From Castellaniella sp. MT123 (lineage in GTDB: Bacteria; Pseudomonadota; Gammaproteobacteria; Burkholderiales; Burkholderiaceae_B), in assembly GCF_039614765.1 (NCBI RefSeq), contig NZ_CP154879.1, positions 3,100,001 to 3,164,000 of the forward strand: a stretch of DNA of 64,000 bases, read 5' to 3'. The notes beneath the pieces were generated by a model. That model worked only from the letters and a program-made list of their open reading frames with translations. It searched no databases and was not told the origin of the DNA. The translations under genes and the position numbers were made by a program. Shown piece by piece: positions 1 to 64,000 of this stretch. The first letter of the stretch is position 1. Each line of letters opens with the position of its first letter.

Positions 1-1
1 G

Positions 2-136
2 GGACTGGCGGCCGGGGATACCGTGGTGGTCGAAGGCACCGATCGCCTGCGTGAAGGCAGCCTGATCGAAGAGGTGGCCCCGGGGCAGTCCCCGTCGACG
101 GGCTCGTCGGGGGCCGTCAAGGGTCACGCTTCGTGA
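2..136 (+). CDS. mdtA: RND efflux periplasmic adaptor, C-terminal end (partial)
   Basis: Only the last 44 codons are in the window. They read [19 protein letters not shown] and then a low-complexity Ser/Gly/Pro tail to a TGA. This matches the end of MdtA/MuxA-type membrane-fusion proteins, which link the inner-membrane RND pump to the outer-membrane channel in the periplasm. The stop overlaps the GTG start of the next gene by four bases (GTGA), so the two are translationally coupled. The symbol rests on the family and on the two RND subunits that follow. Confidence 0.8.
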
Positions 137-3100
137 ATCTGTCGCGCCCCTTCATCCTGCGGCCGATCGCCACCACGCTGGCGATGATCGCCGTGGTGCT
201 GGCCGGGCTGCTGGGGTATCGCGAACTGCCCGTGTCGGCCCTGCCGCAGGTGGACTTCCCCACCATCCAGGTGACGACGCTATATCCCGGGGCCGGGCCA
301 GATGTCATGACGGCGTTGGTCACCTCGCCGTTGGAACGCCAGTTCGGCCAGATGCCGGGCCTGTCGCAAATGCTGTCCACCAGCTCGGGCGGGTCCTCGC
401 GCATCACCTTGCGCTTCGATCTGGGGCTGCCGCTGGATGTGGCCGAACAGGAAGTCCAGGCCGCCATCAACGCGGCTTCGAACCTGCTGCCCGGCGACAT
501 GCCGTCGCCGCCTATCTACCGCAAGGTCAATCCGGCCGACACGCCGGTGATGACGCTGGCGGTGACCTCGCCCACGCTGCCGCTGGATCAGGTGCGCGAT
601 CTGATCGAGGTGCGGGTCGCGCAGAAATTGTCCCAGATCAGTGGGGTCGGCCTGGTCAGCGTGACCGGCGGGCAGAGGCCGGCCGTGCGTATCCAGGTGG
701 ATCCCCAGGCGCTGGCCGCGCATAAACTCACGCTGGCCGACGTGCGCAAGGCGGTCACCCAGTCTAACGTCAACCAGCCCAAGGGCAATCTGGACGGGCC
801 GCAGCGGTCGTTGACCATCAGCGTCAACGACCAGCTGAAAGACCCGGCCGAATACGAACGCCTGATCCTGGCCTATGAGAACGGCGCGCCCCTGCGCCTG
901 GGCGACGTGGCGCACGTGCGCCGCGCGGCGGAAAATCTGTACCAGGCGGCCTGGTTCGATCACACGCCGGCGGTCTTGCTGAATATCCAGCGTCAGCCGG
1001 GCGCCAATGTGATCCAGGTGGTCGACCAGATCCAGACGCTGCTGCCGGGCCTGCGCCAGACTCTGCCGACGGGCGTCGACCTGCGGGTGGCCGCCGATCG
1101 CACGCACACGATCCGCGATTCGATCGATCACGTGCAGATCGAGATGTTGCTGGCCATCGCCCTGGTGGTGGCGGTGACCTTCGTGTTTTTGCGGACCTGG
1201 CGGGCGACGCTCATTCCGGGTGTGGTCGTGCCGCTGTCGCTGGTGGGCACGTTCGGCCTGATGTATCTGATGGGCTTCAGCATCAACAACCTGACTCTGA
1301 TGGCGCTGACGATCGCCACCGGCTTCGTGGTGGACGATGCCATCGTCATGATCGAAAACATCGCCCGCCACATCGAGGAAGGCGAAAACGCCCTGACGGC
1401 GGCGCTGCGCGGGGCGCGCCAGATCGGCTTCACCCTGGTGTCGTTGACCGTGTCGCTGATCGCGGTGCTGATCCCCCTGCTTTTCATGGCCGACGTGGTC
1501 GGGCGGCTGTTTCGCGAGTTCGCGGTGACGCTGGCGGTGGCGATCCTGTTGTCCCTGCTGATTTCCCTGACGCTGACGCCCATGATGTGCGCCCGCATGC
1601 TGCGCCCGGAATCCGAAGAGCGACATGGCCGTTTTCTTCGGGGGGCCGGGCGTGCCATGGACCGGCTGGTCACCGCGTACGACCGGGGGCTGACGTGGGT
1701 GCTGGCCCATCAGTTGGCCACACTGTGGTTCGCACTGGGGACGCTGGTGGTGACGGTCGGGCTGTATGCCGGCATTCCCAAGGGCTTTTTCCCGCAGCAG
1801 GATACCGGCGCGATCCAGGCCATCACCCAGGGCCCGCAGACAGCCTCCTTTCCCGTCATGTCCCGCCTGCAGCAGTCGGCGGTCGAGCGGGTGCTGGCGG
1901 ATCCGGCGGTCGCGTCGGTGACGTCCTTCATCGGGATCGATGGCGACAATACGACATTGAACACCGGGCGCCTGCAGATCACGCTCAAGCCCCTGACGGA
2001 GCGCCGCGTGCGGGCCGATGCGGTCATCGACCGCCTGAACCAGGCTCTGCATGCTGTGGTGGGATTGCAGGTCTGGCTGCAGCCGGTGCAGGAACTCTCA
2101 GTCGAGGATCAGATCAGCCGCGCCCAGTTCCAGATGACGGTGTCCAGTCCCAACGATGCCGCGCTGGCCCTGTGGGCGCCGCGTCTGATCGAGACCCTGC
2201 AGCGCCTGCCGCAGCTGCGCGCCGTGGCCGGGGATCTGCAGGACCACGGGCTGGCGCTGAACGTGCAGGTGGACCGCGATGCGGCCGCGCGGCTGGGCGT
2301 CACTCAGGCGGCGATCGACGACGCGCTGTACGACGCCTTCGGACAGCGGCTGATCTCCACGATCTATACCCAATCGGCGCAGTACCGGGTCGTGCTCGAA
2401 GCCGGCGCCGCGCAGCTGGACGGCGGGCCGCAGGCGCTGGCGCACATCCACGTGCCGACTGCCGGCGGCGGCGTGACGCCCTTGTCCACGGTCGCGCGTT
2501 TCGTGCCGGGCGTGACCCGCCTGGCTGTCCAGCGCCTGGATCAGTTTCCGGCCACCACGGTGTCCTTCAATCTGGCACCGGGTGTGGCGCTTTCCGACGC
2601 CGTGCAGGCGATCGAGGGTGCCCGCGTATCGCTGGGGGTGCCCGATTCCGTCGAGATCCAGTTCCAGGGCGCGGCGCGCGCCTTCCAGGCGTCTCTGTCG
2701 AGCACCTTGTTGTTGTTGCTGGCAGCCGTGGTCACCATGTACATCGTGCTGGGTGTGCTGTACGAGAGCCTGATCCATCCGGTGACCATCCTGTCCACGC
2801 TGCCGTCGGCGGCCGTCGGTGCCCTGCTGGCGCTGTGGGCGGGCGGGGTGGAACTGGACATGATCGGGGTGATCGGCATCATCCTGCTGATCGGCATCGT
2901 CAAGAAAAACGCCATCCTGATGATCGATTTTGCGCTGGATGCCCAGCGCGAGCGCGGGCTGGGACCGCAGGCGGCCATTCATGAAGCGGCGCTGCTGCGC
3001 TTTCGGCCGATTCTGATGACGACGCTGGCGGCGTTTTTCAGCGCCATTCCCCTGATGTTCGCTAGCGGATCGGGGGCCGAGCTGCGCCAGCCGCTGGGTC

Positions 3101-3216
3101 TGGCCATGGTGGGTGGCCTGCTGTGCAGCCAGCTGCTGACCTTGTTTACCACCCCGGTGATCTATCTGATGTTCGAGCGGCTGGCGCATCGGCGGACGGC
3201 GCCTGATCGATCATGA
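133..3216 (+). CDS. mdtB: RND multidrug efflux permease, MdtB/MuxB type
   Basis: A 1027-residue inner-membrane RND pump subunit. It starts with [16 protein letters not shown], the usual cytoplasmic lead into TM1, from a GTG overlapping the adaptor stop. The proton-relay acidic pair of TM4 is present ([10 protein letters not shown]401/D402), as is the TM10 lysine region ([10 protein letters not shown], around 921-930). Two large periplasmic loops lie between the TM bundles. MdtB and MdtC form a heterotrimeric proton-driven exporter in E. coli and Pseudomonas; here the two genes overlap by four bases, which fits a fixed stoichiometry. The substrates cannot be read from sequence; family members handle novobiocin, bile salts and similar amphiphiles. 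Confidence 0.93.
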
Positions 3217-6200
3217 GGTTCTTCGCCCTGTTCCTGCGCCGGCCGGTAGGCACATCCCTGTTGTGTCTGGCCATGGTGCTGGCCGGGGTGCTGGCCTTGC
3301 GGTTCCTGCCGGTGGCACCCTTGCCGCAGGTGGATTTTCCGATGATCTCGGTGTCGGCATCGCTGCCGGGCGCCAGCCCCGAGACCATGGCATCCAGCGT
3401 GGCGATGCCGCTGGAGCAGTCCCTGGGTGCGATCGCGGGGATCAGCAGCATGAGCTCGAGCAGCAGCGAGGGCCAGACCACGATTTCGCTGATGTTCGAA
3501 CTGGATCGCGACATCAACAGCGCCGCGCGCGACGTGCAGGCGGCCATCAACGCGGCGCGCCCGCAGCTGCCGTCAGGCATGCGCGGCAATCCGGTCTACC
3601 GCAAGGTGAATTCCTCGTCCTCGCCGATCATGACCCTGGCGCTGACCTCGGACACGGCCACGCGCGGAGAACTGTACGACCTGGCCTCGACGGTGCTGGC
3701 GCAGAAACTGTCCCAGGTCGGCGGGGTGGGGCAGGTGACGGTGGGCGGCAGTTCCCTGCCGGCGGTGCGTGTCCTGCTGAATCCCCGGGCGCTGGAATCC
3801 ATGGGCGTGTCGCTGGACAAGGTGCGTCAGAAGCTGCAGGACGTCAATTCCCTGCGGCCCGGGGGGCTGGTGCGCCTGGGCGACAACCAGTGGCAGATCC
3901 GCTCGGGCCAGCAGCTGCGCAAGGCGGCCGACTACGCCCCGTTGATCGTGGACTGGAAGGACGGGCGCCCGATCCACCTGAGCGATGTGGCGCGTGTCGA
4001 GGATTCGGTCGAAGACACAAATCAGGTGGGCTACTTCAACGACAGGCCGGCGGTGCTGTTGATCATCCGCCGTCAGACGGACGCCAACATCATCGATACC
4101 GTCGATGCGGTGCGCACGCTGCTGCCGTCGTTCCAGTCCTTGCTGCCCGAACAGGTGAGGCTGACGATCGCTCAGGACCGCACGCCCAGCATCCGGGCTT
4201 CTTTGTACGAGGCCGAGCTCACCCTGGTGCTGTCGGTGATCCTGGTGGTTGCCGTCGTCTTCGCCTTTCTGGGCAACTGGCGCGCGGCCCTGATTCCTGC
4301 CATCGCGGTGCCGGCCTCGCTCATCAGCACCTTCAGCCTGATGTGGTGGTTCGGCTTCAGCCTGAACACGATATCCCTGATGGCGCTGATCGTCGCCACC
4401 GGTTTCGTGGTGGATGACGCGATCGTGGTGCTGGAAAACATCATGCGCCACATCGAGCGCGGCATGCGTCCGGCGCGGGCGGCCTTGCGCGGCGCGACCG
4501 AGGTGGGCTTTACCGTCCTGGCCATGAGCGTGTCGCTGATCGCCGTATTCATTCCGCTATGGCTGGTGGGCGGCCTGGTCGGGCGCCTGTTCAAGGAATT
4601 CGCCGTCACGCTGTCGGTGGCGATCGGCGTGTCCCTGCTGATCTCGATCACCCTGACCCCGGTCATGGCGTCGCGGCTGCTGCGGGTGGCACCTGTCAAT
4701 CAGCCGGCGCGCCGCAACCGCCTGGCCCGCCTGTCTCAACGCCTGGGCGATGCCTGTCTGCGGGGCTACGGGAAATCGCTGCGCTGGGCCCTGGACCATT
4801 CGCGCATCGTGCTGCTGTTGCTGCTGGCGACGATCGGGCTGAACGTCTATCTGTACATCAGCATTCCCAAAGGCTTCTTTCCCCAGCAGGATACGGGGCA
4901 GCTGATGGGATTTTTCCGGGTGGATACGGGGACGTCCTTCGACGAAACGCAGAAGCGGCTGGATGTCTTCCGTCGGATCCTGCTGTCGGACACGGCTGTG
5001 GATACGGTGACCGCCTACGCGGGGGGGCGCGGCGGCAGCAATTCCAGCTTCATCCAGATCCAGCTCAAGCCCCTGAACCAACGTGACGCCAGCGCCGCCG
5101 AGGTCGTCAACCGCTTGCGGCCGCGATTCGCGCATACGCCGGGCGCGCGCATGTTCCTGGTGCCTCAGCAGGACATTTTCGTCGGGCATTCTTCGCGATC
5201 CGGGTCCTATTCCTACCAACTGATGGGCAGCGACCTGCGGCTGCTGAACCTGTGGCTGCCCCGGGTGCGCAACGTGTTGGCCACGATGCCCGAACTGGCT
5301 GACGTGGACGACGACGTCGAGGACAAGGGACGTCGCCTGGAACTGGTGGTCGATCGGGATGCCGCGCGCCAGTTGGGCGTGCAGATGGCCGATCTCGCGG
5401 GGGTGCTGAACAACGCCTTCAGTCAGCGCCAGGTGGCCGTCCTGTATGGCACACTCAACCAGTATCACGTGGTCATGGGGGTGCAATCGCGCTATGCCCA
5501 GGACGTGCATTCCCTGCAGGCGCTGCAGGTCGTCAACGCTCAGGGGCAGCATGTGCCGCTGCTGGCCTTTACCCGGATCACCGAGGGCACCGCGCCACGC
5601 GCGGTCAATCATGAAGGTCTGCTGGCAGCCGATTCGGTGTCGTTCGGTCTGGCCCCCGGGGTGTCGCTGGGGCAGGCGCTCACCGCCATCGATCAGGCCG
5701 TGGCGCGCATCAACCTGCCCACACAGGAACTGCAAGGCGGACTGGATCAGAGTTCCGGCCTGATGCGCAACGCCGTGGCCCAGCAGCCCTGGATGCTGGT
5801 GGCCGCACTGGTGGCCATGTATCTGGTGCTGGGCATGCTCTACGAGAGCACCCTGCATCCGATCACGATCCTGTCCACCCTGCCGTCGGCCGGGGTGGGT
5901 GCGCTGCTGGCGCTGCGGCTGGTGGGCATGGAATTCACCCTGATTGCCCTGATCGGCGTATTCCTGCTGATCGGCATCGTCAAGAAAAATGCCATCATGA
6001 TGGTGGATTTTGCCCTGCAGGCCCAGCGCCGCGAGGGGCTGGACCCGCGCGAAGCCATCTACCGGGCCTGCCTGGCACGGCTGCGACCGATCCTGATGAC
6101 GACGCTGTCGGCCATGCTGGGGGCCATGCCTCTGTTGCTGGCAACCGGGGCCGGGGTGGAGATGCGTCAGCCTCTGGGCCTGACGATCGTGGGCGGGCTG

Positions 6201-6317
6201 CTGGTCAGCCAGGTGCTGACGTTGTATACGACCCCGGTGGTGTATCTGAGCCTGGACCGCCTGCGTGGCTCGCGCCGCGCCGCTCAGCGGATCCAGACCG
6301 TGGTGCCGCCTGCGTGA
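3213..6317 (+). CDS. mdtC: RND multidrug efflux permease, MdtC/MuxC type
   Basis: A 1034-residue second RND subunit, overlapping mdtB by ATGA. It has the same architecture: an [17 protein letters not shown] entry into TM1, the [12 protein letters not shown] acidic pair (D401/D402) in TM4, a conserved [10 protein letters not shown] loop in the middle and [15 protein letters not shown] in TM10. Two different but tandem RND pumps behind one adaptor is the hallmark of MdtABC/MuxABC systems, as opposed to AcrAB-type homotrimeric pumps. No regulator (BaeSR-like) is visible in the window; it would have to lie upstream of base 1 if present. Confidence 0.93.
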
Positions 6318-6343
6318 TAATTCTTTGAATCCCTCATTCATTC

Positions 6344-7819
6344 ATGAACGTGATGCAGCTTCCATGCGCCTGTGAGCGCACCCAGCCTGAAACCGGATGC
6401 CGGCCTATCGCGCGGCGGTGCTGGCGCCATGGCGTGGCCTTGGCCGCGTGCCTGCTTCTGAGCGCCTGTGCCGTGGGGCCGGACTACCATCGGCCGGCCC
6501 AGGACGTGGGCGCGGTGTACGCGAGCGCGCCGGATGGCCAGTGGCGCCGGGCGCAGCCCGCCGACGGGACGCTGCAGACCGACTGGTGGCGTCTTTTCGG
6601 CGATGCGGACCTGAATGGGCTGATGGACCGCATGCCGCAGGGGAATCTGGACATCGCCCAGGCCGAGGCCCAATACCGGCAGGCGCAGGCTGCGCTGGGG
6701 ACGGCGCGCGCCGGCCTGTTCCCGTCCGTTGGTGTGTCGTCCTCGGTGACCCGGGAGGGGCAGGGCATTTCCGGTGTGGGCAACCCCTCGAACAGCTATT
6801 CCCTATCGGGCAGCGTCGGCTGGGAGGTCGATCTCTGGGGGCGGGTGCGGCGCGACGTCGAGGGCGCGCGGGCCGGTGCGCAGGCCAGCGGGGCCGATCT
6901 GGCCGCCATGCGCCTGAGCCTGCGGTCGACCCTGGCCCAGGCGTATTTCGGGGTTCGCGCCAGTCAGCTGCAGGATGCGCTGCTGGCCCGCACGCTGGAC
7001 GAATATGCCCGCGCACTCGAAATGACGCGCAATCGCTATGCCGCCGGTGTGGCGTCTCCCGCCGACGTGGCGGCGGCGTCAGCGCAGCTGGATCAGGCCC
7101 GCGTGCAGCGCATCCGGCTGGGGTGGCAGCGGGAACAGCAGATTCATGCCATTGCGATTCTGCTCGGGCTGGTGCCGGCCGGCTTCCAGATGCCGCCGGG
7201 CGCCGGCCTGCCGGCCGTTCCCGCCATTCCGGTGGGGGTCCCGTCCGCCTTGCTGCAGCATCGACCCGACGTCGCGGCGGCGGAGCGGCGCGTGGCCCAG
7301 GCCAATGCAAAGATCGGTGTGGCGCAGGCCGCCTGGTTTCCCGATCTGACACTGAGCGCGCAGGGCGGCTACCGGGCGGGTGAATTCGCATCCTGGATCA
7401 TGGCGCCGGCGCGTTTCTGGACGCTGGGCCCGGCGTTGGCGTTGACGCTGTTCGATGGGGGCGCACGCAGCGCCGCCGTGGAATCCGCTCGGGCCGCGTA
7501 CGACGCCCAGGCCGCAGCCTACCGCAAGACCGTGCTCGACGCCCTGCGCGAGGTCGAGGATGCCTTGGTGCAGTCGCAGGCCCAGGTCGACGAGCAGGCC
7601 GCGCAGGACCAGGCACTGGCTGCTGCCCGGGAAACCCTGCGCCAGGTCACCAATCAATATCAGGCAGGCCTGGTGGATTATCTGAATGTGGTGCAGGCGC
7701 AGACCAGTGCGCTCAGCGCCGAGCAGAATTCGTTGAACCTGCGGGCCCAGCGCCTGACCGCCGCCGTGCAGTTGGCGGCGGCGCTGGGTGGTGGCTATTC
7801 GGAGCCACCCACCAACTGA
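6344..7819 (+). CDS. Outer-membrane efflux lipoprotein (NodT/OprM family)
   Basis: A 491-residue TolC-like outer-membrane factor, 26 bases behind mdtC, so the operon encodes a full adaptor-pump-channel complex (OpmB-like). The N-terminus carries a positively charged stretch, a hydrophobic core and the lipobox LLLSAC (lipidated Cys about 42), followed by AVGPDYHRP, the standard start of NodT-family lipoproteins. Two OEP repeats follow, with typical motifs such as GWEVDLWGRVRRDVE (first half) and PDVAAAERR and LTLFDGGARSA (second half). The last 25 bases overlap the end of the convergent Nudix gene, so any terminator must lie inside coding sequence. Confidence 0.92.
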   Translation: MNVMQLPCACERTQPETGCRPIARRCWRHGVALAACLLLSACAVGPDYHRPAQDVGAVYASAPDGQWRRAQPADGTLQTDWWRLFGDADLNGLMDRMPQGNLDIAQAEAQYRQAQAALGTARAGLFPSVGVSSSVTREGQGISGVGNPSNSYSLSGSVGWEVDLWGRVRRDVEGARAGAQASGADLAAMRLSLRSTLAQAYFGVRASQLQDALLARTLDEYARALEMTRNRYAAGVASPADVAAASAQLDQARVQRIRLGWQREQQIHAIAILLGLVPAGFQMPPGAGLPAVPAIPVGVPSALLQHRPDVAAAERRVAQANAKIGVAQAAWFPDLTLSAQGGYRAGEFASWIMAPARFWTLGPALALTLFDGGARSAAVESARAAYDAQAAAYRKTVLDALREVEDALVQSQAQVDEQAAQDQALAAARETLRQVTNQYQAGLVDYLNVVQAQTSALSAEQNSLNLRAQRLTAAVQLAAALGGGYSEPPTN

Positions 7820-8793
7820 CCCCGCATGGCGGCGATTCCGTGCGCCCCGTGCAGGCGGGCCGCGTCGAGCGTATCGATGGATTGCCCGCCGATGGCGAAC
7901 ACTGGCCGGCCCGCCGCTGTGGCGAGTTCCCGGAACCGCGCCCAGCCCAGCGCGGGACTACCGGGGTGGCTGTCGGTGGGATGGACGTGCCCAAGCACCA
8001 CGAAGTCGGCCTGCAGCTGGCGGGCGCATTCGATGTCCTGCGCGTCATGCGCCGATACCCCCAGCCAGCCCGGTGGCCGCGTGTCCTGCTGCAGAATGCG
8101 GGCGGCGTCGGCTGCGCGTAGCTGAACCCCGTCGGCGTGCGACCACCAGCCGTGCGGATGGCAGCTGTTGATGAAACAGCGGGCGCCATGCTGGCGGCAT
8201 AGGGCCAGGGTGGCCTGGAAAGCGTCGTGCAGGCTGTCGGTGTCACCCGCCCACGCAGGTTCGCGGAACTGCACCATGCGCAGGCCCTGCAGCAGTTCCT
8301 GGCGTAGTTGTGCCAGCCAGCCGGCCAGCCCGTCGGCATGACGGATGTGGCTGACGCGGTACTGCATGGGCAGCCGCAGCCAGCGCAGCGGCGGGGCGGC
8401 CGCCGGCAGCAGCGAGCCGCCGCCCGGTGCGATCGGGTGTTCGGATTCGTCCAGGCGGATGTCCCAGGGGTCCACCCAGTCCAGTGCCTGGTTTTCGCGG
8501 CCGTGGGGCTCGCCTTCCCAGGCCGTAACCTGGCAGAACGCCAGTTCGACGATGGATTTGGGATATTCGTGCACGTGCACGACCCAGGGGTAGACGCGGG
8601 TCGCTCGGATGCCCAGTTCTTCGTCCAGTTCGCGCACAAGCGCCTGTTCGACGGTTTCGCCGGCCTCGATCTTGCCGCCGGGAAATTCCCACCAGCCCGG
8701 CCAGGCTTTGCCGTCGGGGCGCTGGCCCAGCAACAGCCGGCCCCGGGCATCCAGGATCAGGCCGGCGGCGACGCGGATGTAGGGTTTAGACAT
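7795..8793 (-). CDS. Nudix hydrolase (MutT-like) fused to thiamine-phosphate-synthase-like domain
   Basis: I place the start at MSKPYIRVAAGLI (ATG at 8793), giving 332 residues; the longer open frame upstream overlaps the neighbour and lacks Nudix similarity. Residues about 1-130 form a MutT domain with an exact Nudix box, GX5EX7REUXEEXGU (GKIEAGE...RELDEELGI), expected to hydrolyse 8-oxo-dGTP or a related nucleotide. Residues about 150-330 resemble ThiE/TenI, with VLGHVHPTDSHPG, FAIGGQ and GAHGIAAMRG. This fusion is known in beta- and gamma-proteobacteria; whether the C-terminal half makes thiamine phosphate or only binds a ligand is not clear. It overlaps the upstream ATPase gene by eight bases, so they are one transcript. 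Confidence 0.85.
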   Translation of the reverse strand: MSKPYIRVAAGLILDARGRLLLGQRPDGKAWPGWWEFPGGKIEAGETVEQALVRELDEELGIRATRVYPWVVHVHEYPKSIVELAFCQVTAWEGEPHGRENQALDWVDPWDIRLDESEHPIAPGGGSLLPAAAPPLRWLRLPMQYRVSHIRHADGLAGWLAQLRQELLQGLRMVQFREPAWAGDTDSLHDAFQATLALCRQHGARCFINSCHPHGWWSHADGVQLRAADAARILQQDTRPPGWLGVSAHDAQDIECARQLQADFVVLGHVHPTDSHPGSPALGWARFRELATAAGRPVFAIGGQSIDTLDAARLHGAHGIAAMRGQLVGGSE

Positions 8794-9652
8794 GGCGGGC
8801 CGCCCAGTCGCGCGCGAACTGCCGGGCCACCCGGCCCGAGCGGGACCCGCGTTCGAGCGCCCATTGCAGGGCCTCGGTGCGGGCGGCGTGGATCTGGTCC
8901 GCATCGCAGCCGTGGAAGGCCAGCCAGTGGTTGACGATGTCCAGGTAGTCGTTCTGTGCGAAGGGGTAGAACGACAGCCACAGCCCGAAGCGTTCGGACA
9001 GGGAAATTTTTTCTTCGACGGTCTCGCCGGGGTGGATCTCGCCGTCGGTCTGGTGCTGGGCTTCCAGGTTTTCGTGCATGTATTCCGGCATCAGGTGGCG
9101 TCGGTTCGAGGTGGCATAGATCAACAGGTTGTCGCCTGGGGACGCGACGGAACCGTCGAGCGCCGATTTCAGGGCCTTGTAGCTGGCTTCCCCTTCCTCG
9201 AAGGACAGATCGTCGCAGAAGACGATATAGCGTTCCGGCCGGCCCTGGATCAGTTCGACGATCTGGCCCAGATCGCTCAGGTCGGACTTGTCGATCTCGA
9301 TCAGGCGCAGGCCCTGGCAGGCGTAGGCGTCCAGCAGGGCGCGCACCAGCGAGCTCTTTCCGGTGCCGCGGGCGCCGGTCATGAGCACGTTGTTGGCGGG
9401 CTTGCCCCGCAGGAATGCCAGCGTGTTGCGTTCGAGAGTCGCCTTTTGCCGATCGACGTGCCGCAGGTCCCCCAGATGGATGGGGGCGACGCGGTGGACC
9501 GCATCCAGCCAGCCGCGCGCGCCACGGCGTTGCCAGCGGTAGGCGCTGGCCGTCCAGTCGATCGTTGGGGGGGCGGGGGGCAGCCAGGCTTCGAGCTGAG
9601 CCAGCACGTTCAGTGCTCGATCCATGAGTGCCTGCAGTTGGGGGTCGGCCAC
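8786..9652 (-). CDS. DUF815-family AAA-type ATPase
   Basis: A 288-residue cytoplasmic P-loop protein of the DUF815 family, function not established. The Walker A is GARGTGKSS (residues about 93-101), the Walker B-like strand is RYIVFCDDLSFEEGE, and a sensor-like ATSNRRH follows, as in AAA ATPases. I choose the GTG at 9652 because AGGAG sits six bases upstream; the longer in-frame extension to 9727 has no ribosome site and runs across the ispB promoter region. It is translated first and the Nudix/ThiE gene second. In Burkholderiales this ATPase-Nudix pair is a common arrangement, which suggests but does not prove a link to nucleotide-pool or DNA-damage care. Confidence 0.85.
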   Translation of the reverse strand: MADPQLQALMDRALNVLAQLEAWLPPAPPTIDWTASAYRWQRRGARGWLDAVHRVAPIHLGDLRHVDRQKATLERNTLAFLRGKPANNVLMTGARGTGKSSLVRALLDAYACQGLRLIEIDKSDLSDLGQIVELIQGRPERYIVFCDDLSFEEGEASYKALKSALDGSVASPGDNLLIYATSNRRHLMPEYMHENLEAQHQTDGEIHPGETVEEKISLSERFGLWLSFYPFAQNDYLDIVNHWLAFHGCDADQIHAARTEALQWALERGSRSGRVARQFARDWAARHV

Positions 9653-9680
9653 CGGGTTCTCCTGATTGTGATCTGGAAAG

Positions 9681-9686
9681 TATAAT
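9681..9686 (+). promoter_or_regulatory. Putative -10 element (TATAAT) for ispB
   Basis: A consensus TATAAT lies 52 bases before the proposed TTG start of ispB. No good -35 is visible at 16-18 bases (best is TTCTCC at 9657). The element helps choose the ispB start: any start upstream of it would not be on the transcript. Confidence 0.4.
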
Positions 9687-9738
9687 CTGGGTCTTTGCGG
9701 CCGCCACCGGCGGGCGCCCATCAGCATTCGGGTCCGTC

Positions 9739-10704
9739 TTGAATTTCTCTGAACTGTTTGCCCCCATCGTGTCCGACATGCAGGCGGTCGACGCGGTCAT
9801 TCGCTCACGCCTGGATTCCGAGGTCGTCCTGATCCGCACGATCGGCGACTACATCGTCGGCGCAGGGGGCAAACGCATGCGCCCGGCCATGATGCTGCTG
9901 GTTGCGGGCGCCCTGGGCTACCAGGGCGACAATCACCACCGGCTGGCCGCCGTGGTCGAATTCATCCATACCGCCACGCTGCTGCATGACGACGTGGTCG
10001 ATGAATCCGACATGCGCCGGGGCCGCGAAACCGCCAACGCCGTCTTTGGCAATGCCGCCAGCGTTCTTGTGGGCGACTACCTGTATTCCCGTTCCTTCGA
10101 GATGATGGTTGAATCGGGGTCCATGGCCGCCATGGCCGTGTTGTCCGCGGCCACCACCGTCATCGCCGAGGGCGAGGTCCTGCAGCTCCTGAACGTCCAT
10201 GATCCGGATGTGTCACTCGATCGCTATCTGCAGGTCGTGCGCTACAAGACAGCAAAACTGTTCGAGGCCTCTGCCCAGGTGGGGGCCATCATTTCAGGTG
10301 TGACGCCTGAACAGGAATCGGCCGCCGCCGCTTACGGCCGCCACGTCGGCACCGCCTTCCAGCTGATCGATGACGTGCTGGACTACAGCGGCGATGTGCA
10401 GGCGCTGGGAAAGAACGTGGGCGACGACCTGCGCGAGGGCAAGCCCACCCTGCCGCTGATCCGTGTCCTGGAAACCGGCACGGCGGATCAGCGCAGCCTG
10501 ATCCGCCAGGCGATCGAAACCGGCCATGCGGATTTCGAGGCGGTGGCGCGCGCCATCCATGCCACCGACGCCCTGGACTACACGCGCCAGGCGGCCCGCG
10601 CCGAGGCCGATCTGGCCAGGCAGGCGCTGTCCGCCTTCCCGGATTCCGTTTATCGGGAAACTCTGCTAAAATTCTGTGCTTTCGCGGTCGAGCGCGATCG
10701 TTGA
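9739..10704 (+). CDS. ispB: Octaprenyl-diphosphate synthase
   Basis: A trans-long-chain prenyl transferase of about 321 residues that builds the C40 side chain of ubiquinone from FPP and IPP. Both aspartate-rich motifs are present: DDVVD (residues 84-88, FARM) and DDVLD (211-215, SARM), plus GGKRMRP near the N-terminus for IPP binding. The frame stays open upstream to 9628, but that part has no family similarity and precedes a TATAAT. I take the TTG at 9739 (protein LNFSELFAPIVSDMQAVDAV), which matches where family members begin; a GTG or ATG a few codons later (ATG 9778) is possible. Directly followed by tRNA-Pro. Confidence 0.9.
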   Translation: MNFSELFAPIVSDMQAVDAVIRSRLDSEVVLIRTIGDYIVGAGGKRMRPAMMLLVAGALGYQGDNHHRLAAVVEFIHTATLLHDDVVDESDMRRGRETANAVFGNAASVLVGDYLYSRSFEMMVESGSMAAMAVLSAATTVIAEGEVLQLLNVHDPDVSLDRYLQVVRYKTAKLFEASAQVGAIISGVTPEQESAAAAYGRHVGTAFQLIDDVLDYSGDVQALGKNVGDDLREGKPTLPLIRVLETGTADQRSLIRQAIETGHADFEAVARAIHATDALDYTRQAARAEADLARQALSAFPDSVYRETLLKFCAFAVERDR

Positions 10705-10759
10705 AAGTTCCCGAGGATGATTGCAGACCCTGCGTTTGCAGCCATCCAAGCATCACCGT

Positions 10760-10836
10760 CGGGGTGTAGCTCAGCCTGGTAGAGTACTACGTTCGGGACG
10801 TAGGAGTCGCATGTTCGAATCATGTCACCCCGACCA
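10760..10836 (+). tRNA. tRNA-Pro (anticodon CGG)
   Basis: A 77-nt cloverleaf with encoded CCA. The acceptor stem is CGGGGTG/CACCCCG with discriminator A, the anticodon stem is CTACG/CGTAG, and the loop TTCGGGA places CGG at 10794-10796. The T-loop reads GTTCGAATC. It lies 55 bases behind ispB and is closed by a strong terminator. Confidence 0.97.
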
Positions 10837-10844
10837 TATTCCAG

Positions 10845-10887
10845 AAGCCGGATCAGATGATTATCTGATCCGGCTTTTTCTTTTTTG
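10845..10887 (+). terminator. Rho-independent terminator after tRNA-Pro
   Basis: A perfect 13-bp stem (AGCCGGATCAGAT at 10846-10858, ATCTGATCCGGCT at 10863-10875) with a GATT loop, followed by TTTTCTTTTTT. It ends the ispB/tRNA-Pro transcript. Confidence 0.93.
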
Positions 10888-10971
10888 TTTCCACTTTAAA
10901 TCGGCATTATGCGGTTCTTCTGATGGAGTCCAGTGGAACCAAGAAAAGTGACTGACAAACCTGGGCATGTC

Positions 10972-10995
10972 GTCACGGATGGACTCATCCGTGAC
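10972..10995. repeat. Perfect inverted repeat upstream of toxin-antitoxin genes
   Basis: GTCACGGATG / CATCCGTGAC, 10-bp arms and a four-base loop. No T-run follows on either side, so it is not an obvious terminator. It lies in the 200-base gap between the tRNA-Pro terminator and the toxin gene. Role unknown. Confidence 0.7.
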
Positions 10996-11070
10996 CTTCA
11001 TATCCCGTTGCTAGGGACGACGCGTGCCCTCTCGGCTATGGTGGCTCATCTTGAGTTCATCATACGGGGA

Positions 11071-11089
11071 TACGTCTTAGACGTATAAT
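11071..11089 (+). promoter_or_regulatory. Palindromic operator overlapping -10 of the higBA-like operon
   Basis: TACGTCT-T-AGACGTA (11071-11085) is a perfect 7-bp-arm palindrome that runs into TATAAT (11084-11089), ending four bases before the toxin ATG at 11094. That is the layout expected for an autorepressed toxin-antitoxin promoter bound by the HTH antitoxin. Transcription starting about seven bases after the -10 would leave almost no 5' leader, so the toxin message may be leaderless. No convincing -35. Confidence 0.6.
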
Positions 11090-11093
11090 ATCG

Positions 11094-11414
11094 ATGTACA
11101 CCATCATTGAGACGCCGATCTTCACAGCGGATGCAAAGACTATCTGGCACGAAGATGAGCGTGGTGAATTTTCTGCCTGGTTGGCGCGGAATCCGCTGGC
11201 GGGAGAAGTGATTCCTGGATCCGGTGGATGTCGCAAGGTGCGTTGGTCCCGTTCAGGGGTGGGAAAGCGGGGCGGCGTCAGGGTCATCTACTACAACCGT
11301 CTCGAGAATGGCGTAATTTACCTGCTGGTGATTTACGCCAAGTCGGTACGGGGTAGCATTCCAGCGTACCTGCTCAGGGCAATCAAAGAGGAGCTTGAAA
11401 ATGACCCCACGTGA
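11094..11414 (+). CDS. RelE/HigB-type toxin
   Basis: A 106-residue protein of the RelE/ParE superfamily (the HigB2-like group). Recognisable family segments are ETPIFTADAKTIWHEDERGEF, NPLAGEVIPGSGGCRKVRW, and GGVRVIYY followed by LLVIYAKS. Such proteins are ribosome-dependent mRNA endonucleases. Toxin before antitoxin, with a 14-base overlap, is the HigBA order. It stands between tRNA-Pro and a convergent gene, with no other mobile-element trace. Confidence 0.85.
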   Translation: MYTIIETPIFTADAKTIWHEDERGEFSAWLARNPLAGEVIPGSGGCRKVRWSRSGVGKRGGVRVIYYNRLENGVIYLLVIYAKSVRGSIPAYLLRAIKEELENDPT

Positions 11415-11688
11415 CAGCATGACAGGGACGGAGTTGGGCGAGAAATTGCTCGCCTCGGTGCGTCAGATGAAGGCTGGCGCCGGCACGGTGGTGCATTCGC
11501 CAGTGGCGCAGGCGCGGCTGCGTTCCCAGTTGTCTCAGACGCAATTCGCGGCACTCATGGGAGTGTCGGTACGGACATTGCAGGAATGGGAGCAGGGACG
11601 CCGCAAGCCGTCAGGCGCGGCGCAGACGCTGATTACGGTCGCGGAACGTTACCCGGAGGTGCTTCGCGACCTGGTGTCTAGCTCGTGA
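11401..11688 (+). CDS. HigA-type antitoxin, XRE-like HTH
   Basis: A 95-residue DNA-binding protein. The Cro/CI-type helix-turn-helix lies in the C-terminal half (QTQFAALMGVSVRTLQEWEQ, GRRKPSG). I use the ATG at 11401, inside the last codons of the toxin gene; an in-frame TTG two codons earlier (11395) is an alternative. It should neutralise the upstream toxin and repress the promoter through the palindrome at 11071-11085. It ends four bases from the convergent dehydrogenase gene. Confidence 0.85.
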   Translation: MTPRDSMTGTELGEKLLASVRQMKAGAGTVVHSPVAQARLRSQLSQTQFAALMGVSVRTLQEWEQGRRKPSGAAQTLITVAERYPEVLRDLVSSS

Positions 11689-11691
11689 TGC

Positions 11692-12876
11692 TTACCGGTT
11701 AGACTGGCTACGCGGCACCAGCCGCAGCAACGCCGCGTTCGGGCCGTCTTCGATCACCCATACCGTCCCGTCGGGTGCGACGGCCACGTCGCGGATGCGG
11801 GCGCCCAGGGGCCAGCGGTCGGCCTGCCGGGCATTGCCATCGGGTTCGAAGGCGATCCTGGCCAAGCCATGGGAAACCAGGCCGCCGATCAGTGCCGAAC
11901 CCTGCCATGCCGGGAACTGCGGGCCCTGATAGAAGGCCAGTCCGGCGGGCGCGATCACCGGGGTCCAGTAGACACGGGGGGTTTCGAATTCCGGATGGGT
12001 GCTGTGCCTGGGAATCGGGGTGCCATCGTATTGGTCGCCATTGGAAACGATGGGCCAGCCGTAGTTCTTGCCGCGAATGATCCGGTTCAATTCGTCGCCG
12101 CCCTTGGGGCCCATCTCGGTTTCCCACAATTGCCCGTTCGGGGCGAACGCCAGCCCGTACGGGTTGCGGTGGCCGCTCGTCCAGGTCAGTGCGCGGACGC
12201 CCGGTTGCCCGGCCAGCGGATTATCCGCCGGGGCTGAGCCATCCGGGTTCAGGCGCAGGATCTTCCCCCGGGCGGCATCGGGATTTTGCGCCGAATCGGG
12301 TTCCATGCGGTCGCCGACGCTCAGGAAAAGATGCCGGCCATCCGGCGGGAAGGCGATGATGCCGCCGGGCTGGCCGCCCCGGCTGGCGGGCTGCTGCCGC
12401 CACAGGATGCGCAGATCGTCCAGCGAGGCTTGATGGCCGGATTCCGCCAGCCGTGCGCGCGCCAGGGTCAGGACGCCTCCGTTGTCCTCGGGGGCGACGT
12501 AAGTAAAGAATACCGTCGCGTCTTGCGCGAAGCGCGGTGAAACAGCGATGTCCAGCAGGCCGTTCTGGCCGCGGTAGTAAACCCTGGGGACTCCATGCAC
12601 TTCGGTCTTGGCGCCATCTCGCGTCGTGATGAAGATTTTCCCTGGCTTTTCGGTGATGAGCAGGCGGCCGTCAGGCAGGAAGGCGATCGCCCAGGGGTGG
12701 TCGAACGTGGCGATGCGCCGGACCGTGAACGGCCTGCCACCGTCATCTGGCAGGGTGCCCGCGTTGCGCGACACGATGGCGCTCGCAGCGCCAGCAGCGG
12801 CACTGGGCAGGGCTGCCGCGCACAGGGCGGCAAGGGCGCAGAGAGCCAATTCTGCGCAATGGATGGCAAATCGCAT
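11692..12876 (-). CDS. Secreted PQQ-dependent sugar dehydrogenase (Asd/YliI family)
   Basis: A 394-residue six-bladed propeller protein of the GSDH family. The start at 12876 gives a clear signal peptide (MRFAIHCAELALCALAALC... AAAG), so it acts in the periplasm; the open frame continues upstream without family similarity. Family features include FDHPWAIAFLPDGRLLITEK, GQNGLLDIAVSP, TSGHRNPYGLAF and ETEMGPKGGDELN. Soluble PQQ aldose dehydrogenases oxidise sugars to lactones. No PQQ biosynthesis genes are in the window, so the cofactor source is unknown. It is divergent from the phosphonate operon. Confidence 0.88.
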   Translation of the reverse strand: MRFAIHCAELALCALAALCAAALPSAAAGAASAIVSRNAGTLPDDGGRPFTVRRIATFDHPWAIAFLPDGRLLITEKPGKIFITTRDGAKTEVHGVPRVYYRGQNGLLDIAVSPRFAQDATVFFTYVAPEDNGGVLTLARARLAESGHQASLDDLRILWRQQPASRGGQPGGIIAFPPDGRHLFLSVGDRMEPDSAQNPDAARGKILRLNPDGSAPADNPLAGQPGVRALTWTSGHRNPYGLAFAPNGQLWETEMGPKGGDELNRIIRGKNYGWPIVSNGDQYDGTPIPRHSTHPEFETPRVYWTPVIAPAGLAFYQGPQFPAWQGSALIGGLVSHGLARIAFEPDGNARQADRWPLGARIRDVAVAPDGTVWVIEDGPNAALLRLVPRSQSNR

Positions 12877-13010
12877 GGCGGCTCCCGGGAAACGTGCCTG
12901 TCTATAGGTCACATGGTGCCTGATGTCCCTGCCTCGTGTCATCCCTGAGTCGCGACTCGCCGGGTCTTCTGTGCCCTGACCATTCACACCCCTGTCACAT
13001 TGCATCCCTA

Positions 13011-13055
13011 GAATCCTTCTCGCTCGATCCGGAGCCCAACGAGACAGAAGGATTC
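13011..13055 (+). promoter_or_regulatory. Leader inverted repeat covering the aepX-like ribosome site
   Basis: GAATCCTTCT (13011-13020) and AGAAGGATTC (13046-13055) are perfect 10-bp complements, with an extra inner CTCG/CGAG pairing (13023-13026 with 13040-13043). The ribosome site AAGGA is inside the right arm, and ATG 13058 follows two bases later. In RNA the hairpin would hide the ribosome site; in DNA it could be an operator. Confidence 0.6.
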
Positions 13056-13057
13056 CT

Positions 13058-14080
13058 ATGCAGACCCTGACACTCTCCCGCCTCGCCGTCGGCCTCTTCG
13101 CCCTGTTTGCCGCGCAGGCCTGGGCCGACACCACGCTGACCGTCTATACCGCGTTGGAAGCCGATCAACTCAAGGCGTACCAGCGGAAATTTGAGGAAGA
13201 CGTGCCCGGCGTCAAGATCAAGTGGGTCCGGGAATCCACCGGGATCATCACAGCCAAGCTGCTGGCCGAGAAGGCGGCACCGCAGGCTGACGTGGTCCTG
13301 GGCGTTGCCGCCTCGTCGCTGCTGGTGCTGGATCGGCAGGGCATGTTGCAGCCCTATGCGCCCAAAGGGGTGGAGAAGCTGAACAAAGCCTATGTCGATG
13401 ACGCCAATCCGCCGACCTGGGTCGGCATGGATGTCTGGGGGGCGACGATCTGCTTCAACACGGTCGAAGCGGCGAAGCTGGGGCTGAAGAAGCCCGAGAC
13501 CTGGAAGGATCTGACCAAGCCGGAATATCAGGGCCGGATCGTGATGCCGAATCCGGCGTCCAGCGGTACCGGCTACTTCGACGTCACAGCCTGGCTCAAG
13601 CTGTTCGGCGAAGAGGGCGGATGGACCTACATGGATGCCTTGCACCGGAACATTGCCCAGTACACGCATTCGGGCTCAAAGCCGTGCAAACAGGCGGCCA
13701 CCGGCGAATTCCCCATCGGGATCTCTTTCGAATACCGGGCGGCGCAGAGCAAAGCGCAAGGCGCGCCGATCGATCTGGTGTTCCCCAAGGAAGGCCTGGG
13801 CTGGGACGTGGAGGCCACGGCGATCATGAAGGGCACGAAACACCTGGCGGCGGCCAAGAAGCTGGCCGACTGGTCCGCCTCGCGCAATGCCAACGAACTT
13901 TACGCGAAGAATTTTGCGGTCGTGGCCTATCCAGGAGTAGCCGCTTCCAACCCCTACATTCCCGCGAACTACGAGTCGCTGCTCGTGAAGCAGGACTTGC
14001 GCTGGTCGGCAGCGAACCGCGACCGCATCCTGGCGGCCTGGACGCAGCGCTACGACAGCAAGTCCGAGCCGAAGAAGTGA
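13058..14080 (+). CDS. 2-aminoethylphosphonate ABC transporter, periplasmic binding protein
   Basis: A 340-residue extracellular solute-binding protein (family 1, PhnS2/AepX group). The signal peptide MQTLTLSRLAVGLFALFAAQAWA is followed by mature DTTLTVYTALEADQLKAY. The segment WVGMDVWGATICFN and the GTGYFDVTAWL region are typical of iron/phosphonate-type binding proteins. Assignment to 2-aminoethylphosphonate comes mainly from the next four genes: ATPase, double permease, PhnW and PhnX. Its ribosome site lies within a stable inverted repeat. It starts the operon. Confidence 0.87.
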   Translation: MQTLTLSRLAVGLFALFAAQAWADTTLTVYTALEADQLKAYQRKFEEDVPGVKIKWVRESTGIITAKLLAEKAAPQADVVLGVAASSLLVLDRQGMLQPYAPKGVEKLNKAYVDDANPPTWVGMDVWGATICFNTVEAAKLGLKKPETWKDLTKPEYQGRIVMPNPASSGTGYFDVTAWLKLFGEEGGWTYMDALHRNIAQYTHSGSKPCKQAATGEFPIGISFEYRAAQSKAQGAPIDLVFPKEGLGWDVEATAIMKGTKHLAAAKKLADWSASRNANELYAKNFAVVAYPGVAASNPYIPANYESLLVKQDLRWSAANRDRILAAWTQRYDSKSEPKK

Positions 14081-14096
14081 GTCGGAGCCTCGGAAC

Positions 14097-15200
14097 ATGA
14101 ACTGGAACGCTCCAGCCGGCCGCGACCTGGTCGCGGAACCCGCGCTGAGGGTGCAGGGCCTGCATAAGCGCTTTGGCGACTTCATGGCGATCGAAGGGAT
14201 CGACTTGTCCGTCGAGAAAGGCGAACTGCTGTGCCTGCTGGGGCCTTCGGGCTGCGGCAAGACGACCTTGCTGCGGATCGTCGCCGGCCTGGAAAGCCCC
14301 AGCGCCGGCTGCGTTCTGCTGTCGGGCCGCGACGTCACGCAATTGCCGGCCGCGAAGCGCGACTACGGCATTGTCTTCCAGAGCTATGCGCTGTTTCCCA
14401 ATCTGACCGTGTCGGACAACATCGCCTACGGCCTGAAGGGCCGGCACGGTGGCAAGGTGCGGCGGGTGGGAGAATTGCTGGATCTGATCGGCCTGCAGGG
14501 TATCGGGCACAAATACCCGGCTCAGTTGTCCGGCGGTCAGCAGCAGCGCGTGGCGCTGGCGCGTGCGTTGGCAACCAATCCCGGCCTGTTGTTGCTGGAT
14601 GAACCGCTGTCGGCGCTCGATGCCCGCGTGCGGGAACACTTGCGCCGCGAGATCAAGGCCTTGCAGGGCCGGCTGGGGATCACGACGCTGATGGTCACGC
14701 ACGACCAGGAGGAAGCGCTCACCATGGCCGATCGCGTCGTGGTGATGAACCAGGGCCGCATCGAACAGATCGACACCCCCGCGGAAATCTATCGCACGCC
14801 GCGCACGGCGTTCGTGGCGGATTTTGTCGGGCGGGCCAACTGGTTCGATGCCACGGTGTGCGGCGTCGGACAGATCGCCCTGCGGGATGTGATCCTGGCG
14901 ATGACGCATGCCCTGCCCACGACCGGACAAAGAGGGCGGGTGTTCCTGCGTCCGGAGGATGTGCGCCTGCATCCCACTTGGTGCGGGGGGGTCAACAGCG
15001 CGCTGGCGCGTCCGGAGAAAATCGAGCAGATGGGCGGATTCTGCCGGGTCAGTCTGATCGTTCCGGTCTGGGGGCACCTGTCCCTGCAGGCCGACATCTC
15101 GCATGACGAGCTGGCTGTGCTGCGGCTCGTGCCGGGTCGCCTGGTGCCGATCACCCTGCCGGCGGACAAGCTGCGCATGTTCGCGTCGGTGGCGGCATGA
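14097..15200 (+). CDS. phnT: 2-aminoethylphosphonate ABC transporter, ATP-binding protein
   Basis: A 367-residue ABC ATPase of the PotA/FbpC class with a C-terminal TOBE-like domain. Visible motifs: Walker A GPSGCGKTT (residues about 49-57), signature LSGGQQQR, Walker B LLLLDEPLSALD and H-loop VTHDQ. The C-terminal region after about 240 (FLRPEDVRLHP) is the regulatory fold of this class. It begins 16 bases after the binding-protein gene and overlaps the permease by ATGA. The PhnT name is by family and context. Confidence 0.88.
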   Translation: MNWNAPAGRDLVAEPALRVQGLHKRFGDFMAIEGIDLSVEKGELLCLLGPSGCGKTTLLRIVAGLESPSAGCVLLSGRDVTQLPAAKRDYGIVFQSYALFPNLTVSDNIAYGLKGRHGGKVRRVGELLDLIGLQGIGHKYPAQLSGGQQQRVALARALATNPGLLLLDEPLSALDARVREHLRREIKALQGRLGITTLMVTHDQEEALTMADRVVVMNQGRIEQIDTPAEIYRTPRTAFVADFVGRANWFDATVCGVGQIALRDVILAMTHALPTTGQRGRVFLRPEDVRLHPTWCGGVNSALARPEKIEQMGGFCRVSLIVPVWGHLSLQADISHDELAVLRLVPGRLVPITLPADKLRMFASVAA

Positions 15201-16882
15201 TATCCGCGGTTCTGACGCTGCGGACGCCGCCCCGGGATGCCTCCCAGCGCTGGGCCGGCGGTCTGGCCTGGGTGGTTGTCGGGCTGTTGCTGCTTGGCCT
15301 GGTGCTGCCGCTGGCGGCCATCCTGGGCAAGGCGCTGGCGGGCGCCGACGGCAGTTTTGTGGGCCTGGCGCATTTCGTCGGCATTGTGGCCGCTCCTGGC
15401 TTCCCCCACATCGTGGGCAATAGCGCCGTCGTGGCGCTGTCGACGACGGCCATCGTCATGCCGCTGGCGTTCGGCTTTGCGGCAGCGCTGACCCGTACTC
15501 GCATGCCGGGCAAGCCGCTCTTCCGCTATCTGGCCCTGATACCGCTATTGGCGCCGTCCTTGCTGCCGGCGATTTCCCTGGTCTATCTGTTCGGCAACCA
15601 GGGGCTGCTCAAGAGCTGGTTTCCCGACGGCAGCATCTACGGGCTGCCGGGGATCGTGATCGGCGAGGTGTTCTATACCTTTCCGCATGCGCTGATGATC
15701 CTGGTCACGGCGCTGTCGGTGACTGATGCCCGTCTCTACGAGGCGGCCAGCGCCCTGGGGGCGGGCCGCGTGCGTCAGTGGCTGACCATCACGCTGCCCT
15801 CGGCGCGCTACGGCCTGGTGTCGGCGGCGATGGTGGTGTTCACGCTGGTCATCACGGACTTTGGCGTCCCCAAGGTGATCGGGGGACAGTATCCCGTGCT
15901 GGCGGTCGAGGCTTACAAGCAGGTGATCGGCCAGCAGAATTTCCCCAAAGGCGCGGTGATCGGCCTGCTGCTGCTCCTGCCGGCGGTCTTCAGCTTCTGG
16001 GTCGATCACGCTTTGCAAAAGCGCCAAAAAGCGCTGCTGACGGCCCAGGCGCGGCCACTGCGGCCGACCGACTCGCGGATGGCCAGCACAGCTGGGCTGC
16101 TGGTCTGCGTGGCCGTCGGAGGCAGCTTGCTCGTCATGCTGGGCATGGCGGTGGCGGCGGCCTTCATCCATCTGTGGCCGTATCGCCTGGACCTGACCCT
16201 GGCCCACTTCGATTTCGACGATATGGATGGCGGTGGCTGGCTGGCCTACCGCAACAGTCTGCGGCTGGCTGCGTTGACGGCCCTGGCCGGCACCGCGCTC
16301 GTGTTCACGGGGGCCTGGCTGCAGGAAAAGCTGACCGGCGCGGCCCTGGCGCGAACCCTGATCCGGCTGTTCGCCATGCTGCCGATGGCGGTGCCCGGAC
16401 TGGTGCTGGGCCTGGGTTATGTGTTCTTTTTCAATGGCAATGCGTGGCTGCCGCTGTACGGCACGATGAGTCTGCTGGTGCTGTGCACGGTCGCGCACTT
16501 CTACACCACGGCCCATCTGACGGCTGTGACGGCGCTCGCGCAAATGGATCGTGAGTTCGAGGCGGTGGCGGCGTCGCTGAAAGTGCCACTGTGGACGACA
16601 TTCCGGCGCGTTACGGTGCCGGTCTGCCTGCCGGCCATCCTGGAGATCGCCCGATTCCTGTTCGTGTCGGCCATGACGACCGTGTCGGCCGTGATCTTCC
16701 TCTACACCCCCGACACCGTGCTGGCCTCGGTGGCCGTGCTCAATATGGACGATGCGGGCGACACCGCCGCCGCGGCTGCCATGGCGACGTTGATCGTCGC
16801 GTCCTCGGCTGTCGTATCGCTGCTGTTTGCCCTCCTGTCAGGCTGGCTGACCCGGCGCACGCAGCGGTGGCGCCAGCCATGA
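15197..16882 (+). CDS. 2-aminoethylphosphonate ABC transporter, fused permease
   Basis: A 561-residue inner-membrane protein carrying two permease halves in one chain (about 12 TM segments), as in the PhnU2/FbpB group. Each half has an EAA-like loop before its last helices: EAASALGAGRVRQWLTITLP in the first and EAVAASLKVPLWTTFRRVTVP in the second. It should form the whole translocation channel with two copies of the ATPase. Starts by ATGA overlap with the ATPase gene. Confidence 0.88.
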   Translation: MISAVLTLRTPPRDASQRWAGGLAWVVVGLLLLGLVLPLAAILGKALAGADGSFVGLAHFVGIVAAPGFPHIVGNSAVVALSTTAIVMPLAFGFAAALTRTRMPGKPLFRYLALIPLLAPSLLPAISLVYLFGNQGLLKSWFPDGSIYGLPGIVIGEVFYTFPHALMILVTALSVTDARLYEAASALGAGRVRQWLTITLPSARYGLVSAAMVVFTLVITDFGVPKVIGGQYPVLAVEAYKQVIGQQNFPKGAVIGLLLLLPAVFSFWVDHALQKRQKALLTAQARPLRPTDSRMASTAGLLVCVAVGGSLLVMLGMAVAAAFIHLWPYRLDLTLAHFDFDDMDGGGWLAYRNSLRLAALTALAGTALVFTGAWLQEKLTGAALARTLIRLFAMLPMAVPGLVLGLGYVFFFNGNAWLPLYGTMSLLVLCTVAHFYTTAHLTAVTALAQMDREFEAVAASLKVPLWTTFRRVTVPVCLPAILEIARFLFVSAMTTVSAVIFLYTPDTVLASVAVLNMDDAGDTAAAAAMATLIVASSAVVSLLFALLSGWLTRRTQRWRQP

Positions 16883-16945
16883 AACCGCCGATGATCGGTA
16901 GCCCCGTTTCTTTGGCGGCCTGTTCCTGTTTCCGGATCGAATCCC

Positions 16946-18094
16946 ATGCGTGAACCTATTTTGCTGACTCCAGGACCGTTGACGACCAGTCTGGCCACCA
17001 AGGCTGCCATGCTGAGCGACTGGGGCTCGTGGGACAGTGCCTTCAGTGCCATGACCGCCAGCGTCTGCCGCCAGTTGGTGGCGATCGCCGGCGCGCAGGC
17101 GACCCATGTGTGCGTTCCCCTGCAGGGTTCAGGGACGTTCGCCGTCGAGGCGGCCGTCGGCAATCTGGTGCCGCGCGGCGGAAAGCTGCTGGTGCTGGTC
17201 AATGGCGTCTATGGCAAACGCATGGCGCGGATCGCCGGGGCGATCGGCCGGCAGGTTGCGGTCTATGAGGTCGTGGACGATGCCTGGCACGAGCCCGCCG
17301 AGGTGGCGGCCCGGCTGGAGGCCGATCCGACCATCAGCCACGTCGGCGTGATCCAGTGCGAGACCAGCACCGGCATCCTCAATCCGGTGGCTGCGATCGC
17401 CAACGTAGTGGCGATCGCCGGACGGCGCCTGATCGTCGATGCGATGAGCGCCTTTGGCGCCTTGACGCTGGACGCGCGGGCGGTACCCTACGATGCGCTG
17501 ATCGCATCCAGCAACAAGTGCCTGGAAGGCGTGCCGGGCGTCAGTTTCGTGATCGTGCGCCAGGAAGCGCTGGCCGCCGCCGATGGCAACAGCCACTCCC
17601 TGGCCCTGGATCTCGTCGATCAGCATGACTATATGCGGCGGACCGGGCAGTGGCGCTTCACGCCGCCGACGCATGTCGTGGCGGCCTTCGCCAGCGCGCT
17701 GGACCAGTACCGGGACGAGGGCGGGCAGCCCGCCCGGCTGGCCCGCTACACCGCCAATTGCGCGGCCTTGTGCGCGGGGCTCGAAGGCCTGGGTCTGCGC
17801 CGTTTCCTGCCGGACGATCTGCAAGCGCCCATCATCGTGACCTGGCATGCCCCTGATCATCCGGACTATGACTTCGGACGTTTCTACGATGCCGTGCGCG
17901 CGCGTGGCTTCCTGCTGTATCCGGGCAAGCTGACGCGGGTGGAGACTTTTCGTGTCGGCTGCATCGGCGCGATCGATCAGGGCGAGATCCGGCAGGCCGT
18001 GACCGCCGTGCAGGCGGCGTTGATGGAGCTGGGCTGGTTGCCGCAACCGGAAGCCGGCCGTACCGCCGACATCCCCCTTCATCACATGGAATGA
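16946..18094 (+). CDS. phnW: 2-aminoethylphosphonate:pyruvate transaminase
   Basis: A 382-residue fold-type I PLP enzyme that converts 2-aminoethylphosphonate and pyruvate into phosphonoacetaldehyde and alanine. Seen: N-terminal [12 protein letters not shown], the PLP-phosphate region GSGTFAVEA, the acidic PLP partner in [11 protein letters not shown], and the Schiff-base lysine about K191 in [11 protein letters not shown]. Full family length. It is 63 bases behind the permease and four bases ahead of phnX, so uptake and catabolism are one transcript. Confidence 0.95.
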
Positions 18095-18098
18095 GATC

Positions 18099-18932
18099 AT
18101 GCGCTCGCATGCGACCCGCGATATCCCCCTGTCGATCGATACGGTCATCTTCGACTGGGCCGGCACCATCGTCGATTTTGGTTCTTTCGCACCGACGCAG
18201 GTGTTGGTGGACGCATTTGCCGAACTGGGCGTTGCCATCACGCTGGAAGAAGCGCGCGGTCCGATGGGCCTGGCGAAATGGGATCACATCCGGATGTTGG
18301 GCCAGGTGCCGGAGATCGATGCGCGCTGGCGAGCCAGGTATGGTCATGCGATGAGCCGCGCGGATGTGGATGCGGTCTATGCCGCCTTCATGCCCCTGCA
18401 GGTTGCCCGGGTAGGGCAGTATTCGGCGCCGATTCCGGGTGCCTTGCAGACCGTGGCGGAACTGCGCGGACGCGGCATCCGCATCGGTTCCTGCTCGGGG
18501 TATCCACGCCAGATCATGGAAGTCCTGGTCGGAATCGCCGCGCAGGCCGGTTATGCGCCCGATCATGTGGTCGCCAGCGACGATCTGAAGGTGGGCGGGC
18601 GCCCCGGCCCCTGGATGGCGTTGGCGAACATGATCGAGCTGGGCAGCCGCGACGTGGTGGCCTGCGTCAAGGTGGACGATACCGTGCCCGGCATTGCGGA
18701 AGGACTGGCCGCCGGGATGTGGACTGTGGGTCTGTCCGCATCCGGCAATGAGGTCGGCCTGACCTGGGATGGCTGGTCGGCGTTGTCATCCGACCAACAA
18801 TCGGCCCATTGCCGCCCCGCGGAAGAAAAATTATGGGGGGCCGGCGCACATTACGTCATCCGGACGGTCGCTGAACTGCCACCCGTGATCGCCGCCATCG
18901 AGGCCCGCCTGGCGCGCGGCGAGCGCCCCTGA
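18099..18932 (+). CDS. phnX: Phosphonoacetaldehyde hydrolase
   Basis: A 277-residue HAD-superfamily enzyme that cleaves the C-P bond of phosphonoacetaldehyde to acetaldehyde and phosphate. The nucleophile motif is [11 protein letters not shown] (D19), the Schiff-base lysine specific to this HAD branch is in [10 protein letters not shown] (K60), and the metal-binding motif is [12 protein letters not shown]. With PhnW it completes the two-step hydrolytic pathway, giving the cell phosphate, nitrogen and carbon from 2-aminoethylphosphonate. No regulator gene is next to the operon. Confidence 0.95.
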
Positions 18933-19034
18933 CCTTTGGCGTGGCCAACATCGGCGCATCCGGCGTGCATGCGGACGGGGATTCGCTCAATCCGGCCGGC
19001 GCATGCTAAAAATTGTCATTTTGGCGGTCACGTC

Positions 19035-20120
19035 ATGCGCACATTCAAAATCGCCGTAATTCCGGGCGACGGAATCGGCAAGGAAGTCATGCCCGAAGCC
19101 TTGCGGGCTCTGGAAGTCCTGCAGCGCCGTCACGGCCTGTCCCTGCGGTACGAACATCTGGACTGGGCCTGCGCCGAATACTGGCAGCGTCATGGCGACA
19201 TGCTGCCTGCGGACTGGTTCGAGCACCTGCGGGACTTCGACGCGATCCTCTTCGGGGCGGTCGGCTGGCCCGACGTGCTGCCGGACCACGTGTCCCTGTG
19301 GGGGTCGCTCTTGAAGTTCCGCCGCGGATTCGACCAATACATCAATCTGCGGCCGGTCCGCCAGATGCCGGGCGTGGCGGCGCCGTTGGCGGGCCGCAAA
19401 CCGGGCGACATCGATTTTTGGGTGGTGCGCGAGAATACCGAAGGCGAATACACCAATCTGGGCGGCCGGATCTACGAGGGCACCGATCGCGAAGTCGTGA
19501 TCCAGGAATCGGTCTTTTCCCGCCACGGGACCGACCGGGTATTGAAATACGCCTTCGAACTGGCGCAACGGCGGCCCCGGCGCCAGCTGACATCCGCCAC
19601 CAAATCCAACGGCATCGCGATCAGCATGCCGTACTGGGATGAACGGCTGCAGGCCATGGCCGCGCACTATCCCGACGTCGCCTGGGACAAACATCACATC
19701 GACATTCTGTGCGCCCGGTTCGTGCTGCAGCCGCAGCGCTTCGACGTCGTGGTGGCGTCCAACCTGTTTGGCGACATCCTGTCCGATCTGGGGCCCGCCT
19801 GCACCGGCACGATCGGCATCGCGCCGTCGGCCAACCTGAATCCGGAACGCGCCTTCCCGTCGCTCTTCGAGCCTGTGCATGGGTCCGCGCCGGACATCTA
19901 TGGACAGAACATCGCCAACCCGGTCGGCATGATCTGGTCGGCGGTCATGATGCTGGAATTCCTGGGGCAGCAGGAACCGGCCTGCCAGACCGCCGCCGCT
20001 GAACTCATGACCGCGATCGAGCAGGTCCTGGAACACGGGCCGCGCACTCGCGACCTGGGCGGTACGGCCAGTACGACTGAAATGGGGCAGGCGATCGCTA
20101 AGCGGATCGATGCCCCATGA
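19035..20120 (+). CDS. Tartrate/D-malate dehydrogenase-type beta-decarboxylating dehydrogenase
   Basis: A 361-residue NAD-dependent enzyme of the isocitrate/isopropylmalate dehydrogenase family, TtuC/DmlA branch. Start at ATG 19035 (MRTFKIAVIPGDGIGKEV); the frame upstream to 18936 has no similarity. Features: VWGSLLK-like loop with FRRGFDQYINLRP (substrate arginines), ENTEGEYTNLGGR, TSATKSNGI (catalytic Lys), NLFGDILSDLGPA (metal aspartates) and FEPVHGSAPDIYG. It lies 102 bases behind phnX on the same strand; no metabolic link to phosphonates is evident. Substrate (tartrate, D-malate or isopropylmalate-like) is not decided by sequence alone. Confidence 0.85.
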   Translation: MRTFKIAVIPGDGIGKEVMPEALRALEVLQRRHGLSLRYEHLDWACAEYWQRHGDMLPADWFEHLRDFDAILFGAVGWPDVLPDHVSLWGSLLKFRRGFDQYINLRPVRQMPGVAAPLAGRKPGDIDFWVVRENTEGEYTNLGGRIYEGTDREVVIQESVFSRHGTDRVLKYAFELAQRRPRRQLTSATKSNGIAISMPYWDERLQAMAAHYPDVAWDKHHIDILCARFVLQPQRFDVVVASNLFGDILSDLGPACTGTIGIAPSANLNPERAFPSLFEPVHGSAPDIYGQNIANPVGMIWSAVMMLEFLGQQEPACQTAAAELMTAIEQVLEHGPRTRDLGGTASTTEMGQAIAKRIDAP

Positions 20121-20589
20121 ACACCCGGCACAGCGCTTCCATGCCGTGCCGGTCTTCCTCGTCGAAACGCCCTATGACCGGGCTGTCCACGTCCCAGACG
20201 CCCAGCAGGGAACCGTCGGCGTGCACCAGCGGAACCACGATTTCCGACTGCGAGGCCGAATCGCAGGGGATGTGGCCGGCGAATGCGTTCACGTCCTGCA
20301 CGACCTGGGTCTGCCGGGTTTGCGCCGCCGTTCCGCAGACGCCCTTGCCCAGCGCGATGCGGATGCAGGCCGGCTTGCCCTGGAAGGGGCCGACCACCAG
20401 TTCGGTGCCGTCGAACAGATAGAAGCCCGCCCAATTCAGCTGCGGTAGGCTGTGAAAGACCAGGGCGCTGAAATTCGCCGCATTGGCGATCAGATCGGGC
20501 TCGCCTGAGATCAGGCCGTGCGCCTGCTCGGCCAGGTCGGCGTAGTGCGCGGCCTTGCTCGCGTGGGTTCGGGGTGACAGAGTAAACAT
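20098..20589 (-). CDS. msrC: Free methionine-(R)-sulfoxide reductase (GAF domain)
   Basis: A 163-residue single GAF-domain protein of the fRMsr/YebR family, which reduces free L-methionine-R-sulfoxide in the cytosol. The family signature is clear: NWAGFYLF, GPFQGKPACIRIALGKGVCG with two of the redox cysteines, and HIPCDSASQSEIVVPL with the third, followed by GVWDVDSP and FDEEDR. Its last 23 bases overlap the end of the convergent dehydrogenase gene. It lies 15 bases downstream of copCD on the same strand, so co-transcription is likely. Confidence 0.9.
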   Translation of the reverse strand: MFTLSPRTHASKAAHYADLAEQAHGLISGEPDLIANAANFSALVFHSLPQLNWAGFYLFDGTELVVGPFQGKPACIRIALGKGVCGTAAQTRQTQVVQDVNAFAGHIPCDSASQSEIVVPLVHADGSLLGVWDVDSPVIGRFDEEDRHGMEALCRVFMGHRSA

Positions 20590-20604
20590 GAGGGCTCCGC
20601 AGTC

Positions 20605-22311
20605 TTAGTGACCGGAATCGACGGGGTCCGCCATCCGCGCCGTAGACGAGGCGGCGGGCGGTCCGTCCAGTGTGATCTGGTCGAAATCGTCCACCAGCAC
20701 GTCCAGCGTCACCTGCCACTGACCGGTATCGGGTAGCGGCGGCAGGCCGACGAGCCAGTCGCTGTCCTTGCGTCGGTTGGCCTGACGGGACAGCGGCTCG
20801 ATGCCTTCGGACGGGTTGCTCAGATTCAGCGTGACCGCCTGGGCCTTGAATGGTTTGCCCGCCGGCGTTTCCAGCCGGATCGACCAGACGTTGCCGTGGC
20901 GCCCGGCAGGCGCGAGCAGCGCGCGGACCTGGGAATTTTCCAGCGACTTCGGGAAGTTCAGATGCTGCATTCGGCCCTGGTAGGCGCCAGCGGCGGCATC
21001 CAGGCTGCGGGGTGGCGGTGTGAAGCGCCAGAGCGAAACCGCAACCAGGATCAGCACGCCTACGACGACTTCCAGCCAGATGCCGCGCTGCAGCCGTTGT
21101 TGTGCGACGGCGGAGCCGGCCAATGCCGGCCGCGTCAGCCGCCAGCGGTTGCCGGTGGCCAGCAGCAGCAACAGGACGACCAGCGCCAGCTTGGCGAGCA
21201 GCAGCTGGCCATAGTCGGTTTGCCACAGATCGCTCAGGCGATCCACCTGCAGCCCCGTCAGCACCAACCCCGTGCCGGCCAGCAGCAGGACCGCGGAGAC
21301 GATCCAGGCCGAAAAGCGGGCCAGCGGCTCGGCGGTTGACAGGCTGGCGGCAGAGGTCTGGGCGCGACTGCCCGAGGGCGTGGATGTGGATCGCGCGGCG
21401 GAGGCGCCACCGGCGGAGTGCGCGGTGCGATGCCGGTTCAGGGAACGTGCCAGCGGGATCAGGGCGCCGATCCAGAAGATGGCCATCATGACGTGCAGGG
21501 TCACGGCCGGCCGTGCCAGCCATTGGGGATCGGCCGTGCCCGCGTGGCCGCTGGCGGCCAGGGCCAGTCCCGCCAGGATGAGACTGGTCAGCGCGGCGAT
21601 ACGGGTCGCCCCCGCGCCTTGGGTATTCATCGCCCGGCTGGCGGCCAGCAGTGCCAGGACCATCAGGCCCAGGGTCCAGGCGTATCGGCTGGCCAGAGCG
21701 GCCCCCCAGACTGAAGGGGCGATCAGTCCGGCCCATCCGGCATCCTGCAGGTCGAGCCCCTGCAGCACAAGATCGACCGGGATCAATGCCAGCCCCGTGA
21801 TCAGAAACGGCCGTGCCCAGCCCTGTCGGTCGGTCGGGTTCAGGGTCCGGAACAGGGCGCCTCCCACGGTGGCGAACAGGCACAGATAGCCGAGCCAGCG
21901 TGCCAGCCAGATAAGGCCGTTGCGCAGGCCCTGGGAGGGAGGCTCTGTGGCGCTGTTCTGTGCGTTGGGCGCGCCTACCGCGTAGTCCAGGGTGCCGCCC
22001 ACCGGCTGGCCGTCCGCTGAGACCACACGCCAGCTCAGCAGATAGGTGCCCTGTGTGGTGTCCACCGGCACCGGGATGTGGATTTCGGTCGCCCCGTCGC
22101 GCACCGCGTGCGCGGGCAGCTTGCGGCCCTGCGGGTCGATCAGCTGGACGAGCGTGACGCTGACGGGTTCATTGAAGGCCAGCGTGATCCTGGCGGGCGG
22201 CTGGGCCAGGACCGTGCCGGGCGACAGGGATGTTGCGATCAGGGAGGCCTGTCCCCAGACGATCTGGGGGCAGAGCAGCAGCCCCCAGACAAGCAGCAGG
22301 AATTTCTTCAA
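20605..22311 (-). CDS. CopC-CopD fusion protein lacking the CopC copper histidines
   Basis: A 568-residue membrane protein. A signal peptide (MKKFLLLVWGLLLCPQIVWG) is followed by a CopC-like beta-sandwich to about residue 115, then about eight TM segments of the CopD domain (for example RPAVTLHVMMAIFWIGALIPLAR), and a periplasmic C-terminal domain of about 130 residues. CopC normally binds Cu(II) with a mature N-terminal His and the His of a DGHP motif. Here the mature N-terminus is predicted as QASLI and the motif reads ADGQPVGG, so both histidines are Gln. The fold is retained; copper delivery through this site is doubtful. Co-directional with msrC. Confidence 0.85.
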   Translation of the reverse strand: MKKFLLLVWGLLLCPQIVWGQASLIATSLSPGTVLAQPPARITLAFNEPVSVTLVQLIDPQGRKLPAHAVRDGATEIHIPVPVDTTQGTYLLSWRVVSADGQPVGGTLDYAVGAPNAQNSATEPPSQGLRNGLIWLARWLGYLCLFATVGGALFRTLNPTDRQGWARPFLITGLALIPVDLVLQGLDLQDAGWAGLIAPSVWGAALASRYAWTLGLMVLALLAASRAMNTQGAGATRIAALTSLILAGLALAASGHAGTADPQWLARPAVTLHVMMAIFWIGALIPLARSLNRHRTAHSAGGASAARSTSTPSGSRAQTSAASLSTAEPLARFSAWIVSAVLLLAGTGLVLTGLQVDRLSDLWQTDYGQLLLAKLALVVLLLLLATGNRWRLTRPALAGSAVAQQRLQRGIWLEVVVGVLILVAVSLWRFTPPPRSLDAAAGAYQGRMQHLNFPKSLENSQVRALLAPAGRHGNVWSIRLETPAGKPFKAQAVTLNLSNPSEGIEPLSRQANRRKDSDWLVGLPPLPDTGQWQVTLDVLVDDFDQITLDGPPAASSTARMADPVDSGH

Positions 22312-22504
22312 GACGGGACAGCCTTCAGTGGTGATGGCCGGTTCCGGCGGCGGAAGACAGCTTCATGAAAGGGACTCTGGGTGAAAAACTAAAGCAAGTA
22401 TAGGCGCTTCCTGGTGCTTGTTTCGATGGCTGGGGCGTCTTGCGATGCGTGTATATTTGTTATCCTTTTTGGCCCGCCGGCATCCGCAACCATTCAGGAC
22501 CCCC

Positions 22505-23086
22505 ATGTCCGACGCTTCCGATCCCCATCTGCGCGAAACCCTGCTTCGCAGCGAATCCCTGTGTGAGGGCAGCTTTTTAAAGGCGCGTCGCGATACCGTC
22601 CGCATGCCCGATGGGGCCACGTCCACACGGGAATACATCGTGCACCCAGGAGCCGTGGTCATTATTCCGCTGCTGGATGCGGATCATGTGCTGCTGGAGC
22701 GCCAGTTCCGCTACCCGGTGGGGCGGGTCATGACGGAATTTCCGGCGGGCAAGCTGGATCCCGGCGAAGATTCGTTGCGCTGCGCGCAGCGGGAACTGCA
22801 AGAGGAAACCGGCTATACGGCAGGGCAGTGGGCGCATGCCGGCGACCTGCATCTGGCGATCGCGTATTCCACCGAGGTCATCCATATCTTCTTTGCGCGG
22901 GACCTGCGGGCGGGGGCCCGGCATCTGGACGAAGACGAATTCCTGGACGTTCGAACGATGTCGGATGACGCGTTCTTCGAGGCCTGCCGCACCGGTGGTG
23001 TCACCGATGCCAAGACGCTCAGCTGCGCCTTGTGGCTGCAGAACGCACGCCGTGGCGACTGGCCGCTGGACTGGCGGCCCGCCTGA
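22505..23086 (+). CDS. Nudix hydrolase, ADP-ribose pyrophosphatase type
   Basis: A 193-residue NudF-like protein, started at ATG 22505 (MSDASDPHLRETLL) because upstream codons lack similarity. The Nudix box is exact (GKLDPGE, seven residues, RELQEETGY), preceded by VVIIPLLDADHVLLERQFRYPVG and EFPAGK, the arrangement found in ADP-ribose/GDP-mannose pyrophosphatases rather than MutT. It would recycle ADP-ribose to AMP and ribose phosphate in the cytosol. It is divergent from copCD and convergent with the carbonic anhydrase gene. Confidence 0.87.
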   Translation: MSDASDPHLRETLLRSESLCEGSFLKARRDTVRMPDGATSTREYIVHPGAVVIIPLLDADHVLLERQFRYPVGRVMTEFPAGKLDPGEDSLRCAQRELQEETGYTAGQWAHAGDLHLAIAYSTEVIHIFFARDLRAGARHLDEDEFLDVRTMSDDAFFEACRTGGVTDAKTLSCALWLQNARRGDWPLDWRPA

Positions 23087-23133
23087 AGATGCCCCTGGCG
23101 CCGGGGCAATCCTGTGGCGGCCCGCCCCTGCGT

Positions 23134-23769
23134 TCATTCCTGATAGGGCTCGAACTTTCCGGTTTTTGGGTTGCGGATGAACAGCACGCCGGTCGCCACG
23201 CCGAAATAGGCGCCGTGGATGGTCAGCAGGCCGGCTTCGACGCGTTCGCGCACCGCCGGAAATGTCATCAGGTTGTTCATGCTGTATTCCACCACACCCC
23301 ATTCCATGTTGCGGATCCACTCGGCGTGGTCGCCGGTCTGGGGCCCGACCTTGTCGGCCACCGGCTGGATCTGCGACATCCATTTACCGATGAAATCGCG
23401 CTTGGACAAAGGGGCTGCCTTGTTGGCGTAAGCCGCCACGCCGCCGCAGCTGGCATGGCCCATGATGACGATGTGGCTGACCTCTAGAGCGTTGACGCCA
23501 AATTCCACGCAGGCGCTGGTGCCGTGATAGGCAGTTTCCGGGTCTGTGTCGCAAGGCGGGACGATGCCCGCGATGTTGCGCACCACGAACATCTCGCCGG
23601 GCCCCGCATCGAAGATCGTTTCCGGAGCCACTCGTGAATCTCCGCAACTGATCAGCATGATGTCCGGATGCTGGCCTTTTTCCGCCAGTTCCTGATAGCG
23701 CGCGTGTTCTGTCGCCAGGCGCCCGTGCAGGAAGGATGCGTAGCCGTCGGTCAGTCGTTGAGGAAACAC
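23134..23769 (-). CDS. can: Beta-class carbonic anhydrase
   Basis: A 211-residue zinc enzyme interconverting CO2 and bicarbonate. The zinc ligands and the Asp-Arg dyad are all visible: ISCGDSRV (C42, D44, R46) and GHASCGG (H105, C108). Length and motif order are those of bacterial beta-CAs. It supplies bicarbonate for carboxylases; the PEP carboxylase 20 kb downstream is one possible user. Single gene, with its own promoter region upstream. Confidence 0.92.
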   Translation of the reverse strand: MFPQRLTDGYASFLHGRLATEHARYQELAEKGQHPDIMLISCGDSRVAPETIFDAGPGEMFVVRNIAGIVPPCDTDPETAYHGTSACVEFGVNALEVSHIVIMGHASCGGVAAYANKAAPLSKRDFIGKWMSQIQPVADKVGPQTGDHAEWIRNMEWGVVEYSMNNLMTFPAVRERVEAGLLTIHGAYFGVATGVLFIRNPKTGKFEPYQE

Positions 23770-23989
23770 GGTGATGTCCTTGTTGGGTTGTCAGGTTTTC
23801 GATTTTACGCCCGTGTCCTAGCTGGTCTTTCAGGCTTCGATTGTCATGCGGGCGGCTCCGTGGACGTCTGATGACCTGGGTGGCCTGCAGGGCGTGTGGC
23901 GGAAGGGAGAACAGGTCTGTCGTCATACGGATGATCCCCAGAATTCAGGGATTTCCCTAGATATCTCTGCTGTCATGCCTGGTTTTTTG
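23770..23989. other. Non-coding region between carbonic anhydrase and ABC operon
   Basis: About 220 bases before the first operator copy. I see no ORF with family similarity, no tRNA and no TPP-riboswitch core, although the downstream binding protein belongs to a family that includes thiamine-precursor transporters. It must hold the carbonic anhydrase promoter. Confidence 0.5.
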
Positions 23990-24002
23990 GTCGTATGATG
24001 AC
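23990..24002 (+). promoter_or_regulatory. Aldarate-regulon operator copy 1
   Basis: GTCGTATGATGAC, a full match to GTYRTATGATRAC. It sits 76 bases before the ATG of the NitT/TauT-type binding protein and ties this ABC operon to the uronate/aldarate regulon. Its TATGAT resembles a -10; CTGTCA 18 bases upstream is a weak -35. Confidence 0.65.
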
Positions 24003-24078
24003 GGACGATATATCCTGGGATTGAGCAGAATCCGGGTGTCCTAAAAATTAAGACTTTCACAACGGATGGAGACTTGCC

Positions 24079-25095
24079 ATGAAATTACTTTCTCGCATCA
24101 GCCTGAGTGTGACCGTCTGTGCCGCAGCCGCTGCGTTCAGCGGCGCCGCGACGGCCCAGGAAGCCCACGAGATCATGATCACCAAGCAACCCAGCATTCT
24201 CTACCTGCCGGCCCTGGTCATGGAAAAGCAGGGGCTGATCGAAAAGGCAGCCGCCAAGGAAGGCGTAACGGGTCTGAAGGTCAACTGGCGGTCGTTCAGC
24301 GGCGGCGGCGCGGCGACCGATGCGCTCTTGTCCGGAAACGTCCAGATCGTCAATAGCGGCCTGGGGAACATGTTGCTGCTGTGGGATCGCACGAAGGGGC
24401 AGGTCAAGGGGATCGCGACGAATTCCGCGCTGCCGGAAGATCTGGTGACGCGCAACCCGAAGATCCATTCGCTCAAGGACTACGGCCCGAAGGACAAGAT
24501 CGCCGTGCCGACGGTCCGGGTCTCCACCCAGGCGCTGCTGCTGCAGATGGCGGCCGCACAGCTCTTCGGACCCGACCAATGGTCCAGGCTGGATGCCAAT
24601 ACCGTCCAGATGGGACACCCGGATGCGGCGGCCATGCTGGCCAACCCCAGTGGCGAAGTCGGTTCGCATTTCGGCGCGCCGCCGTACTCGTACCGTGAGC
24701 TCAAGACCGTGCCCAACGCCCATGTCGTGATCCGCTCGACGGACATCGTCAAGGGTGGCCTGTCGCAGTCCACGCTGTTTACTACGACCAAGTTTGCGGA
24801 TGCCAACCCGAAGATCATCCAGGCGGTGCTGATGGCTTCGCAACAGGCCATCGACTACATCAAGGCTCACACGCGAGAATCCGTCGACATCTACCGCGAG
24901 CTCAGCGGTGACAAGACGAGCCCTGAAGAGCTGATGGATCTTCTGGCCCAGCCCGGCATGATGGATTACACCACTCAGCCGCTGGGATCCATGAAGTTTG
25001 CCGAGCACATGCACAAAGTCGGCATCCTGAAGACCATGCCCACGAAGTGGACGGATTATTTCCTGCCCGCGTCGGCTTCCCTGAACGGTAACTAA
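24079..25095 (+). CDS. NitT/TauT-type ABC transporter, periplasmic binding protein
   Basis: A 338-residue SsuA/THI5-like substrate-binding protein with a standard signal peptide (cut after GAATAQ or close to it). The sequence ITKQPSILYLPALVMEKQGLIEKAA and the GGGAATDALLSGNVQI loop are typical of the family. GGAG seven bases before the ATG supports the start. The ligand is unknown: relatives bind nitrate, taurine, sulfonates, thiamine precursors or aromatic acids. The operator copy at 23990-24002 and the adjacent uronate dehydrogenase suggest a sugar-acid-related substrate, which would be unusual for this family. Confidence 0.85.
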   Translation: MKLLSRISLSVTVCAAAAAFSGAATAQEAHEIMITKQPSILYLPALVMEKQGLIEKAAAKEGVTGLKVNWRSFSGGGAATDALLSGNVQIVNSGLGNMLLLWDRTKGQVKGIATNSALPEDLVTRNPKIHSLKDYGPKDKIAVPTVRVSTQALLLQMAAAQLFGPDQWSRLDANTVQMGHPDAAAMLANPSGEVGSHFGAPPYSYRELKTVPNAHVVIRSTDIVKGGLSQSTLFTTTKFADANPKIIQAVLMASQQAIDYIKAHTRESVDIYRELSGDKTSPEELMDLLAQPGMMDYTTQPLGSMKFAEHMHKVGILKTMPTKWTDYFLPASASLNGN

Positions 25096-25117
25096 CTGAG
25101 GGTCACGGAGTTTCATC

Positions 25118-25885
25118 ATGCCGCATCTGCTTGAGGTCGATTCCGTCACGTTGCGCTACAAGACGTCGGAAAGCATTGTCACTGCAACCTCCAAGGTCAG
25201 TTTCGACGTGGACAGCGGTGATCGTTTTGTGTTGCTGGGCCCGTCAGGTTGCGGAAAATCCACTCTCCTGAAGGCCGTCGGGGGCTACCTCGCCCCCGAC
25301 GAAGGAGAGATCCGCATCAAGGGGCAGGCGGTCAAGCGGCCGGGTGCCGACCGGATGATGGTCTTCCAGGAGTTCGATCAGCTGCTGCCCTGGAAGACCG
25401 TGCTGGAAAACGTCATGTTCCCGTTGATCGTGGCCCGCAAAATGCACCGGTCCGAGGCGCGCGACAAGGCCATGGCCTTTGTCAAAAAGGTCCAGCTGGA
25501 AAAGTTCGCCAATAGCTACACGCATACCCTGTCGGGCGGCATGAAGCAGCGCGTGGCCATCGCGCGTGGGATGTGCATGGAGCCGGACATCCTGTTGATG
25601 GACGAACCTTTCGCCGCCCTGGATGCGCTGACCCGTCAGCAGATGCAGGACGAACTGCTGCAGCTCTGGGAAGGCACTCACTTCACCGTGATGTTCGTCA
25701 CGCACTCGATTGCCGAGGCCATTCGCATCGGCAACCGGATCCTGCTGCTGTCGCCGCACCCGGGCGAGGTCAAGGCGGAAATCAGCGACGTGAGCGCGGT
25801 GGCACGGGAAGACGGCTCGGCGGCGGCACTCGAGCGCGAGATACACGACATGCTTTTTGCTGAAGCGATGACGGAGCATTCATGA
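25118..25885 (+). CDS. NitT/TauT-type ABC transporter, ATP-binding protein
   Basis: A 255-residue ABC ATPase of the SsuB/TauB class. Walker [11 protein letters not shown]-loop region VFQEFDQLLPWKT, signature LSGGMKQRVAIAR, Walker B DILLMDEPFAALDA, H-loop FVTHSIAEA. GGAG precedes the ATG by seven bases. It overlaps the permease gene by ATGA. It energises uptake by the flanking permease and binding protein. Confidence 0.92.
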   Translation: MPHLLEVDSVTLRYKTSESIVTATSKVSFDVDSGDRFVLLGPSGCGKSTLLKAVGGYLAPDEGEIRIKGQAVKRPGADRMMVFQEFDQLLPWKTVLENVMFPLIVARKMHRSEARDKAMAFVKKVQLEKFANSYTHTLSGGMKQRVAIARGMCMEPDILLMDEPFAALDALTRQQMQDELLQLWEGTHFTVMFVTHSIAEAIRIGNRILLLSPHPGEVKAEISDVSAVAREDGSAAALEREIHDMLFAEAMTEHS

Positions 25886-26748
25886 TGGGTCAGGCAACGA
25901 TTACCTTGAGACAACGGGAACAGGACGGCCAGCGCAAGACCGTCGTGCTCGAACGCCAGCTTTCCGTCTGGCACCGGCTCTGGAACCAGACGTTCCTGCG
26001 CAAGACGGCGATCATCGTCGTTCTGGCGATCGCCTGGCAGGTCTATGGCAGCGTGGTAAACAACACCCTGCTGTTTCCCACGCTGTCGGATACGGTCAGC
26101 TCTTTCGTCAGCAGCATCCAGAGCGGTGTGCTGGTCGATCGCGCGTGGACGTCATTGCGGATTCTGGTCCTCGGGTATGTCACCGGCATCGTGATCGCCG
26201 CCGCGCTGACGATCCTGGCGATCAGTACGCGCATCGGGACGGACTTCCTGGAAGTCATGACGGCGATGTTCAATCCGCTGCCCGCGATCGCGCTCCTGCC
26301 GCTTGCGCTGCTGTGGTTTGGTCTGGGCACGACCAGCATTGTCTTCGTGCTGCTGCATTCGGTCGTCTGGGTTGTCGCGCTGAACACACAAGGCGGTTTC
26401 CTGTCGGTGTCGCAGACTTTGCGCATGGTGGGCCGAAATTATGAACTGACCGGTTTGCGCTACGTGTCCCTGATCCTGATCCCGGCGGCGTTTCCCGCGA
26501 TTTTGACGGGCCTGAAGATCGCCTGGGCCTTCGCCTGGCGCACTTTGATCGCCGCCGAACTGGTCTTCGGCGTGTCTTCGGGCAAGGGTGGTCTGGGGTG
26601 GTACATCTTCGAGAACCGCAATCTGCTGGACATCCCGGCGGTGTTCGCCGGACTGCTGACGGTGATCGTGATCGGCTTGATCGTGGAAAACTTCGTCTTC
26701 CGCCTGGTGGAAAAACGGACCGTCCGGCGCTGGGGCATGCAGAGCTGA
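25882..26748 (+). CDS. NitT/TauT-type ABC transporter, permease
   Basis: A 288-residue inner-membrane permease of the SsuC/TauC family with about six TM helices after a 40-residue cytoplasmic N-terminus. The coupling loop is less like the usual EAA motif and reads LRMVGRNYELTGLRYVSLIL; PLPAIALLPLALLWFGLG is characteristic of the family. It ends the operon; a strong terminator follows within 40 bases. Confidence 0.9.
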   Translation: MMGQATITLRQREQDGQRKTVVLERQLSVWHRLWNQTFLRKTAIIVVLAIAWQVYGSVVNNTLLFPTLSDTVSSFVSSIQSGVLVDRAWTSLRILVLGYVTGIVIAAALTILAISTRIGTDFLEVMTAMFNPLPAIALLPLALLWFGLGTTSIVFVLLHSVVWVVALNTQGGFLSVSQTLRMVGRNYELTGLRYVSLILIPAAFPAILTGLKIAWAFAWRTLIAAELVFGVSSGKGGLGWYIFENRNLLDIPAVFAGLLTVIVIGLIVENFVFRLVEKRTVRRWGMQS

Positions 26749-26758
26749 TCCGGCTTCA

Positions 26759-26786
26759 GGACACCCCCATGGGGTGCCTTTTTTTT
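26759..26786 (+). terminator. Rho-independent terminator of the NitT/TauT-type operon
   Basis: Stem CACCCC (26762-26767) with GGGGTG (26771-26776), extended by GG/CC around one unpaired A, then eight T's. It separates the ABC operon from the uronate dehydrogenase promoter seven bases later. Confidence 0.85.
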
Positions 26787-26792
26787 AGACTC

Positions 26793-26805
26793 GTCATATG
26801 ATGAC
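26793..26805 (+). promoter_or_regulatory. Aldarate-regulon operator copy 2
   Basis: GTCATATGATGAC; it fits the consensus and is itself nearly palindromic. It lies 30 bases before the ATG of the uronate dehydrogenase gene, so a bound protein would cover the start of transcription. Confidence 0.7.
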
Positions 26806-26835
26806 GTACCACATAAAAGTCCGTTGGAGGTTGGA

Positions 26836-27645
26836 ATGAATGAGAACAGGTTGGGTCGGCTGCTGCTGACGGGTGCCGCCGGGGGATTGGGACGTGTCCT
26901 GCGGGATACGCTCAAGCCAATGGCCCGGATCCTGCGCGTGTCGGACGTACAGGCGCTGGGGGACGCGCAGGCCGACGAGGAAGTCCGGCCCTGCGATCTG
27001 TCCGACAAGCAGGCCGTCGATGCCCTGGTCCAGGGCTGCGATGCCATCGTGCATCTGGGGGGGGTATCGGTCGAGCGGCCGTTCGAGGAAATCCTGGAAG
27101 CCAACATCAAGGGGGTCTTCCACATCTACGAAGGCGCCCGCCGGCATGGGGCGCGCCGCGTGATCTTCGCCAGCTCCAACCACACGGTCGGTTTCTACCG
27201 GCAGACGGATCGCCTGGATGCGCGCTCGCCGACGCGCCCCGACGGCTACTACGGCCTGTCCAAGGTCTATGGCGAGCAGATGGCCAGCTTCTACCACGAC
27301 CGTTACGGGATCGAAACGGTCAGTATCCGCATCGGCACTTCGGTGGCCGAGCCGACCGACCGTCGCATGATGCACACCTGGCTCAGTTTCAGGGATCTGA
27401 CCGAACTGATCCGGCGCGGCCTGTTCACCCCGAACGTCGGGCACACGGTGGTGTTCGGCATGTCGGCCAACCGCGAGGTCTGGTGGGACAACAGCCAGGC
27501 GGCCCATCTGGGCTACGCGCCGGCCGATTCGTCCGAGCCCTTCCGGCAGCGGGTCGAAGCCACGCCCGAACCCGCCGCCGATGATCCCGTCCGGATCTAT
27601 CAGGGCGGCGTGTTCACGGCCAGGGGGCCGTTCGGCGACGATTGA
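26836..27645 (+). CDS. udh: Uronate dehydrogenase
   Basis: A 269-residue short-chain (extended-type) NAD-dependent dehydrogenase that oxidises D-galacturonate or D-glucuronate to the aldarolactone, the first step of the oxidative pathway. Start ATG 26836 has GGAGG five bases upstream. Features: LLTGAAGGLGRVLR (NAD-binding), CDLSD, HLGG, FASSNHTVGFY (substrate-binding segment typical of Udh), YYGLSK (catalytic Y139 and K143) and SIRIGTSV. Operator copy 2 lies directly upstream. The downstream gene is convergent. Confidence 0.9.
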   Translation: MNENRLGRLLLTGAAGGLGRVLRDTLKPMARILRVSDVQALGDAQADEEVRPCDLSDKQAVDALVQGCDAIVHLGGVSVERPFEEILEANIKGVFHIYEGARRHGARRVIFASSNHTVGFYRQTDRLDARSPTRPDGYYGLSKVYGEQMASFYHDRYGIETVSIRIGTSVAEPTDRRMMHTWLSFRDLTELIRRGLFTPNVGHTVVFGMSANREVWWDNSQAAHLGYAPADSSEPFRQRVEATPEPAADDPVRIYQGGVFTARGPFGDD

Positions 27646-27705
27646 CGGGTGCCGGGATTCGCGTCCCGCTGGCCCTGGCCCGAAGCCGGCCGACGGATTC
27701 TGCCG

Positions 27706-28614
27706 TCAGCGTCGGCGCGGCCGCAGTCGCCACATCGATGCCCCGATCTGGCGCACCTGCGGCACCGACAGCAGGATGCCGCCCAGTGCGATGACCAGGA
27801 TGCCAAGCCACGCCATGGCGTCGGGTATCGCTTGAAACGCGGCCCAGCCCAGCAATGTGGCCCACAGGATCTGCGAATAGCTGTAGGCGCCCAGCGCCGC
27901 CGCCGGGGCGTGCAGCAGGGCATAGGTAATGGTCAAATGGCCGATGGCGGCGATGCCGCCGATCCCCAGTAGCAGCAGGAAGTCGCCCGCCGGCATTGGC
28001 ATCCAGTCGCTGGCCCCCCACGGCGCCAGTGCCAGCACCCCCACCAGTCCGGTATAGAAATTGCTGGTGGCCGCGTGTTCGGAGCTGCGTGTCGAGCGCG
28101 TGACGATCTGGTAGAAGGCGTTGCACATCGCCGAACCCATGGGAAACAGGATGGCCCAGGTCAGCAGGCCGCCGCCGGGGCGGGCGATGATCAGGACGCC
28201 CGCAAAGCCGCTGGCCACCGCGACCCAGTCCATGGTGCGGGCCTTTTCCTTGAGCAGCAGGCCCGAGAGCATCGTCACGATCACGGGTGCCAGAAAGACG
28301 ATGGCCGTGGCCTCGGCCAGCGGCAGCCTGGCCAGGCCGTGGATGACGAAGACGCTGCTGCTGCACAGGCACAATCCGCGAAAGAGCTGGATCGGGTAGC
28401 GGTGTGCGACGAACAGCTGGCGCCCTATGCGGGGCATGAAGATCAGCACGATGGCGACCGTCTGCGCCATGTAACGCACCCAGACGATCTGCAGCAGCGG
28501 GTAGTGCCCGGCAAGATATTTGGTGCCGGTGTCCAGGATGGCGAAAAACAGGCTGGCCACGCACATGAGTACGGGCCCCAGCCAGGGTTTCTGCGCGCGA
28601 AGGTTCGTGTCCAT
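27706..28614 (-). CDS. EamA/DMT-family transporter
   Basis: A 302-residue inner-membrane protein with ten predicted TM helices in two EamA repeats. It starts MDTNLRAQKPWLGPVLMCVASLFFA. The internal duplicated segments (for example LARLPLAEATAIVFLAPVIVTM and LHAPAAALGAYSYSQILWATLLGW) are typical of drug/metabolite exporters. It lies 71 bases downstream of gudD on the same strand, with a hairpin in the gap, so it may be a partly attenuated part of that operon. The substrate is unknown; a sugar-acid link is only by location. Confidence 0.85.
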   Translation of the reverse strand: MDTNLRAQKPWLGPVLMCVASLFFAILDTGTKYLAGHYPLLQIVWVRYMAQTVAIVLIFMPRIGRQLFVAHRYPIQLFRGLCLCSSSVFVIHGLARLPLAEATAIVFLAPVIVTMLSGLLLKEKARTMDWVAVASGFAGVLIIARPGGGLLTWAILFPMGSAMCNAFYQIVTRSTRSSEHAATSNFYTGLVGVLALAPWGASDWMPMPAGDFLLLLGIGGIAAIGHLTITYALLHAPAAALGAYSYSQILWATLLGWAAFQAIPDAMAWLGILVIALGGILLSVPQVRQIGASMWRLRPRRR

Positions 28615-28633
28615 GAGGGAAGGAAAAGAAAGC

Positions 28634-28661
28634 GCCAGGCGCTGATCATCAGCGGCCTGGC
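28634..28661 (-). terminator. Hairpin between gudD and EamA gene
   Basis: On the minus strand, GCCAGGC and GCCTGGC arms with inner GCTG/CAGC pairing and one bulged base are followed by a pyrimidine-rich CTTTCTTTTCCTTC. It could end or attenuate the aldehyde dehydrogenase-gudD transcript before the EamA gene, which starts about 20 bases later. Confidence 0.5.
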
Positions 28662-28685
28662 AGCGGAATCATAATTCTTTTTTTC

Positions 28686-30020
28686 TCAGGACCGGACCAG
28701 GCTGGGCTGTTTATTGTCGAAACGCCAGCCGGGGATCAGGAACTGCATGCCCACGGAATCGTCCCGGCTGCCCAGGCCTTTTTCCTGGTACAGCGCATGC
28801 GCCCTGGCCAGGCGGTCGGAGTCGATGCGGATGCCGAGGCCGGGCACCTGCGGGACAGCGATCGCGCCATCGATGATGCGCAGCGGATCCGCCGTCAGGT
28901 GCTGGCCGTCCTGCCAGATCCAGTGCGTGTCGATGGCTGTGATGTCGCCGGGCGCCGCAGCCGCGACGTGGGTGAACATGGCCAGCGAAATGTCGAAGTG
29001 GTTGTTGGAATGAGAGCCCCAGGTCAGGCCCCATTCGTGGCACATCTGGGCCACCCGGACGGAGCCCCGCATCGTCCAGAAGTGCGGGTCGGCCAGGGGG
29101 ATGTCCACGGACTGCAGCTGAATCGCATGCATCATCTCGCGCCAGTCGGTCGCGATCATGTTGGTGGCGGTGCGCAGACCGGTCGCACGGCGGAATTCCG
29201 CCATGACCTCCCGGCCCGAATACCCGGATTCCGCGCCGCAGGGGTCTTCCGCGTAGGCCAGGACGTGGTGTTGATCCCGGCACAGGCGGATGGCTTCCCG
29301 CAGGGACCAGGCGCCGTTCGGATCCAGCGTGATGTGCGCATCCGGGAAGTGTTCGGCCAGGGCGGTGACGGCCTCGATTTCGGCGTCGCCCGCCAGGACG
29401 CCGCCCTTCAGTTTGAAATGGCGGAAGCCGTAGCGCGCCCGGGCGGCCTGGGCCAGGCGGACCACGGCGTCGGGGGTCAGGGCTTCCTGGTTGCGCAGGC
29501 GGAACCATTCATCGTCCGCGGCGTCTTCCTGGCGGTAACCCAGCGTCGTCTTGCCCGCGTCACCGATGTAGAACAGATACCCCAGTGCCTCGACCTTGTC
29601 GCGCTGGCGGCCATCGGCCAGCAGCGCGGCCACAGGCACGCCCAGATGCTGGCCGAGCAGATCCAGCAGCGCGGATTCGAGTGCGGTGACGACGTGGACG
29701 CCGGTGCGCAGATCGAAGGTCTGGGTCCCGCGCCGGTCTTCCGTGCCGCCCTGGGTGGCCTTGCGGCAGCGTTCCAGCAGTTCGTTGATCTGGCCGATCG
29801 GTTGTCCGATCAGCTGCCGGCCCAGCCGCTCGATCTCGGCACGGATCTTCTCGCCGCCGGGAACTTCACCCAGGCCCTGGTGGCCGGCGCTATCGTCGAT
29901 CAGGACGATGTTGCGGGTGAAGTAGGGGCCATGCGCGCCGCTGAGGTTCAGCAGCATGCTGTCCTGGCCGGCGACGGGCACGACCGTGACTTTGGTGACC
30001 TGAGGTGTCTGCTGTGTCAT
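28686..30020 (-). CDS. gudD: Glucarate dehydratase
   Basis: A 444-residue enolase-superfamily enzyme of the E. coli GudD type that dehydrates D-glucarate (and L-idarate) to 5-keto-4-deoxy-D-glucarate. Start ATG 30020 ([15 protein letters not shown]). The catalytic pair is in HFKLKGG (K203, K205), metal ligands in DPNGAWS, EDPCGAE and the TNMIATDWR strand, and the general-base His in [15 protein letters not shown]. It lies 23 bases downstream of the aldehyde dehydrogenase gene, so first and last steps of the branch share a transcript. Confidence 0.93.
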
Positions 30021-30043
30021 GGGGATTCCTGCGGAGCTCGTGT

Positions 30044-31612
30044 TCAACGTTCGGATCGGTTGATGTGCCAGGGATTGGTCGCCTGAAGGGCGGCGGGCAG
30101 TAGCGCGTCGGGAATGTCCTGATAGCACACGGGACGCAGGAACCGGCGAATGGCCAGGGTGCCGACCGAGGTCGTACGGCTGTCGGACGTGGCGGGGTAG
30201 GGGCCGCCATGCACCATTGCATCGCAGACCTCGACCCCCGTCGGGAAGCCGTTGGCCAGGATGCGGCCCGCCTTCAGTTCCAGGATCGGGATCAGGGCGG
30301 CCGCGAGCGCGTCGTCCGGACCGGATTCCAGGTGGATCGTCGCCGTCAGCTGGCCTTCCAGTGCCTGCGCCAGGGCCGTGAATTCCGCCGCGTCCGCGCA
30401 GCGCACGATCAGAGAACTGGCGCCGAAGACTTCCGCGCCCAGGCCCTCCGGGTCGGCCAGAAAGGCCTGTGCCGTCGTCACCGCGAGATTGGCCTGGCAG
30501 TGAGCGGGCGTCTCGTCGGAAGTGCCTCGCGCCAGGCCGTCGACAGCCGGGTGCGCCAGCAGGCGCTCGACACCGGTACGGTAGGCGCGGGCGATGCCTG
30601 GGGTGAGCATGGTGGCAGCCGGTGCCGCCCGGACGTTACCGCTGACCTGTGCGATGAAACGGTCCAGATCCGGGCCGTTCAGGGCGATGACCAGGCCGGG
30701 GTTCGTGCACAGCTGTCCGGCGCTGCCCAGCAGCGAGACCGAAAACTGGTCGGCCAGCGTCGTGGTGCGCGCGGCCAGGGCGCCGGGCAGCAGGTAGACC
30801 GGGTTGGTGCTGCTCATTTCCGCGTAGACGGGGATCGGCACGGGGCGCTGGGCGGCGGCGTGCATCAGGGCAATGCCGCCCTGGCGCGAACCGGTGAACC
30901 CCACCGCCTGAATACCGGGATGGCGCACCAGCGACAGGCCCAGTTCGATGCCTGGGCCGGCGAGCAAGGAGAACACGCCTTCATGGAGCTGGCACTGCTG
31001 GACAGCGGCGCGGATCGCCTGACCGACGAGTTCCGACGTGCCGGGGTGGGCCGGGTGCGCCTTGACGACGACCGGTGCGCCCGCAGCCAGAGCCGAGGCG
31101 GTATCGCCGCCCGCCACCGAGAACGCCAGCGGGAAATTGCTGGAACCGAAAACGGCGACGGGGCCCAGTGGAATGTGCCGCGTGCGCAGGTCGCTGCGCG
31201 GCGCGGGCTTGCGGTCGGGCAAGGCATGATCGATGCGGGCATCGATCCAGTCGCCGTCGCGCACTACCCGGGCGAACAGACGCAATTGGTTGACTGTGCG
31301 GCCGCGTTCGCCTTCCAGGCGGGGGCGGGGCAGACCCGTTTCCAGCATGGCGCGTTCGATCAATTCGTCGCCCAGATCCAGGATGGCTTGTGCGATCGCC
31401 TCCAGGAAGGTCGCCCGATGTTCGAGCGTGGTTTCCCGATAGCTGGCGAATGCCTGGGTGGCCAGGCCGACGGCCTGGTCGACCTGGCGGGCGTCGGCGC
31501 CTTTCCAGGCGGGAGACAGGGTCTGGCCGGTGGCCGGATTGACCGCCTGGAAAGCCTCGCCGGCGCCAGGGATGTTTTGTTTGCCGATGAGTTGCATGCC
31601 GATGATGGGCAT
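30044..31612 (-). CDS. 2-oxoglutarate semialdehyde dehydrogenase
   Basis: A 522-residue NAD(P)-dependent aldehyde dehydrogenase of the KGSADH (2,5-dioxovalerate dehydrogenase) group, which yields 2-oxoglutarate in the last step. Catalytic Cys302 in [12 protein letters not shown] and Glu265 in [34 protein letters not shown] is the characteristic coenzyme-site stretch of this group. The ATG at 31612 has GGAG eight bases upstream. An operator copy lies 36 bases upstream. First gene of a unit with gudD. Confidence 0.9.
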
Positions 31613-31647
31613 AGGGAAATCTCCGTGGAGTTCAATTTCACAGGTAA

Positions 31648-31660
31648 GTTATCATACAAC
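31648..31660 (-). promoter_or_regulatory. Aldarate-regulon operator copy 3
   Basis: On the minus strand GTTGTATGATAAC, identical to the copy upstream of kdgD. It lies 36 bases before the aldehyde dehydrogenase ATG, with TATGAT oriented toward that gene. Confidence 0.7.
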
Positions 31661-31903
31661 GTATGTGGTGCCGCGTGAGGATTTCCTGGGCGCCACGATC
31701 GTCAGGCGTCAGCCAGGTGGCGTTTCATCCAGCCGTTTTCAGTGTCGACAAACAGTAGAGAAAACCCTTAATGGAAATCCCTAGGTTTGGAGGAGTAGCG
31801 GTTAAATATCTTCATTTCCTAGTCATCTAGCATGATCTGCAGGCGTGTTCCTGCGGTCTCGAGTGGTGATGGCAATCCCTGGCTTGTGCAGGCTTCCATA
31901 ATA

Positions 31904-31916
31904 CTTATATGATGAC
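31904..31916 (+). promoter_or_regulatory. Aldarate-regulon operator copy 4
   Basis: CTTATATGATGAC, one mismatch to the consensus at the first base. It lies upstream of the transporter remnant and 266 bases before the lactonase ATG. With the remnant between them, it is the only copy distant from its target gene. Confidence 0.6.
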
Positions 31917-32012
31917 TTATGAGTAATGACGAGCCGTCAGCGCCACCCACTCTGGAAGTGTTCAGTACGTCGCATTTTCGTCGGGATGCGATTTTTCATT
32001 TGGTTCTGTTCG

Positions 32013-32087
32013 ATGTCTTATCAATTCGATTTCCTGGCAGTGCTGCAGCACTGGCCCATGTTACTGCAGGGCATGAAAACCACACTC
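32013..32087 (+). pseudogene. Remnant: N-terminus of amino-acid-type ABC permease
   Basis: Starting at ATG 32013 the frame reads MSYQFDFLAVLQHWPMLLQG and then MKTTL, which is how polar-amino-acid (HisM/GltJ-type) ABC permeases begin. The similarity stops where the first TM helix should continue (TL-LLS), and the frame then runs into unrelated residues and ends at 32174. Only about 25 codons of an expected 220-240 remain. I recognise this by pattern only; a protein search would settle it. Confidence 0.6.
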
Positions 32088-32091
32088 GATC

Positions 32092-32178
32092 CGTACCAAT
32101 TTGAAAAACGGAAAACTGAACGGATTCTACAAACAATACAACGGTGTCGATCTGCCCAAAAAAATCACAGGTGAATGA
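32092..32178 (+). pseudogene. Remnant: C-terminus of amino-acid-type ABC binding protein
   Basis: In another frame, ending in TGA at 32176-32178, the bases encode NLKNGKLNGFYKQYNGVDLP followed by KKITGE. This is the usual tail of a family 3 (amino-acid-type) periplasmic binding protein, as in L..NGTLN.LYKKYNGVDLP. It begins within five bases of the end of the permease head. The lactonase gene starts three bases after this stop, so the lost binding protein was once co-transcribed with it. A deletion between the two transporter genes explains both pieces. Confidence 0.6.
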
Positions 32179-32181
32179 AAC

Positions 32182-33114
32182 ATGTGGGAAGAAAGCGAAC
32201 GGTATCCAGACCCTCGTATCGAGATCATCCATCCCGATTTTGAAAAATATCGTCTGTTCAACGCCGCCGTGGAACGCCTGGCGACCGGAACCCGCTGGGG
32301 GGAAGGGCCGGTCTGGTTTCCCGCAGGGCGCTATCTGTTATGGAGCGATCTTCCCAACGAGCGGATCCTGAAGTGGGAAGAAAGCGACGGCCATGTGTCG
32401 ATCTTTCGGTCGCCCAGCAACATTGCCAATGGCAATACGCGTGATCGTCAGGGGCGGCTGGTCAGTTGCGAACATCTCGGGCGCCGTGTCACGCGCACGG
32501 AACACGATGGTTCCATCACGGTTCTGGCGGACTCGTTCGAAGGACGGCCCCTGAATTCCCCCAACGACGTGGTCGTCAGTTCGGATGGTTCGGTCTGGTT
32601 CAGCGATCCGCCGTTTGGTCTGCATGGACGCTACGAGGGAACCGTCGAGACGCCGCAGCTTCCCCCCAGCCTGTACCGGATTGACGGACAGACCGGCGTG
32701 CTGCACCTGGTGTTCGCCGACATGGCGGGCCCCAATGGCCTCTGTTTTTCTCCTGACGAGTCCAAACTGTATGTGGTTGACTCCAGGGCCAGGCCCCATC
32801 GCCTGATTTACGCGTTCGATGTCGGCCCGGATTGGCAGCTGTCCGGCCGCCAGGCCCTGATCGATTGCGGGCCGGGGACGTCGGACGGTATCCGTTGCGA
32901 TGAGGATGGGAACCTCTGGTGCGGCTGGGGCATGGGTTCGGATTCCCTGGATGGGGTGCGGATATTCAATCCGGCCGGGGAACCGATCGGGCATATCCAT
33001 TTGCCGGAACGATGCGCCAATATCTGCTTTGGCGGATCAAAAGGCAATCGCCTCTTCATGGCGGCCGGGAAGAACTTGTATGGCCTCTTCGTCAACACCC
33101 GTGGGGCCGTCTGA
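32182..33114 (+). CDS. SMP-30/gluconolactonase-type aldarolactonase
   Basis: A 310-residue six-bladed propeller hydrolase. The metal ligands of the SMP-30 family are visible: E41 in RWGEGPVWF, Asn in NSPNDVVVSSDG, Asn in GPNGLCFSPD and Asp in TSDGIRCDEDG. In this context it should hydrolyse the glucaro- or galactarolactone made by Udh to the free aldarate. Close relatives act on many sugar lactones, so the substrate is inferred. It is followed after 70 bases by the galactarate dehydratase gene. Transcription would have to come through the transporter remnant from operator copy 4. Confidence 0.85.
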   Translation: MWEESERYPDPRIEIIHPDFEKYRLFNAAVERLATGTRWGEGPVWFPAGRYLLWSDLPNERILKWEESDGHVSIFRSPSNIANGNTRDRQGRLVSCEHLGRRVTRTEHDGSITVLADSFEGRPLNSPNDVVVSSDGSVWFSDPPFGLHGRYEGTVETPQLPPSLYRIDGQTGVLHLVFADMAGPNGLCFSPDESKLYVVDSRARPHRLIYAFDVGPDWQLSGRQALIDCGPGTSDGIRCDEDGNLWCGWGMGSDSLDGVRIFNPAGEPIGHIHLPERCANICFGGSKGNRLFMAAGKNLYGLFVNTRGAV

Positions 33115-33184
33115 ATTGCTTGCGGCAGTGATTCTGCCGTAGTTCGTGTTGGTTTTGATAATCTGCCTCGGAGAGTAACTCATC

Positions 33185-34375
33185 ATGTCTACCCCTGAAT
33201 CCGCCTCGTTCGCCGCTCCTGCCGGTGCCGCCTCGGCCGCCGACGGAAGCGGTGACCGTGTTGTCTGGATCAAGCTGTCGCTGGCCTTTCTGCCGCTGCC
33301 GACACCCATCAGCGACGCCAAAGTCTTCACCGGTCGCCAGAAGCCGCTGACCGAAGTCGCCATGATTTTCTGCGAGATCCGCACCCGCGATGGCCACGAA
33401 GGCCTCGGGTTCGCGTATTCGAAGCGGGCGGGCGGCCCGGGTATGTATGCCCATGCCAAAGAGATCGCGCCGACCCTGCTGGGCGAGGATCCCAGCGATA
33501 TCCAGCGGCTCTGGGAACGGCTGTCCTGGGCCGGCGCGTCCGTGGGCCGCAGCGGCCTGACCGTGCAGGCCATCGCCCCGTTCGACATCGCCTTGTGGGA
33601 CATGAAGGCCAAGCGCGCCGGCCTGCCGCTGGCGAAATTGCTGGGCGCACATCGGGATTCGGTGCGCCTGTACAACACCTCGGGAGGCTTCCTGTCCACG
33701 CCGCTGGATCAGGTGCTGGACAATGTGGATGCTTCGCGGGCCCGTGGCATCGGCGGCATCAAGATCAAGGTCGGCCATCCGGACCATGCGGTCGATCTGC
33801 AGCGTGTCGATGCGGTGCGCAAGAAGCTGGGCGACAGCTTCCCGCTGATGGTCGATGCCAATCAGCAATGGGACCGGATGACGGCGGCCCGCATGTGCCG
33901 GGTGCTGGAACAGTACGGCCTGACCTGGATCGAGGAACCGCTGGACGCCTATGACGTCCAGGGCCACGCGGCGCTGGCGGCAACGTTCGACACGCCGATC
34001 GCCACCGGCGAGATGCTCACCAGCTTTCGCGAGCATGCGGAACTGATCGAGGCCCATGCGTCGGACTTCTTTCAGCCCGACGCGCCCCGTGTCGGCGGCA
34101 TCACGCAGTTCCTGAAGATCATGCAGCTGGCCGACTATCACGGCCTGAGCATGGCGCCGCACTTCGCCATGGAAGTCCACCTGCATCTGGCGGCCGCCTA
34201 TCCGCGCGAACCCTGGCTGGAACACTTCGAATGGCTGGAGCCGCTGTTCAACGAGCGTCTGGTGATGAAGGACGGGCGCATGCTGGTCCCGAATCGACCT
34301 GGCCTGGGCTTCACCCTCAGCGATCAGGCGCGCGCCTGGACGACGGAAACCGCCGAGTGCGGCAAGCGCCCTTGA
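33185..34375 (+). CDS. L-talarate/galactarate dehydratase
   Basis: A 396-residue enolase-superfamily enzyme of the mandelate racemase subgroup. Markers of the TalrD/GalrD branch: GLGFAYSKRAGGPGMYAHAKE in the capping domain, the KIKV catalytic lysine motif, metal ligands in MVDANQQWD, WIEEPLD and ATGEML, and the general-base His in MAPHFAMEVHLHLAAAYP. It would convert galactarate (from galacturonate) to 5-keto-4-deoxyglucarate, complementing GudD, which handles glucarate. Last gene of the lactonase unit; a clear terminator follows. Confidence 0.88.
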   Translation: MSTPESASFAAPAGAASAADGSGDRVVWIKLSLAFLPLPTPISDAKVFTGRQKPLTEVAMIFCEIRTRDGHEGLGFAYSKRAGGPGMYAHAKEIAPTLLGEDPSDIQRLWERLSWAGASVGRSGLTVQAIAPFDIALWDMKAKRAGLPLAKLLGAHRDSVRLYNTSGGFLSTPLDQVLDNVDASRARGIGGIKIKVGHPDHAVDLQRVDAVRKKLGDSFPLMVDANQQWDRMTAARMCRVLEQYGLTWIEEPLDAYDVQGHAALAATFDTPIATGEMLTSFREHAELIEAHASDFFQPDAPRVGGITQFLKIMQLADYHGLSMAPHFAMEVHLHLAAAYPREPWLEHFEWLEPLFNERLVMKDGRMLVPNRPGLGFTLSDQARAWTTETAECGKRP

Positions 34376-34396
34376 TCGTTTGCTGACGGGAACCGG

Positions 34397-34431
34397 AAGG
34401 GGCGGCGATGAGCCGCCCTTTCGTTTTTTTT
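34397..34431 (+). terminator. Rho-independent terminator after galactarate dehydratase
   Basis: Stem GGGCGGC (34400-34406) with GCCGCCC (34412-34418), five-base loop, flanked by A-rich/T-rich ends and a run of T's broken by CG. It ends the lactonase-dehydratase unit. Confidence 0.9.
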
Positions 34432-34525
34432 GAACCGCCCTTGCAGTGTCAAGCGGAGGGAGCGAACCCGTGTGCCGCAGCAGACCCGTGCCGCGTCAGT
34501 GTATCGCCCGCGTGTGTCGAGTGCT

Positions 34526-35416
34526 TCAGCGCTGGATGTTCAGTGTCATCCCGACGCTCAGTGTTTCACCAGGATCCAGTGTGATGAGCCCGGTCCCCGG
34601 GGCGCCGGCCGCCGCCAGATTGACCGCGTCGCAGACATGGGTGGCGGGCTCCACGCACAGGTAGCGCCCGGCGTTGCAGTGCAGAACGACGTGATCCAGT
34701 GGACCCCGGACCCGCAGGGCCAGGCCCGGGCCGGATGGCCATTGGATCGCGGCATGACCCGACCAGCCTGACAGGAAGGCGGTCCAGGTGGTGTCGGTGC
34801 GCTGCCAGGAATCCTGGCGATTAGGTCTGGGAAAGAGCGCCAGTTCCTGTTCATGTGCCCAGTCGGTGGTGGCATCCAGCCGCGTGCCGCAGGCCGTGAA
34901 ATAGGGGTGCAGACCCAGGCCCGCCGGCATGCGTCGGGGATCCTGATTGCGCAGGGCAAGCTCGATATCCAGACCTTCAACCGACAGCCGGATGGTCTGG
35001 CGCAGGGACCAGGCCCAGGGCCAGCCATCGTCCCCCGCCGGATGGTGGACTTCCAGCACGGCCAGATCCGCTTCCGTCTGGATCACATTCCAGGCCATGC
35101 GTTGTGCTTGCCCATGCAGGGCATGCGGGTGACCGGGCAGCGGATCGACTTTCAGAGTCCGGCCTTCCCAGCGCAGGCGGGCGTCGCGAATGCGGTTGGA
35201 AAAGGGGGCCAGGGGAAACAGGCCGCCTTTGGGCCATTCGTGCGCCGGCCAGTTAGTGGCTTCGATGGGCACCAGCCATTCGCGGGGCCCTTCAGGCAGA
35301 TCGGTGGTCCAGTTCAGGATGCGGCCGCCTGCGGCGGGCGCTACCCGGACCCGATGCGGACCCTGGTTCAGGGTCAGGCATCGGTCCGGCTCGGCGTCCA
35401 TCCAGGGGGGCATCAT
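34526..35416 (-). CDS. Aldose 1-epimerase family protein
   Basis: A 296-residue galactose-mutarotase-like protein. Seen: GGLFPLAPFSNRIRDARLRW (substrate arginine), HALHGQAQRMAW (first catalytic His region), GLGLHPYF (second His) and a Glu near the C-terminus (CVEPATHVCDAVN). It would speed anomer interconversion of imported hexuronates before Udh, which acts on a specific ring form. It is the last gene of the ABC importer unit, 15 bases behind the second permease gene. The ATG at 35416 is used; ATG 35401 is equally possible. Confidence 0.85.
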   Translation of the reverse strand: MMPPWMDAEPDRCLTLNQGPHRVRVAPAAGGRILNWTTDLPEGPREWLVPIEATNWPAHEWPKGGLFPLAPFSNRIRDARLRWEGRTLKVDPLPGHPHALHGQAQRMAWNVIQTEADLAVLEVHHPAGDDGWPWAWSLRQTIRLSVEGLDIELALRNQDPRRMPAGLGLHPYFTACGTRLDATTDWAHEQELALFPRPNRQDSWQRTDTTWTAFLSGWSGHAAIQWPSGPGLALRVRGPLDHVVLHCNAGRYLCVEPATHVCDAVNLAAAGAPGTGLITLDPGETLSVGMTLNIQR

Positions 35417-35431
35417 GGCCGGTTGTCCCGG

Positions 35432-36298
35432 TCATGCCTCACGTGGCGCATCCTTGACCCGGCTGACCAGTTGGGTCGGGCTGACGAAGCGCAGGGCGAT
35501 CAACACCCAGACCATGGTGATGGCCATGTAGATCATGGCCATGGCGTCGATCGCCTGCGGTGCCCGCACCCCCGTCGAGAAGACGGCATAGTACAGGGCG
35601 ACCACCAGTGTCTGGGAGTCGGGTCCGGCCGTGAAGAAGGTCAGTTCGAACATGCTGATGGTGCGCACCAGCACCAGCAATCCCGCAGCCAGCATGCCGG
35701 GCACCAGCAGGGGCGTCAGCACGTGGCGGAAATACTGATAGGTGTTGGCGCCGAAGATCCGCGCGGCGGATTCCAGGCCTGGGTCGATCTGTTCGATGAA
35801 GGGGGTCATGACCAGGATCACGAAGGGCAGGGCAGGCACCAGGTTCGACAGGATGACCCCCGCCAGGGTGCCGCCCACACCGACCTGATACATGGCCGTG
35901 GCCATCGGAATCCCGTAAGTGACGGGTGGGATCAGCATGGGGATGATGATCAGCAGCATCACCAGCCGCTTGCCCGGGAAGTTGGCGCGGGCCAATGCGT
36001 AGGCCGCCGGCACCCCCAGCGCGATCGAGAGGACGACGACCGAAACGACGACTTCGAGCGTGACCAGCAGGATGTGGCTCAGCTGGAATTCATCCCACGC
36101 GCGGCCGTACCAGCCCAGCGTGAAGCCTTCCGGCAGCAGGGTTCCGAACCAGCGGGTGGCGATGGAATTCACCACCACCGTGGCGATCATGAAGACCACG
36201 TTCAGCAGAAAGAACCCCATGACGGTCCAGACTGTGGCGCGCCACAGCCAGCCCCAGCGTCGGCGGCCGCCAGGCGCGGTATGTGTGTTGACGTTCAT
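35432..36298 (-). CDS. ABC transporter permease 2 (PotC/iron-type)
   Basis: A 288-residue inner-membrane permease, started at ATG 36298 (MNVNTHTAPG) four bases beyond the stop of permease 1. About six TM helices; the coupling loop reads ESAARIFGANTYQYFRHVLTPLLVPG (EAA-like). It resembles the second permease of spermidine/putrescine or Fe(III)-type importers. Context (operator copy at 39597, mutarotase, dehydratases) suggests that the cargo is a hexuronate or aldarate. Confidence 0.88.
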   Translation of the reverse strand: MNVNTHTAPGGRRRWGWLWRATVWTVMGFFLLNVVFMIATVVVNSIATRWFGTLLPEGFTLGWYGRAWDEFQLSHILLVTLEVVVSVVVLSIALGVPAAYALARANFPGKRLVMLLIIIPMLIPPVTYGIPMATAMYQVGVGGTLAGVILSNLVPALPFVILVMTPFIEQIDPGLESAARIFGANTYQYFRHVLTPLLVPGMLAAGLLVLVRTISMFELTFFTAGPDSQTLVVALYYAVFSTGVRAPQAIDAMAMIYMAITMVWVLIALRFVSPTQLVSRVKDAPREA

Positions 36299-36302
36299 GT
36301 GT

Positions 36303-37178
36303 TTACCCCTTGCCACTGGTGGCCGGCCCGGTATAGAAAGCCCGCCGGAACGCGAAGATTGCGCAAACGATGAGCAACTGCGCAAAACCCATCACGATGG
36401 CGATCGCCGACGCCATGCCGTAGTCGTACTGTTCGAAGGCTGCCTCGTAGGCGGCGATGGATATCACCCGAGTGGGGCCCGCCGGCGCGCCCAGCAGGAT
36501 CGCGGACGGGAAGACCGCGAAGGTCTGCACGAAGGACAGAGCGGCGGCCATGCTCAGGCCGGGCACCAGCAGCGGCAGGTAGATCAGGCGGAACTGCTGC
36601 CAGCTATTGGCGCCCAGCGTACCCGCGGCCTTGGCCAGCGTCGGGTCGATGCCCGAGATGTACGAAAGCGTCAGCAGAAAGACAAACGGAAAGTCGGAGA
36701 TCACCAGGGAGATCAGCACGCCCCAGTAGTTATGTGTCAGCCGGACTTCGGGTGTGTACAGATGCAGGGCGTGCACCGCCTGCGAGAACCAGCCTGACGG
36801 GCCGAAGTACGTCAGCATCCCGTCGGCGATCAGCACGGTTCCCAGGGTGATGGGGATGACCAGAATGGTGGTGACGATGCGCTGCTTGCGGCTGTTGCGG
36901 CGCAGGGAGAACGCAACTGGGACGGCCATCCCGACGTTGATCAGCGTCGCCGGCGCGGCGAGCTTGAAGGTGGCCCACAGCGTGCCCCATTCGGTCGACG
37001 TCGTGAAGAAGTGAATATAGTTGGCCCAGATGTTGGTGCCTTCCATGGGCTGGAATGAAATGACCACGCCGTACAGGAATGGATAGACAAAGAGCGCCAG
37101 CAGCAGCACGACTGCGGGGGCGACCAGCCAGCCCCGGCGATCCCCTCTGGGTGCCAGGGAGAGATCTGCGGCGCTCAT
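36303..37178 (-). CDS. ABC transporter permease 1 (PotB/iron-type)
   Basis: A 291-residue permease with about six TM helices. The N-terminus [17 protein letters not shown] precedes TM1 (VLLLALFVYPFLYGVVISF). The coupling loop is KAAGTLGANSWQQFRLIYLPLLVPG. The start overlaps the ATPase stop by four bases. It pairs with the following permease to form the channel. Confidence 0.9.
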   Translation of the reverse strand: MSAADLSLAPRGDRRGWLVAPAVVLLLALFVYPFLYGVVISFQPMEGTNIWANYIHFFTTSTEWGTLWATFKLAAPATLINVGMAVPVAFSLRRNSRKQRIVTTILVIPITLGTVLIADGMLTYFGPSGWFSQAVHALHLYTPEVRLTHNYWGVLISLVISDFPFVFLLTLSYISGIDPTLAKAAGTLGANSWQQFRLIYLPLLVPGLSMAAALSFVQTFAVFPSAILLGAPAGPTRVISIAAYEAAFEQYDYGMASAIAIVMGFAQLLIVCAIFAFRRAFYTGPATSGKG

Positions 37179-38263
37179 GCGGCCTCCGCATAGGCAAGCA
37201 CCCGATCGGCAGGAATATGCAGGCGGATCCGGTCGCCGGGCTGGAAGTTGCCGCCGATGCGCACGAACAGTTCGCCGATTTCGCTGTTCACGACCAGCAG
37301 CGAACTGCGTCCGCCGAACTCGATGTGCTGGACGGTGGTGTCGATGCAGTTGTCCTGGCCATCGGCCGCGACCTCGAAATCGTCGGGCCTCATGGCGACG
37401 GCCACGGTCTGCGTGTCCGTCGGCACCGACATCGCCTCGCCGTTGAGTCGGACCGGTCCCTGAGTGACCGTGATCCGGTCGCCTTCCTGACGGGTAACCT
37501 GGAAGGGCAGCACGTTGCGATAGCCCATGAAGCGCGCGACGTGCAGATTGCGCGGGCGGCCGTAGACTTCGCGCGGGGTGCCGACCTGCTGGACGCTGCC
37601 TGCGCGCATCACGACGATCCGGTCGGCCATCGACAGGGCCTCGTCCTGGTCGTGGGTGACGTAGATCGTGGCGCGTTCCAGCTGGCGGTGAATGCGGCGG
37701 ATTTCCGCGCGCATCTCGACTCGCAGCTTGGCGTCCAGGTTGGACAGAGGTTCGTCCATCAGGATCACGGGCGGCTCGATGACGATGGCGCGCGCGATGG
37801 CGACTCGCTGCTGCTGCCCGCCCGAGAGCTGACCGGGCAGTTTGGATTCGTGCCCTTCGAGCTGGACCAGCGTCAGCGCGGCCTTGACCCGGCTGGTGAT
37901 CTCGTGCTTTGGTACGCCGCGCATACGCAGGCCGAAGCCGACGTTGTCGAGAACGCTCATGTGCGGAAAGAGGGCGTAATTCTGGAAGACCATGCCGAAC
38001 CCACGCCGTTCAGGAGGCAGCACGTCGATTCGTGTGTCGTCCAGCCAGATACTGCCGGAGCTGAGTTCGGCCAGTCCGGCCAGGCAGTTCAGCGCTGTCG
38101 ATTTGCCGCAGCCCGATGGGCCCAGCAGCGCGATGAACTCGCCGCGCCGGATGTCGAGACTGAGGTCGCGCAGGGCGGCGACATTGGAACCCGATGCCGT
38201 GGCGTACTGTCGTCCGACGCCATCCAGGCGCAGCTGTTGGAAATTTTCGTTCATGTGCAACAT
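37175..38263 (-). CDS. ABC transporter ATP-binding protein (PotA-type)
   Basis: A 362-residue ATPase: Walker [11 protein letters not shown]-loop [12 protein letters not shown], signature [14 protein letters not shown], Walker [15 protein letters not shown]-loop VTHDQDEA, then a C-terminal TOBE domain from about 240 ([10 protein letters not shown]). This is the PotA/UgpC-like architecture with a regulatory domain. It begins 62 bases after the binding-protein gene. Confidence 0.92.
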
Positions 38264-38325
38264 CCAGGGGAAAACAGGCCGCCCGCGTCCGGACAGGTGG
38301 ATGCGGGCGGGTGATCAGGCCAGGT

Positions 38326-39498
38326 TTACTTCTTCAGGGCGCCGATGTCGGTGTCCCATTTCTGGAAGGCCGCAACCATGGCCTTGGCGTCCAGCGGAAC
38401 CGCGCTGGGCCGGCGGGCGGTCAGGTCGGCATATTCCGAACGGCCATACTTCTCGATGACTTCCTGGCTTTCCTTCGGCGCGGCCGACAGCGGCACGTCG
38501 CGGATGGCCGGACCCGGATAGAAGTAGCCCGTGTCGTAGGTCATGGCCTGCTGCTTGGGTTGCAGCATGAAGTCCATGAGCTTGAACAGGACCTCCTGCT
38601 TTTTCGCCGAGACGCCCTTCGGGATCACCATGTAGTGTGCGTCGTTCACCCAGGTGAAGTTGTCGAAGGCCTGGATCTTGAAGTTGGCCGGTACGATGCC
38701 CAGCGCCCGCGGGTTGATGTCCCAGCCTGTCACGGTCACGGTCATGGTGCGGCTGCCCTGGCCGAGTTCCTTCATGATGGCCGAGGTACCACCCGGGTAG
38801 TAGGGGACGCAGTCGTTCAGCTCTTTCAGGAACTTCCAGGTGTTGTCCCAACCTTTGATCGGATCATAGGGGTCCTTGTCGCCCAGCAGGTAGGGCAGGC
38901 CCATCAGGAAGGTGCGGCCGGGGCCGGAGTTGGCCGGGCGCGCGTACAGGAACTGATTGGGGTTGGCCTTGCACCAGGCCAGCAGTTCGGCCGGGGTTTT
39001 GGGCGGATTCTTGACCTTGTCGGGGTTGTATTCCAGCAGTGGACCCGACTGCATGAAACTGACTTCCAGCCCGTAGCCTTTAGCCAGATCCTGCATCCGG
39101 GCGGCGTTGCGGTGGTACTTATTCAGGATGTCCTTGAACTTGTCCTGATGGTCGGGCAGCAGTTTGACCCACAGGTCCTGTTCGATGCCAGCGGCCAGCG
39201 CATCGGTGCCGGTCAGGACCAGATCGATGTCCGCGCGGTTGGCCTTCTGCATGGCCTTGATCTTTCCAGGCAGCTGCGGCGCCGGCGCGTTGGTGAAGGT
39301 CATGCTGGAAACCAGACCGGGATTCTGGTCACGGAAGGATTCCAGCGCTTTTTGCGTGACCGCCAGATTGCCGGCCACGTCGACTATGTTCAGCGCCACA
39401 GGTTCAGCGTGAACCGAAACGGCGGCGCATGCCAGGGTCAGGGCGCCCGCCAGCGCGTGAAATCGCATGCGTCGTGACGTCTGCTTGGTGCCTTTCAT
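38326..39498 (-). CDS. ABC transporter periplasmic binding protein (family 1)
   Basis: A 390-residue extracellular solute-binding protein. Signal peptide (MRFHALAGALTLACAAVSVHA after a charged start MKGTKQTSRR), then EPVALNIVDVAGNLAVTQKALE, typical of family 1 proteins. First gene of the five-gene importer/mutarotase unit; operator copy 5 lies 98 bases upstream. The ligand is inferred as a hexuronate or aldarate from the regulon and the neighbours. Confidence 0.87.
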   Translation of the reverse strand: MKGTKQTSRRMRFHALAGALTLACAAVSVHAEPVALNIVDVAGNLAVTQKALESFRDQNPGLVSSMTFTNAPAPQLPGKIKAMQKANRADIDLVLTGTDALAAGIEQDLWVKLLPDHQDKFKDILNKYHRNAARMQDLAKGYGLEVSFMQSGPLLEYNPDKVKNPPKTPAELLAWCKANPNQFLYARPANSGPGRTFLMGLPYLLGDKDPYDPIKGWDNTWKFLKELNDCVPYYPGGTSAIMKELGQGSRTMTVTVTGWDINPRALGIVPANFKIQAFDNFTWVNDAHYMVIPKGVSAKKQEVLFKLMDFMLQPKQQAMTYDTGYFYPGPAIRDVPLSAAPKESQEVIEKYGRSEYADLTARRPSAVPLDAKAMVAAFQKWDTDIGALKK

Positions 39499-39596
39499 GG
39501 GTGTCTCCTTGTGTGTTCACCTATGCACGGAAAGAACCGGGTCCAGGGGAAAACAGCGCATGATGTCCCCGGGAATTGTTGTGTCCTTCCTCATAA

Positions 39597-39609
39597 GTCA
39601 TCATATAAC
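39597..39609 (-). promoter_or_regulatory. Aldarate-regulon operator copy 5
   Basis: On the minus strand GTTATATGATGAC, a full consensus match, 98 bases before the binding-protein ATG and with TATGAT reading toward it. Confidence 0.7.
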
Positions 39610-39718
39610 TTGAATTTGTCTTGGCATAGTCTATTTTTTAGGTTTAGAAGTAGAAAAATATCGTGAAAATTAATCTGCTAATGGCAACTTATTGATAAAT
39701 AATGGCATTTAAGAATTT

Positions 39719-39747
39719 TTGACCAAAATTGGTATATTCCCTAATAG
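39719..39747 (+). promoter_or_regulatory. Sigma70-type promoter for the second glucarate-dehydratase-like gene
   Basis: TTGACC (39719-39724), 17-base spacer, TAATAG (39742-39747), in an AT-rich stretch unusual for this genome. Start of transcription would fall near 39754. Operator copy 6 lies about 25-35 bases further downstream, suitable for a roadblock. Confidence 0.6.
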
Positions 39748-39776
39748 GCTGCTGGAATCCAGACCTCTACAGTCAT

Positions 39777-39789
39777 TTCGTCATACGAC
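39777..39789 (-). promoter_or_regulatory. Aldarate-regulon operator copy 6 (divergent, degenerate)
   Basis: Read on the minus strand GTCGTATGACGAA: 11 of 13 positions agree with the consensus. Unlike the other seven copies the TATGAY core points away from the downstream gene, and the site lies downstream of a separate promoter, 45 bases before ATG 39834. Confidence 0.5.
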
Positions 39790-39833
39790 ATCGTAAAAAC
39801 AATCACCCGGATCCGCTCCGCGGCACACCAGTC

Positions 39834-41108
39834 ATGAAGCTCAAGACCATCAGGATCACCCCGATCGCGTTCAAGGATCCTCCGCTGCTGAATGCGGCCG
39901 GCATCCACGAACCTTACGCGCTGCGCACCATCATCGAACTCGAAAGCGACACCGGGCATGTCGGCCTGGGGGAAACCTATGGGGATGCGCCAGTGCTGGA
40001 ACTGCTGCAGGCCCTGGCACCCGATCTGGCGGGGCTGGATCCTTTCAATCTGAACGGTTTGCGCCAGCGGGTGCGGGATGTCGTCGCGCGCACGCGGACC
40101 AGCGCCGGCACGGCCTTCACGCTGGCGCCGGGCACCGATCCCGCGAAGAATGTCCAGAAGCTGTATTCCGCGTTCGAGGTCGCCTTCCTGGACATGCAGG
40201 CCCGGTATCTGGGCATGCCGCTGGTCGATCTGCTGGGCGGGCGCGTGCGCGACGCGGTGCCGTTCAGCGCCTATCTGTTCTTCAAATATGCGCGCCACGT
40301 CGATGCCCACTACCAGGATGATGCCTGGGGCGAGGCATTGACCCCGGAACAACTGGTGGCGCAGGCGGAAACCATGATCGACCGGCATGGCTTCAAAAGC
40401 ATCAAGCTCAAGGCCGGCGTTCTGCCGCCCGAACAGGAAGTCGACTGCATCCGGGCGCTGGCCCACCGGTTTCCGGGCATGCCCCTGCGGATTGATCCGA
40501 ACGGCAACTGGTCCTTGTCCACGGCGATTGCGATGGGCGGGCAACTGGACGGGCTGCTGGAATACTACGAGGACCCGTGCCCGACGCTGGCGGACATGGC
40601 CGCCTTGCACCAGGCGACTGGCATGCTCCTGGCCACCAACATGGTGGTGACGGACCTGGATCAGTTCCGCGCCAACACCGCGACGCAGGGGTGTCAGATC
40701 ATCCTGTCGGATCATCATTACTGGGGCGGCCTGCGCGATACGCAGTTGCTGGCCCGCATGTGCGAGACCTTCGGCCTGGGGCTGTCCATGCATTCGAATT
40801 CGCACCTGGGCATCAGCCTGATGGCCATGGCTCACGTGGCGGCCAGCGTGCCCTTGCTCAGCTATGCCTGCGATACCCATTACCCGTGGCTGGATCCGAA
40901 CGAAGAGGTGATCGCCGGCGGGCAACTGCGCTTTCAGGATGGGGCCATCGTGCCGGGTGATGCCCCCGGGCTGGGCCTGGACATCGATCAGGATGCCCTG
41001 GCCCGATTGCATCGGCAGTATCTGGATTGCGGGATTCGTTCGCGCAACGACGCTGCGCAGATGCGAAAATACCGGCCAGGCTGGACCGGCAAGGCGCCAC
41101 GGTTCTGA
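39834..41108 (+). CDS. Glucarate-dehydratase-related enolase-superfamily protein
   Basis: A 424-residue second glucarate-dehydratase-like enzyme, started at ATG 39834 (MKLKTIRITPIAFKDPPLLN). It keeps the catalytic pair in SIKLKAG (K191, K193), metal ligands in RIDPNGNWSL, YYEDPCPT and the LATNMVVTDLDQF strand, and HSNSHLGISLMAMAHV for the general base. It is clearly a different branch from the gudD at 28686-30020: shorter, KLKAG instead of KLKGG and no EDPCGAE. It may be a glucarate dehydratase of the Burkholderia type or act on another aldarate epimer. Has its own promoter and operator. Confidence 0.82.
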   Translation: MKLKTIRITPIAFKDPPLLNAAGIHEPYALRTIIELESDTGHVGLGETYGDAPVLELLQALAPDLAGLDPFNLNGLRQRVRDVVARTRTSAGTAFTLAPGTDPAKNVQKLYSAFEVAFLDMQARYLGMPLVDLLGGRVRDAVPFSAYLFFKYARHVDAHYQDDAWGEALTPEQLVAQAETMIDRHGFKSIKLKAGVLPPEQEVDCIRALAHRFPGMPLRIDPNGNWSLSTAIAMGGQLDGLLEYYEDPCPTLADMAALHQATGMLLATNMVVTDLDQFRANTATQGCQIILSDHHYWGGLRDTQLLARMCETFGLGLSMHSNSHLGISLMAMAHVAASVPLLSYACDTHYPWLDPNEEVIAGGQLRFQDGAIVPGDAPGLGLDIDQDALARLHRQYLDCGIRSRNDAAQMRKYRPGWTGKAPRF

Positions 41109-41147
41109 GTTTGTAATGGCCTGTCGTCCCTTCACCCGGTATGGGTT

Positions 41148-41167
41148 GAAGTATGATGACAGTCATC
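41148..41167 (+). promoter_or_regulatory. Aldarate-regulon operator copy 7 with overlapping palindrome
   Basis: GAAGTATGATGAC (41148-41160) agrees with the consensus at 11 of 13 positions. It overlaps a perfect palindrome GATGAC-A-GTCATC (41155-41167). It lies 25-44 bases before the regulator ATG, so the GntR protein probably controls itself. Confidence 0.6.
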
Positions 41168-41191
41168 TAACGTCAAATATTTCCGTCCATC

Positions 41192-41935
41192 ATGGCCACT
41201 GCCACCGCCCGCCGTTCCCGCAGTCTGACCCAGGATGTCGTGACCGCTCTGTCCGAGCGCATCCGCAACGGGGAATTCCATGTCGGCGAAAAGCTGCCGA
41301 CCGAATCCGAACTGATGGAATCGTTCGGCGTCAGCCGCACGGTCATCCGGGAAGCCATCTCGCGCTTGCAGGCGGCGGGGCTGGTGGAAACCCGCCACGG
41401 GATCGGCACCTTCCTGCTGGAACCGCAGAACGAGCAGCAACTGCGCATCCGCACGGCAAACATCCTGACCATGCTGGACGTCATGGCCATCCTGGAATTG
41501 CGCATCAGCCTGGAAACCGAGGCGGCCGGCCTGGCGGCCTTGCGGCGCACGGATGCCCACGTGCATCAGCTGCGCACGATTCTGGATGAATTCGCCGAGC
41601 ACGTCCGTAAAAAAACCGGCAATGCCGTCGTCTCGGACGTGGCTTTTCACCTGCTGGTGGCGACCGCGACTGGCAACCGCTATTTCCACGACATCCTCAA
41701 ACAGCTGGGCAAGGCCATCATTCCCCGGACGCGGGTCGACTCGGTCGCGCACGCGGAAGGCGACCGGTCACGTTACCTGGAACGTGTCCATCTGGAACAC
41801 GAGGACATCTACAACGCCATTGTCCGCAAGGATCCAGACGCCGCCAGGGCCGCCATGCGGACCCACCTGGCCAATAGCAGGGAACGCCTGCGCAAGGCCC
41901 AGGAAGTCGCGGCGCAGCAGTACCAGTCGTCCTGA
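41192..41935 (+). CDS. GntR-family (FadR/FCD type) regulator of the aldarate cluster
   Basis: A 247-residue one-component regulator. An N-terminal winged helix spans residues about 10-80 (ERIRNGEFHVGEKLPTESEL, MESFGVSRTVIREAISRLQ, GLVETRHGIGTF). An FCD ligand domain follows from about 95 with the usual metal/ligand histidines (DVAFHLLVATATGN, LEHEDIYNAIVRKD, MRTHLANS). FadR-type regulators of hexuronate and aldarate genes generally repress and are released by a pathway acid. It is the only regulator in the 20-kb cluster, so it is the best candidate to bind the eight operator copies. Confidence 0.9.
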   Translation: MATATARRSRSLTQDVVTALSERIRNGEFHVGEKLPTESELMESFGVSRTVIREAISRLQAAGLVETRHGIGTFLLEPQNEQQLRIRTANILTMLDVMAILELRISLETEAAGLAALRRTDAHVHQLRTILDEFAEHVRKKTGNAVVSDVAFHLLVATATGNRYFHDILKQLGKAIIPRTRVDSVAHAEGDRSRYLERVHLEHEDIYNAIVRKDPDAARAAMRTHLANSRERLRKAQEVAAQQYQSS

Positions 41936-42111
41936 TCACGAATTCTGTTGTCGTACCTGTGCGCAGGCACGGGCGACGCGCGGGCGTTGGCCCACCTTGC
42001 ATCCGGTCCCGATCCACCGCGTTCGATTGCCGCTCCATCGGTTCAGTGCAGACTGTGAAATGGTCTATGGGCGCCGTCTTAGGGAAAACGAGGGGTTCCA
42101 GCCATGGTCAG

Positions 42112-42126
42112 TGACAGTCGCTGTCA
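42112..42126. repeat. Palindrome just upstream of the kdgD -35
   Basis: TGACAG-TCG-CTGTCA, perfect six-base arms. TTGCGA (42127-42132), a possible -35, follows directly and is 17 bases from the TATGAT (42150-42155) inside operator copy 8. The position suits a second regulator acting on kdgD. Confidence 0.45.
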
Positions 42127-42145
42127 TTGCGACTTCAAACTCCAT

Positions 42146-42158
42146 GTTGTATGATAAC
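42146..42158 (+). promoter_or_regulatory. Aldarate-regulon operator copy 8
   Basis: GTTGTATGATAAC, identical to copy 3 on the opposite strand. It lies 62 bases before the kdgD ATG, and its TATGAT is 17 bases from TTGCGA, so it probably doubles as the -10. Confidence 0.7.
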
Positions 42159-42220
42159 GTATAACGTATATGCGATAAGGGGATGAAAACCCCCCTCCCT
42201 ATCTACCAGAGGATGCTCTC

Positions 42221-43132
42221 ATGATCTCTTGCCAGGAATTGAAGGAAATAATGAACGACGGGCTGCTGTCCTTTCCCGTCACGGATTTCAAAGACAACGG
42301 CGATTTCGACCCCAAGGGCTATCAGGCCCGCCTGGAATGGCTGATGCCGTACGGTGCCCGGGCGTTGTTTGCCGCTGGCGGCACGGGGGAATACTTTTCC
42401 CTGACGCTGGATGACTATTCGAAGGTCGTGGAAACTGCTGTCAAGACCTGTCGGGATCACACGCCGATCCTGGCCGGGGCGGGTGGCCCCACCCGCAACG
42501 CCATCGCCTTTGCCCAGGAAGCCCAGAAAAAAGGCGCGGTCGGCCTGTTGCTGATGCCCCACTACCTGACCGAGGCGCCCCAGGACGGCATCGCGCGCCA
42601 CGTCAAGGAAGTCTGCCAGTCCGTGGACATCGGGGTGATCCTCTACAATCGCGGCCAGTGCCGTCTGTCGGCTTCCGTGCTGGAACAGCTGGCCGACGAA
42701 TGTCCCAATCTGATCGGCTTCAAGGACGGCGTGGGCGACATCGAGAACATGGTCCGGGTGCGCCGCCGTCTGGGCGACCGTTTCGCCTATCTGGGCGGCC
42801 TGCCCACCGCCGAGGTCTTTGCCGCAGCCTACCGTGCCCTGGGTGTGCCGGTGTATTCCTCGGCCGTGTTCAACTTCATCCCGGCCACCGCCATGAAGTT
42901 TTATCAAGCCGTGAAATCCGGTGACGACGCCACCATCGGCCATCTGTTGGACACCTTTTTCCTGCCCATGCTGGAAATCCGCAACCGCAAGGCCGGCTAC
43001 GCCGTCAGCATCGTCAAGGCGGGCGCCCGCATCGTCGGTCATCCCGCCGGCCCGGTGCGTGCGCCGCTCTCGGACCTGAATCCTGAAGAAGAAGCGACCC
43101 TGCGCGAACTGATCGAAGCCCTGCCTGCCTGA
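42221..43132 (+). CDS. kdgD: 5-dehydro-4-deoxyglucarate dehydratase
   Basis: A 303-residue class I aldolase-fold enzyme (DapA family) that dehydrates and decarboxylates 5-keto-4-deoxyglucarate to 2-oxoglutarate semialdehyde. Features: [10 protein letters not shown] near the N-terminus, GGTGEYFSL, catalytic Tyr142 in VILYNRGQC, and the Schiff-base Lys168 in [12 protein letters not shown] 42221 gives the usual start ([14 protein letters not shown]). It converges the glucarate and galactarate branches. Monocistronic, ending in a palindromic terminator shared with ppc. Confidence 0.93.
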
Positions 43133-43142
43133 TCCGCATACT

Positions 43143-43166
43143 GTGAGCCGCCTGCAGGCGGCTCAC
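43143..43166. terminator. Symmetric terminator between kdgD and ppc
   Basis: A perfect 24-bp palindrome (arms GTGAGCCGCCTG / CAGGCGGCTCAC) in the 30-base gap between convergent genes; its right end covers the ppc stop codon. Without a T-run on the plus side, it is a bidirectional terminator or a stability hairpin. Confidence 0.6.
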
Positions 43167-46012
43167 CCTGAGTTTCTCAGTCCGGCGGCGATGCCGTTGA
43201 TGGTCATGTGGATCGCCCGCTGGTCGCGGGATTCCTGCTCGTTGGCGCGGTGCGCCGACGCGGCCCCCGAGCGCATGCGGCGCAGTAGTTCCACCTGCAG
43301 GTGGTTCAGCGGGTCGATGTAGGCGAAGCGCTCGGCCAGGGCTGCCCGCAGCGGCGCGTCGTGGGCCAGCAGGTCGTGGCCGGTGATGTCGCGGAACGCC
43401 TGCCGCGTGGCGTGGTATTCGGCCTCGATCCGGGTGAGGATCCGCTTGCGCAGCGCTTTGTCGGCGACCAGCTCGGCGTAGGCCTTGCCGATCGCCAGAT
43501 CCGTTTTGGCCAGCACCTGTTCCATATTGGACAGCAGGGTGCGAAAGAACGGCCAGTCGCGGGCCATCGAACGCAAGCGTTCCAGGCGTTCCTCGCGGCC
43601 CAGGGCCTGATCGGGACCGCCTTCGTCCACATAGCGGGATAGCGCCGTACCCACGCCATACCAGCCGGGCAGCGCCATTCGGCATTGCGCCCAGGAAAAC
43701 GACCAGGGAATGGCGCGCAGGTCTTCGATGCGCTGCAGTGCCTTGCGGGAAGAGGGCCGCGAACCGATGTTCAGCCCGGCGATTTCCCGGATCGGAGTCG
43801 AGGCGAAGAAGTAGTCCGTGAACCCTTCGGTGCCATAGACCAGGTCCCGGTACGTCTGGCGGGCGGTCTGCGACATCCAGGCCATGGCTTCGCCGTAGCG
43901 TGCCGCATTCTGGTCTTCGTGGCGGGCGGCCGGGGTACCCGCCAGGCTGGCCTCTAGCGTGGCGGCGACGAACAGTTCCAGGTGCCAGCGGCCGACTTCG
44001 GCGTTTTTATAGCGGCCCTGGATGATTTCCCCCTGTTCGGTCAGGCGGATCTGGTTATTCACGGTGCCCGGGGGCTGCGACAGGATCGAGTCGTAGCTGG
44101 GGCCGCCGCCGCGTCCTACGGATCCGCCGCGGCCGTGGAACAGGCGCAGGCGCGTGCGGTGTTTCTTGAAGACCTCGACCAGGCGGCGTTCCGCCTGATA
44201 GAGCGACCAGTTCGACGTCAGGTAGCCGCCGTCCTTGTTGCTGTCCGAATAGCCCAGCATGACTTCCTGGATCCCACGTTGGGCCTGCCGCACCCGGGTG
44301 GCGACTTCTGGCAGAGACAACCAGGCGTCCATGATGTCGGGGCCGCGTTCCAGGTCGGGAATGGTTTCGAACAAGGGCACGACCATCAGCCCTTCGCGGG
44401 GCTCGGTATTGCCCACCGTTGGGGCGATCAATCCGGTTTCCTGCTGCAGCACCAGCACTTCCAGCAGGTCGCTGAGGGTTTCCGTGTGCGAGACGATGGA
44501 CTGGCGGATGGCGGCGGCTCCGAAGCGTCGCCGGCAGTCGGCGGCCATGCGCAGGATGGCGAGTTCCTTGGTTGTTTCGGCCGAGTATTCGATCCAGGGC
44601 GATACCAGGGGACGTGGCTCGCGCAGTTCCTGGCGCAGGATGCGGATGCGGTTGGCCTCGGACAGACGCGCATAGTGAACGGCCTTGCCGTCCAGCGTGA
44701 CGCCTGCCTGGCGCATCAGTTCATCCAGCACGCGTTCGTGCACGTCGGAGCTTTGCCGCAGATCCACCGTGGCCAGGTGAAAGCCGAAGATCTCCACCGC
44801 CTGGCGCAGCTGGGTCAGGCGCAGGCGGCCGACCAGCGCGCCATGGTGCGCGTCCAGCGATTCGGCCATCGTGCGCAGATCGCCGGCAAGTTCGGCGGCG
44901 CTGGTGTAGGCGGGGGCGTCGTACGTATTGCGGCGCGCCAGCCGGCGTCCTATCAGGGTCTGCGCGGTGGCGGCCAGGCGGGCATAGATGTGGATGCAGG
45001 CGCGCCGGTAGGGTTCGTCCTGGCGATGGGGCGAAGGTTCCTGGCTGCCCGCCGCCAGCGCGGCCAGTGCCGGGGTGACCTGCATCAGGGATTGGGAGAC
45101 CGACAGCCCGGCGCCCAGTTCATGCACCTCGGTCAGATAGTGGCGCAACGCGTGCGCGCACTGGCGCAGCAGCGCCTGTTCCAGGGTGGAGGCATCCACG
45201 TTGGGATTGCCGTCGCGGTCGCCACCGATCCAGCTGCCCATGTGGACAAAGGGCGGCAGCGGCGTATTGTCCACGTCGAAGACCGAGCGCGGCGCTTTGC
45301 GCAGCAGCGCGCCCATGTCCATGTGCAGCTGGGGCAGGGTGCTGAAGAAGGTGCTGGTGTAGTAGGACAGAGCGTTGTCGATCTCGTCCAGCACGGTGAG
45401 CTTGGTCTGGCGCAGCATGCGGGTTTGCCACAGGTCCGCGATCAGGCCCGTGAGGCGTTCGTGCCGATGTGCGGCTTCCAGGGGGGTTCGCGGTGCGTCC
45501 ATGTGGCGCAGATGAAGCGCGACGGCCTGATGCAGGTCCAGCGTGCTTTTGCGCTGGACTTCGGTCGGGTGGGCCGTCAGCACGGGCACGATGCAGGCCT
45601 GCGACAAGTGCTGACGGATGCGCGCGCCCGACAGGCCGCTGGATTTCAGCCGGTCCACCGCGTGCTGAAGGCCGCCCGGCGTGGCCGGACCTTCAGCCTG
45701 CCATTGCTGGTGTTGCCGGCGGGTCTGGTCGCGGTCTTCCGCAATGTTCGACAGATGCAGGAAATAGCTGAAGGCGCGCGCCACGGAATTGGCCTCGCCG
45801 TCGGCCAGGCGCCGGATCTGGCGTTCCAGCATGCGGCCATCGCTGTCCAGCCCTTCGCGGCGGAATTTGACGGCGGCCCGGCGCAATTTTTCGATCACGT
45901 CGAAGACCCCGCGTCCCTCGCATTCCCGGATGACTTCCCCTAGCGTTCGGCCCAGCAGCCGGATGTCCTGTCGCAGCGGGGAAATGGCGTCGGGCGGGGT
46001 TGCGAGCTTCAC
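43163..46012 (-). CDS. ppc: Phosphoenolpyruvate carboxylase
   Basis: A 949-residue anaplerotic enzyme making oxaloacetate from PEP and bicarbonate. All hallmark motifs are present: [13 protein letters not shown] (catalytic His), [39 protein letters not shown], and a C-terminus ending in Gly ([10 protein letters not shown]). I choose the GTG at 46012 because GGAG lies five bases upstream and the following [22 protein letters not shown] matches family starts; the frame is open further to 46129 but that part overlaps the divergent ilvD start. Confidence 0.94.
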
Positions 46013-46127
46013 GAGGTCTCCATCATCGGGGATTAACGAGGCGTGCGGCCAGCCTGCCCGGTTCTGTGGGCAGGAGGAACCGTTTATCATAAGCGGTTTT
46101 ACACCTTCCGTTTTCAGGATCGTTTCC

Positions 46128-47984
46128 ATGCCGCACTATCGTTCCCGTACCTCGACCCACGGCCGCAACATGGCAGGCGCGCGCGCGTTATGGCGTGCCA
46201 CCGGCATGACGGACGGCGATTTCAGCAAGCCCATCATTGCCGTGGTGAATTCCTTCACCCAGTTCGTGCCGGGTCACGTCCACCTGAAGGACATGGGCCA
46301 GCTGGTGGCGCGCCAGATCGAAGCGGCCGGCGGCGTGGCGAAGGAATTCAACACCATTGCGGTGGATGACGGGATTGCGATGGGGCATGGCGGCATGCTG
46401 TATTCACTGCCATCGCGCGAGCTGATCGCCGATTCGGTGGAATACATGGTCAATGCGCACTGCGCCGATGCCATGGTCTGCATCTCCAATTGCGACAAGA
46501 TCACCCCGGGCATGCTGATGGCCGCGATGCGCCTGAACATCCCGACCGTGTTCGTCTCCGGCGGTCCGATGGAAGCCGGCAAGGTCATTGCCAAGGACGG
46601 CAAGACCGTCGTGCGCAAGCTCGATCTGGTCGATGCCATGATCGAGGCTGGCGACCCCAACATCACCGACGAGCAGGCTGAGTCCGTCGAGCGCAGCGCC
46701 TGCCCGACCTGCGGTTCCTGTTCGGGCATGTTTACGGCCAATTCCATGAATTGCCTGACCGAGGCGCTGGGCCTGGCACTGCCGGGCAACGGCACGGTGG
46801 TGGCCACGCATGCGCGCCGCCGTGGCCTGTTCGAGCTGGCCGGCAGCTTGATCGTGCAGCTGTGCAAGCGCTGGTACGAACAGGATGACGCTTCGGTGCT
46901 GCCGCGCAGCATCGCGACGTTCCAGGCCTTCAGCAACGCCATGACGCTGGACGTCGCCATGGGCGGATCCACCAATACGGTGCTGCACCTGTTGGCGGCT
47001 GCCCAAGAGGCCGGTGTGGCCTTCACCATGGCCGATATCGACCGGATTTCGCGCCGCGTGCCTTGCCTGTGCAAGGTTGCCCCGGCCACGCAGGAATATC
47101 ACGTCGAGGACGTGCATCGCGCAGGCGGCATCATGGGTATCCTGGCCGAGCTGGCCCGTGCCGACCTGTTGGACCTGAACGCCGGCAATGTGCATGCCGG
47201 CAGTTTGGGCGAAGCCATCCGTCGCTGGGATGTGCGCGGAGAACACGGAGAGTCCGTGGCTGATTTCTATCGCGCCGCGCCGGGGGGTGTGCCCACCCAG
47301 AGGGCGTTCAGCCAGGATCGCTACTACGAGACCCTGGATCTGGATCGTGAGGCTGGCTGCATCCGCGATCACGCGAATGCGTATTCGCAGGATGGCGGGC
47401 TGGCCGTGCTGTATGGCAACCTGGCACCGAACGGCTGCATCGTCAAGACCGCCGGGGTGGATGAGAGCATCCTGACCTTCACGGGGCGCGCCCGCGTCTA
47501 CGAAAGCCAGGAAACGTCGGTGCAGGGCATTCTGGGCGGCGAGGTCGTGGCCGGCGACGTGGTCATCATCCGCTACGAAGGGCCGAAGGGCGGCCCCGGC
47601 ATGCAGGAGATGCTATACCCCACGTCCTACATGAAATCCATGGGGCTGGGCAAATGCGCGGCCCTGTTGACGGATGGGCGGTTTTCCGGCGGTTCGTCCG
47701 GCCTGGTGATCGGACATGCCTCGCCCGAGGCCGCCGAGGGCGGCAATATCGCCCTGGTCGAGGACGGCGATACCATCGAGATCGACATCCCCAACCGCCG
47801 TATCCATCTGGCGATCGACGAACAGACCCTGGCGGCGCGCCGTGCGGCCATGCAGGCGCGTGGCGCGAAGGCCTGGAAGCCCGTCGACCGGCAGCGCGAA
47901 GTTTCCCAGGCGCTGCGCGCCTATGCCGCGCTGGCGACCTCGGCCGACCGGGGCGCGGTGCGCGACGTGGGCCAGCTGGGTTGA
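46128..47984 (+). CDS. ilvD: Dihydroxy-acid dehydratase, long form
   Basis: A 618-residue Fe-S dehydratase of the E. coli IlvD type, forming 2-keto acids in isoleucine, valine and pantothenate synthesis. Start [21 protein letters not shown] at ATG 46128. Cluster cysteines appear in [11 protein letters not shown] and [30 protein letters not shown] and [14 protein letters not shown] are conserved. It is divergent from ppc and followed after five bases by a Crp/Fnr gene. Confidence 0.93.
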
Positions 47985-47989
47985 TCGTC

Positions 47990-48676
47990 ATGCGAGACGA
48001 TCCGCCATTGGTTCTCGGGCACTCCCTGTTCCAGGGGGCTTCGCCCGCGGCCGTCAATCTGCTGCTGCGGGATGCCGCCAGCCTTCATGTCGAAAGCGGC
48101 GACTTCCTGTTTCACGAGGGCGACGAAGCCCTGGAATACCTGTACGTTCGCAGCGGCGAGATCGAGGTCCTGCGCCATGCCCGCGAGGGGCAGGAGCGCA
48201 TGTTTCACCGGTTCGTCGCCGGCGAGTTGCTGGCCGAAACCGCCATGTTCATGAGCCATGGCCGGTATCCCATGGATGCCCGGGCGCATACCGATGCGGT
48301 GGTCCTGTGCCTGAAACGCGACGGCCTGCTGGCCGCCTGCGCCGCGTGGCCGGAATTGTCCTTGCGGCTGCTGACCCGGCTCAGTGATCGGGTCTATCAG
48401 CGGGTCAACGAAGTCGAGTGGCTCAGCGACAGCACGGCGGCGCAACGGCTGGCCGATTACCTGCTGGGTCTGTCCGCCGGACCGGACCACCAGGTGCAAC
48501 TGCCGCTGACCCAGCGTCAGCTGGCGGCGCAATTGGGCATTCGCGCGGAAACGCTCAGCCGCCTGCTGGCGGACTGGGTGGCCCAGGGCCATATCGTAGG
48601 TGGGCGCCGGGATTGGGTCCTGTTGGACCCGGCCTTTCTCGAAGGTCTGGCGCGGCCTGCCCGGCGCGACTTCTGA
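47990..48676 (+). CDS. Crp/Fnr-family regulator
   Basis: A 228-residue protein, ATG 47990, five bases after ilvD. A cyclic-nucleotide-binding-like beta-roll spans about residues 10-125 (FHEGDEALEYLYVRSGEIEV, FVAGELLAETAMF). A C-terminal Crp-type HTH follows (LPLTQRQLAAQLGIRAETLSR). There is no N-terminal cysteine cluster, so it is not an Fnr-type iron-sulfur sensor, and the cAMP-contact residues of Crp are not evident. The effector is unknown. Its place between two dihydroxy-acid dehydratase genes, co-directional with both, suggests it controls one of them. Confidence 0.85.
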   Translation: MRDDPPLVLGHSLFQGASPAAVNLLLRDAASLHVESGDFLFHEGDEALEYLYVRSGEIEVLRHAREGQERMFHRFVAGELLAETAMFMSHGRYPMDARAHTDAVVLCLKRDGLLAACAAWPELSLRLLTRLSDRVYQRVNEVEWLSDSTAAQRLADYLLGLSAGPDHQVQLPLTQRQLAAQLGIRAETLSRLLADWVAQGHIVGGRRDWVLLDPAFLEGLARPARRDF

Positions 48677-48787
48677 CCGGGCAGGCGGGCTCCAATACCC
48701 ACGCGCCGCATGTGCGTGTCGGGCCTGTCGGCACCCGAAAGCCTTACACTGAACAATTGTGTATCGATTTTTCGAAAGGACTCCGTC

Positions 48788-50476
<1,689 letters not shown>

Positions 50477-50488
50477 CATCCCTGAATC

Positions 50489-50509
50489 GCCCGCCGCGCG
50501 AGCGCGGGC
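50489..50509 (+). terminator. GC-rich hairpin after short-form dehydratase (weak)
   Basis: GCCCG and CGGGC arms with inner CGC/GCG, 12 bases behind the stop. No T-run follows, so it is only a possible Rho-assisted terminator. Confidence 0.3.
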
Positions 50510-50641
50510 AATTCCGAAGTATCGTATGGGGCTGGATTTCCTGTGGGGATCCAGCCCTGTTCATTCCCTGGCGTTCCGTTTGGCTGATTCACCGAACGGG
50601 ACGCTGGCTTGCCGGCTGGTCGGCCGATCTGGAGTATTGCT

Positions 50642-51472
50642 GTGTTGAATGCCGAACAACGTGCCCTGCAATTGCGGATTCGCCTGGGGCTGGGCGTGCG
50701 TGACGAATTCGATGCGCAGGTCGAAATCGAGCAGCGCGTGGATTTCCTGGCCGAACTGCTGCGCGCCACGCGCGCCCGTGCCCTGGTGCTGGGCATCAGC
50801 GGAGGGGTCGATTCGATGACGGCCGGTTGCCTCGCGCAGCGGGCCGTCCAGCGTGTCCGGGACGAAGGTGGCGAGGCCCGCTTCGTGGCCATGCGCCTGC
50901 CCTATGGCACGCAGCTGGACGAGGCCGACGCTCAGGCGGGTCTGGGCGTCATTCAGCCGGATGAAACCCTGACGGTGGATATCCGGCCGGCGGCCGATGC
51001 CATGCTGGCCGCCGTCCAGGCGTCCGGTCAGGTCTTCCGCGATGCCGCGCAGCAGGATTTCCTGCATGGCAACATCAAGGCGCGCCAGCGCATGATCGCG
51101 CAGTATGCCGTCGCCGGGGCGCGTGGCGGTCTGGTCATCGGGACCGATCACGCGGCCGAGGCCATGATGGGGTTCTTCACCAAATTCGGCGACGGAGCGG
51201 CCGACGTCACGCCGTTGGCGGGCCTGAACAAGCGCCGGGTGCGCGCCCTGGCCAGCGCGATGGGCGCGCCCGACGCGCTGGTGTTCAAAGTCCCCACCGC
51301 GGATCTGGAACTGCTCAAACCGCTGAAGCCCGACGAGGACGCCTTTGGTGTGAGCTACGAGCAGATCGATGATTTTCTGGAAGGCAGGGATGTATCCCCC
51401 GCAGTCTTCGAGATCATCGTCGACACCTGGCGGCGCAGCGCCCACAAGCGGGCGCTGCCTATTGCGCCCTGA
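50642..51472 (+). CDS. nadE: Ammonia-dependent NAD+ synthetase
   Basis: A 276-residue N-type ATP pyrophosphatase that amidates nicotinate adenine dinucleotide. PP-loop LGISGGVDS (residues about 50-58); [13 protein letters not shown] and [22 protein letters not shown] are conserved NadE segments. There is no N-terminal glutaminase domain, so ammonia is the donor. Start chosen as GTG 50642, with GGAG seven bases upstream, since no ATG is near; TTG 50645 is the alternative. Confidence 0.92.
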
Positions 51473-52445
51473 GACTCGCGACGATCTCGTAGGATCGCAG
51501 CCGCGCGGCGTGGTCGTGCATGTTGCAGGTGAGCATCAGCTCATCGGCGCCTGTGCGTTCGACGAATGCCTGGATCTGTGCCGCGACCGTGTCCCGTGCG
51601 CCGATGGCCGCGCAGGACAGGATATGGTCCAGCAGATCCCGGGCAACCGGGGGCAGGGATTCCAGGTAGCCATCCACCGGCCGGGGCAGGCGTCCGGGCC
51701 GGCCGGTGCGCAGATTGACGAAAGACTGCTGCCACGAGCTGGCCAGAAGCCGTGCCTGATCGTCCGTGTCGGCCGCAAACACGTTGAACCCCAGCATGAC
51801 GTAAGGTTTTTCCAGATGCGTCGAGGGGCGGAAATGCCGCCGGTACAGGCTGACGGCATCCATCATCTGGGCGGGCGCGAAATGCGAAGCAAAGGCATAG
51901 GGCAGGCCCAGCGCGGCCGCCAGCTGGGCACCGAACAAGCTGGATCCCAGGATCCAGACCGGAATCCGGCAACCTTCGCCGGGGACGGCATGGACCGGAT
52001 TGGCGCCCTCGAAATAGCCCATCAGTTCGACCACGTCGCGGGGGAATTCATCCGCGTCTGTGGCCAGCGTGCGGCGCAGTGCCCGCGCCGTCGTCTGGTC
52101 CGAGCCCGGTGCGCGGCCCAGCCCCAGATCGATGCGGCCCGGATGCAGGGCTTCCAGCGTGCCGAATTGTTCGGCGATGACCAGCGGCGAGTGGTTGGGC
52201 AGCATGATGCCGCCCGCGCCGACCCGGATGCGTGAGGTCGCGGCGGCGATATGCGCGAGCAGTACGGCCGTGGCTGCGCTGGCGATGCCGCTCATGCCAT
52301 GGTGTTCGGCCATCCAGAATCGCTTGTAGCCCCACGATTCGGCATGGCGGGCCAGATCGACCGAATGGGCGAACGATTCGGCGGCGCTGCCACCTTCGGT
52401 GATGGGGGCCAGGTCCAGGACCGAGAGCGGTATGGTGAGTGTCAT
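51459..52445 (-). CDS. Luciferase-like FMN-dependent oxidoreductase
   Basis: A 328-residue LLM-class flavoprotein of the MsnO8 group. Markers: [27 protein letters not shown] (substrate/FMN-site histidines), [17 protein letters not shown] and [12 protein letters not shown]. Bacterial-luciferase-like fold with reduced flavin as substrate. The reaction is unknown. Convergent with nadE with a 14-base overlap; its start shares one base with the stop of the thioesterase gene. Confidence 0.88.
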
Positions 52446-52900
52446 CAGGCGCGGTCCGGTACGTTCATGATGGTCTGCTGCATCAGTGCCACAGGCGTCT
52501 TTTCACCGGCTTTCAGGGCGAAGACGTCCACCTGGACGATGGTCAGCGTGCGGCCGGCGCGGATGACCTGGCCGATGGCTTCCAGGGATTCGCCCTGGGC
52601 GGGCGCCAGCAGATTGATCTTGAATTCCACCGACAGCACCGTGCAGTTTTCCGGCGCCTGGGTGTATGCCGCGAAGCCGCCCGCCGCGTCTGCGATCGAG
52701 GCCGTCGCGCCAGCATGAAACAGGCCAAGGTGCTGGGTCAGCGCGGGTGAAAAGGGCAGATTTACATGGACGCGGCCCGGTGCCACGTCCCCCAGGTGCG
52801 CGCCCAGGTGCAGCATCAGGCCGGAGCGGTCGAAAAGAGCCTGGACGCGGCTGCGCAGGGTGGCGGCGTCCCGAGTGTCGGAAGTGCTGAAAGGCGTCAT
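52445..52900 (-). CDS. PaaI-family hotdog thioesterase
   Basis: A 151-residue hotdog-fold protein, start ATG 52900 ([16 protein letters not shown]). Family elements: [23 protein letters not shown] (the catalytic-region HxGxxxxxAD-like segment continues as [16 protein letters not shown]), [11 protein letters not shown] and [13 protein letters not shown]. It would hydrolyse an acyl-CoA of unknown identity. First gene of a two-gene unit with the flavin oxidoreductase. Confidence 0.87.
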
Positions 52901-52935
52901 CGATGTGTCCTGTATAGTCGTATGCCCGGAAAGCC

Positions 52936-53964
52936 ATGATTCCGGAAGTGGTCTCTGCTGTGTCCAAAACCGTATCCAACGATAAGCCATTTTCACCCAT
53001 GTCCCAAAATACCGTCTCCACGCCGTCGTACGCCGCACAGCAGGCTGGCGGGCGGACTGTGCCGACAGCCGATTCCGGGACACCGTCATCCGCCGCGGCG
53101 AAACACCGGAAGATCCATGGGGGCGGCCGTCCGCTGGCCGTCGGGCTGGCGGTGGCCGCCATGATCAGCGTCCAGACCGGGGTGTCGCTGGCGGTGCCTG
53201 TCATCCAGGATTATGGCCCGCTCAGTACATCCAGCCTGCGCTTGTGTTGGGCGGCCCTGGTACTGCTGATTTTCGTGCGCCCGCCTCTGCATCGCTTCAG
53301 TGTGGTCCAGTGGCGCGCGGCGCTGGTGCTGGGGGCTGGCATGGCGGTGATGACGCTGGCGTTCTTTCTGGCGATCGAACGCCTGCCCCAGCATTTGACG
53401 GTGGCGCTGGAATTCTGCGGACCATTGATGGTAGCCGCACTGGGGGTGCGGGGGTGGCGCGCCCTGGCCTGGCCGCTACTGGCGGCCGTGGGCATCCTGA
53501 TGCTGGCCTGGGGCGATGCGCACGCCCAATCCGGTGCTGACCCGATCGGCATGGCCTTTGCCTTGCTGGCCGCGACCGGCTGGGGCGTCTACATCGTCAT
53601 GATGAAGAAGGTCGGCCATGCGTTTCCGGGGCTGCAAGGGCTGGCGGTGTCCCTGCTGGTCGCTGCGCTGCTGTCGTTGCCGTTCGCGGTGGCCGAGAGC
53701 GGTCCCGCGCTGTTTCCCGGACGGCAGCTGGCGCTGACGGCCGGCCTGGCCGTGCTGGTGCCGCTGGTGCCCTACATCCTGGAAATCCAGGCGCTGCGCC
53801 GCCTTCCCGCGGCGGCGTTCGGCGTACTGATGAGCCTGGAACCCGCCATCGGTGCCCTGTCTGGCTGGATGATCCTGGGCCAGGGCATGGGTGCCGGCCA
53901 GATGCTGGGCGTGGGCCTGGTGGTGGCCGCCAGCGTCGGGGTGGTGCGGGCCGGACGCGATTAA
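52936..53964 (+). CDS. EamA-family exporter, RhtA-like
   Basis: A 342-residue inner-membrane protein. A 65-residue polar, Ser/Ala-rich cytoplasmic N-terminus precedes ten TM helices. The closest recognisable group is RhtA-type threonine/homoserine exporters ([53 protein letters not shown]). ATG 52936 has GGAAAG just upstream; ATG 52999 is possible and would shorten the tail. It is divergent from the thioesterase gene. Confidence 0.83.
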
Positions 53965-54030
53965 CGGGGTCCGGCCCGGCCCGGATCGCCCGTTACGGCG
54001 TCCAGGGCCTGCTGGCAGGTGCCGGCCTGG

Positions 54031-55458
54031 TCAGCATTCGACCACGTTCACCGCCAGGCCGCCACGCGACGTTTCCTTGTATTTGGACTTCATGTCGGCG
54101 CCGGTCTGGCGCATGGTCTCGATCACCATATCGAGCGTCACGTGGTGCTTGCCGTTGCCGTGCAGGGCCAGCCGCGAGGCGTTGATCGCCTTGTTGCCGC
54201 CCATGGCGTTGCGCTCGATGCAGGGGATCTGCACCAGGCCGCCGACCGGGTCGCAGGTCAGGCCAAGATTGTGTTCCATGCCGATCTCGGCGGCGTTCTC
54301 GACCTGGGCGACAGTGCCGCCCTGGACGGCCGTCAGCCCGGCGGCCGCCATCGAACAGGCGACGCCAACCTCGCCCTGGCAGCCAACCTCGGCCCCGGAG
54401 ATCGACGCGTTTTCCTTGTACAGGAAGCCAATGGCTGCGGCGGTCAGCAGAAAGTCCACCACGCCGTCCTCGGACCAGTCGGGGATGAAGGTGCGGTAAT
54501 AGCGCAGCACCGCCGGCAGCAGGCCGGAAGCCCCATTGGTGGGAGCGGTGACCACGCGCCCGCTGGCGGCGTTTTCCTCGTTGACCGCCATGGCGTACAG
54601 ATTGACCCAATCCATGGCGAACATCACGTCATCCGCGTCGGCCGGGTAGGGCGCGCGGCTGGCGCCGGACGTGACGGTTTCGGACTTGCGCTGCAGTTCC
54701 TGGAACAGCGCGGGTGCTCTGCGCCGGACCTTCAGGCCGCCCGGCAGGACATCGCCATCGACTGATCCTTGCAGACCGCAGCCGCGGTCGATCGCATCGT
54801 CCATGATGCGGGCAATGCGCAGTACGCCGGCCCGTACCTCGGCCGCTGTGCGCAGCGTCGATTCATTGGCCATCATCAGCTGGGCGATCGTCAGGCCATG
54901 CCGTGCGCATTGGTCCATGAGTTCGGCTGCGTTGGCGAACGGGTAGGGCATGGGGTCGTGTTCCGGCACCGTCTCGTCCGTTTCGATGCTGTCCAGCGCC
55001 CGGATGAAGCCGCCGCCGATCGACACGTAGCGTTCATCCAGGAGGACGTCCCCCTGCGCGTTCAGGGCGATGAAGCGCATGCCGTTCGGGTGTTCCGGCA
55101 GCGGTTTCACGCGGCCGGAAAATGCGGTTTTCGGGTCGAAGGGGACCCCGTGCCGGCCCCAGATCGTCAACTGCCGATCCCGCGCGACGGCGCCAATCAG
55201 CGTTCCGATCGCGGCGGGGTCTACCGTGTCGGGGGCTTCGCCCATCAGCCCCAGCATGATGCCCATATCGGTGCGGTGACCCGCACCCGTTTCCGCCAGG
55301 GAACCGTACAGATGGATAGACAGGCTGGCGACCTGCGCCAGCAGCCCGCGGGCATCCAGGTTGCGGGCAAAGTTGCGGGCGGCGCGCATCGGCCCCACCG
55401 TATGGGAACTGGACGGGCCGATGCCGATTTTGAAGATGTCGAAGACTGACAGTGCCAT
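54031..55458 (-). CDS. sdaA: L-serine ammonia-lyase (single-chain, iron-sulfur)
   Basis: A 475-residue SdaA-type enzyme making pyruvate from L-serine. The beta domain begins [27 protein letters not shown]; the alpha domain holds [18 protein letters not shown] and [16 protein letters not shown], with cluster cysteines, and [16 protein letters not shown]-type residues. It ends NVVEC; the C-terminal cysteine region is characteristic of the family. Divergent from a GlxA-like AraC regulator that could control it, sharing a 213-base promoter region with CGACATAA repeats. Confidence 0.93.
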
Positions 55459-55532
55459 GATTGTCCTTCTGTAAGCGGGTTTGGGATTGATGTCGATTCT
55501 AGTGATCTGGAGAAATCATGATTGAACCTAGG

Positions 55533-55657
55533 CGACATTAATAGGGTAGGTAAGCGACATAATTGCCCATGGATCTTTTTGGATAATTCGCTGACGTATT
55601 CAAGTCATGTCTTTATACGACATAAAAAGCCAGTAAAATGAACAAATACGACATAAA
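55533..55657. promoter_or_regulatory. Four phased CGACATAA direct repeats
   Basis: CGACATTAA (55533), CGACATAAT (55555), CGACATAAA (55618) and CGACATAAA (55649), all in the same orientation. Start-to-start distances are 22, 63 and 31 bases, close to 2, 6 and 3 helical turns, so all face one side of the DNA. Direct, phased half-sites are typical of AraC-family binding. They lie between sdaA and the GlxA-like regulator. Confidence 0.6.
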
Positions 55658-55671
55658 GAGAGTGGGGAAAT

Positions 55672-56664
55672 ATGTACACCAGTCCCGTTTCCGTAAGACT
55701 TGGCTTCGTGCTGTTGCCGCAGTTCGCCATGGGCGCCTTTGCCGCTTTCGCCGATCTGCTGGGCCTGCTGGACGCACAGACCGATGCGTCCGGGCCTTGC
55801 GCGTGGGAAGTCGTGGCCGATACGCTGATTCCCGTCCGTTCGGCCAGCGGCATCCAGGTCGTGCCGACCGATCTGCTGGGCGACCCTCTGCGTTTCGACT
55901 ACGTCATCGTCGTCGGTGGGCCTCAGGTGCCTGCGGCGTCACCTGGGCCGCAGCTGCTGTCCTGGCTGCGCCAGGCCGCCCGGGAAGGCCGCCACCTGGT
56001 GGGCCTGTGCAATGCCGTGTTCGTGCTTGCCCAGGCGGGGGTCATGGCCAATCATCGGCTGTGTGTCGGCGGTGATCTATATCGCGACTTTGCCTGGCGG
56101 TACCCGGCGTTCGCCCCGGATCTGCTGGTCACGGATCGCCCCGCCGTGTTCGACCGGCGGCGGATCACCTGCGCCGGTGGCCCATCAGTGACAGACGTGG
56201 CTGTGCGGATTTTGCGCCGTCATCTGCCGGAAGCCGACATCGGGCGAGCCCTGCGCCGCCTGCAGATCGATCCCGGCGAGCCCCATGGACAGGTCCAGCC
56301 ACCACCGCCGGACGTACCCGCCGACAGCCCGCCCGCCGTACGCCGCGCGGTGCTGTTGATCCAGCAATACGCCGGCCAGGCTCTGGGCCTGGACGACCTG
56401 GCCGGGCGCCTGGGCCTGTCGCCGCGCCAGCTGCAGCGCCTGTTTCGCCAGCATTTGGGTACCACCCCGCAGGCCCATGCCCGGATCGTGCGCCTGCGCC
56501 TGGTGGCCTGGATGCTGCGACAAACGGACAAGAGCATCGCCGCCATCGCGTCCGATTGCGGCTTCGCCGACGCCGCGCACATGGGGCGGTCGTTTCGGGC
56601 GCAGTACGGCATGTCCCCTGGCGCCTGGCGCCGGCAGACAGCAGTCCTGGAAAACACCGTATAA
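55672..56664 (+). CDS. GlxA-type AraC-family regulator
   Basis: A 330-residue regulator with a DJ-1/PfpI-like N-terminal domain (residues about 8-175; FDYVIVVGGP, LVGLCNAVFVLAQAG with the nucleophile-elbow cysteine) and a C-terminal AraC double HTH (about 225-325; LDDLAGRLGLSPRQLQRLFR and SIAAIASDCGFADAAHMGRSF). Relatives control amine/amino-acid catabolism (GbdR, CdhR, ArgR types), several of which regulate sdaB-like serine deaminases. Divergent sdaA is therefore a likely target. Its stop codon lies inside the -10 of the tRNA-Leu promoter. Confidence 0.9.
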   Translation: MYTSPVSVRLGFVLLPQFAMGAFAAFADLLGLLDAQTDASGPCAWEVVADTLIPVRSASGIQVVPTDLLGDPLRFDYVIVVGGPQVPAASPGPQLLSWLRQAAREGRHLVGLCNAVFVLAQAGVMANHRLCVGGDLYRDFAWRYPAFAPDLLVTDRPAVFDRRRITCAGGPSVTDVAVRILRRHLPEADIGRALRRLQIDPGEPHGQVQPPPPDVPADSPPAVRRAVLLIQQYAGQALGLDDLAGRLGLSPRQLQRLFRQHLGTTPQAHARIVRLRLVAWMLRQTDKSIAAIASDCGFADAAHMGRSFRAQYGMSPGAWRRQTAVLENTV

Positions 56665-56665
56665 T
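56660..56665 (+). promoter_or_regulatory. -10 element of tRNA-Leu
   Basis: TATAAT overlapping the TAA stop of the upstream regulator gene, 43 bases before the mature tRNA. A good -35 is not evident. Confidence 0.45.
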
Positions 56666-56708
56666 GGCGATCCATTTCCGGGGTGATCGCTCTGTCGCCC
56701 CGACCCTT

Positions 56709-56793
56709 GCCCGGGTGGTGAAATTGGTAGACGCAGGGGACTCAAAATCCCCCGCCGCAAGGCGTGCCGGTTCGATTCCGGCCCCGGGCACCA
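56709..56793 (+). tRNA. tRNA-Leu (anticodon CAA)
   Basis: An 85-nt class II tRNA with encoded CCA. Acceptor stem GCCCGGG/CCCGGGC, discriminator A, anticodon stem GGGGA/TCCCC, loop CTCAAAA with CAA at 56743-56745, a long variable arm and GGTTCGATTCC T-arm. It is immediately followed by a toxin-antitoxin operon. I did not find a copy of its 3' end downstream. Confidence 0.97.
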
Positions 56794-56806
56794 TCAGCCC
56801 TTTTAT

Positions 56807-56837
56807 ATGTCCGAAAAATATGTCATTCTTCGGACAT
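56807..56837 (+). promoter_or_regulatory. Inverted repeat at the start of the AbiE-type operon
   Basis: ATGTCCGAA (56807-56815) and TTCGGACAT (56829-56837), perfect nine-base arms, 13-base spacer. The right arm includes the first two bases of the ATG at 56836. AbiEi antitoxins repress by binding inverted repeats at their promoters; here a bound protein would cover the start codon region. Confidence 0.6.
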
Positions 56838-57504
56838 GAACAGCGCATTCCCAGGCTCCGACCTCAAATCCCAGATCATCAATCGGATCAAGTCCAACTC
56901 AGCTGAAGTCTGGACGCCAGGGGACTTTGTTGATCTTGGAAACCGTTCGGCTATCGACAAAACGCTGCAGCGCCTAGCCAATGCGGGCGAACTGCGTCGC
57001 ATTGACCGTGGCCTTTATGACTTGCCACGCAAAAATACGCTGACCGGCCAGCTCACGACCCCCGACTATCGGGCAGTCATCAGGGCGGTTGCTCGCCGGG
57101 ATCAGGCCCGTACCGTTGTGGACGGAATGACTGCCGCCAACGACTTGGGCTTCACGACGGCAGTACCAGCACGGATTGAAGTGTTGATTGATGCCCGACT
57201 CAAACCCATTAAGCTCGGCAGGCAGGAAATCCATTTCAAGTATGCAGCGCCCAGCCGTCTCTATTGGGCTGGCCGGCCAGCAATGCGCGTCGTTCAGGCC
57301 TTGTATTGGATGCAAGATATGTTGTCGGAGGACACCGAGCGTCAACGTATCGGGGCCAGCTTGCTACGTTTGCTCAACGACCCTCAACACGGCAAGGCAA
57401 TCAAGGAGGATTTGCGCTTGGGGCTCTTCACACTGCCTATATGGATGCAAACGTTTTTGCGTGGACTGCTGATGTCGGCAGATTCTAACGAGGCAGGCAC
57501 ATGA
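56836..57504 (+). CDS. AbiEi-type antitoxin (DUF6088)
   Basis: A 222-residue protein with an N-terminal winged-helix (VWTPGDFVDLGNRSAIDKTLQ, GELRRIDRGLYDLPR) and a C-terminal domain (PARIEVLIDARLKPIKLGRQE and on), the arrangement of type IV AbiEi antitoxins. ATG 56836 is chosen because the frame upstream reads through tRNA-Leu. It overlaps the toxin gene by ATGA. Codon use is less GC-rich in third positions than in neighbours, which, with the tRNA next door, suggests acquisition by transfer. Confidence 0.85.
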   Translation: MNSAFPGSDLKSQIINRIKSNSAEVWTPGDFVDLGNRSAIDKTLQRLANAGELRRIDRGLYDLPRKNTLTGQLTTPDYRAVIRAVARRDQARTVVDGMTAANDLGFTTAVPARIEVLIDARLKPIKLGRQEIHFKYAAPSRLYWAGRPAMRVVQALYWMQDMLSEDTERQRIGASLLRLLNDPQHGKAIKEDLRLGLFTLPIWMQTFLRGLLMSADSNEAGT

Positions 57505-58547
57505 GTACATCAGCGTATCAACAGATCATCAGTGCCTCGCCACAAGACAGGCAGGATCTGTTTCTCACGACAGCCAACCGATTGGGCACACCTATCGGCA
57601 ATGTCGAAAAAGATTTCTGGGTCTGCTGGACACTGAACGCGCTGTATCACGAGCGGCCTGCTGCAGGGCCACGGCTGCTGTTCAAGGGCGGCACATCATT
57701 GTCGAAAGCCTATGACCTGATTCAGCGATTCTCCGAAGACATCGATGTCACGGTCTTCCGCGATGACTTGGATGCGGCCGCGTCAGTAGAAGAGTTGGAG
57801 GCGCTTTCAAGCAAGAAGCGCCGTGCCAGGCTTAATGCCATCCGTGACGCTTGCCGTGCCTACATCACTGGCCCACTGCGTGCTTTTCTCAGCGAGCAGA
57901 TTGCCGATGCAACCCGCGGCACCGGTCGCATCGAGATCGATCCTGCAGATCCTGATGGCCAGACCCTGTTGGTCTGGTATCCCGAAGTTGAACCTCGGGA
58001 TGGGGCTTATGTGAGACCTGCGGTACGAATCGAGTCCGGCGCGAAGTCAGCGCTTGACCCGAACAACTCTGTCACGATTCAACCCTACATCGCTGAGGAG
58101 GTACCAGGACTGGATCTGGCCGTTCACGATGTAACCACCATCGACGCCGCACGTACGTTCTGGGACAAGGTGGTGATTACCCACGGCTTGCGTCGCTGGT
58201 ACGATCGACGAGGCATCCTCCGGCAAGAGGGGCAGCGCGTCTCGCGGCATTACTACGATCTGCATTGCCTGTTTGAATCAGAGCTCAGCAAGTCCGTAAT
58301 CGAGAACTCTGAGCTAGGCGCTGACTGTGTTCGCCATGCGCGGATGTTTTTCGATCGCCCGGATTACGATCTTGCTTCGGCTACTGTCGGCAGCTTTGCC
58401 ATCGCACCGTCTGACGCCATGATCGATGCACTCCGGCGTGACTACGCCAACACAATAGCCATGATCTTCGGTCCCGCGCCGGACTTCGATGAAGTCTTGG
58501 CATCCATGAGACAGATCGAGCAACGCATCAATCTCAGGCCCGTATGA
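57501..58547 (+). CDS. AbiEii/AbiGii-type nucleotidyltransferase toxin
   Basis: A 348-residue protein of the AbiEii family. The nucleotidyltransferase signature is LLFKGGTSLSKAYDLIQRFSE followed by DIDV: G63-K69 loop and metal aspartates about D80 and D82. A conserved RFWDK-like segment (AARTFWDKVVITHG) and SRHYYDLHCLFES follow. Family members such as MenT transfer nucleotides to tRNA acceptor ends and block translation; AbiE systems abort phage infection. Last gene of the putative insert. Confidence 0.9.
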   Translation: MSTSAYQQIISASPQDRQDLFLTTANRLGTPIGNVEKDFWVCWTLNALYHERPAAGPRLLFKGGTSLSKAYDLIQRFSEDIDVTVFRDDLDAAASVEELEALSSKKRRARLNAIRDACRAYITGPLRAFLSEQIADATRGTGRIEIDPADPDGQTLLVWYPEVEPRDGAYVRPAVRIESGAKSALDPNNSVTIQPYIAEEVPGLDLAVHDVTTIDAARTFWDKVVITHGLRRWYDRRGILRQEGQRVSRHYYDLHCLFESELSKSVIENSELGADCVRHARMFFDRPDYDLASATVGSFAIAPSDAMIDALRRDYANTIAMIFGPAPDFDEVLASMRQIEQRINLRPV

Positions 58548-58570
58548 GATGGGTAGTCGAGCGCTACGCG

Positions 58571-59131
58571 TCAGCCGCTCCAAGACCGAACCCTACCGGT
58601 GTCGACATGGACAAAGGCGCTGCCTGGGTAGTAGCCGACCCCGCCCGCCTTCAGTTCCAGGGCCGCATCGCGCAGCTCTGCAAGCGGAACACCGGGTATG
58701 CGCAGATCCACCGCCTTGCCAACCATGTGCAGGCTGCTTTTGGCCACGCCTCCGCCGCGCGTGGTGCGCAGGCGTTCGTTCGTCTGGGGTGCCCGGTAGC
58801 CGGAAATAATCTGGTAGGGGGCGCTGGCCCCCAAAGCGACGCGCACCGCGTGCATGATGTCGTAAACACCCGGGTCCATATGACCGACCAGGCCTGAATA
58901 ATGATCACGCAAAAAGTGATTCAGATCGACCAGCGCCTGCGGCACATACCGGCTTCCCACTGCGTAGGTCAGGTCGATTTTTTCGTGCGTGTGGGTATGG
59001 TCCATGGCCAACTCGCGCATCGACGTCCCCACCGAAGTCGCCCTGGCGATCATGGGAAAAGCGCATAGCACGGTCGTGCCCGATGCCGCCGCAAGAAAAC
59101 GTCGGCGCGCGGGGTTGGTCTTCAAATTCAT
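58571..59131 (-). CDS. MepK/YcbK-like murein endopeptidase (DUF882), Tat-exported
   Basis: A 186-residue M15-type peptidase-like protein. Start ATG 59131 gives a twin-arginine signal (NPARRRFLAAASGTTVLCAFP). Zinc-site motifs are visible: SLHMVGKAVDLRI (HxxxxxxD) and FVHVDTGRVRSWSG (HVD). E. coli MepK cleaves the 3-3 crosslinks made by L,D-transpeptidases; here the gene lies 59 bases downstream of an L,D-transpeptidase gene on the same strand, so maker and cutter of the bond are co-expressed. Confidence 0.88.
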   Translation of the reverse strand: MNLKTNPARRRFLAAASGTTVLCAFPMIARATSVGTSMRELAMDHTHTHEKIDLTYAVGSRYVPQALVDLNHFLRDHYSGLVGHMDPGVYDIMHAVRVALGASAPYQIISGYRAPQTNERLRTTRGGGVAKSSLHMVGKAVDLRIPGVPLAELRDAALELKAGGVGYYPGSAFVHVDTGRVRSWSG

Positions 59132-59190
59132 GATTGCATTGTCATCATCGGCTGCGTCCTGCTGCGGGTAACGCCCCGTGCCCAACGGTT

Positions 59191-60726
59191 TCAGGGACTC
59201 GGCTGGGTGCCGTGCAACGCCTGCTTCAGGCGCGCATCCTGATGATATATATCGGGAAAAAAGTACACTTTACCATCGCTCCTCACGACGACGGTGCTGT
59301 AGGCGATCAGGACCGGGACAGGGTGATCCAGACGCAAGGTGCGCGACTGCCCGCTCTCCATGGCATCGACAATCCGTTGCTGGGTCCATTCCGGGTGGTT
59401 GTGCAGTACGAACTGCGCCAGCGCGACGGGTGTTTCAATGCGAATGCAGCCATGGCTGAAATCGCGACGTGCGCGTGAAAACAATTCTGGCGCGGACGTG
59501 TAGTGCAGGTAAATGTTCTGATCGTTCGGAAAGATGAACTTGATGTCGCCCATCGCATTGCGCGGCCCCGGTCTTTGGCGGATACGCCATTCGCCCCGCT
59601 GTACGGCATCGATCGCTTCGGGCGACAGGGCATTGACGACTTTTCCGTCGCCGGAGACGAACTCGAATCCCTGCTGCGCAAAATAGCCGGGATCGCGGCG
59701 CAGACGTGGAAGCGTTTCGCCAAGTGCAATCGAGCGCGGCACATTCCAGTACGGGCTGAACTCGATAAAGCGCATTTCCTCCAGGAAAATCGGCGTGCGT
59801 GTATCCAGCGCCTTGCCCACCACCACACGCATTTCCAGATCCAGCCTGATCTTGTTTTCCTGCAGCTCATAGGCCCGCAATATAAATTCGGGGATATTCA
59901 CCACGATCATGCGGGGCGCATACAGCAAGGGGGTCCAGCGCAGACGTTCCAGGGTCAGCGCCATCTGCTCGACGCGCTGCGCCGGAGTCACATTCAGTTG
60001 TGCCAATGTCGCCGGGCCCAGCACACCGTCCGCCTCCAGACCATGCCGTTCCTGAAACTTGCGGACCCCTTCCACCAGGCCACCCTCGTAGGATTCGGTC
60101 GCCACCGCGGGCGCCGGAAGATCACCCAGGATTGCCAGGCGTTCGGCGATGACGGCAAGTCCTGCATAGGCCTGGCCGGGCCGTACAGAACGGGCCGGCA
60201 GTGGCGGCAGCGGCCTTTTCCAGGCCGCGGGATCACCTAAAGCTCGATAGGCATTCATGATCAGCCGGAGCGACTCGTACATCGGAACCCGAGGCGGAGC
60301 CTCGTTCAGGGCCTGCGCCAGACGACCCGATTGACGGGCCTGGAGCACATAGGCATGGGCGTCGAATCGATTCAGCGGCGGAGCCTTGAACCGATGCTTC
60401 AAAACCTCGGGGCTGAGACGGCCCTGGACCAGGTCGGCCAGGTAATGTTCGAGCGCGGAAGTCAGGTCGGTGTCCAGCTTTGCCAGCACCCCCGGGACGG
60501 GCGCCGTCTGCGATGCGCGCTCGAAGGCCTGTGCAAGTTCGGATGCGCGATAGTCCCGTGGCCGCAAGCCCTGGGACTGCGCATCAGCCAATACCGCCAG
60601 GGCGACCCGGGCGTCGTTGTTCGGCTGAGCGCCATCAAACCATGAAGGCATTGGCGCCGAGGACACAGCGGCTGAAAAAAATATCAGGGTACCAGCCAGC
60701 ACAATCGAGAATACAGATTTCGTCAT
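59191..60726 (-). CDS. Murein L,D-transpeptidase (YcbB/LdtD-like)
   Basis: A 511-residue periplasmic enzyme. Start ATG 60726 (MTKSVFSIVLAGTLIFFSAAVSSA, signal peptide). A scaffold domain comes first, then a peptidoglycan-binding repeat (GGLVEGVRKFQERHGLEADG, VLGPATL) around 215-255 and a YkuD catalytic domain with IYLHYT and SHGCIR (catalytic C427). LdtD forms 3-3 crosslinks under envelope stress. The gene is first of the two-gene unit with the MepK-like protein. Confidence 0.92.
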   Translation of the reverse strand: MTKSVFSIVLAGTLIFFSAAVSSAPMPSWFDGAQPNNDARVALAVLADAQSQGLRPRDYRASELAQAFERASQTAPVPGVLAKLDTDLTSALEHYLADLVQGRLSPEVLKHRFKAPPLNRFDAHAYVLQARQSGRLAQALNEAPPRVPMYESLRLIMNAYRALGDPAAWKRPLPPLPARSVRPGQAYAGLAVIAERLAILGDLPAPAVATESYEGGLVEGVRKFQERHGLEADGVLGPATLAQLNVTPAQRVEQMALTLERLRWTPLLYAPRMIVVNIPEFILRAYELQENKIRLDLEMRVVVGKALDTRTPIFLEEMRFIEFSPYWNVPRSIALGETLPRLRRDPGYFAQQGFEFVSGDGKVVNALSPEAIDAVQRGEWRIRQRPGPRNAMGDIKFIFPNDQNIYLHYTSAPELFSRARRDFSHGCIRIETPVALAQFVLHNHPEWTQQRIVDAMESGQSRTLRLDHPVPVLIAYSTVVVRSDGKVYFFPDIYHQDARLKQALHGTQPSP

Positions 60727-61093
60727 CTGGGCAGCCCTGGGGGATATATTGAAATACATGAATAGCGACTGATCACGTGAGCCGACGGTATTCGCATCCA
60801 TAAAAATCGACCGTTGATTCCTTTTTTTCAGCTGCAGAGATCATTCGCCCGGTTGATGGCAGCGAACAGGATAGCAAGAAAGCCGATGTCCAAGAGCACA
60901 TCGGGTCTGAGATATAGACGATTTCGGGTATGTGTCTAAAGATTGGGTATCCCTTGCGCGCGGCGTAGCCGGCATGGTCGGGTTCCCCTGAATCCGTTGC
61001 AGCGCCGCCAGCGCATGCACGCATATGCGGCTGTGATCCGCGCTTGACTCATGGCGAGCCGTATCCATCACGGCGGATACGATTGGTCGCGTT
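60727..61093. other. Non-coding region between transpeptidase and lipoprotein genes
   Basis: About 370 bases before the lipoprotein promoter. I see no credible ORF or RNA gene. It holds a short T-run near 60820 and an inverted repeat CGTATCC (61060-61066) / GGATACG (61075-61081), eight-base loop, ending 12 bases before the -35 of the next promoter. Confidence 0.5.
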
Positions 61094-61122
61094 TTAACAC
61101 GACATTTACTTGTTGGTACAAT
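61094..61122 (+). promoter_or_regulatory. Sigma70-type promoter of the lipoprotein gene
   Basis: TTAACA (61094-61099), 17-base spacer, TACAAT (61117-61122); five of six bases match at each hexamer. Leader to ATG 61209 is about 80 bases. Confidence 0.65.
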
Positions 61123-61208
61123 GCGCGGTCTCTACCATCGCGCACGCCGTGCGGCCAGCCCTGACAGCAGGGTACGCATGGCGTTTTCATGTCTCACAAG
61201 GGGGTTTC

Positions 61209-61598
61209 ATGAATCGTTTTTATCGTGTTCTGGCTATCGTCGTCTGCGCATTGGGCCTGGTTGCCTGTCAGCAGACCGTGCCTCTGCAACAGACACAGAT
61301 CACCACCATTCACGCAAGCAGTCTCACCGTGGTCAAAGACGCCATCATTCAGGGTGGACTTGATCGGCAGTGGATCATGAAGCAGGTGTCGCCGGGGATC
61401 ATCGATGGAAAGCTGCTCACGCGGGATCATGAAGTGCAGGTACGCATCACCTACAGCACAAGCAGCTACGAGATCAATTATGTCAGCAGTCGTAACATGA
61501 AGGCTGCCAATGGCAAGATTCATCGCAAGTACGGTCAGTGGGTACGCAATCTGGATATCGACATCCAGCGCCGCCTCGCCTTGAGCAACTCCAACTGA
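61209..61598 (+). CDS. Small lipoprotein of unknown function
   Basis: A 129-residue protein. Start ATG 61209 with AAGGGGG upstream. N-terminus MNRFYRVLAIVVCALGLVAC is a lipoprotein signal with lipobox LVAC (Cys20). The mature part is rich in beta-strand-like alternation (VKDAIIQGGLDRQWIMKQVS, VQVRITYSTSSYEINYVSS) and ends with a helix (RKYGQWVRNLDIDIQRRL). I do not recognise a named family. It is 58 bases ahead of the methyltransferase and may be transcribed with the polyketide-like genes, or only sit beside them. Confidence 0.8.
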   Translation: MNRFYRVLAIVVCALGLVACQQTVPLQQTQITTIHASSLTVVKDAIIQGGLDRQWIMKQVSPGIIDGKLLTRDHEVQVRITYSTSSYEINYVSSRNMKAANGKIHRKYGQWVRNLDIDIQRRLALSNSN

Positions 61599-61656
61599 TA
61601 TTTCGGATCGTGGTTGGGCAGCAGGCTTGGCGGCCGCAGGCCCACGCGACAAGTGC

Positions 61657-62745
61657 ATGAATGATTCTTCGCATTACGGGTACGACGCCGACTCTTTAAC
61701 GGCGCTCGAGGCGATCACCGAGGCCCAGAAAATTGCCTTTGCCCCGATGGTATTTCAGGCGGCCAGCAGCTTGTGCGAGCTGGGCATACTGGATTTTCTA
61801 TCGAGCCGTCGCAGCCAGGGGGCTACCCAGGATGAAATCTGCGAGCAGTGCTCACTGGATCGCTACGCTGTCGGGGTGCTGCTGGATCTGGCACTCAGTG
61901 CCCGCATCCTGTATCGCCGGGACGACCAGTACTGTCTAGGCAAGATTGGCCACTTCCTGGTGCATGACCCCATGACCCGGGTCAACCTGCGCTTCACGCG
62001 GGATGTCTGTTATCAGGGGCTGGCCGAACTCACGACCTCTTTGCGCGAAGGGCGGCCAGCTGGTCTGTCCGGGTTTGGTGAAGGCACCACGATCTATCCC
62101 CTGCTCAGTCGTCTACCGCAGAAGGCCAGGGAAAGCTGGTTTGGCTTTGACCATTTCTATTCGGATGGCGCCTTCAAGGCTGCCTTGCCCAAGGTCTTCG
62201 CCCTGAAGCCCCGCCATGTCTATGATGTGGGTGGCAATACCGGCAAGTGGGCCCTGTGTTGTTGCGAGTACGATACGGATGTCCAGGTAACGATTCTGGA
62301 CTTGCCTGAACAGATTGCTTTGGCAGGCGATAATGTTGCAGCCCATGGCATGGCCGAGCGCATCCATTTGCACGCGGTCGATCTGCTGCGCGAGGTTGAT
62401 TTGCCAGGCGAAGCCGACGTCTGGTGGATGAGTCAGTTTCTGGACTGCTTCTCTGAAGCGCAGATTGTGTCCATCTTGCACAAGACCGCGGCTGCCATGC
62501 AACCGCAAGCGCGCCTGTGCATCATGGAGCTGTTCTGGGACCGCCAGCCCTACGAGGCTGGTGCATTCAGCCTGAATGCCTCGTCCCTTTATTTCACCTG
62601 CCTGGCCAATGGCACCAGCCGCTTTTATGGGGCCGAGCAGTTTATGAACCTCATCCGGCAGGCCGGACTCGAGCTCGAGTCGCAATTCAATGGTCTAGGG
62701 GTGGGGCACACATTGCTGGTGTGCCGCAAGGCAACCTCTCAGTAA
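61657..62745 (+). CDS. SAM-dependent O-methyltransferase-like protein (aryl-polyene-type cluster)
   Basis: A 362-residue methyltransferase of the small-molecule O-methyltransferase class: N-terminal winged dimerisation domain (residues 20-105; GATQDEICEQCSLDRYAVGV) and a Rossmann domain with SAM motif VYDVGGNTGKWALCC near residue 187, the acidic VTILDLPEQ and WMSQFLDCFSEAQ. Methyltransferases of this type open aryl-polyene gene clusters of gamma- and beta-proteobacteria. ATG 61657 is used. The gene is 10 bases ahead of the next. Confidence 0.85.
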   Translation: MNDSSHYGYDADSLTALEAITEAQKIAFAPMVFQAASSLCELGILDFLSSRRSQGATQDEICEQCSLDRYAVGVLLDLALSARILYRRDDQYCLGKIGHFLVHDPMTRVNLRFTRDVCYQGLAELTTSLREGRPAGLSGFGEGTTIYPLLSRLPQKARESWFGFDHFYSDGAFKAALPKVFALKPRHVYDVGGNTGKWALCCCEYDTDVQVTILDLPEQIALAGDNVAAHGMAERIHLHAVDLLREVDLPGEADVWWMSQFLDCFSEAQIVSILHKTAAAMQPQARLCIMELFWDRQPYEAGAFSLNASSLYFTCLANGTSRFYGAEQFMNLIRQAGLELESQFNGLGVGHTLLVCRKATSQ

Positions 62746-62755
62746 GGAAATCGAG

Positions 62756-63490
62756 ATGGGTGGTATTCACTTTCGTCTGTCGGGCTGGCACGCACGCGTG
62801 CCGTTGGCCGACTGCGCCGGGTGGCTGCCACAGTCGCAGGCGCTGTCTGACGATCTCGTGGATGCGGCGGCCCCCATGCGGCATCTGTCCATGATGGCAG
62901 CGAGGCGCCTGGGGGCGGGCGATCGGCTGGTGGTCGATGGCGTACTGAGCCTTCTGGCTAGCCAGAAGGCGGACGCGCTGGTCCTGTGCAGTCAGCATGG
63001 CGAGCTTGAACGCAATGACCGCATCCTGCAGGCGCTCGCTGCCATGAACCCGGTATCACCCACCGATTTCACCATGTCAGTTCATAACGCGGCGGCAGGC
63101 ACCTGCACGATCGTCGCTGGCCAGCCGCTGGTCAGCGCTTCCTTGTCAGCCGGGGTCGACACCTTTCAGCAGGCGCTCTTCGAGGTGATGGGGTTCTTTC
63201 AGGCGGGCCACCAGCGGGTTTTGCTGGCCGACTTCGAGGGACGCATTCCCGATTTCTATCAGAAGCAGGTAGGGGTGAAGCTTGCCGTGGCGCCATACGC
63301 GGTGTGCCTGTTGCTGGCACCTGGCTCGGACTGGTCCTGTCAGCCTCAGCCGTCCGACGTGGCTGACCGTGTGGCAGTGGCTGGTGCTTTGCCTCAGAGT
63401 CTGCAATGGTTGCAGGCGCTGGTGCGGGAACGGCGCGATCATGATGTGCAGGGGCAGTCGCATTGCTGGCACTGGAGCCGTACGCAGTGA
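62756..63490 (+). CDS. Beta-ketoacyl-synthase-like protein (chain-length-factor type)
   Basis: A 244-residue protein resembling the short ketoacyl-synthase-like family (PF13723) found in aryl-polyene clusters. Family segments: LVLCSQHGELERNDRILQAL and PVSPTDFTMSVHNAAAGTCTI. Full ketosynthases have about 400 residues and a catalytic Cys-His-His set; this one has only the N-terminal-like half, and Ala/Gly occupy the nucleophile area (NAAAGTC), so it is probably a structural partner. Overlaps the acyltransferase start by GTGA. Confidence 0.82.
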   Translation: MGGIHFRLSGWHARVPLADCAGWLPQSQALSDDLVDAAAPMRHLSMMAARRLGAGDRLVVDGVLSLLASQKADALVLCSQHGELERNDRILQALAAMNPVSPTDFTMSVHNAAAGTCTIVAGQPLVSASLSAGVDTFQQALFEVMGFFQAGHQRVLLADFEGRIPDFYQKQVGVKLAVAPYAVCLLLAPGSDWSCQPQPSDVADRVAVAGALPQSLQWLQALVRERRDHDVQGQSHCWHWSRTQ

Positions 63491-64000
63491 CTATTTCGCA
63501 GGCTCTCGGCTGGTGCTGGCGCCTGGTCATGACCGGGTTCTGCTTTCTGATGTTTGGTCTGGGCGGCTTATTACTGACGCTGCTGCTGTCCGCCTTGCTG
63601 CTGCATCGTGGCACGCGTCGCCGTCAATGGGCCCGGCACCTGGTTTCCATGAGTTTTCGTTTTTTTCTCTGGGCCTCCGCGCGGCTGGGGGTACTTGAGT
63701 TTCGCCTGCGGGGGGCCGAGAAGCTGCGAGCAGACCGGGGCTGTCTGGTGGTGGCCAACCACCCCACCCTCATCGATTACGTCATGCTGGCCGCAATCGT
63801 GCCAACGCTTGATTGCGTGGTCAAGGCGGATGTGCTGTCCAATCCGTTTTTTAGCGGCGTCATTCGGGCCGCGGGCTATCTGGTCAACAACCGGGCCGAC
63901 ACCTTTCTGGAGGATTGCCGTGCGCGTCTGTTGCAAGGGGCCTGTATCCTGATTTTTCCGGAAGGCACGCGTACCCGACCAGGGGAGGGCCTCCGCTTGC
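63487..64000 (+). CDS. Lysophospholipid/1-acyl-glycerol-3-phosphate-type acyltransferase (partial)
   Basis: The first 171 codons of an inner-membrane PlsC-like acyltransferase, open to the right edge. GTG 63487 overlaps the previous stop. A TM helix near the start (GFCFLMFGLGGLLLTLLLSALLL, residues about 17-39) precedes the acyltransferase motifs: VVANHPTLIDYV (HX4D), an NNRAD region and IFPEGTRTRPGEG. In aryl-polyene clusters such enzymes help anchor the pigment to the membrane lipid. The C-terminus is outside the window. Confidence 0.85.
   Translation, partial: MTISQALGWCWRLVMTGFCFLMFGLGGLLLTLLLSALLLHRGTRRRQWARHLVSMSFRFFLWASARLGVLEFRLRGAEKLRADRGCLVVANHPTLIDYVMLAAIVPTLDCVVKADVLSNPFFSGVIRAAGYLVNNRADTFLEDCRARLLQGACILIFPEGTRTRPGEGLRL

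Follow-up and report, generated by a model that had tools for sequence, protein, structure and literature searches.

The eight 13-bp elements that are spread over 18 kb of a uronate/aldarate gene cluster in Castellaniella sp. MT123 are, at a probability that we place near 0.9, operators of the GntR/FadR-type repressor encoded within that cluster at position 41192, which would represent the GguR orthologue of this genus. Because the palindrome recurs in a published GguR site and because comparative evidence points in the same direction, the cluster is, as judged from its sequence, a GguR-type regulon, and a system of this kind has already been described. The motif, its specificity and conservation, its co-occurrence with the regulator, the third half-site and the hexamer spacing described below were all computed, with a window of 64,000 nt (the whole stretch of DNA that was analysed) and the 3.37 Mb genome of MT123 as the starting material. 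The features are collected in Table 1.

Table 1. Putative operators, accessory boxes and genes of the cluster (window coordinates)
Feature	Position	Strand	Remarks
Putative operator GTCGTATGATGAC	23990..24002	+	before SBP-ATPase-permease unit
Third box ACGAT (4/5)	24005-24009		site 23990
ABC transporter: SBP (NMT1-like; SsuA-like below cut-off), ATPase, permease	24079..26748	+	
Putative operator GTCATATGATGAC	26793..26805	+	before udh
Third box ACCAC (4/5)	26808-26812		site 26793
NAD-dependent epimerase/dehydratase family; Udh (uronate dehydrogenase) by context	26836..27645	+	start inferred
Aldehyde dehydrogenase (ketoglutarate-semialdehyde type by context) and glucarate dehydratase-like protein	28686..31612	-	latter 791 bits, cut-off 829
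Putative operator GTTGTATGATAAC	31648..31660	-	before KGSADH-gudD unit; without third box (2/5)
Putative operator CTTATATGATGAC	31904..31916	+	before lactonase/galactarate dehydratase unit
Boxes ATGAG and ATGAC	31919-31923 and 31926-31930		downstream of site 31904
SMP-30/gluconolactonase-family protein and L-talarate/galactarate dehydratase	32182..34375	+	dehydratase above cut-off
Second ABC transporter (SBP, ATPase, two permeases) and aldose-1-epimerase-like protein	34526..39498	-	
Third box ATGAG	39590-39594		site 39597
Putative operator GTTATATGATGAC	39597..39609	-	before second ABC transporter
Putative operator GTCATACGACATC	39780..39792	+	before enolase-superfamily gene
Enolase-superfamily protein	39816..41108	+	start inferred; ORF from 39729
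Weak site GAAGTATGATGAC (8/10)	41148..41160	+	before gntR
Neighbouring GTCATCTAACGTC (9/10)	41162		beside weak site 41148
GntR/FadR-type regulator with FCD domain	41192..41935	+	GguR orthologue by context and motif
Full three-half-site putative operator GTTGTATGATAAC-GT-ATAAC	42146..42165	+	before kdgD
5-dehydro-4-deoxyglucarate dehydratase KdgD	42221..43132	+	above cut-off

A preliminary description of this DNA had listed eight 13-mers across the 18 kb, each preceding a uronate/aldarate transcription unit; all eight were found where and on the strands it had placed them, and they could be assigned to eight units. For the element given as 39777-39789 (minus strand) the presence of the motif stood while its register did not, as this was moved by 3 bp to 39780-39792 (plus strand); both registers match the palindrome at 9/10 and the latter is backed by six congeners. 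The palindrome of the printed GguR site, GTYRT-N3-AYRAC, is exact at five of the eight sites. The weakest of the eight is that at 41148, and the surroundings of this gntR site align poorly with those of the congeners. Further, weaker candidates lie at 23863 (9/10 palindrome match) and 23919 (8/10).

A genome-wide motif scan, which had been proposed as a check and was run as a 13-mer with mismatches, located exact copies of GTYRTATGAYRAC in the cluster only (5/5). One mismatch yielded five further matches, two being the cluster sites 31904 and 39777 and three falling inside open frames, namely a haloacid-dehalogenase-like gene (18782) and frames resembling, by eye, a mobilisation protein (1181262) and SecA (2057381). 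The window holds five exact matches and eight at ≤1 mismatch, where 200 shuffles gave means of 0.005 and 0.44; the intergenic set of the cluster (nine segments, 1,790 bp, with inferred gene starts at two borders) holds 5, 7 and 10 at zero, ≤1 and ≤2 mismatches, against means of 0, 0.02 and 0.53 in 300 shuffles. The motif signal resides in this strict form. At ≤3 mismatches it is not commoner in the window than expected by chance (39 matches versus 35.0), and at two mismatches the genome contains 295 matches versus 515 for a reversed control pattern, hence no genome-wide excess. Leaving the centre free likewise makes the palindrome unspecific in this genome, with 26 places, five of them in the cluster, and 89 for the reversed control. 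When 20 stretches taken from congeners and relatives were scanned with a matrix, many weak in-gene matches resulted, and these were left unused.

The regulator at 41192, which had been named as the only one inside the cluster, was indeed the sole DNA-binding family match among 20 ORFs scanned, two of which were without any family match. Its family is fixed by Pfam and PDB sequence matches, comprising a GntR winged helix (PF00392, 2e-23) and an FCD domain (PF07729, 3.9e-25). This is also the architecture of GguR, which papers assign to the GntR family. In the window its gene is linked to udh, an aldarate dehydratase gene and kdgD. NanR, the best NCBIfam name, was ruled out (118.3 bits versus a cut-off of 260), as were ExuR and UxuR, whose scores lie far under their cut-offs (101.4 versus 396 and 98.5 versus 442 bits); a NanR-type operator of GGTATA direct repeats also did not fit, the window operators being of the form GTYRT-N3-AYRAC. 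The FCD pocket retains the metal and carboxylate residues of NanR, with R104, D149, H153, R179, H203 and H225 pairing with NanR R128, D172, H176, R203, H222 and H244 in a hand count. The retained residues are compatible with a sugar-acid ligand and name no particular acid.

In a set of ten congeneric genomes, this GntR protein and exact sites were both present in eight and both absent in two. The two motif-less genomes are also devoid of KdgD and Udh, so that the regulator is not separable from the pathway there. Five congeners carry udh outside the cluster and all five possess an exact site upstream of it, as does udh in the window. Within the genus 22 of the 24 strict matches belong to the cluster or precede udh; the remaining two, in congener G007, precede genes without a pathway link, one encoding a TM2-domain protein and the other a P-type ATPase, or else a minus-strand gene truncated by the contig end.

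Conservation in orthologous clusters, the second check that had been proposed, was examined at 80 orthologous gntR loci from other genera, in whose upstream segments dyads were sought without a prior motif. The palindrome was recovered: TTGT-N3-ACAA occurred in 16 and GTTG-N5-CAAC in 15 of the 80 gntR segments (shuffle means 0.2 and 0.57). The exact palindrome lies upstream of gntR in 39/80 (shuffle mean 0.30), of kdgD in 35/50 (0.40) and of udh matches in 25/32 (0.07); it was not found in 41/80 gntR segments or in 20/23 segments upstream of gudD, a gene that may often be operon-internal. KdgD is encoded at 50 of these loci, Udh at 30 and GudD at 19, while at ten none of seven sought enzymes was found. 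In three Polaromonas loci (L139, L149 and L151) the 13-mer GTCATCAGACAAC lies between udh and the gntR orthologue, and the same 13-mer is contained in the printed GguR site of Polaromonas JS666 (PMC8376909). The dyads upstream of the orthologues have GT and AC 3 nt apart, the usual FadR-subfamily spacing (PMC4494728), and the inner pair of the window sites is frequently AT in place of GT or AC.

It could be argued that these sites are bound by another regulator, whose gene lies outside the cluster, given that a first look returned 22 candidate relatives of the GntR protein in the genome. This is very improbable, as just one genome protein reaches E 1e-40 or better against the query, motif and GntR are either jointly present or jointly absent in 10/10 congeners, and the 80 loci show enrichment of the palindrome ahead of the genes for the GntR orthologues. 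Co-occurrence, the udh sites, the orthologue dyads and the published GguR palindrome together argue for the single regulon under GntR 41192 that had been proposed.

The element also bears on promoter position. TAYGAT, the operator core of kdgD promoters, is compatible with a -10 hexamer, and in the window TATGAT stands 17 bp after TTGCGA. In other genera the core is TACGAT in 35/40 kdgD sites and an upstream TTG hexamer is separated from it by 16 or 17 bp in 32/40 and by 13-15 or 19-20 bp in none, although these 40 sites are chiefly from Pseudomonas and non-independent. This spacing, together with the fact that at seven of the eight window sites TATGAT reads in the same direction as the gene that follows, would suit an element that is chiefly a promoter signature, i.e., a conserved -10 (TATGAT) with its flanks and not an operator. 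We consider that explanation hardly credible, since the udh sites (n=25) keep the palindrome while their core is mainly TCAGAC (9) or TACGAC (8), neither of which is a -10, and since exact copies of the strict motif are confined to the cluster within this genome. To our knowledge, conserved palindromic flanks form no part of a sigma-70 promoter. On the udh cores, the retained palindrome and the cluster-confined exact copies, the idea of a motif that serves solely as a -10 was rejected. TATAAT-like hexamers (5/6) begin 14-15 bp upstream of the element in 12/25 udh sites, and a promoter scan of the window found four matches versus 4.1 expected, i.e., no excess.

The operator interpretation extends to a third half-site, AYRAC, located 2 bp beyond the palindrome on the gene side. 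Among 48 sites (72 before collapsing) it is exact in 28 and matches at four or more of five positions in 37; it varies between the forms ATGAC (9), ATAAC (7), ACGAC (6) and ACAAC (6). At this constant offset it is exact in 10/19 kdgD and 18/23 udh sites, and the perfect three-half-site form occurs in eight copies in the ten genus genomes, all eight before kdgD. A symmetrical arrangement was rejected, since at the mirror-image position (offset -7) GTYRT matched at 4+/5 in 6/72 and exactly in 0/72. Minor flank peaks were observed for GTYRT at -12 (16/72, 11 exact; collapsed 7/48, 3 exact) and -19 (19/72; collapsed 6/48) and for AYRAC at -18 (20/72; collapsed 7/48). The third half-site, the -10 overlap and the GguR precedent were absent from the preliminary description.

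It is possible, and we advance this tentatively, that GguR-type repressors use an asymmetric operator, GTYRT-N3-AYRAC-N2-AYRAC, with cooperative docking of a second dimer gene-side of the first, and that the perfect form of this operator marks the shared dehydration step. If true, GguR-type regulators would be intermediate between ordinary FadR palindromes and the tandem-repeat assembly of NanR, without the N-terminal extension of the latter. A preference of the transcription start or leader, with no GntR contact, is an unlikely source of the box: it does sit gene-side of the operator, close to the expected start, yet it varies over four half-site forms as the palindrome half-sites do, and kdgD and udh share one offset despite -10-like hexamers at differing distances.

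The cluster has its pathway, protein family and palindrome in common with the GguR hexuronate/aldarate regulon of Proteobacteria, for which regulons have been predicted in two Halomonas genomes (PMC5507952). It differs in its ABC transporters, as against the tripartite tricarboxylate transporter and UxuPQM named for GguR regulons (PMC5507952), in the strict ATG centre within the genus, and in the third half-site, which the printed 26-bp GguR fragment lacks (PMC8376909). NanR of Escherichia coli is likewise of FadR type with an FCD metal site and an operator of more than two recognition units; however, it binds GGTATA repeats, with cooperativity that needs a 32-residue N-terminal extension (PMC8012715), whereas the core here is an inverted repeat, and the match starts at residue 10 as against 30 in NanR, so that the regulator at 41192 lacks such an extension. 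In E. coli, sugar-acid genes are likewise under FadR-type control by DgoR, ExuR and UxuR. Of these, DgoR occupies a pair of inverted repeats covering the dgo promoter (PMC12288454), and the half-sites differ from those here (DgoR IR1, TTGTAGTACAA). Suvorova 2015 noted, in 23 orthologous groups, an additional weaker box that lies at 7-12 nt from the centre, either to one side or to both, and assigned it no function (PMC4494728), whereas the box here has a single offset on the gene side only.

We propose that a repressor dimer recognises GTYRT-N3-AYRAC, with the operator lying on the predicted -10 hexamer (kdgD-type) or immediately after a -10-like hexamer (udh-type). From that position a bound repressor would block RNA polymerase, presumably at all eight units including its own gene. 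At the many operators with a third half-site AYRAC a second dimer would probably dock beside the first and tighten repression. The inducer would be a metal-held sugar acid from this pathway, whether a uronate, an aldarate or 5-dehydro-4-deoxyglucarate, that binds the FCD domain and frees the DNA.

For this genus, the study defines a regulon of uronate and aldarate utilisation that can be put to the test, and it connects a motif lacking annotation with a regulator that has a name; the sites could serve in sugar-acid sensors. The one-sided third half-site offers a handle on the question raised for the GntR family in 2015 as to the role of the weaker boxes (PMC4494728).

All eight copies of the 13-bp element that the preliminary description had reported over 18 kb were found, and their positions stand with the exception of one register, which was corrected from 39777 to 39780. 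A genome-wide motif scan located the exact form GTYRTATGAYRAC at five places in the 3.37-Mb genome, all five within the uronate/aldarate cluster. Under strict counting the window holds five exact copies and eight with at most one mismatch (shuffle means 0.005 and 0.44), and the intergenic segments of the cluster, 1,790 bp in all, hold five and seven (shuffle means 0 and 0.02); a loose count of up to three mismatches, which masked the signal, gave 39 matches against 35.0 expected. In the whole genome, one mismatch adds five places, two being cluster sites and three lying within open frames, and two mismatches give 295 matches, fewer than the reversed control (515). The free-centre palindrome GTYRT-N3-AYRAC, in which N3 may be any bases, is unspecific in this genome (26 places, five of them in the cluster; reversed control 89), and specificity in MT123 comes from the central ATG. 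Relative to the 23990 site, two weaker palindrome matches begin 127 bp (23863-23875, 9/10) and 71 bp (23919-23931, 8/10) upstream, within or at the start of an unnamed ORF (23384-23926).

Gene families were assigned from Pfam and NCBIfam. From our reading of ORF order each site precedes its own transcription unit, giving eight units with one site each, and GntR(41192), the FadR-type protein, is the only DNA-binding family match among 20 ORFs scanned; that each site precedes a unit and that this protein is the only regulator inside had been claimed beforehand. Two minus-strand ORFs at 22577-23926 gave no Pfam family match; three congeners have homologues of them (44-67% identity) next to the cluster.

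Families and functions assigned to genes of the uronate/aldarate cluster
Feature	Position	Basis
ABC transporter	24079-26748	Pfam/NCBIfam
Epimerase-family protein, Udh (uronate dehydrogenase)		by context
Glucarate dehydratase-like protein		791 bits, under curated cut-off 829
Aldehyde dehydrogenase, KGSADH (ketoglutarate-semialdehyde type)		function by context
SMP-30-family protein, lactonase		function by context
Talarate/galactarate dehydratase		above curated cut-off
Second ABC transporter and aldose-epimerase-like protein		Pfam/NCBIfam
Further enolase-superfamily protein		Pfam/NCBIfam
GntR	41192	Pfam/NCBIfam
KdgD (5-dehydro-4-deoxyglucarate dehydratase)		above curated cut-off

The exact motif and GntR occur together in eight of ten genomes of the genus, and in the other two (G002 and G004) neither the motif nor GntR, KdgD or Udh was found; this co-occurrence fits a regulon, and the same genomes do not separate regulator from pathway. 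By position, 22 of the 24 strict matches in the genus belong to the cluster or precede udh. Five genomes (G003, G005, G006, G007 and G008) carry udh away from the cluster, four of them in a draft assembly where it sits on a separate contig, so that the true distance may differ, and an exact site lies upstream of every such copy; in G001 udh follows kdgD, with no site within the 113 bases read. The remaining two strict matches both belong to the fragmented genome G007, away from cluster and udh: one precedes the gene of a TM2-domain protein, and the other adjoins a P-type ATPase gene close to where a 3.4-kb contig ends. The exact palindromes at these two genes (L175, contig 32, 6034; L176, contig 116, 325 and 426), none of them in the window's cluster, may be further regulon members, mark a cut-off neighbour or arise by chance.

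Two congener loci have more than one operator-like site (L055, 14628/14816 and 18852/18978; L063, 19239/19373), both in the gap separating divergent genes and ahead of kdgD. At 46024-46130 of the window, a minus-strand PEP carboxylase gene (start 46129) and a plus-strand gene of the dihydroxy-acid dehydratase family (start 46128) share a start-codon overlap; at the matching place the same-species genome G061 carries some 3.4 kb of permease, ATPase and substrate-binding genes (L184, 1353-4745). This group of genes is headed by a GguR-type site, GTCATACGATGACGTATCAC, and the window strain therefore seems to be without a further regulon member.

Conservation in other genera was assessed on the best 80 of 595 GntR relatives from a scan of genome contigs (52-63% identity), whose mutually non-independent genomes include Achromobacter, Bordetella, Caballeronia, Burkholderia, Pseudomonas, Variovorax and Polaromonas. 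Near gntR in these loci lie homologues of KdgD (50/80), Udh (30/80), GudD (glucarate dehydratase, 19/80) and KGSADH (10/80), and 10/80 hold none of the seven enzymes sought. A motif-blind dyad search of the gntR upstream segments ranked TTGT-N3-ACAA (16/80; shuffle mean 0.2) and GTTG-N5-CAAC (15/80; 0.57) highest. The palindrome was recovered in exact form upstream of gntR (39/80), kdgD (35/50), udh (25/32), KGSADH (4/9) and gudD (3/23). Together with the co-occurrence and the relocated udh copies, this comparison supports the proposal of one regulon of predicted operators under GntR(41192).

Regulons of GguR, a GntR-family hexuronate/aldarate regulator, were reportedly reconstructed by Bouvier in 2019 in many species of Burkholderiaceae, Comamonadaceae, Halomonadaceae and Pseudomonadaceae, and its motif is said to have been tested in vitro. 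The 13-mer GTCATCAGACAAC lies between udh and gntR in three Polaromonas loci (L139, L149 and L151), and is part of the site given for GguR binding in Polaromonas sp. JS666, cagtcatcagacaacct, in the methods of a paper that used it as negative control for another protein and cites Bouvier 2019 (PMC8376909); the full 17-mer as printed is absent from all 183 loci searched. GguR regulons are also predicted in Halomonas for galactarate/glucarate and hexuronate genes (PMC5507952). On this site match and the reported regulons, the window system, in which binding is predicted, is placed in a known kind, that of GguR.

When 72 different exact palindromes from other genera were oriented by their catabolic gene, an additional half-site, AYRAC, was seen to begin 15 bases after the palindrome's first base in 59 (at least 4/5) or 47 (5/5); after collapsing at 70% identity to 48 the counts were 37 and 28, against a flank background per offset of 5.2% and 0.6%. 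A symmetrical arrangement was rejected, as the mirrored place carries the box in only 6/72 (at least 4/5) and 0/72 (exact); a few other flank offsets have smaller half-site peaks. The forms ATGAC, ATAAC, ACGAC and ACAAC match those of the palindrome half-sites, and the exact box accompanies 18/23 udh, 10/19 kdgD and 0/4 KGSADH sites. In the window it occurs at a minimum of 4/5 at five of the eight sites (23990, 26793, 31904, 39597 and 42146) and at that threshold is lacking at 31648, 39777/39780 and 41148. The perfect 20-bp form has eight matches in the ten genus genomes, one per GntR-bearing genome and all before kdgD. With one mismatch chance matches turn up as well: there are ten in regulator-less G002, and reversed controls are equal or higher in most genomes, so that only the perfect form is diagnostic. 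This one-sided third half-site may be the new part of the system; neither it nor the promoter signals described next had been noted in the preliminary description.

TATGAT lies on the coding strand of the gene that follows at seven of the eight window sites, with TTGCGA 17 bp upstream of it at 42146; a promoter scan over the whole window remained at chance level (4 against 4.1 expected). Among 40 kdgD sites of other genera, mostly Pseudomonas, 35 have TACGAT as their core, and the spacer to a TTG hexamer measures 16 or 17 bp in 32, 22 in five, 9 in four and 13-15 or 19-20 in none. Twelve of 25 udh sites have a TATAAT-like hexamer (5/6) starting 14-15 bp upstream of the operator. From these positions the operator would overlie the -10 in the kdgD class, or the bases that immediately follow it in the udh class, and a bound repressor would exclude polymerase in both.

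Concerning the regulator itself, Arg at HTH position 28 accompanies G in TGGT (PMC4494728); this position is S39 in GntR(41192), and the aligned relatives, read by eye, have S, A, V, H or some other residue than Arg, which agrees with the Y that the motif has there. R104, D149, H153, R179, H203 and H225, invariant in 18 aligned sequences, pair by hand count with the zinc/carboxylate residues R128, D172, H176, R203, H222 and H244 of NanR (PMC8012715), a pairing that makes a metal-bound acid the likely ligand of GntR(41192). If one inducer serves both the uronate and the aldarate genes, an aldarate or 5-dehydro-4-deoxyglucarate would be the best candidate.
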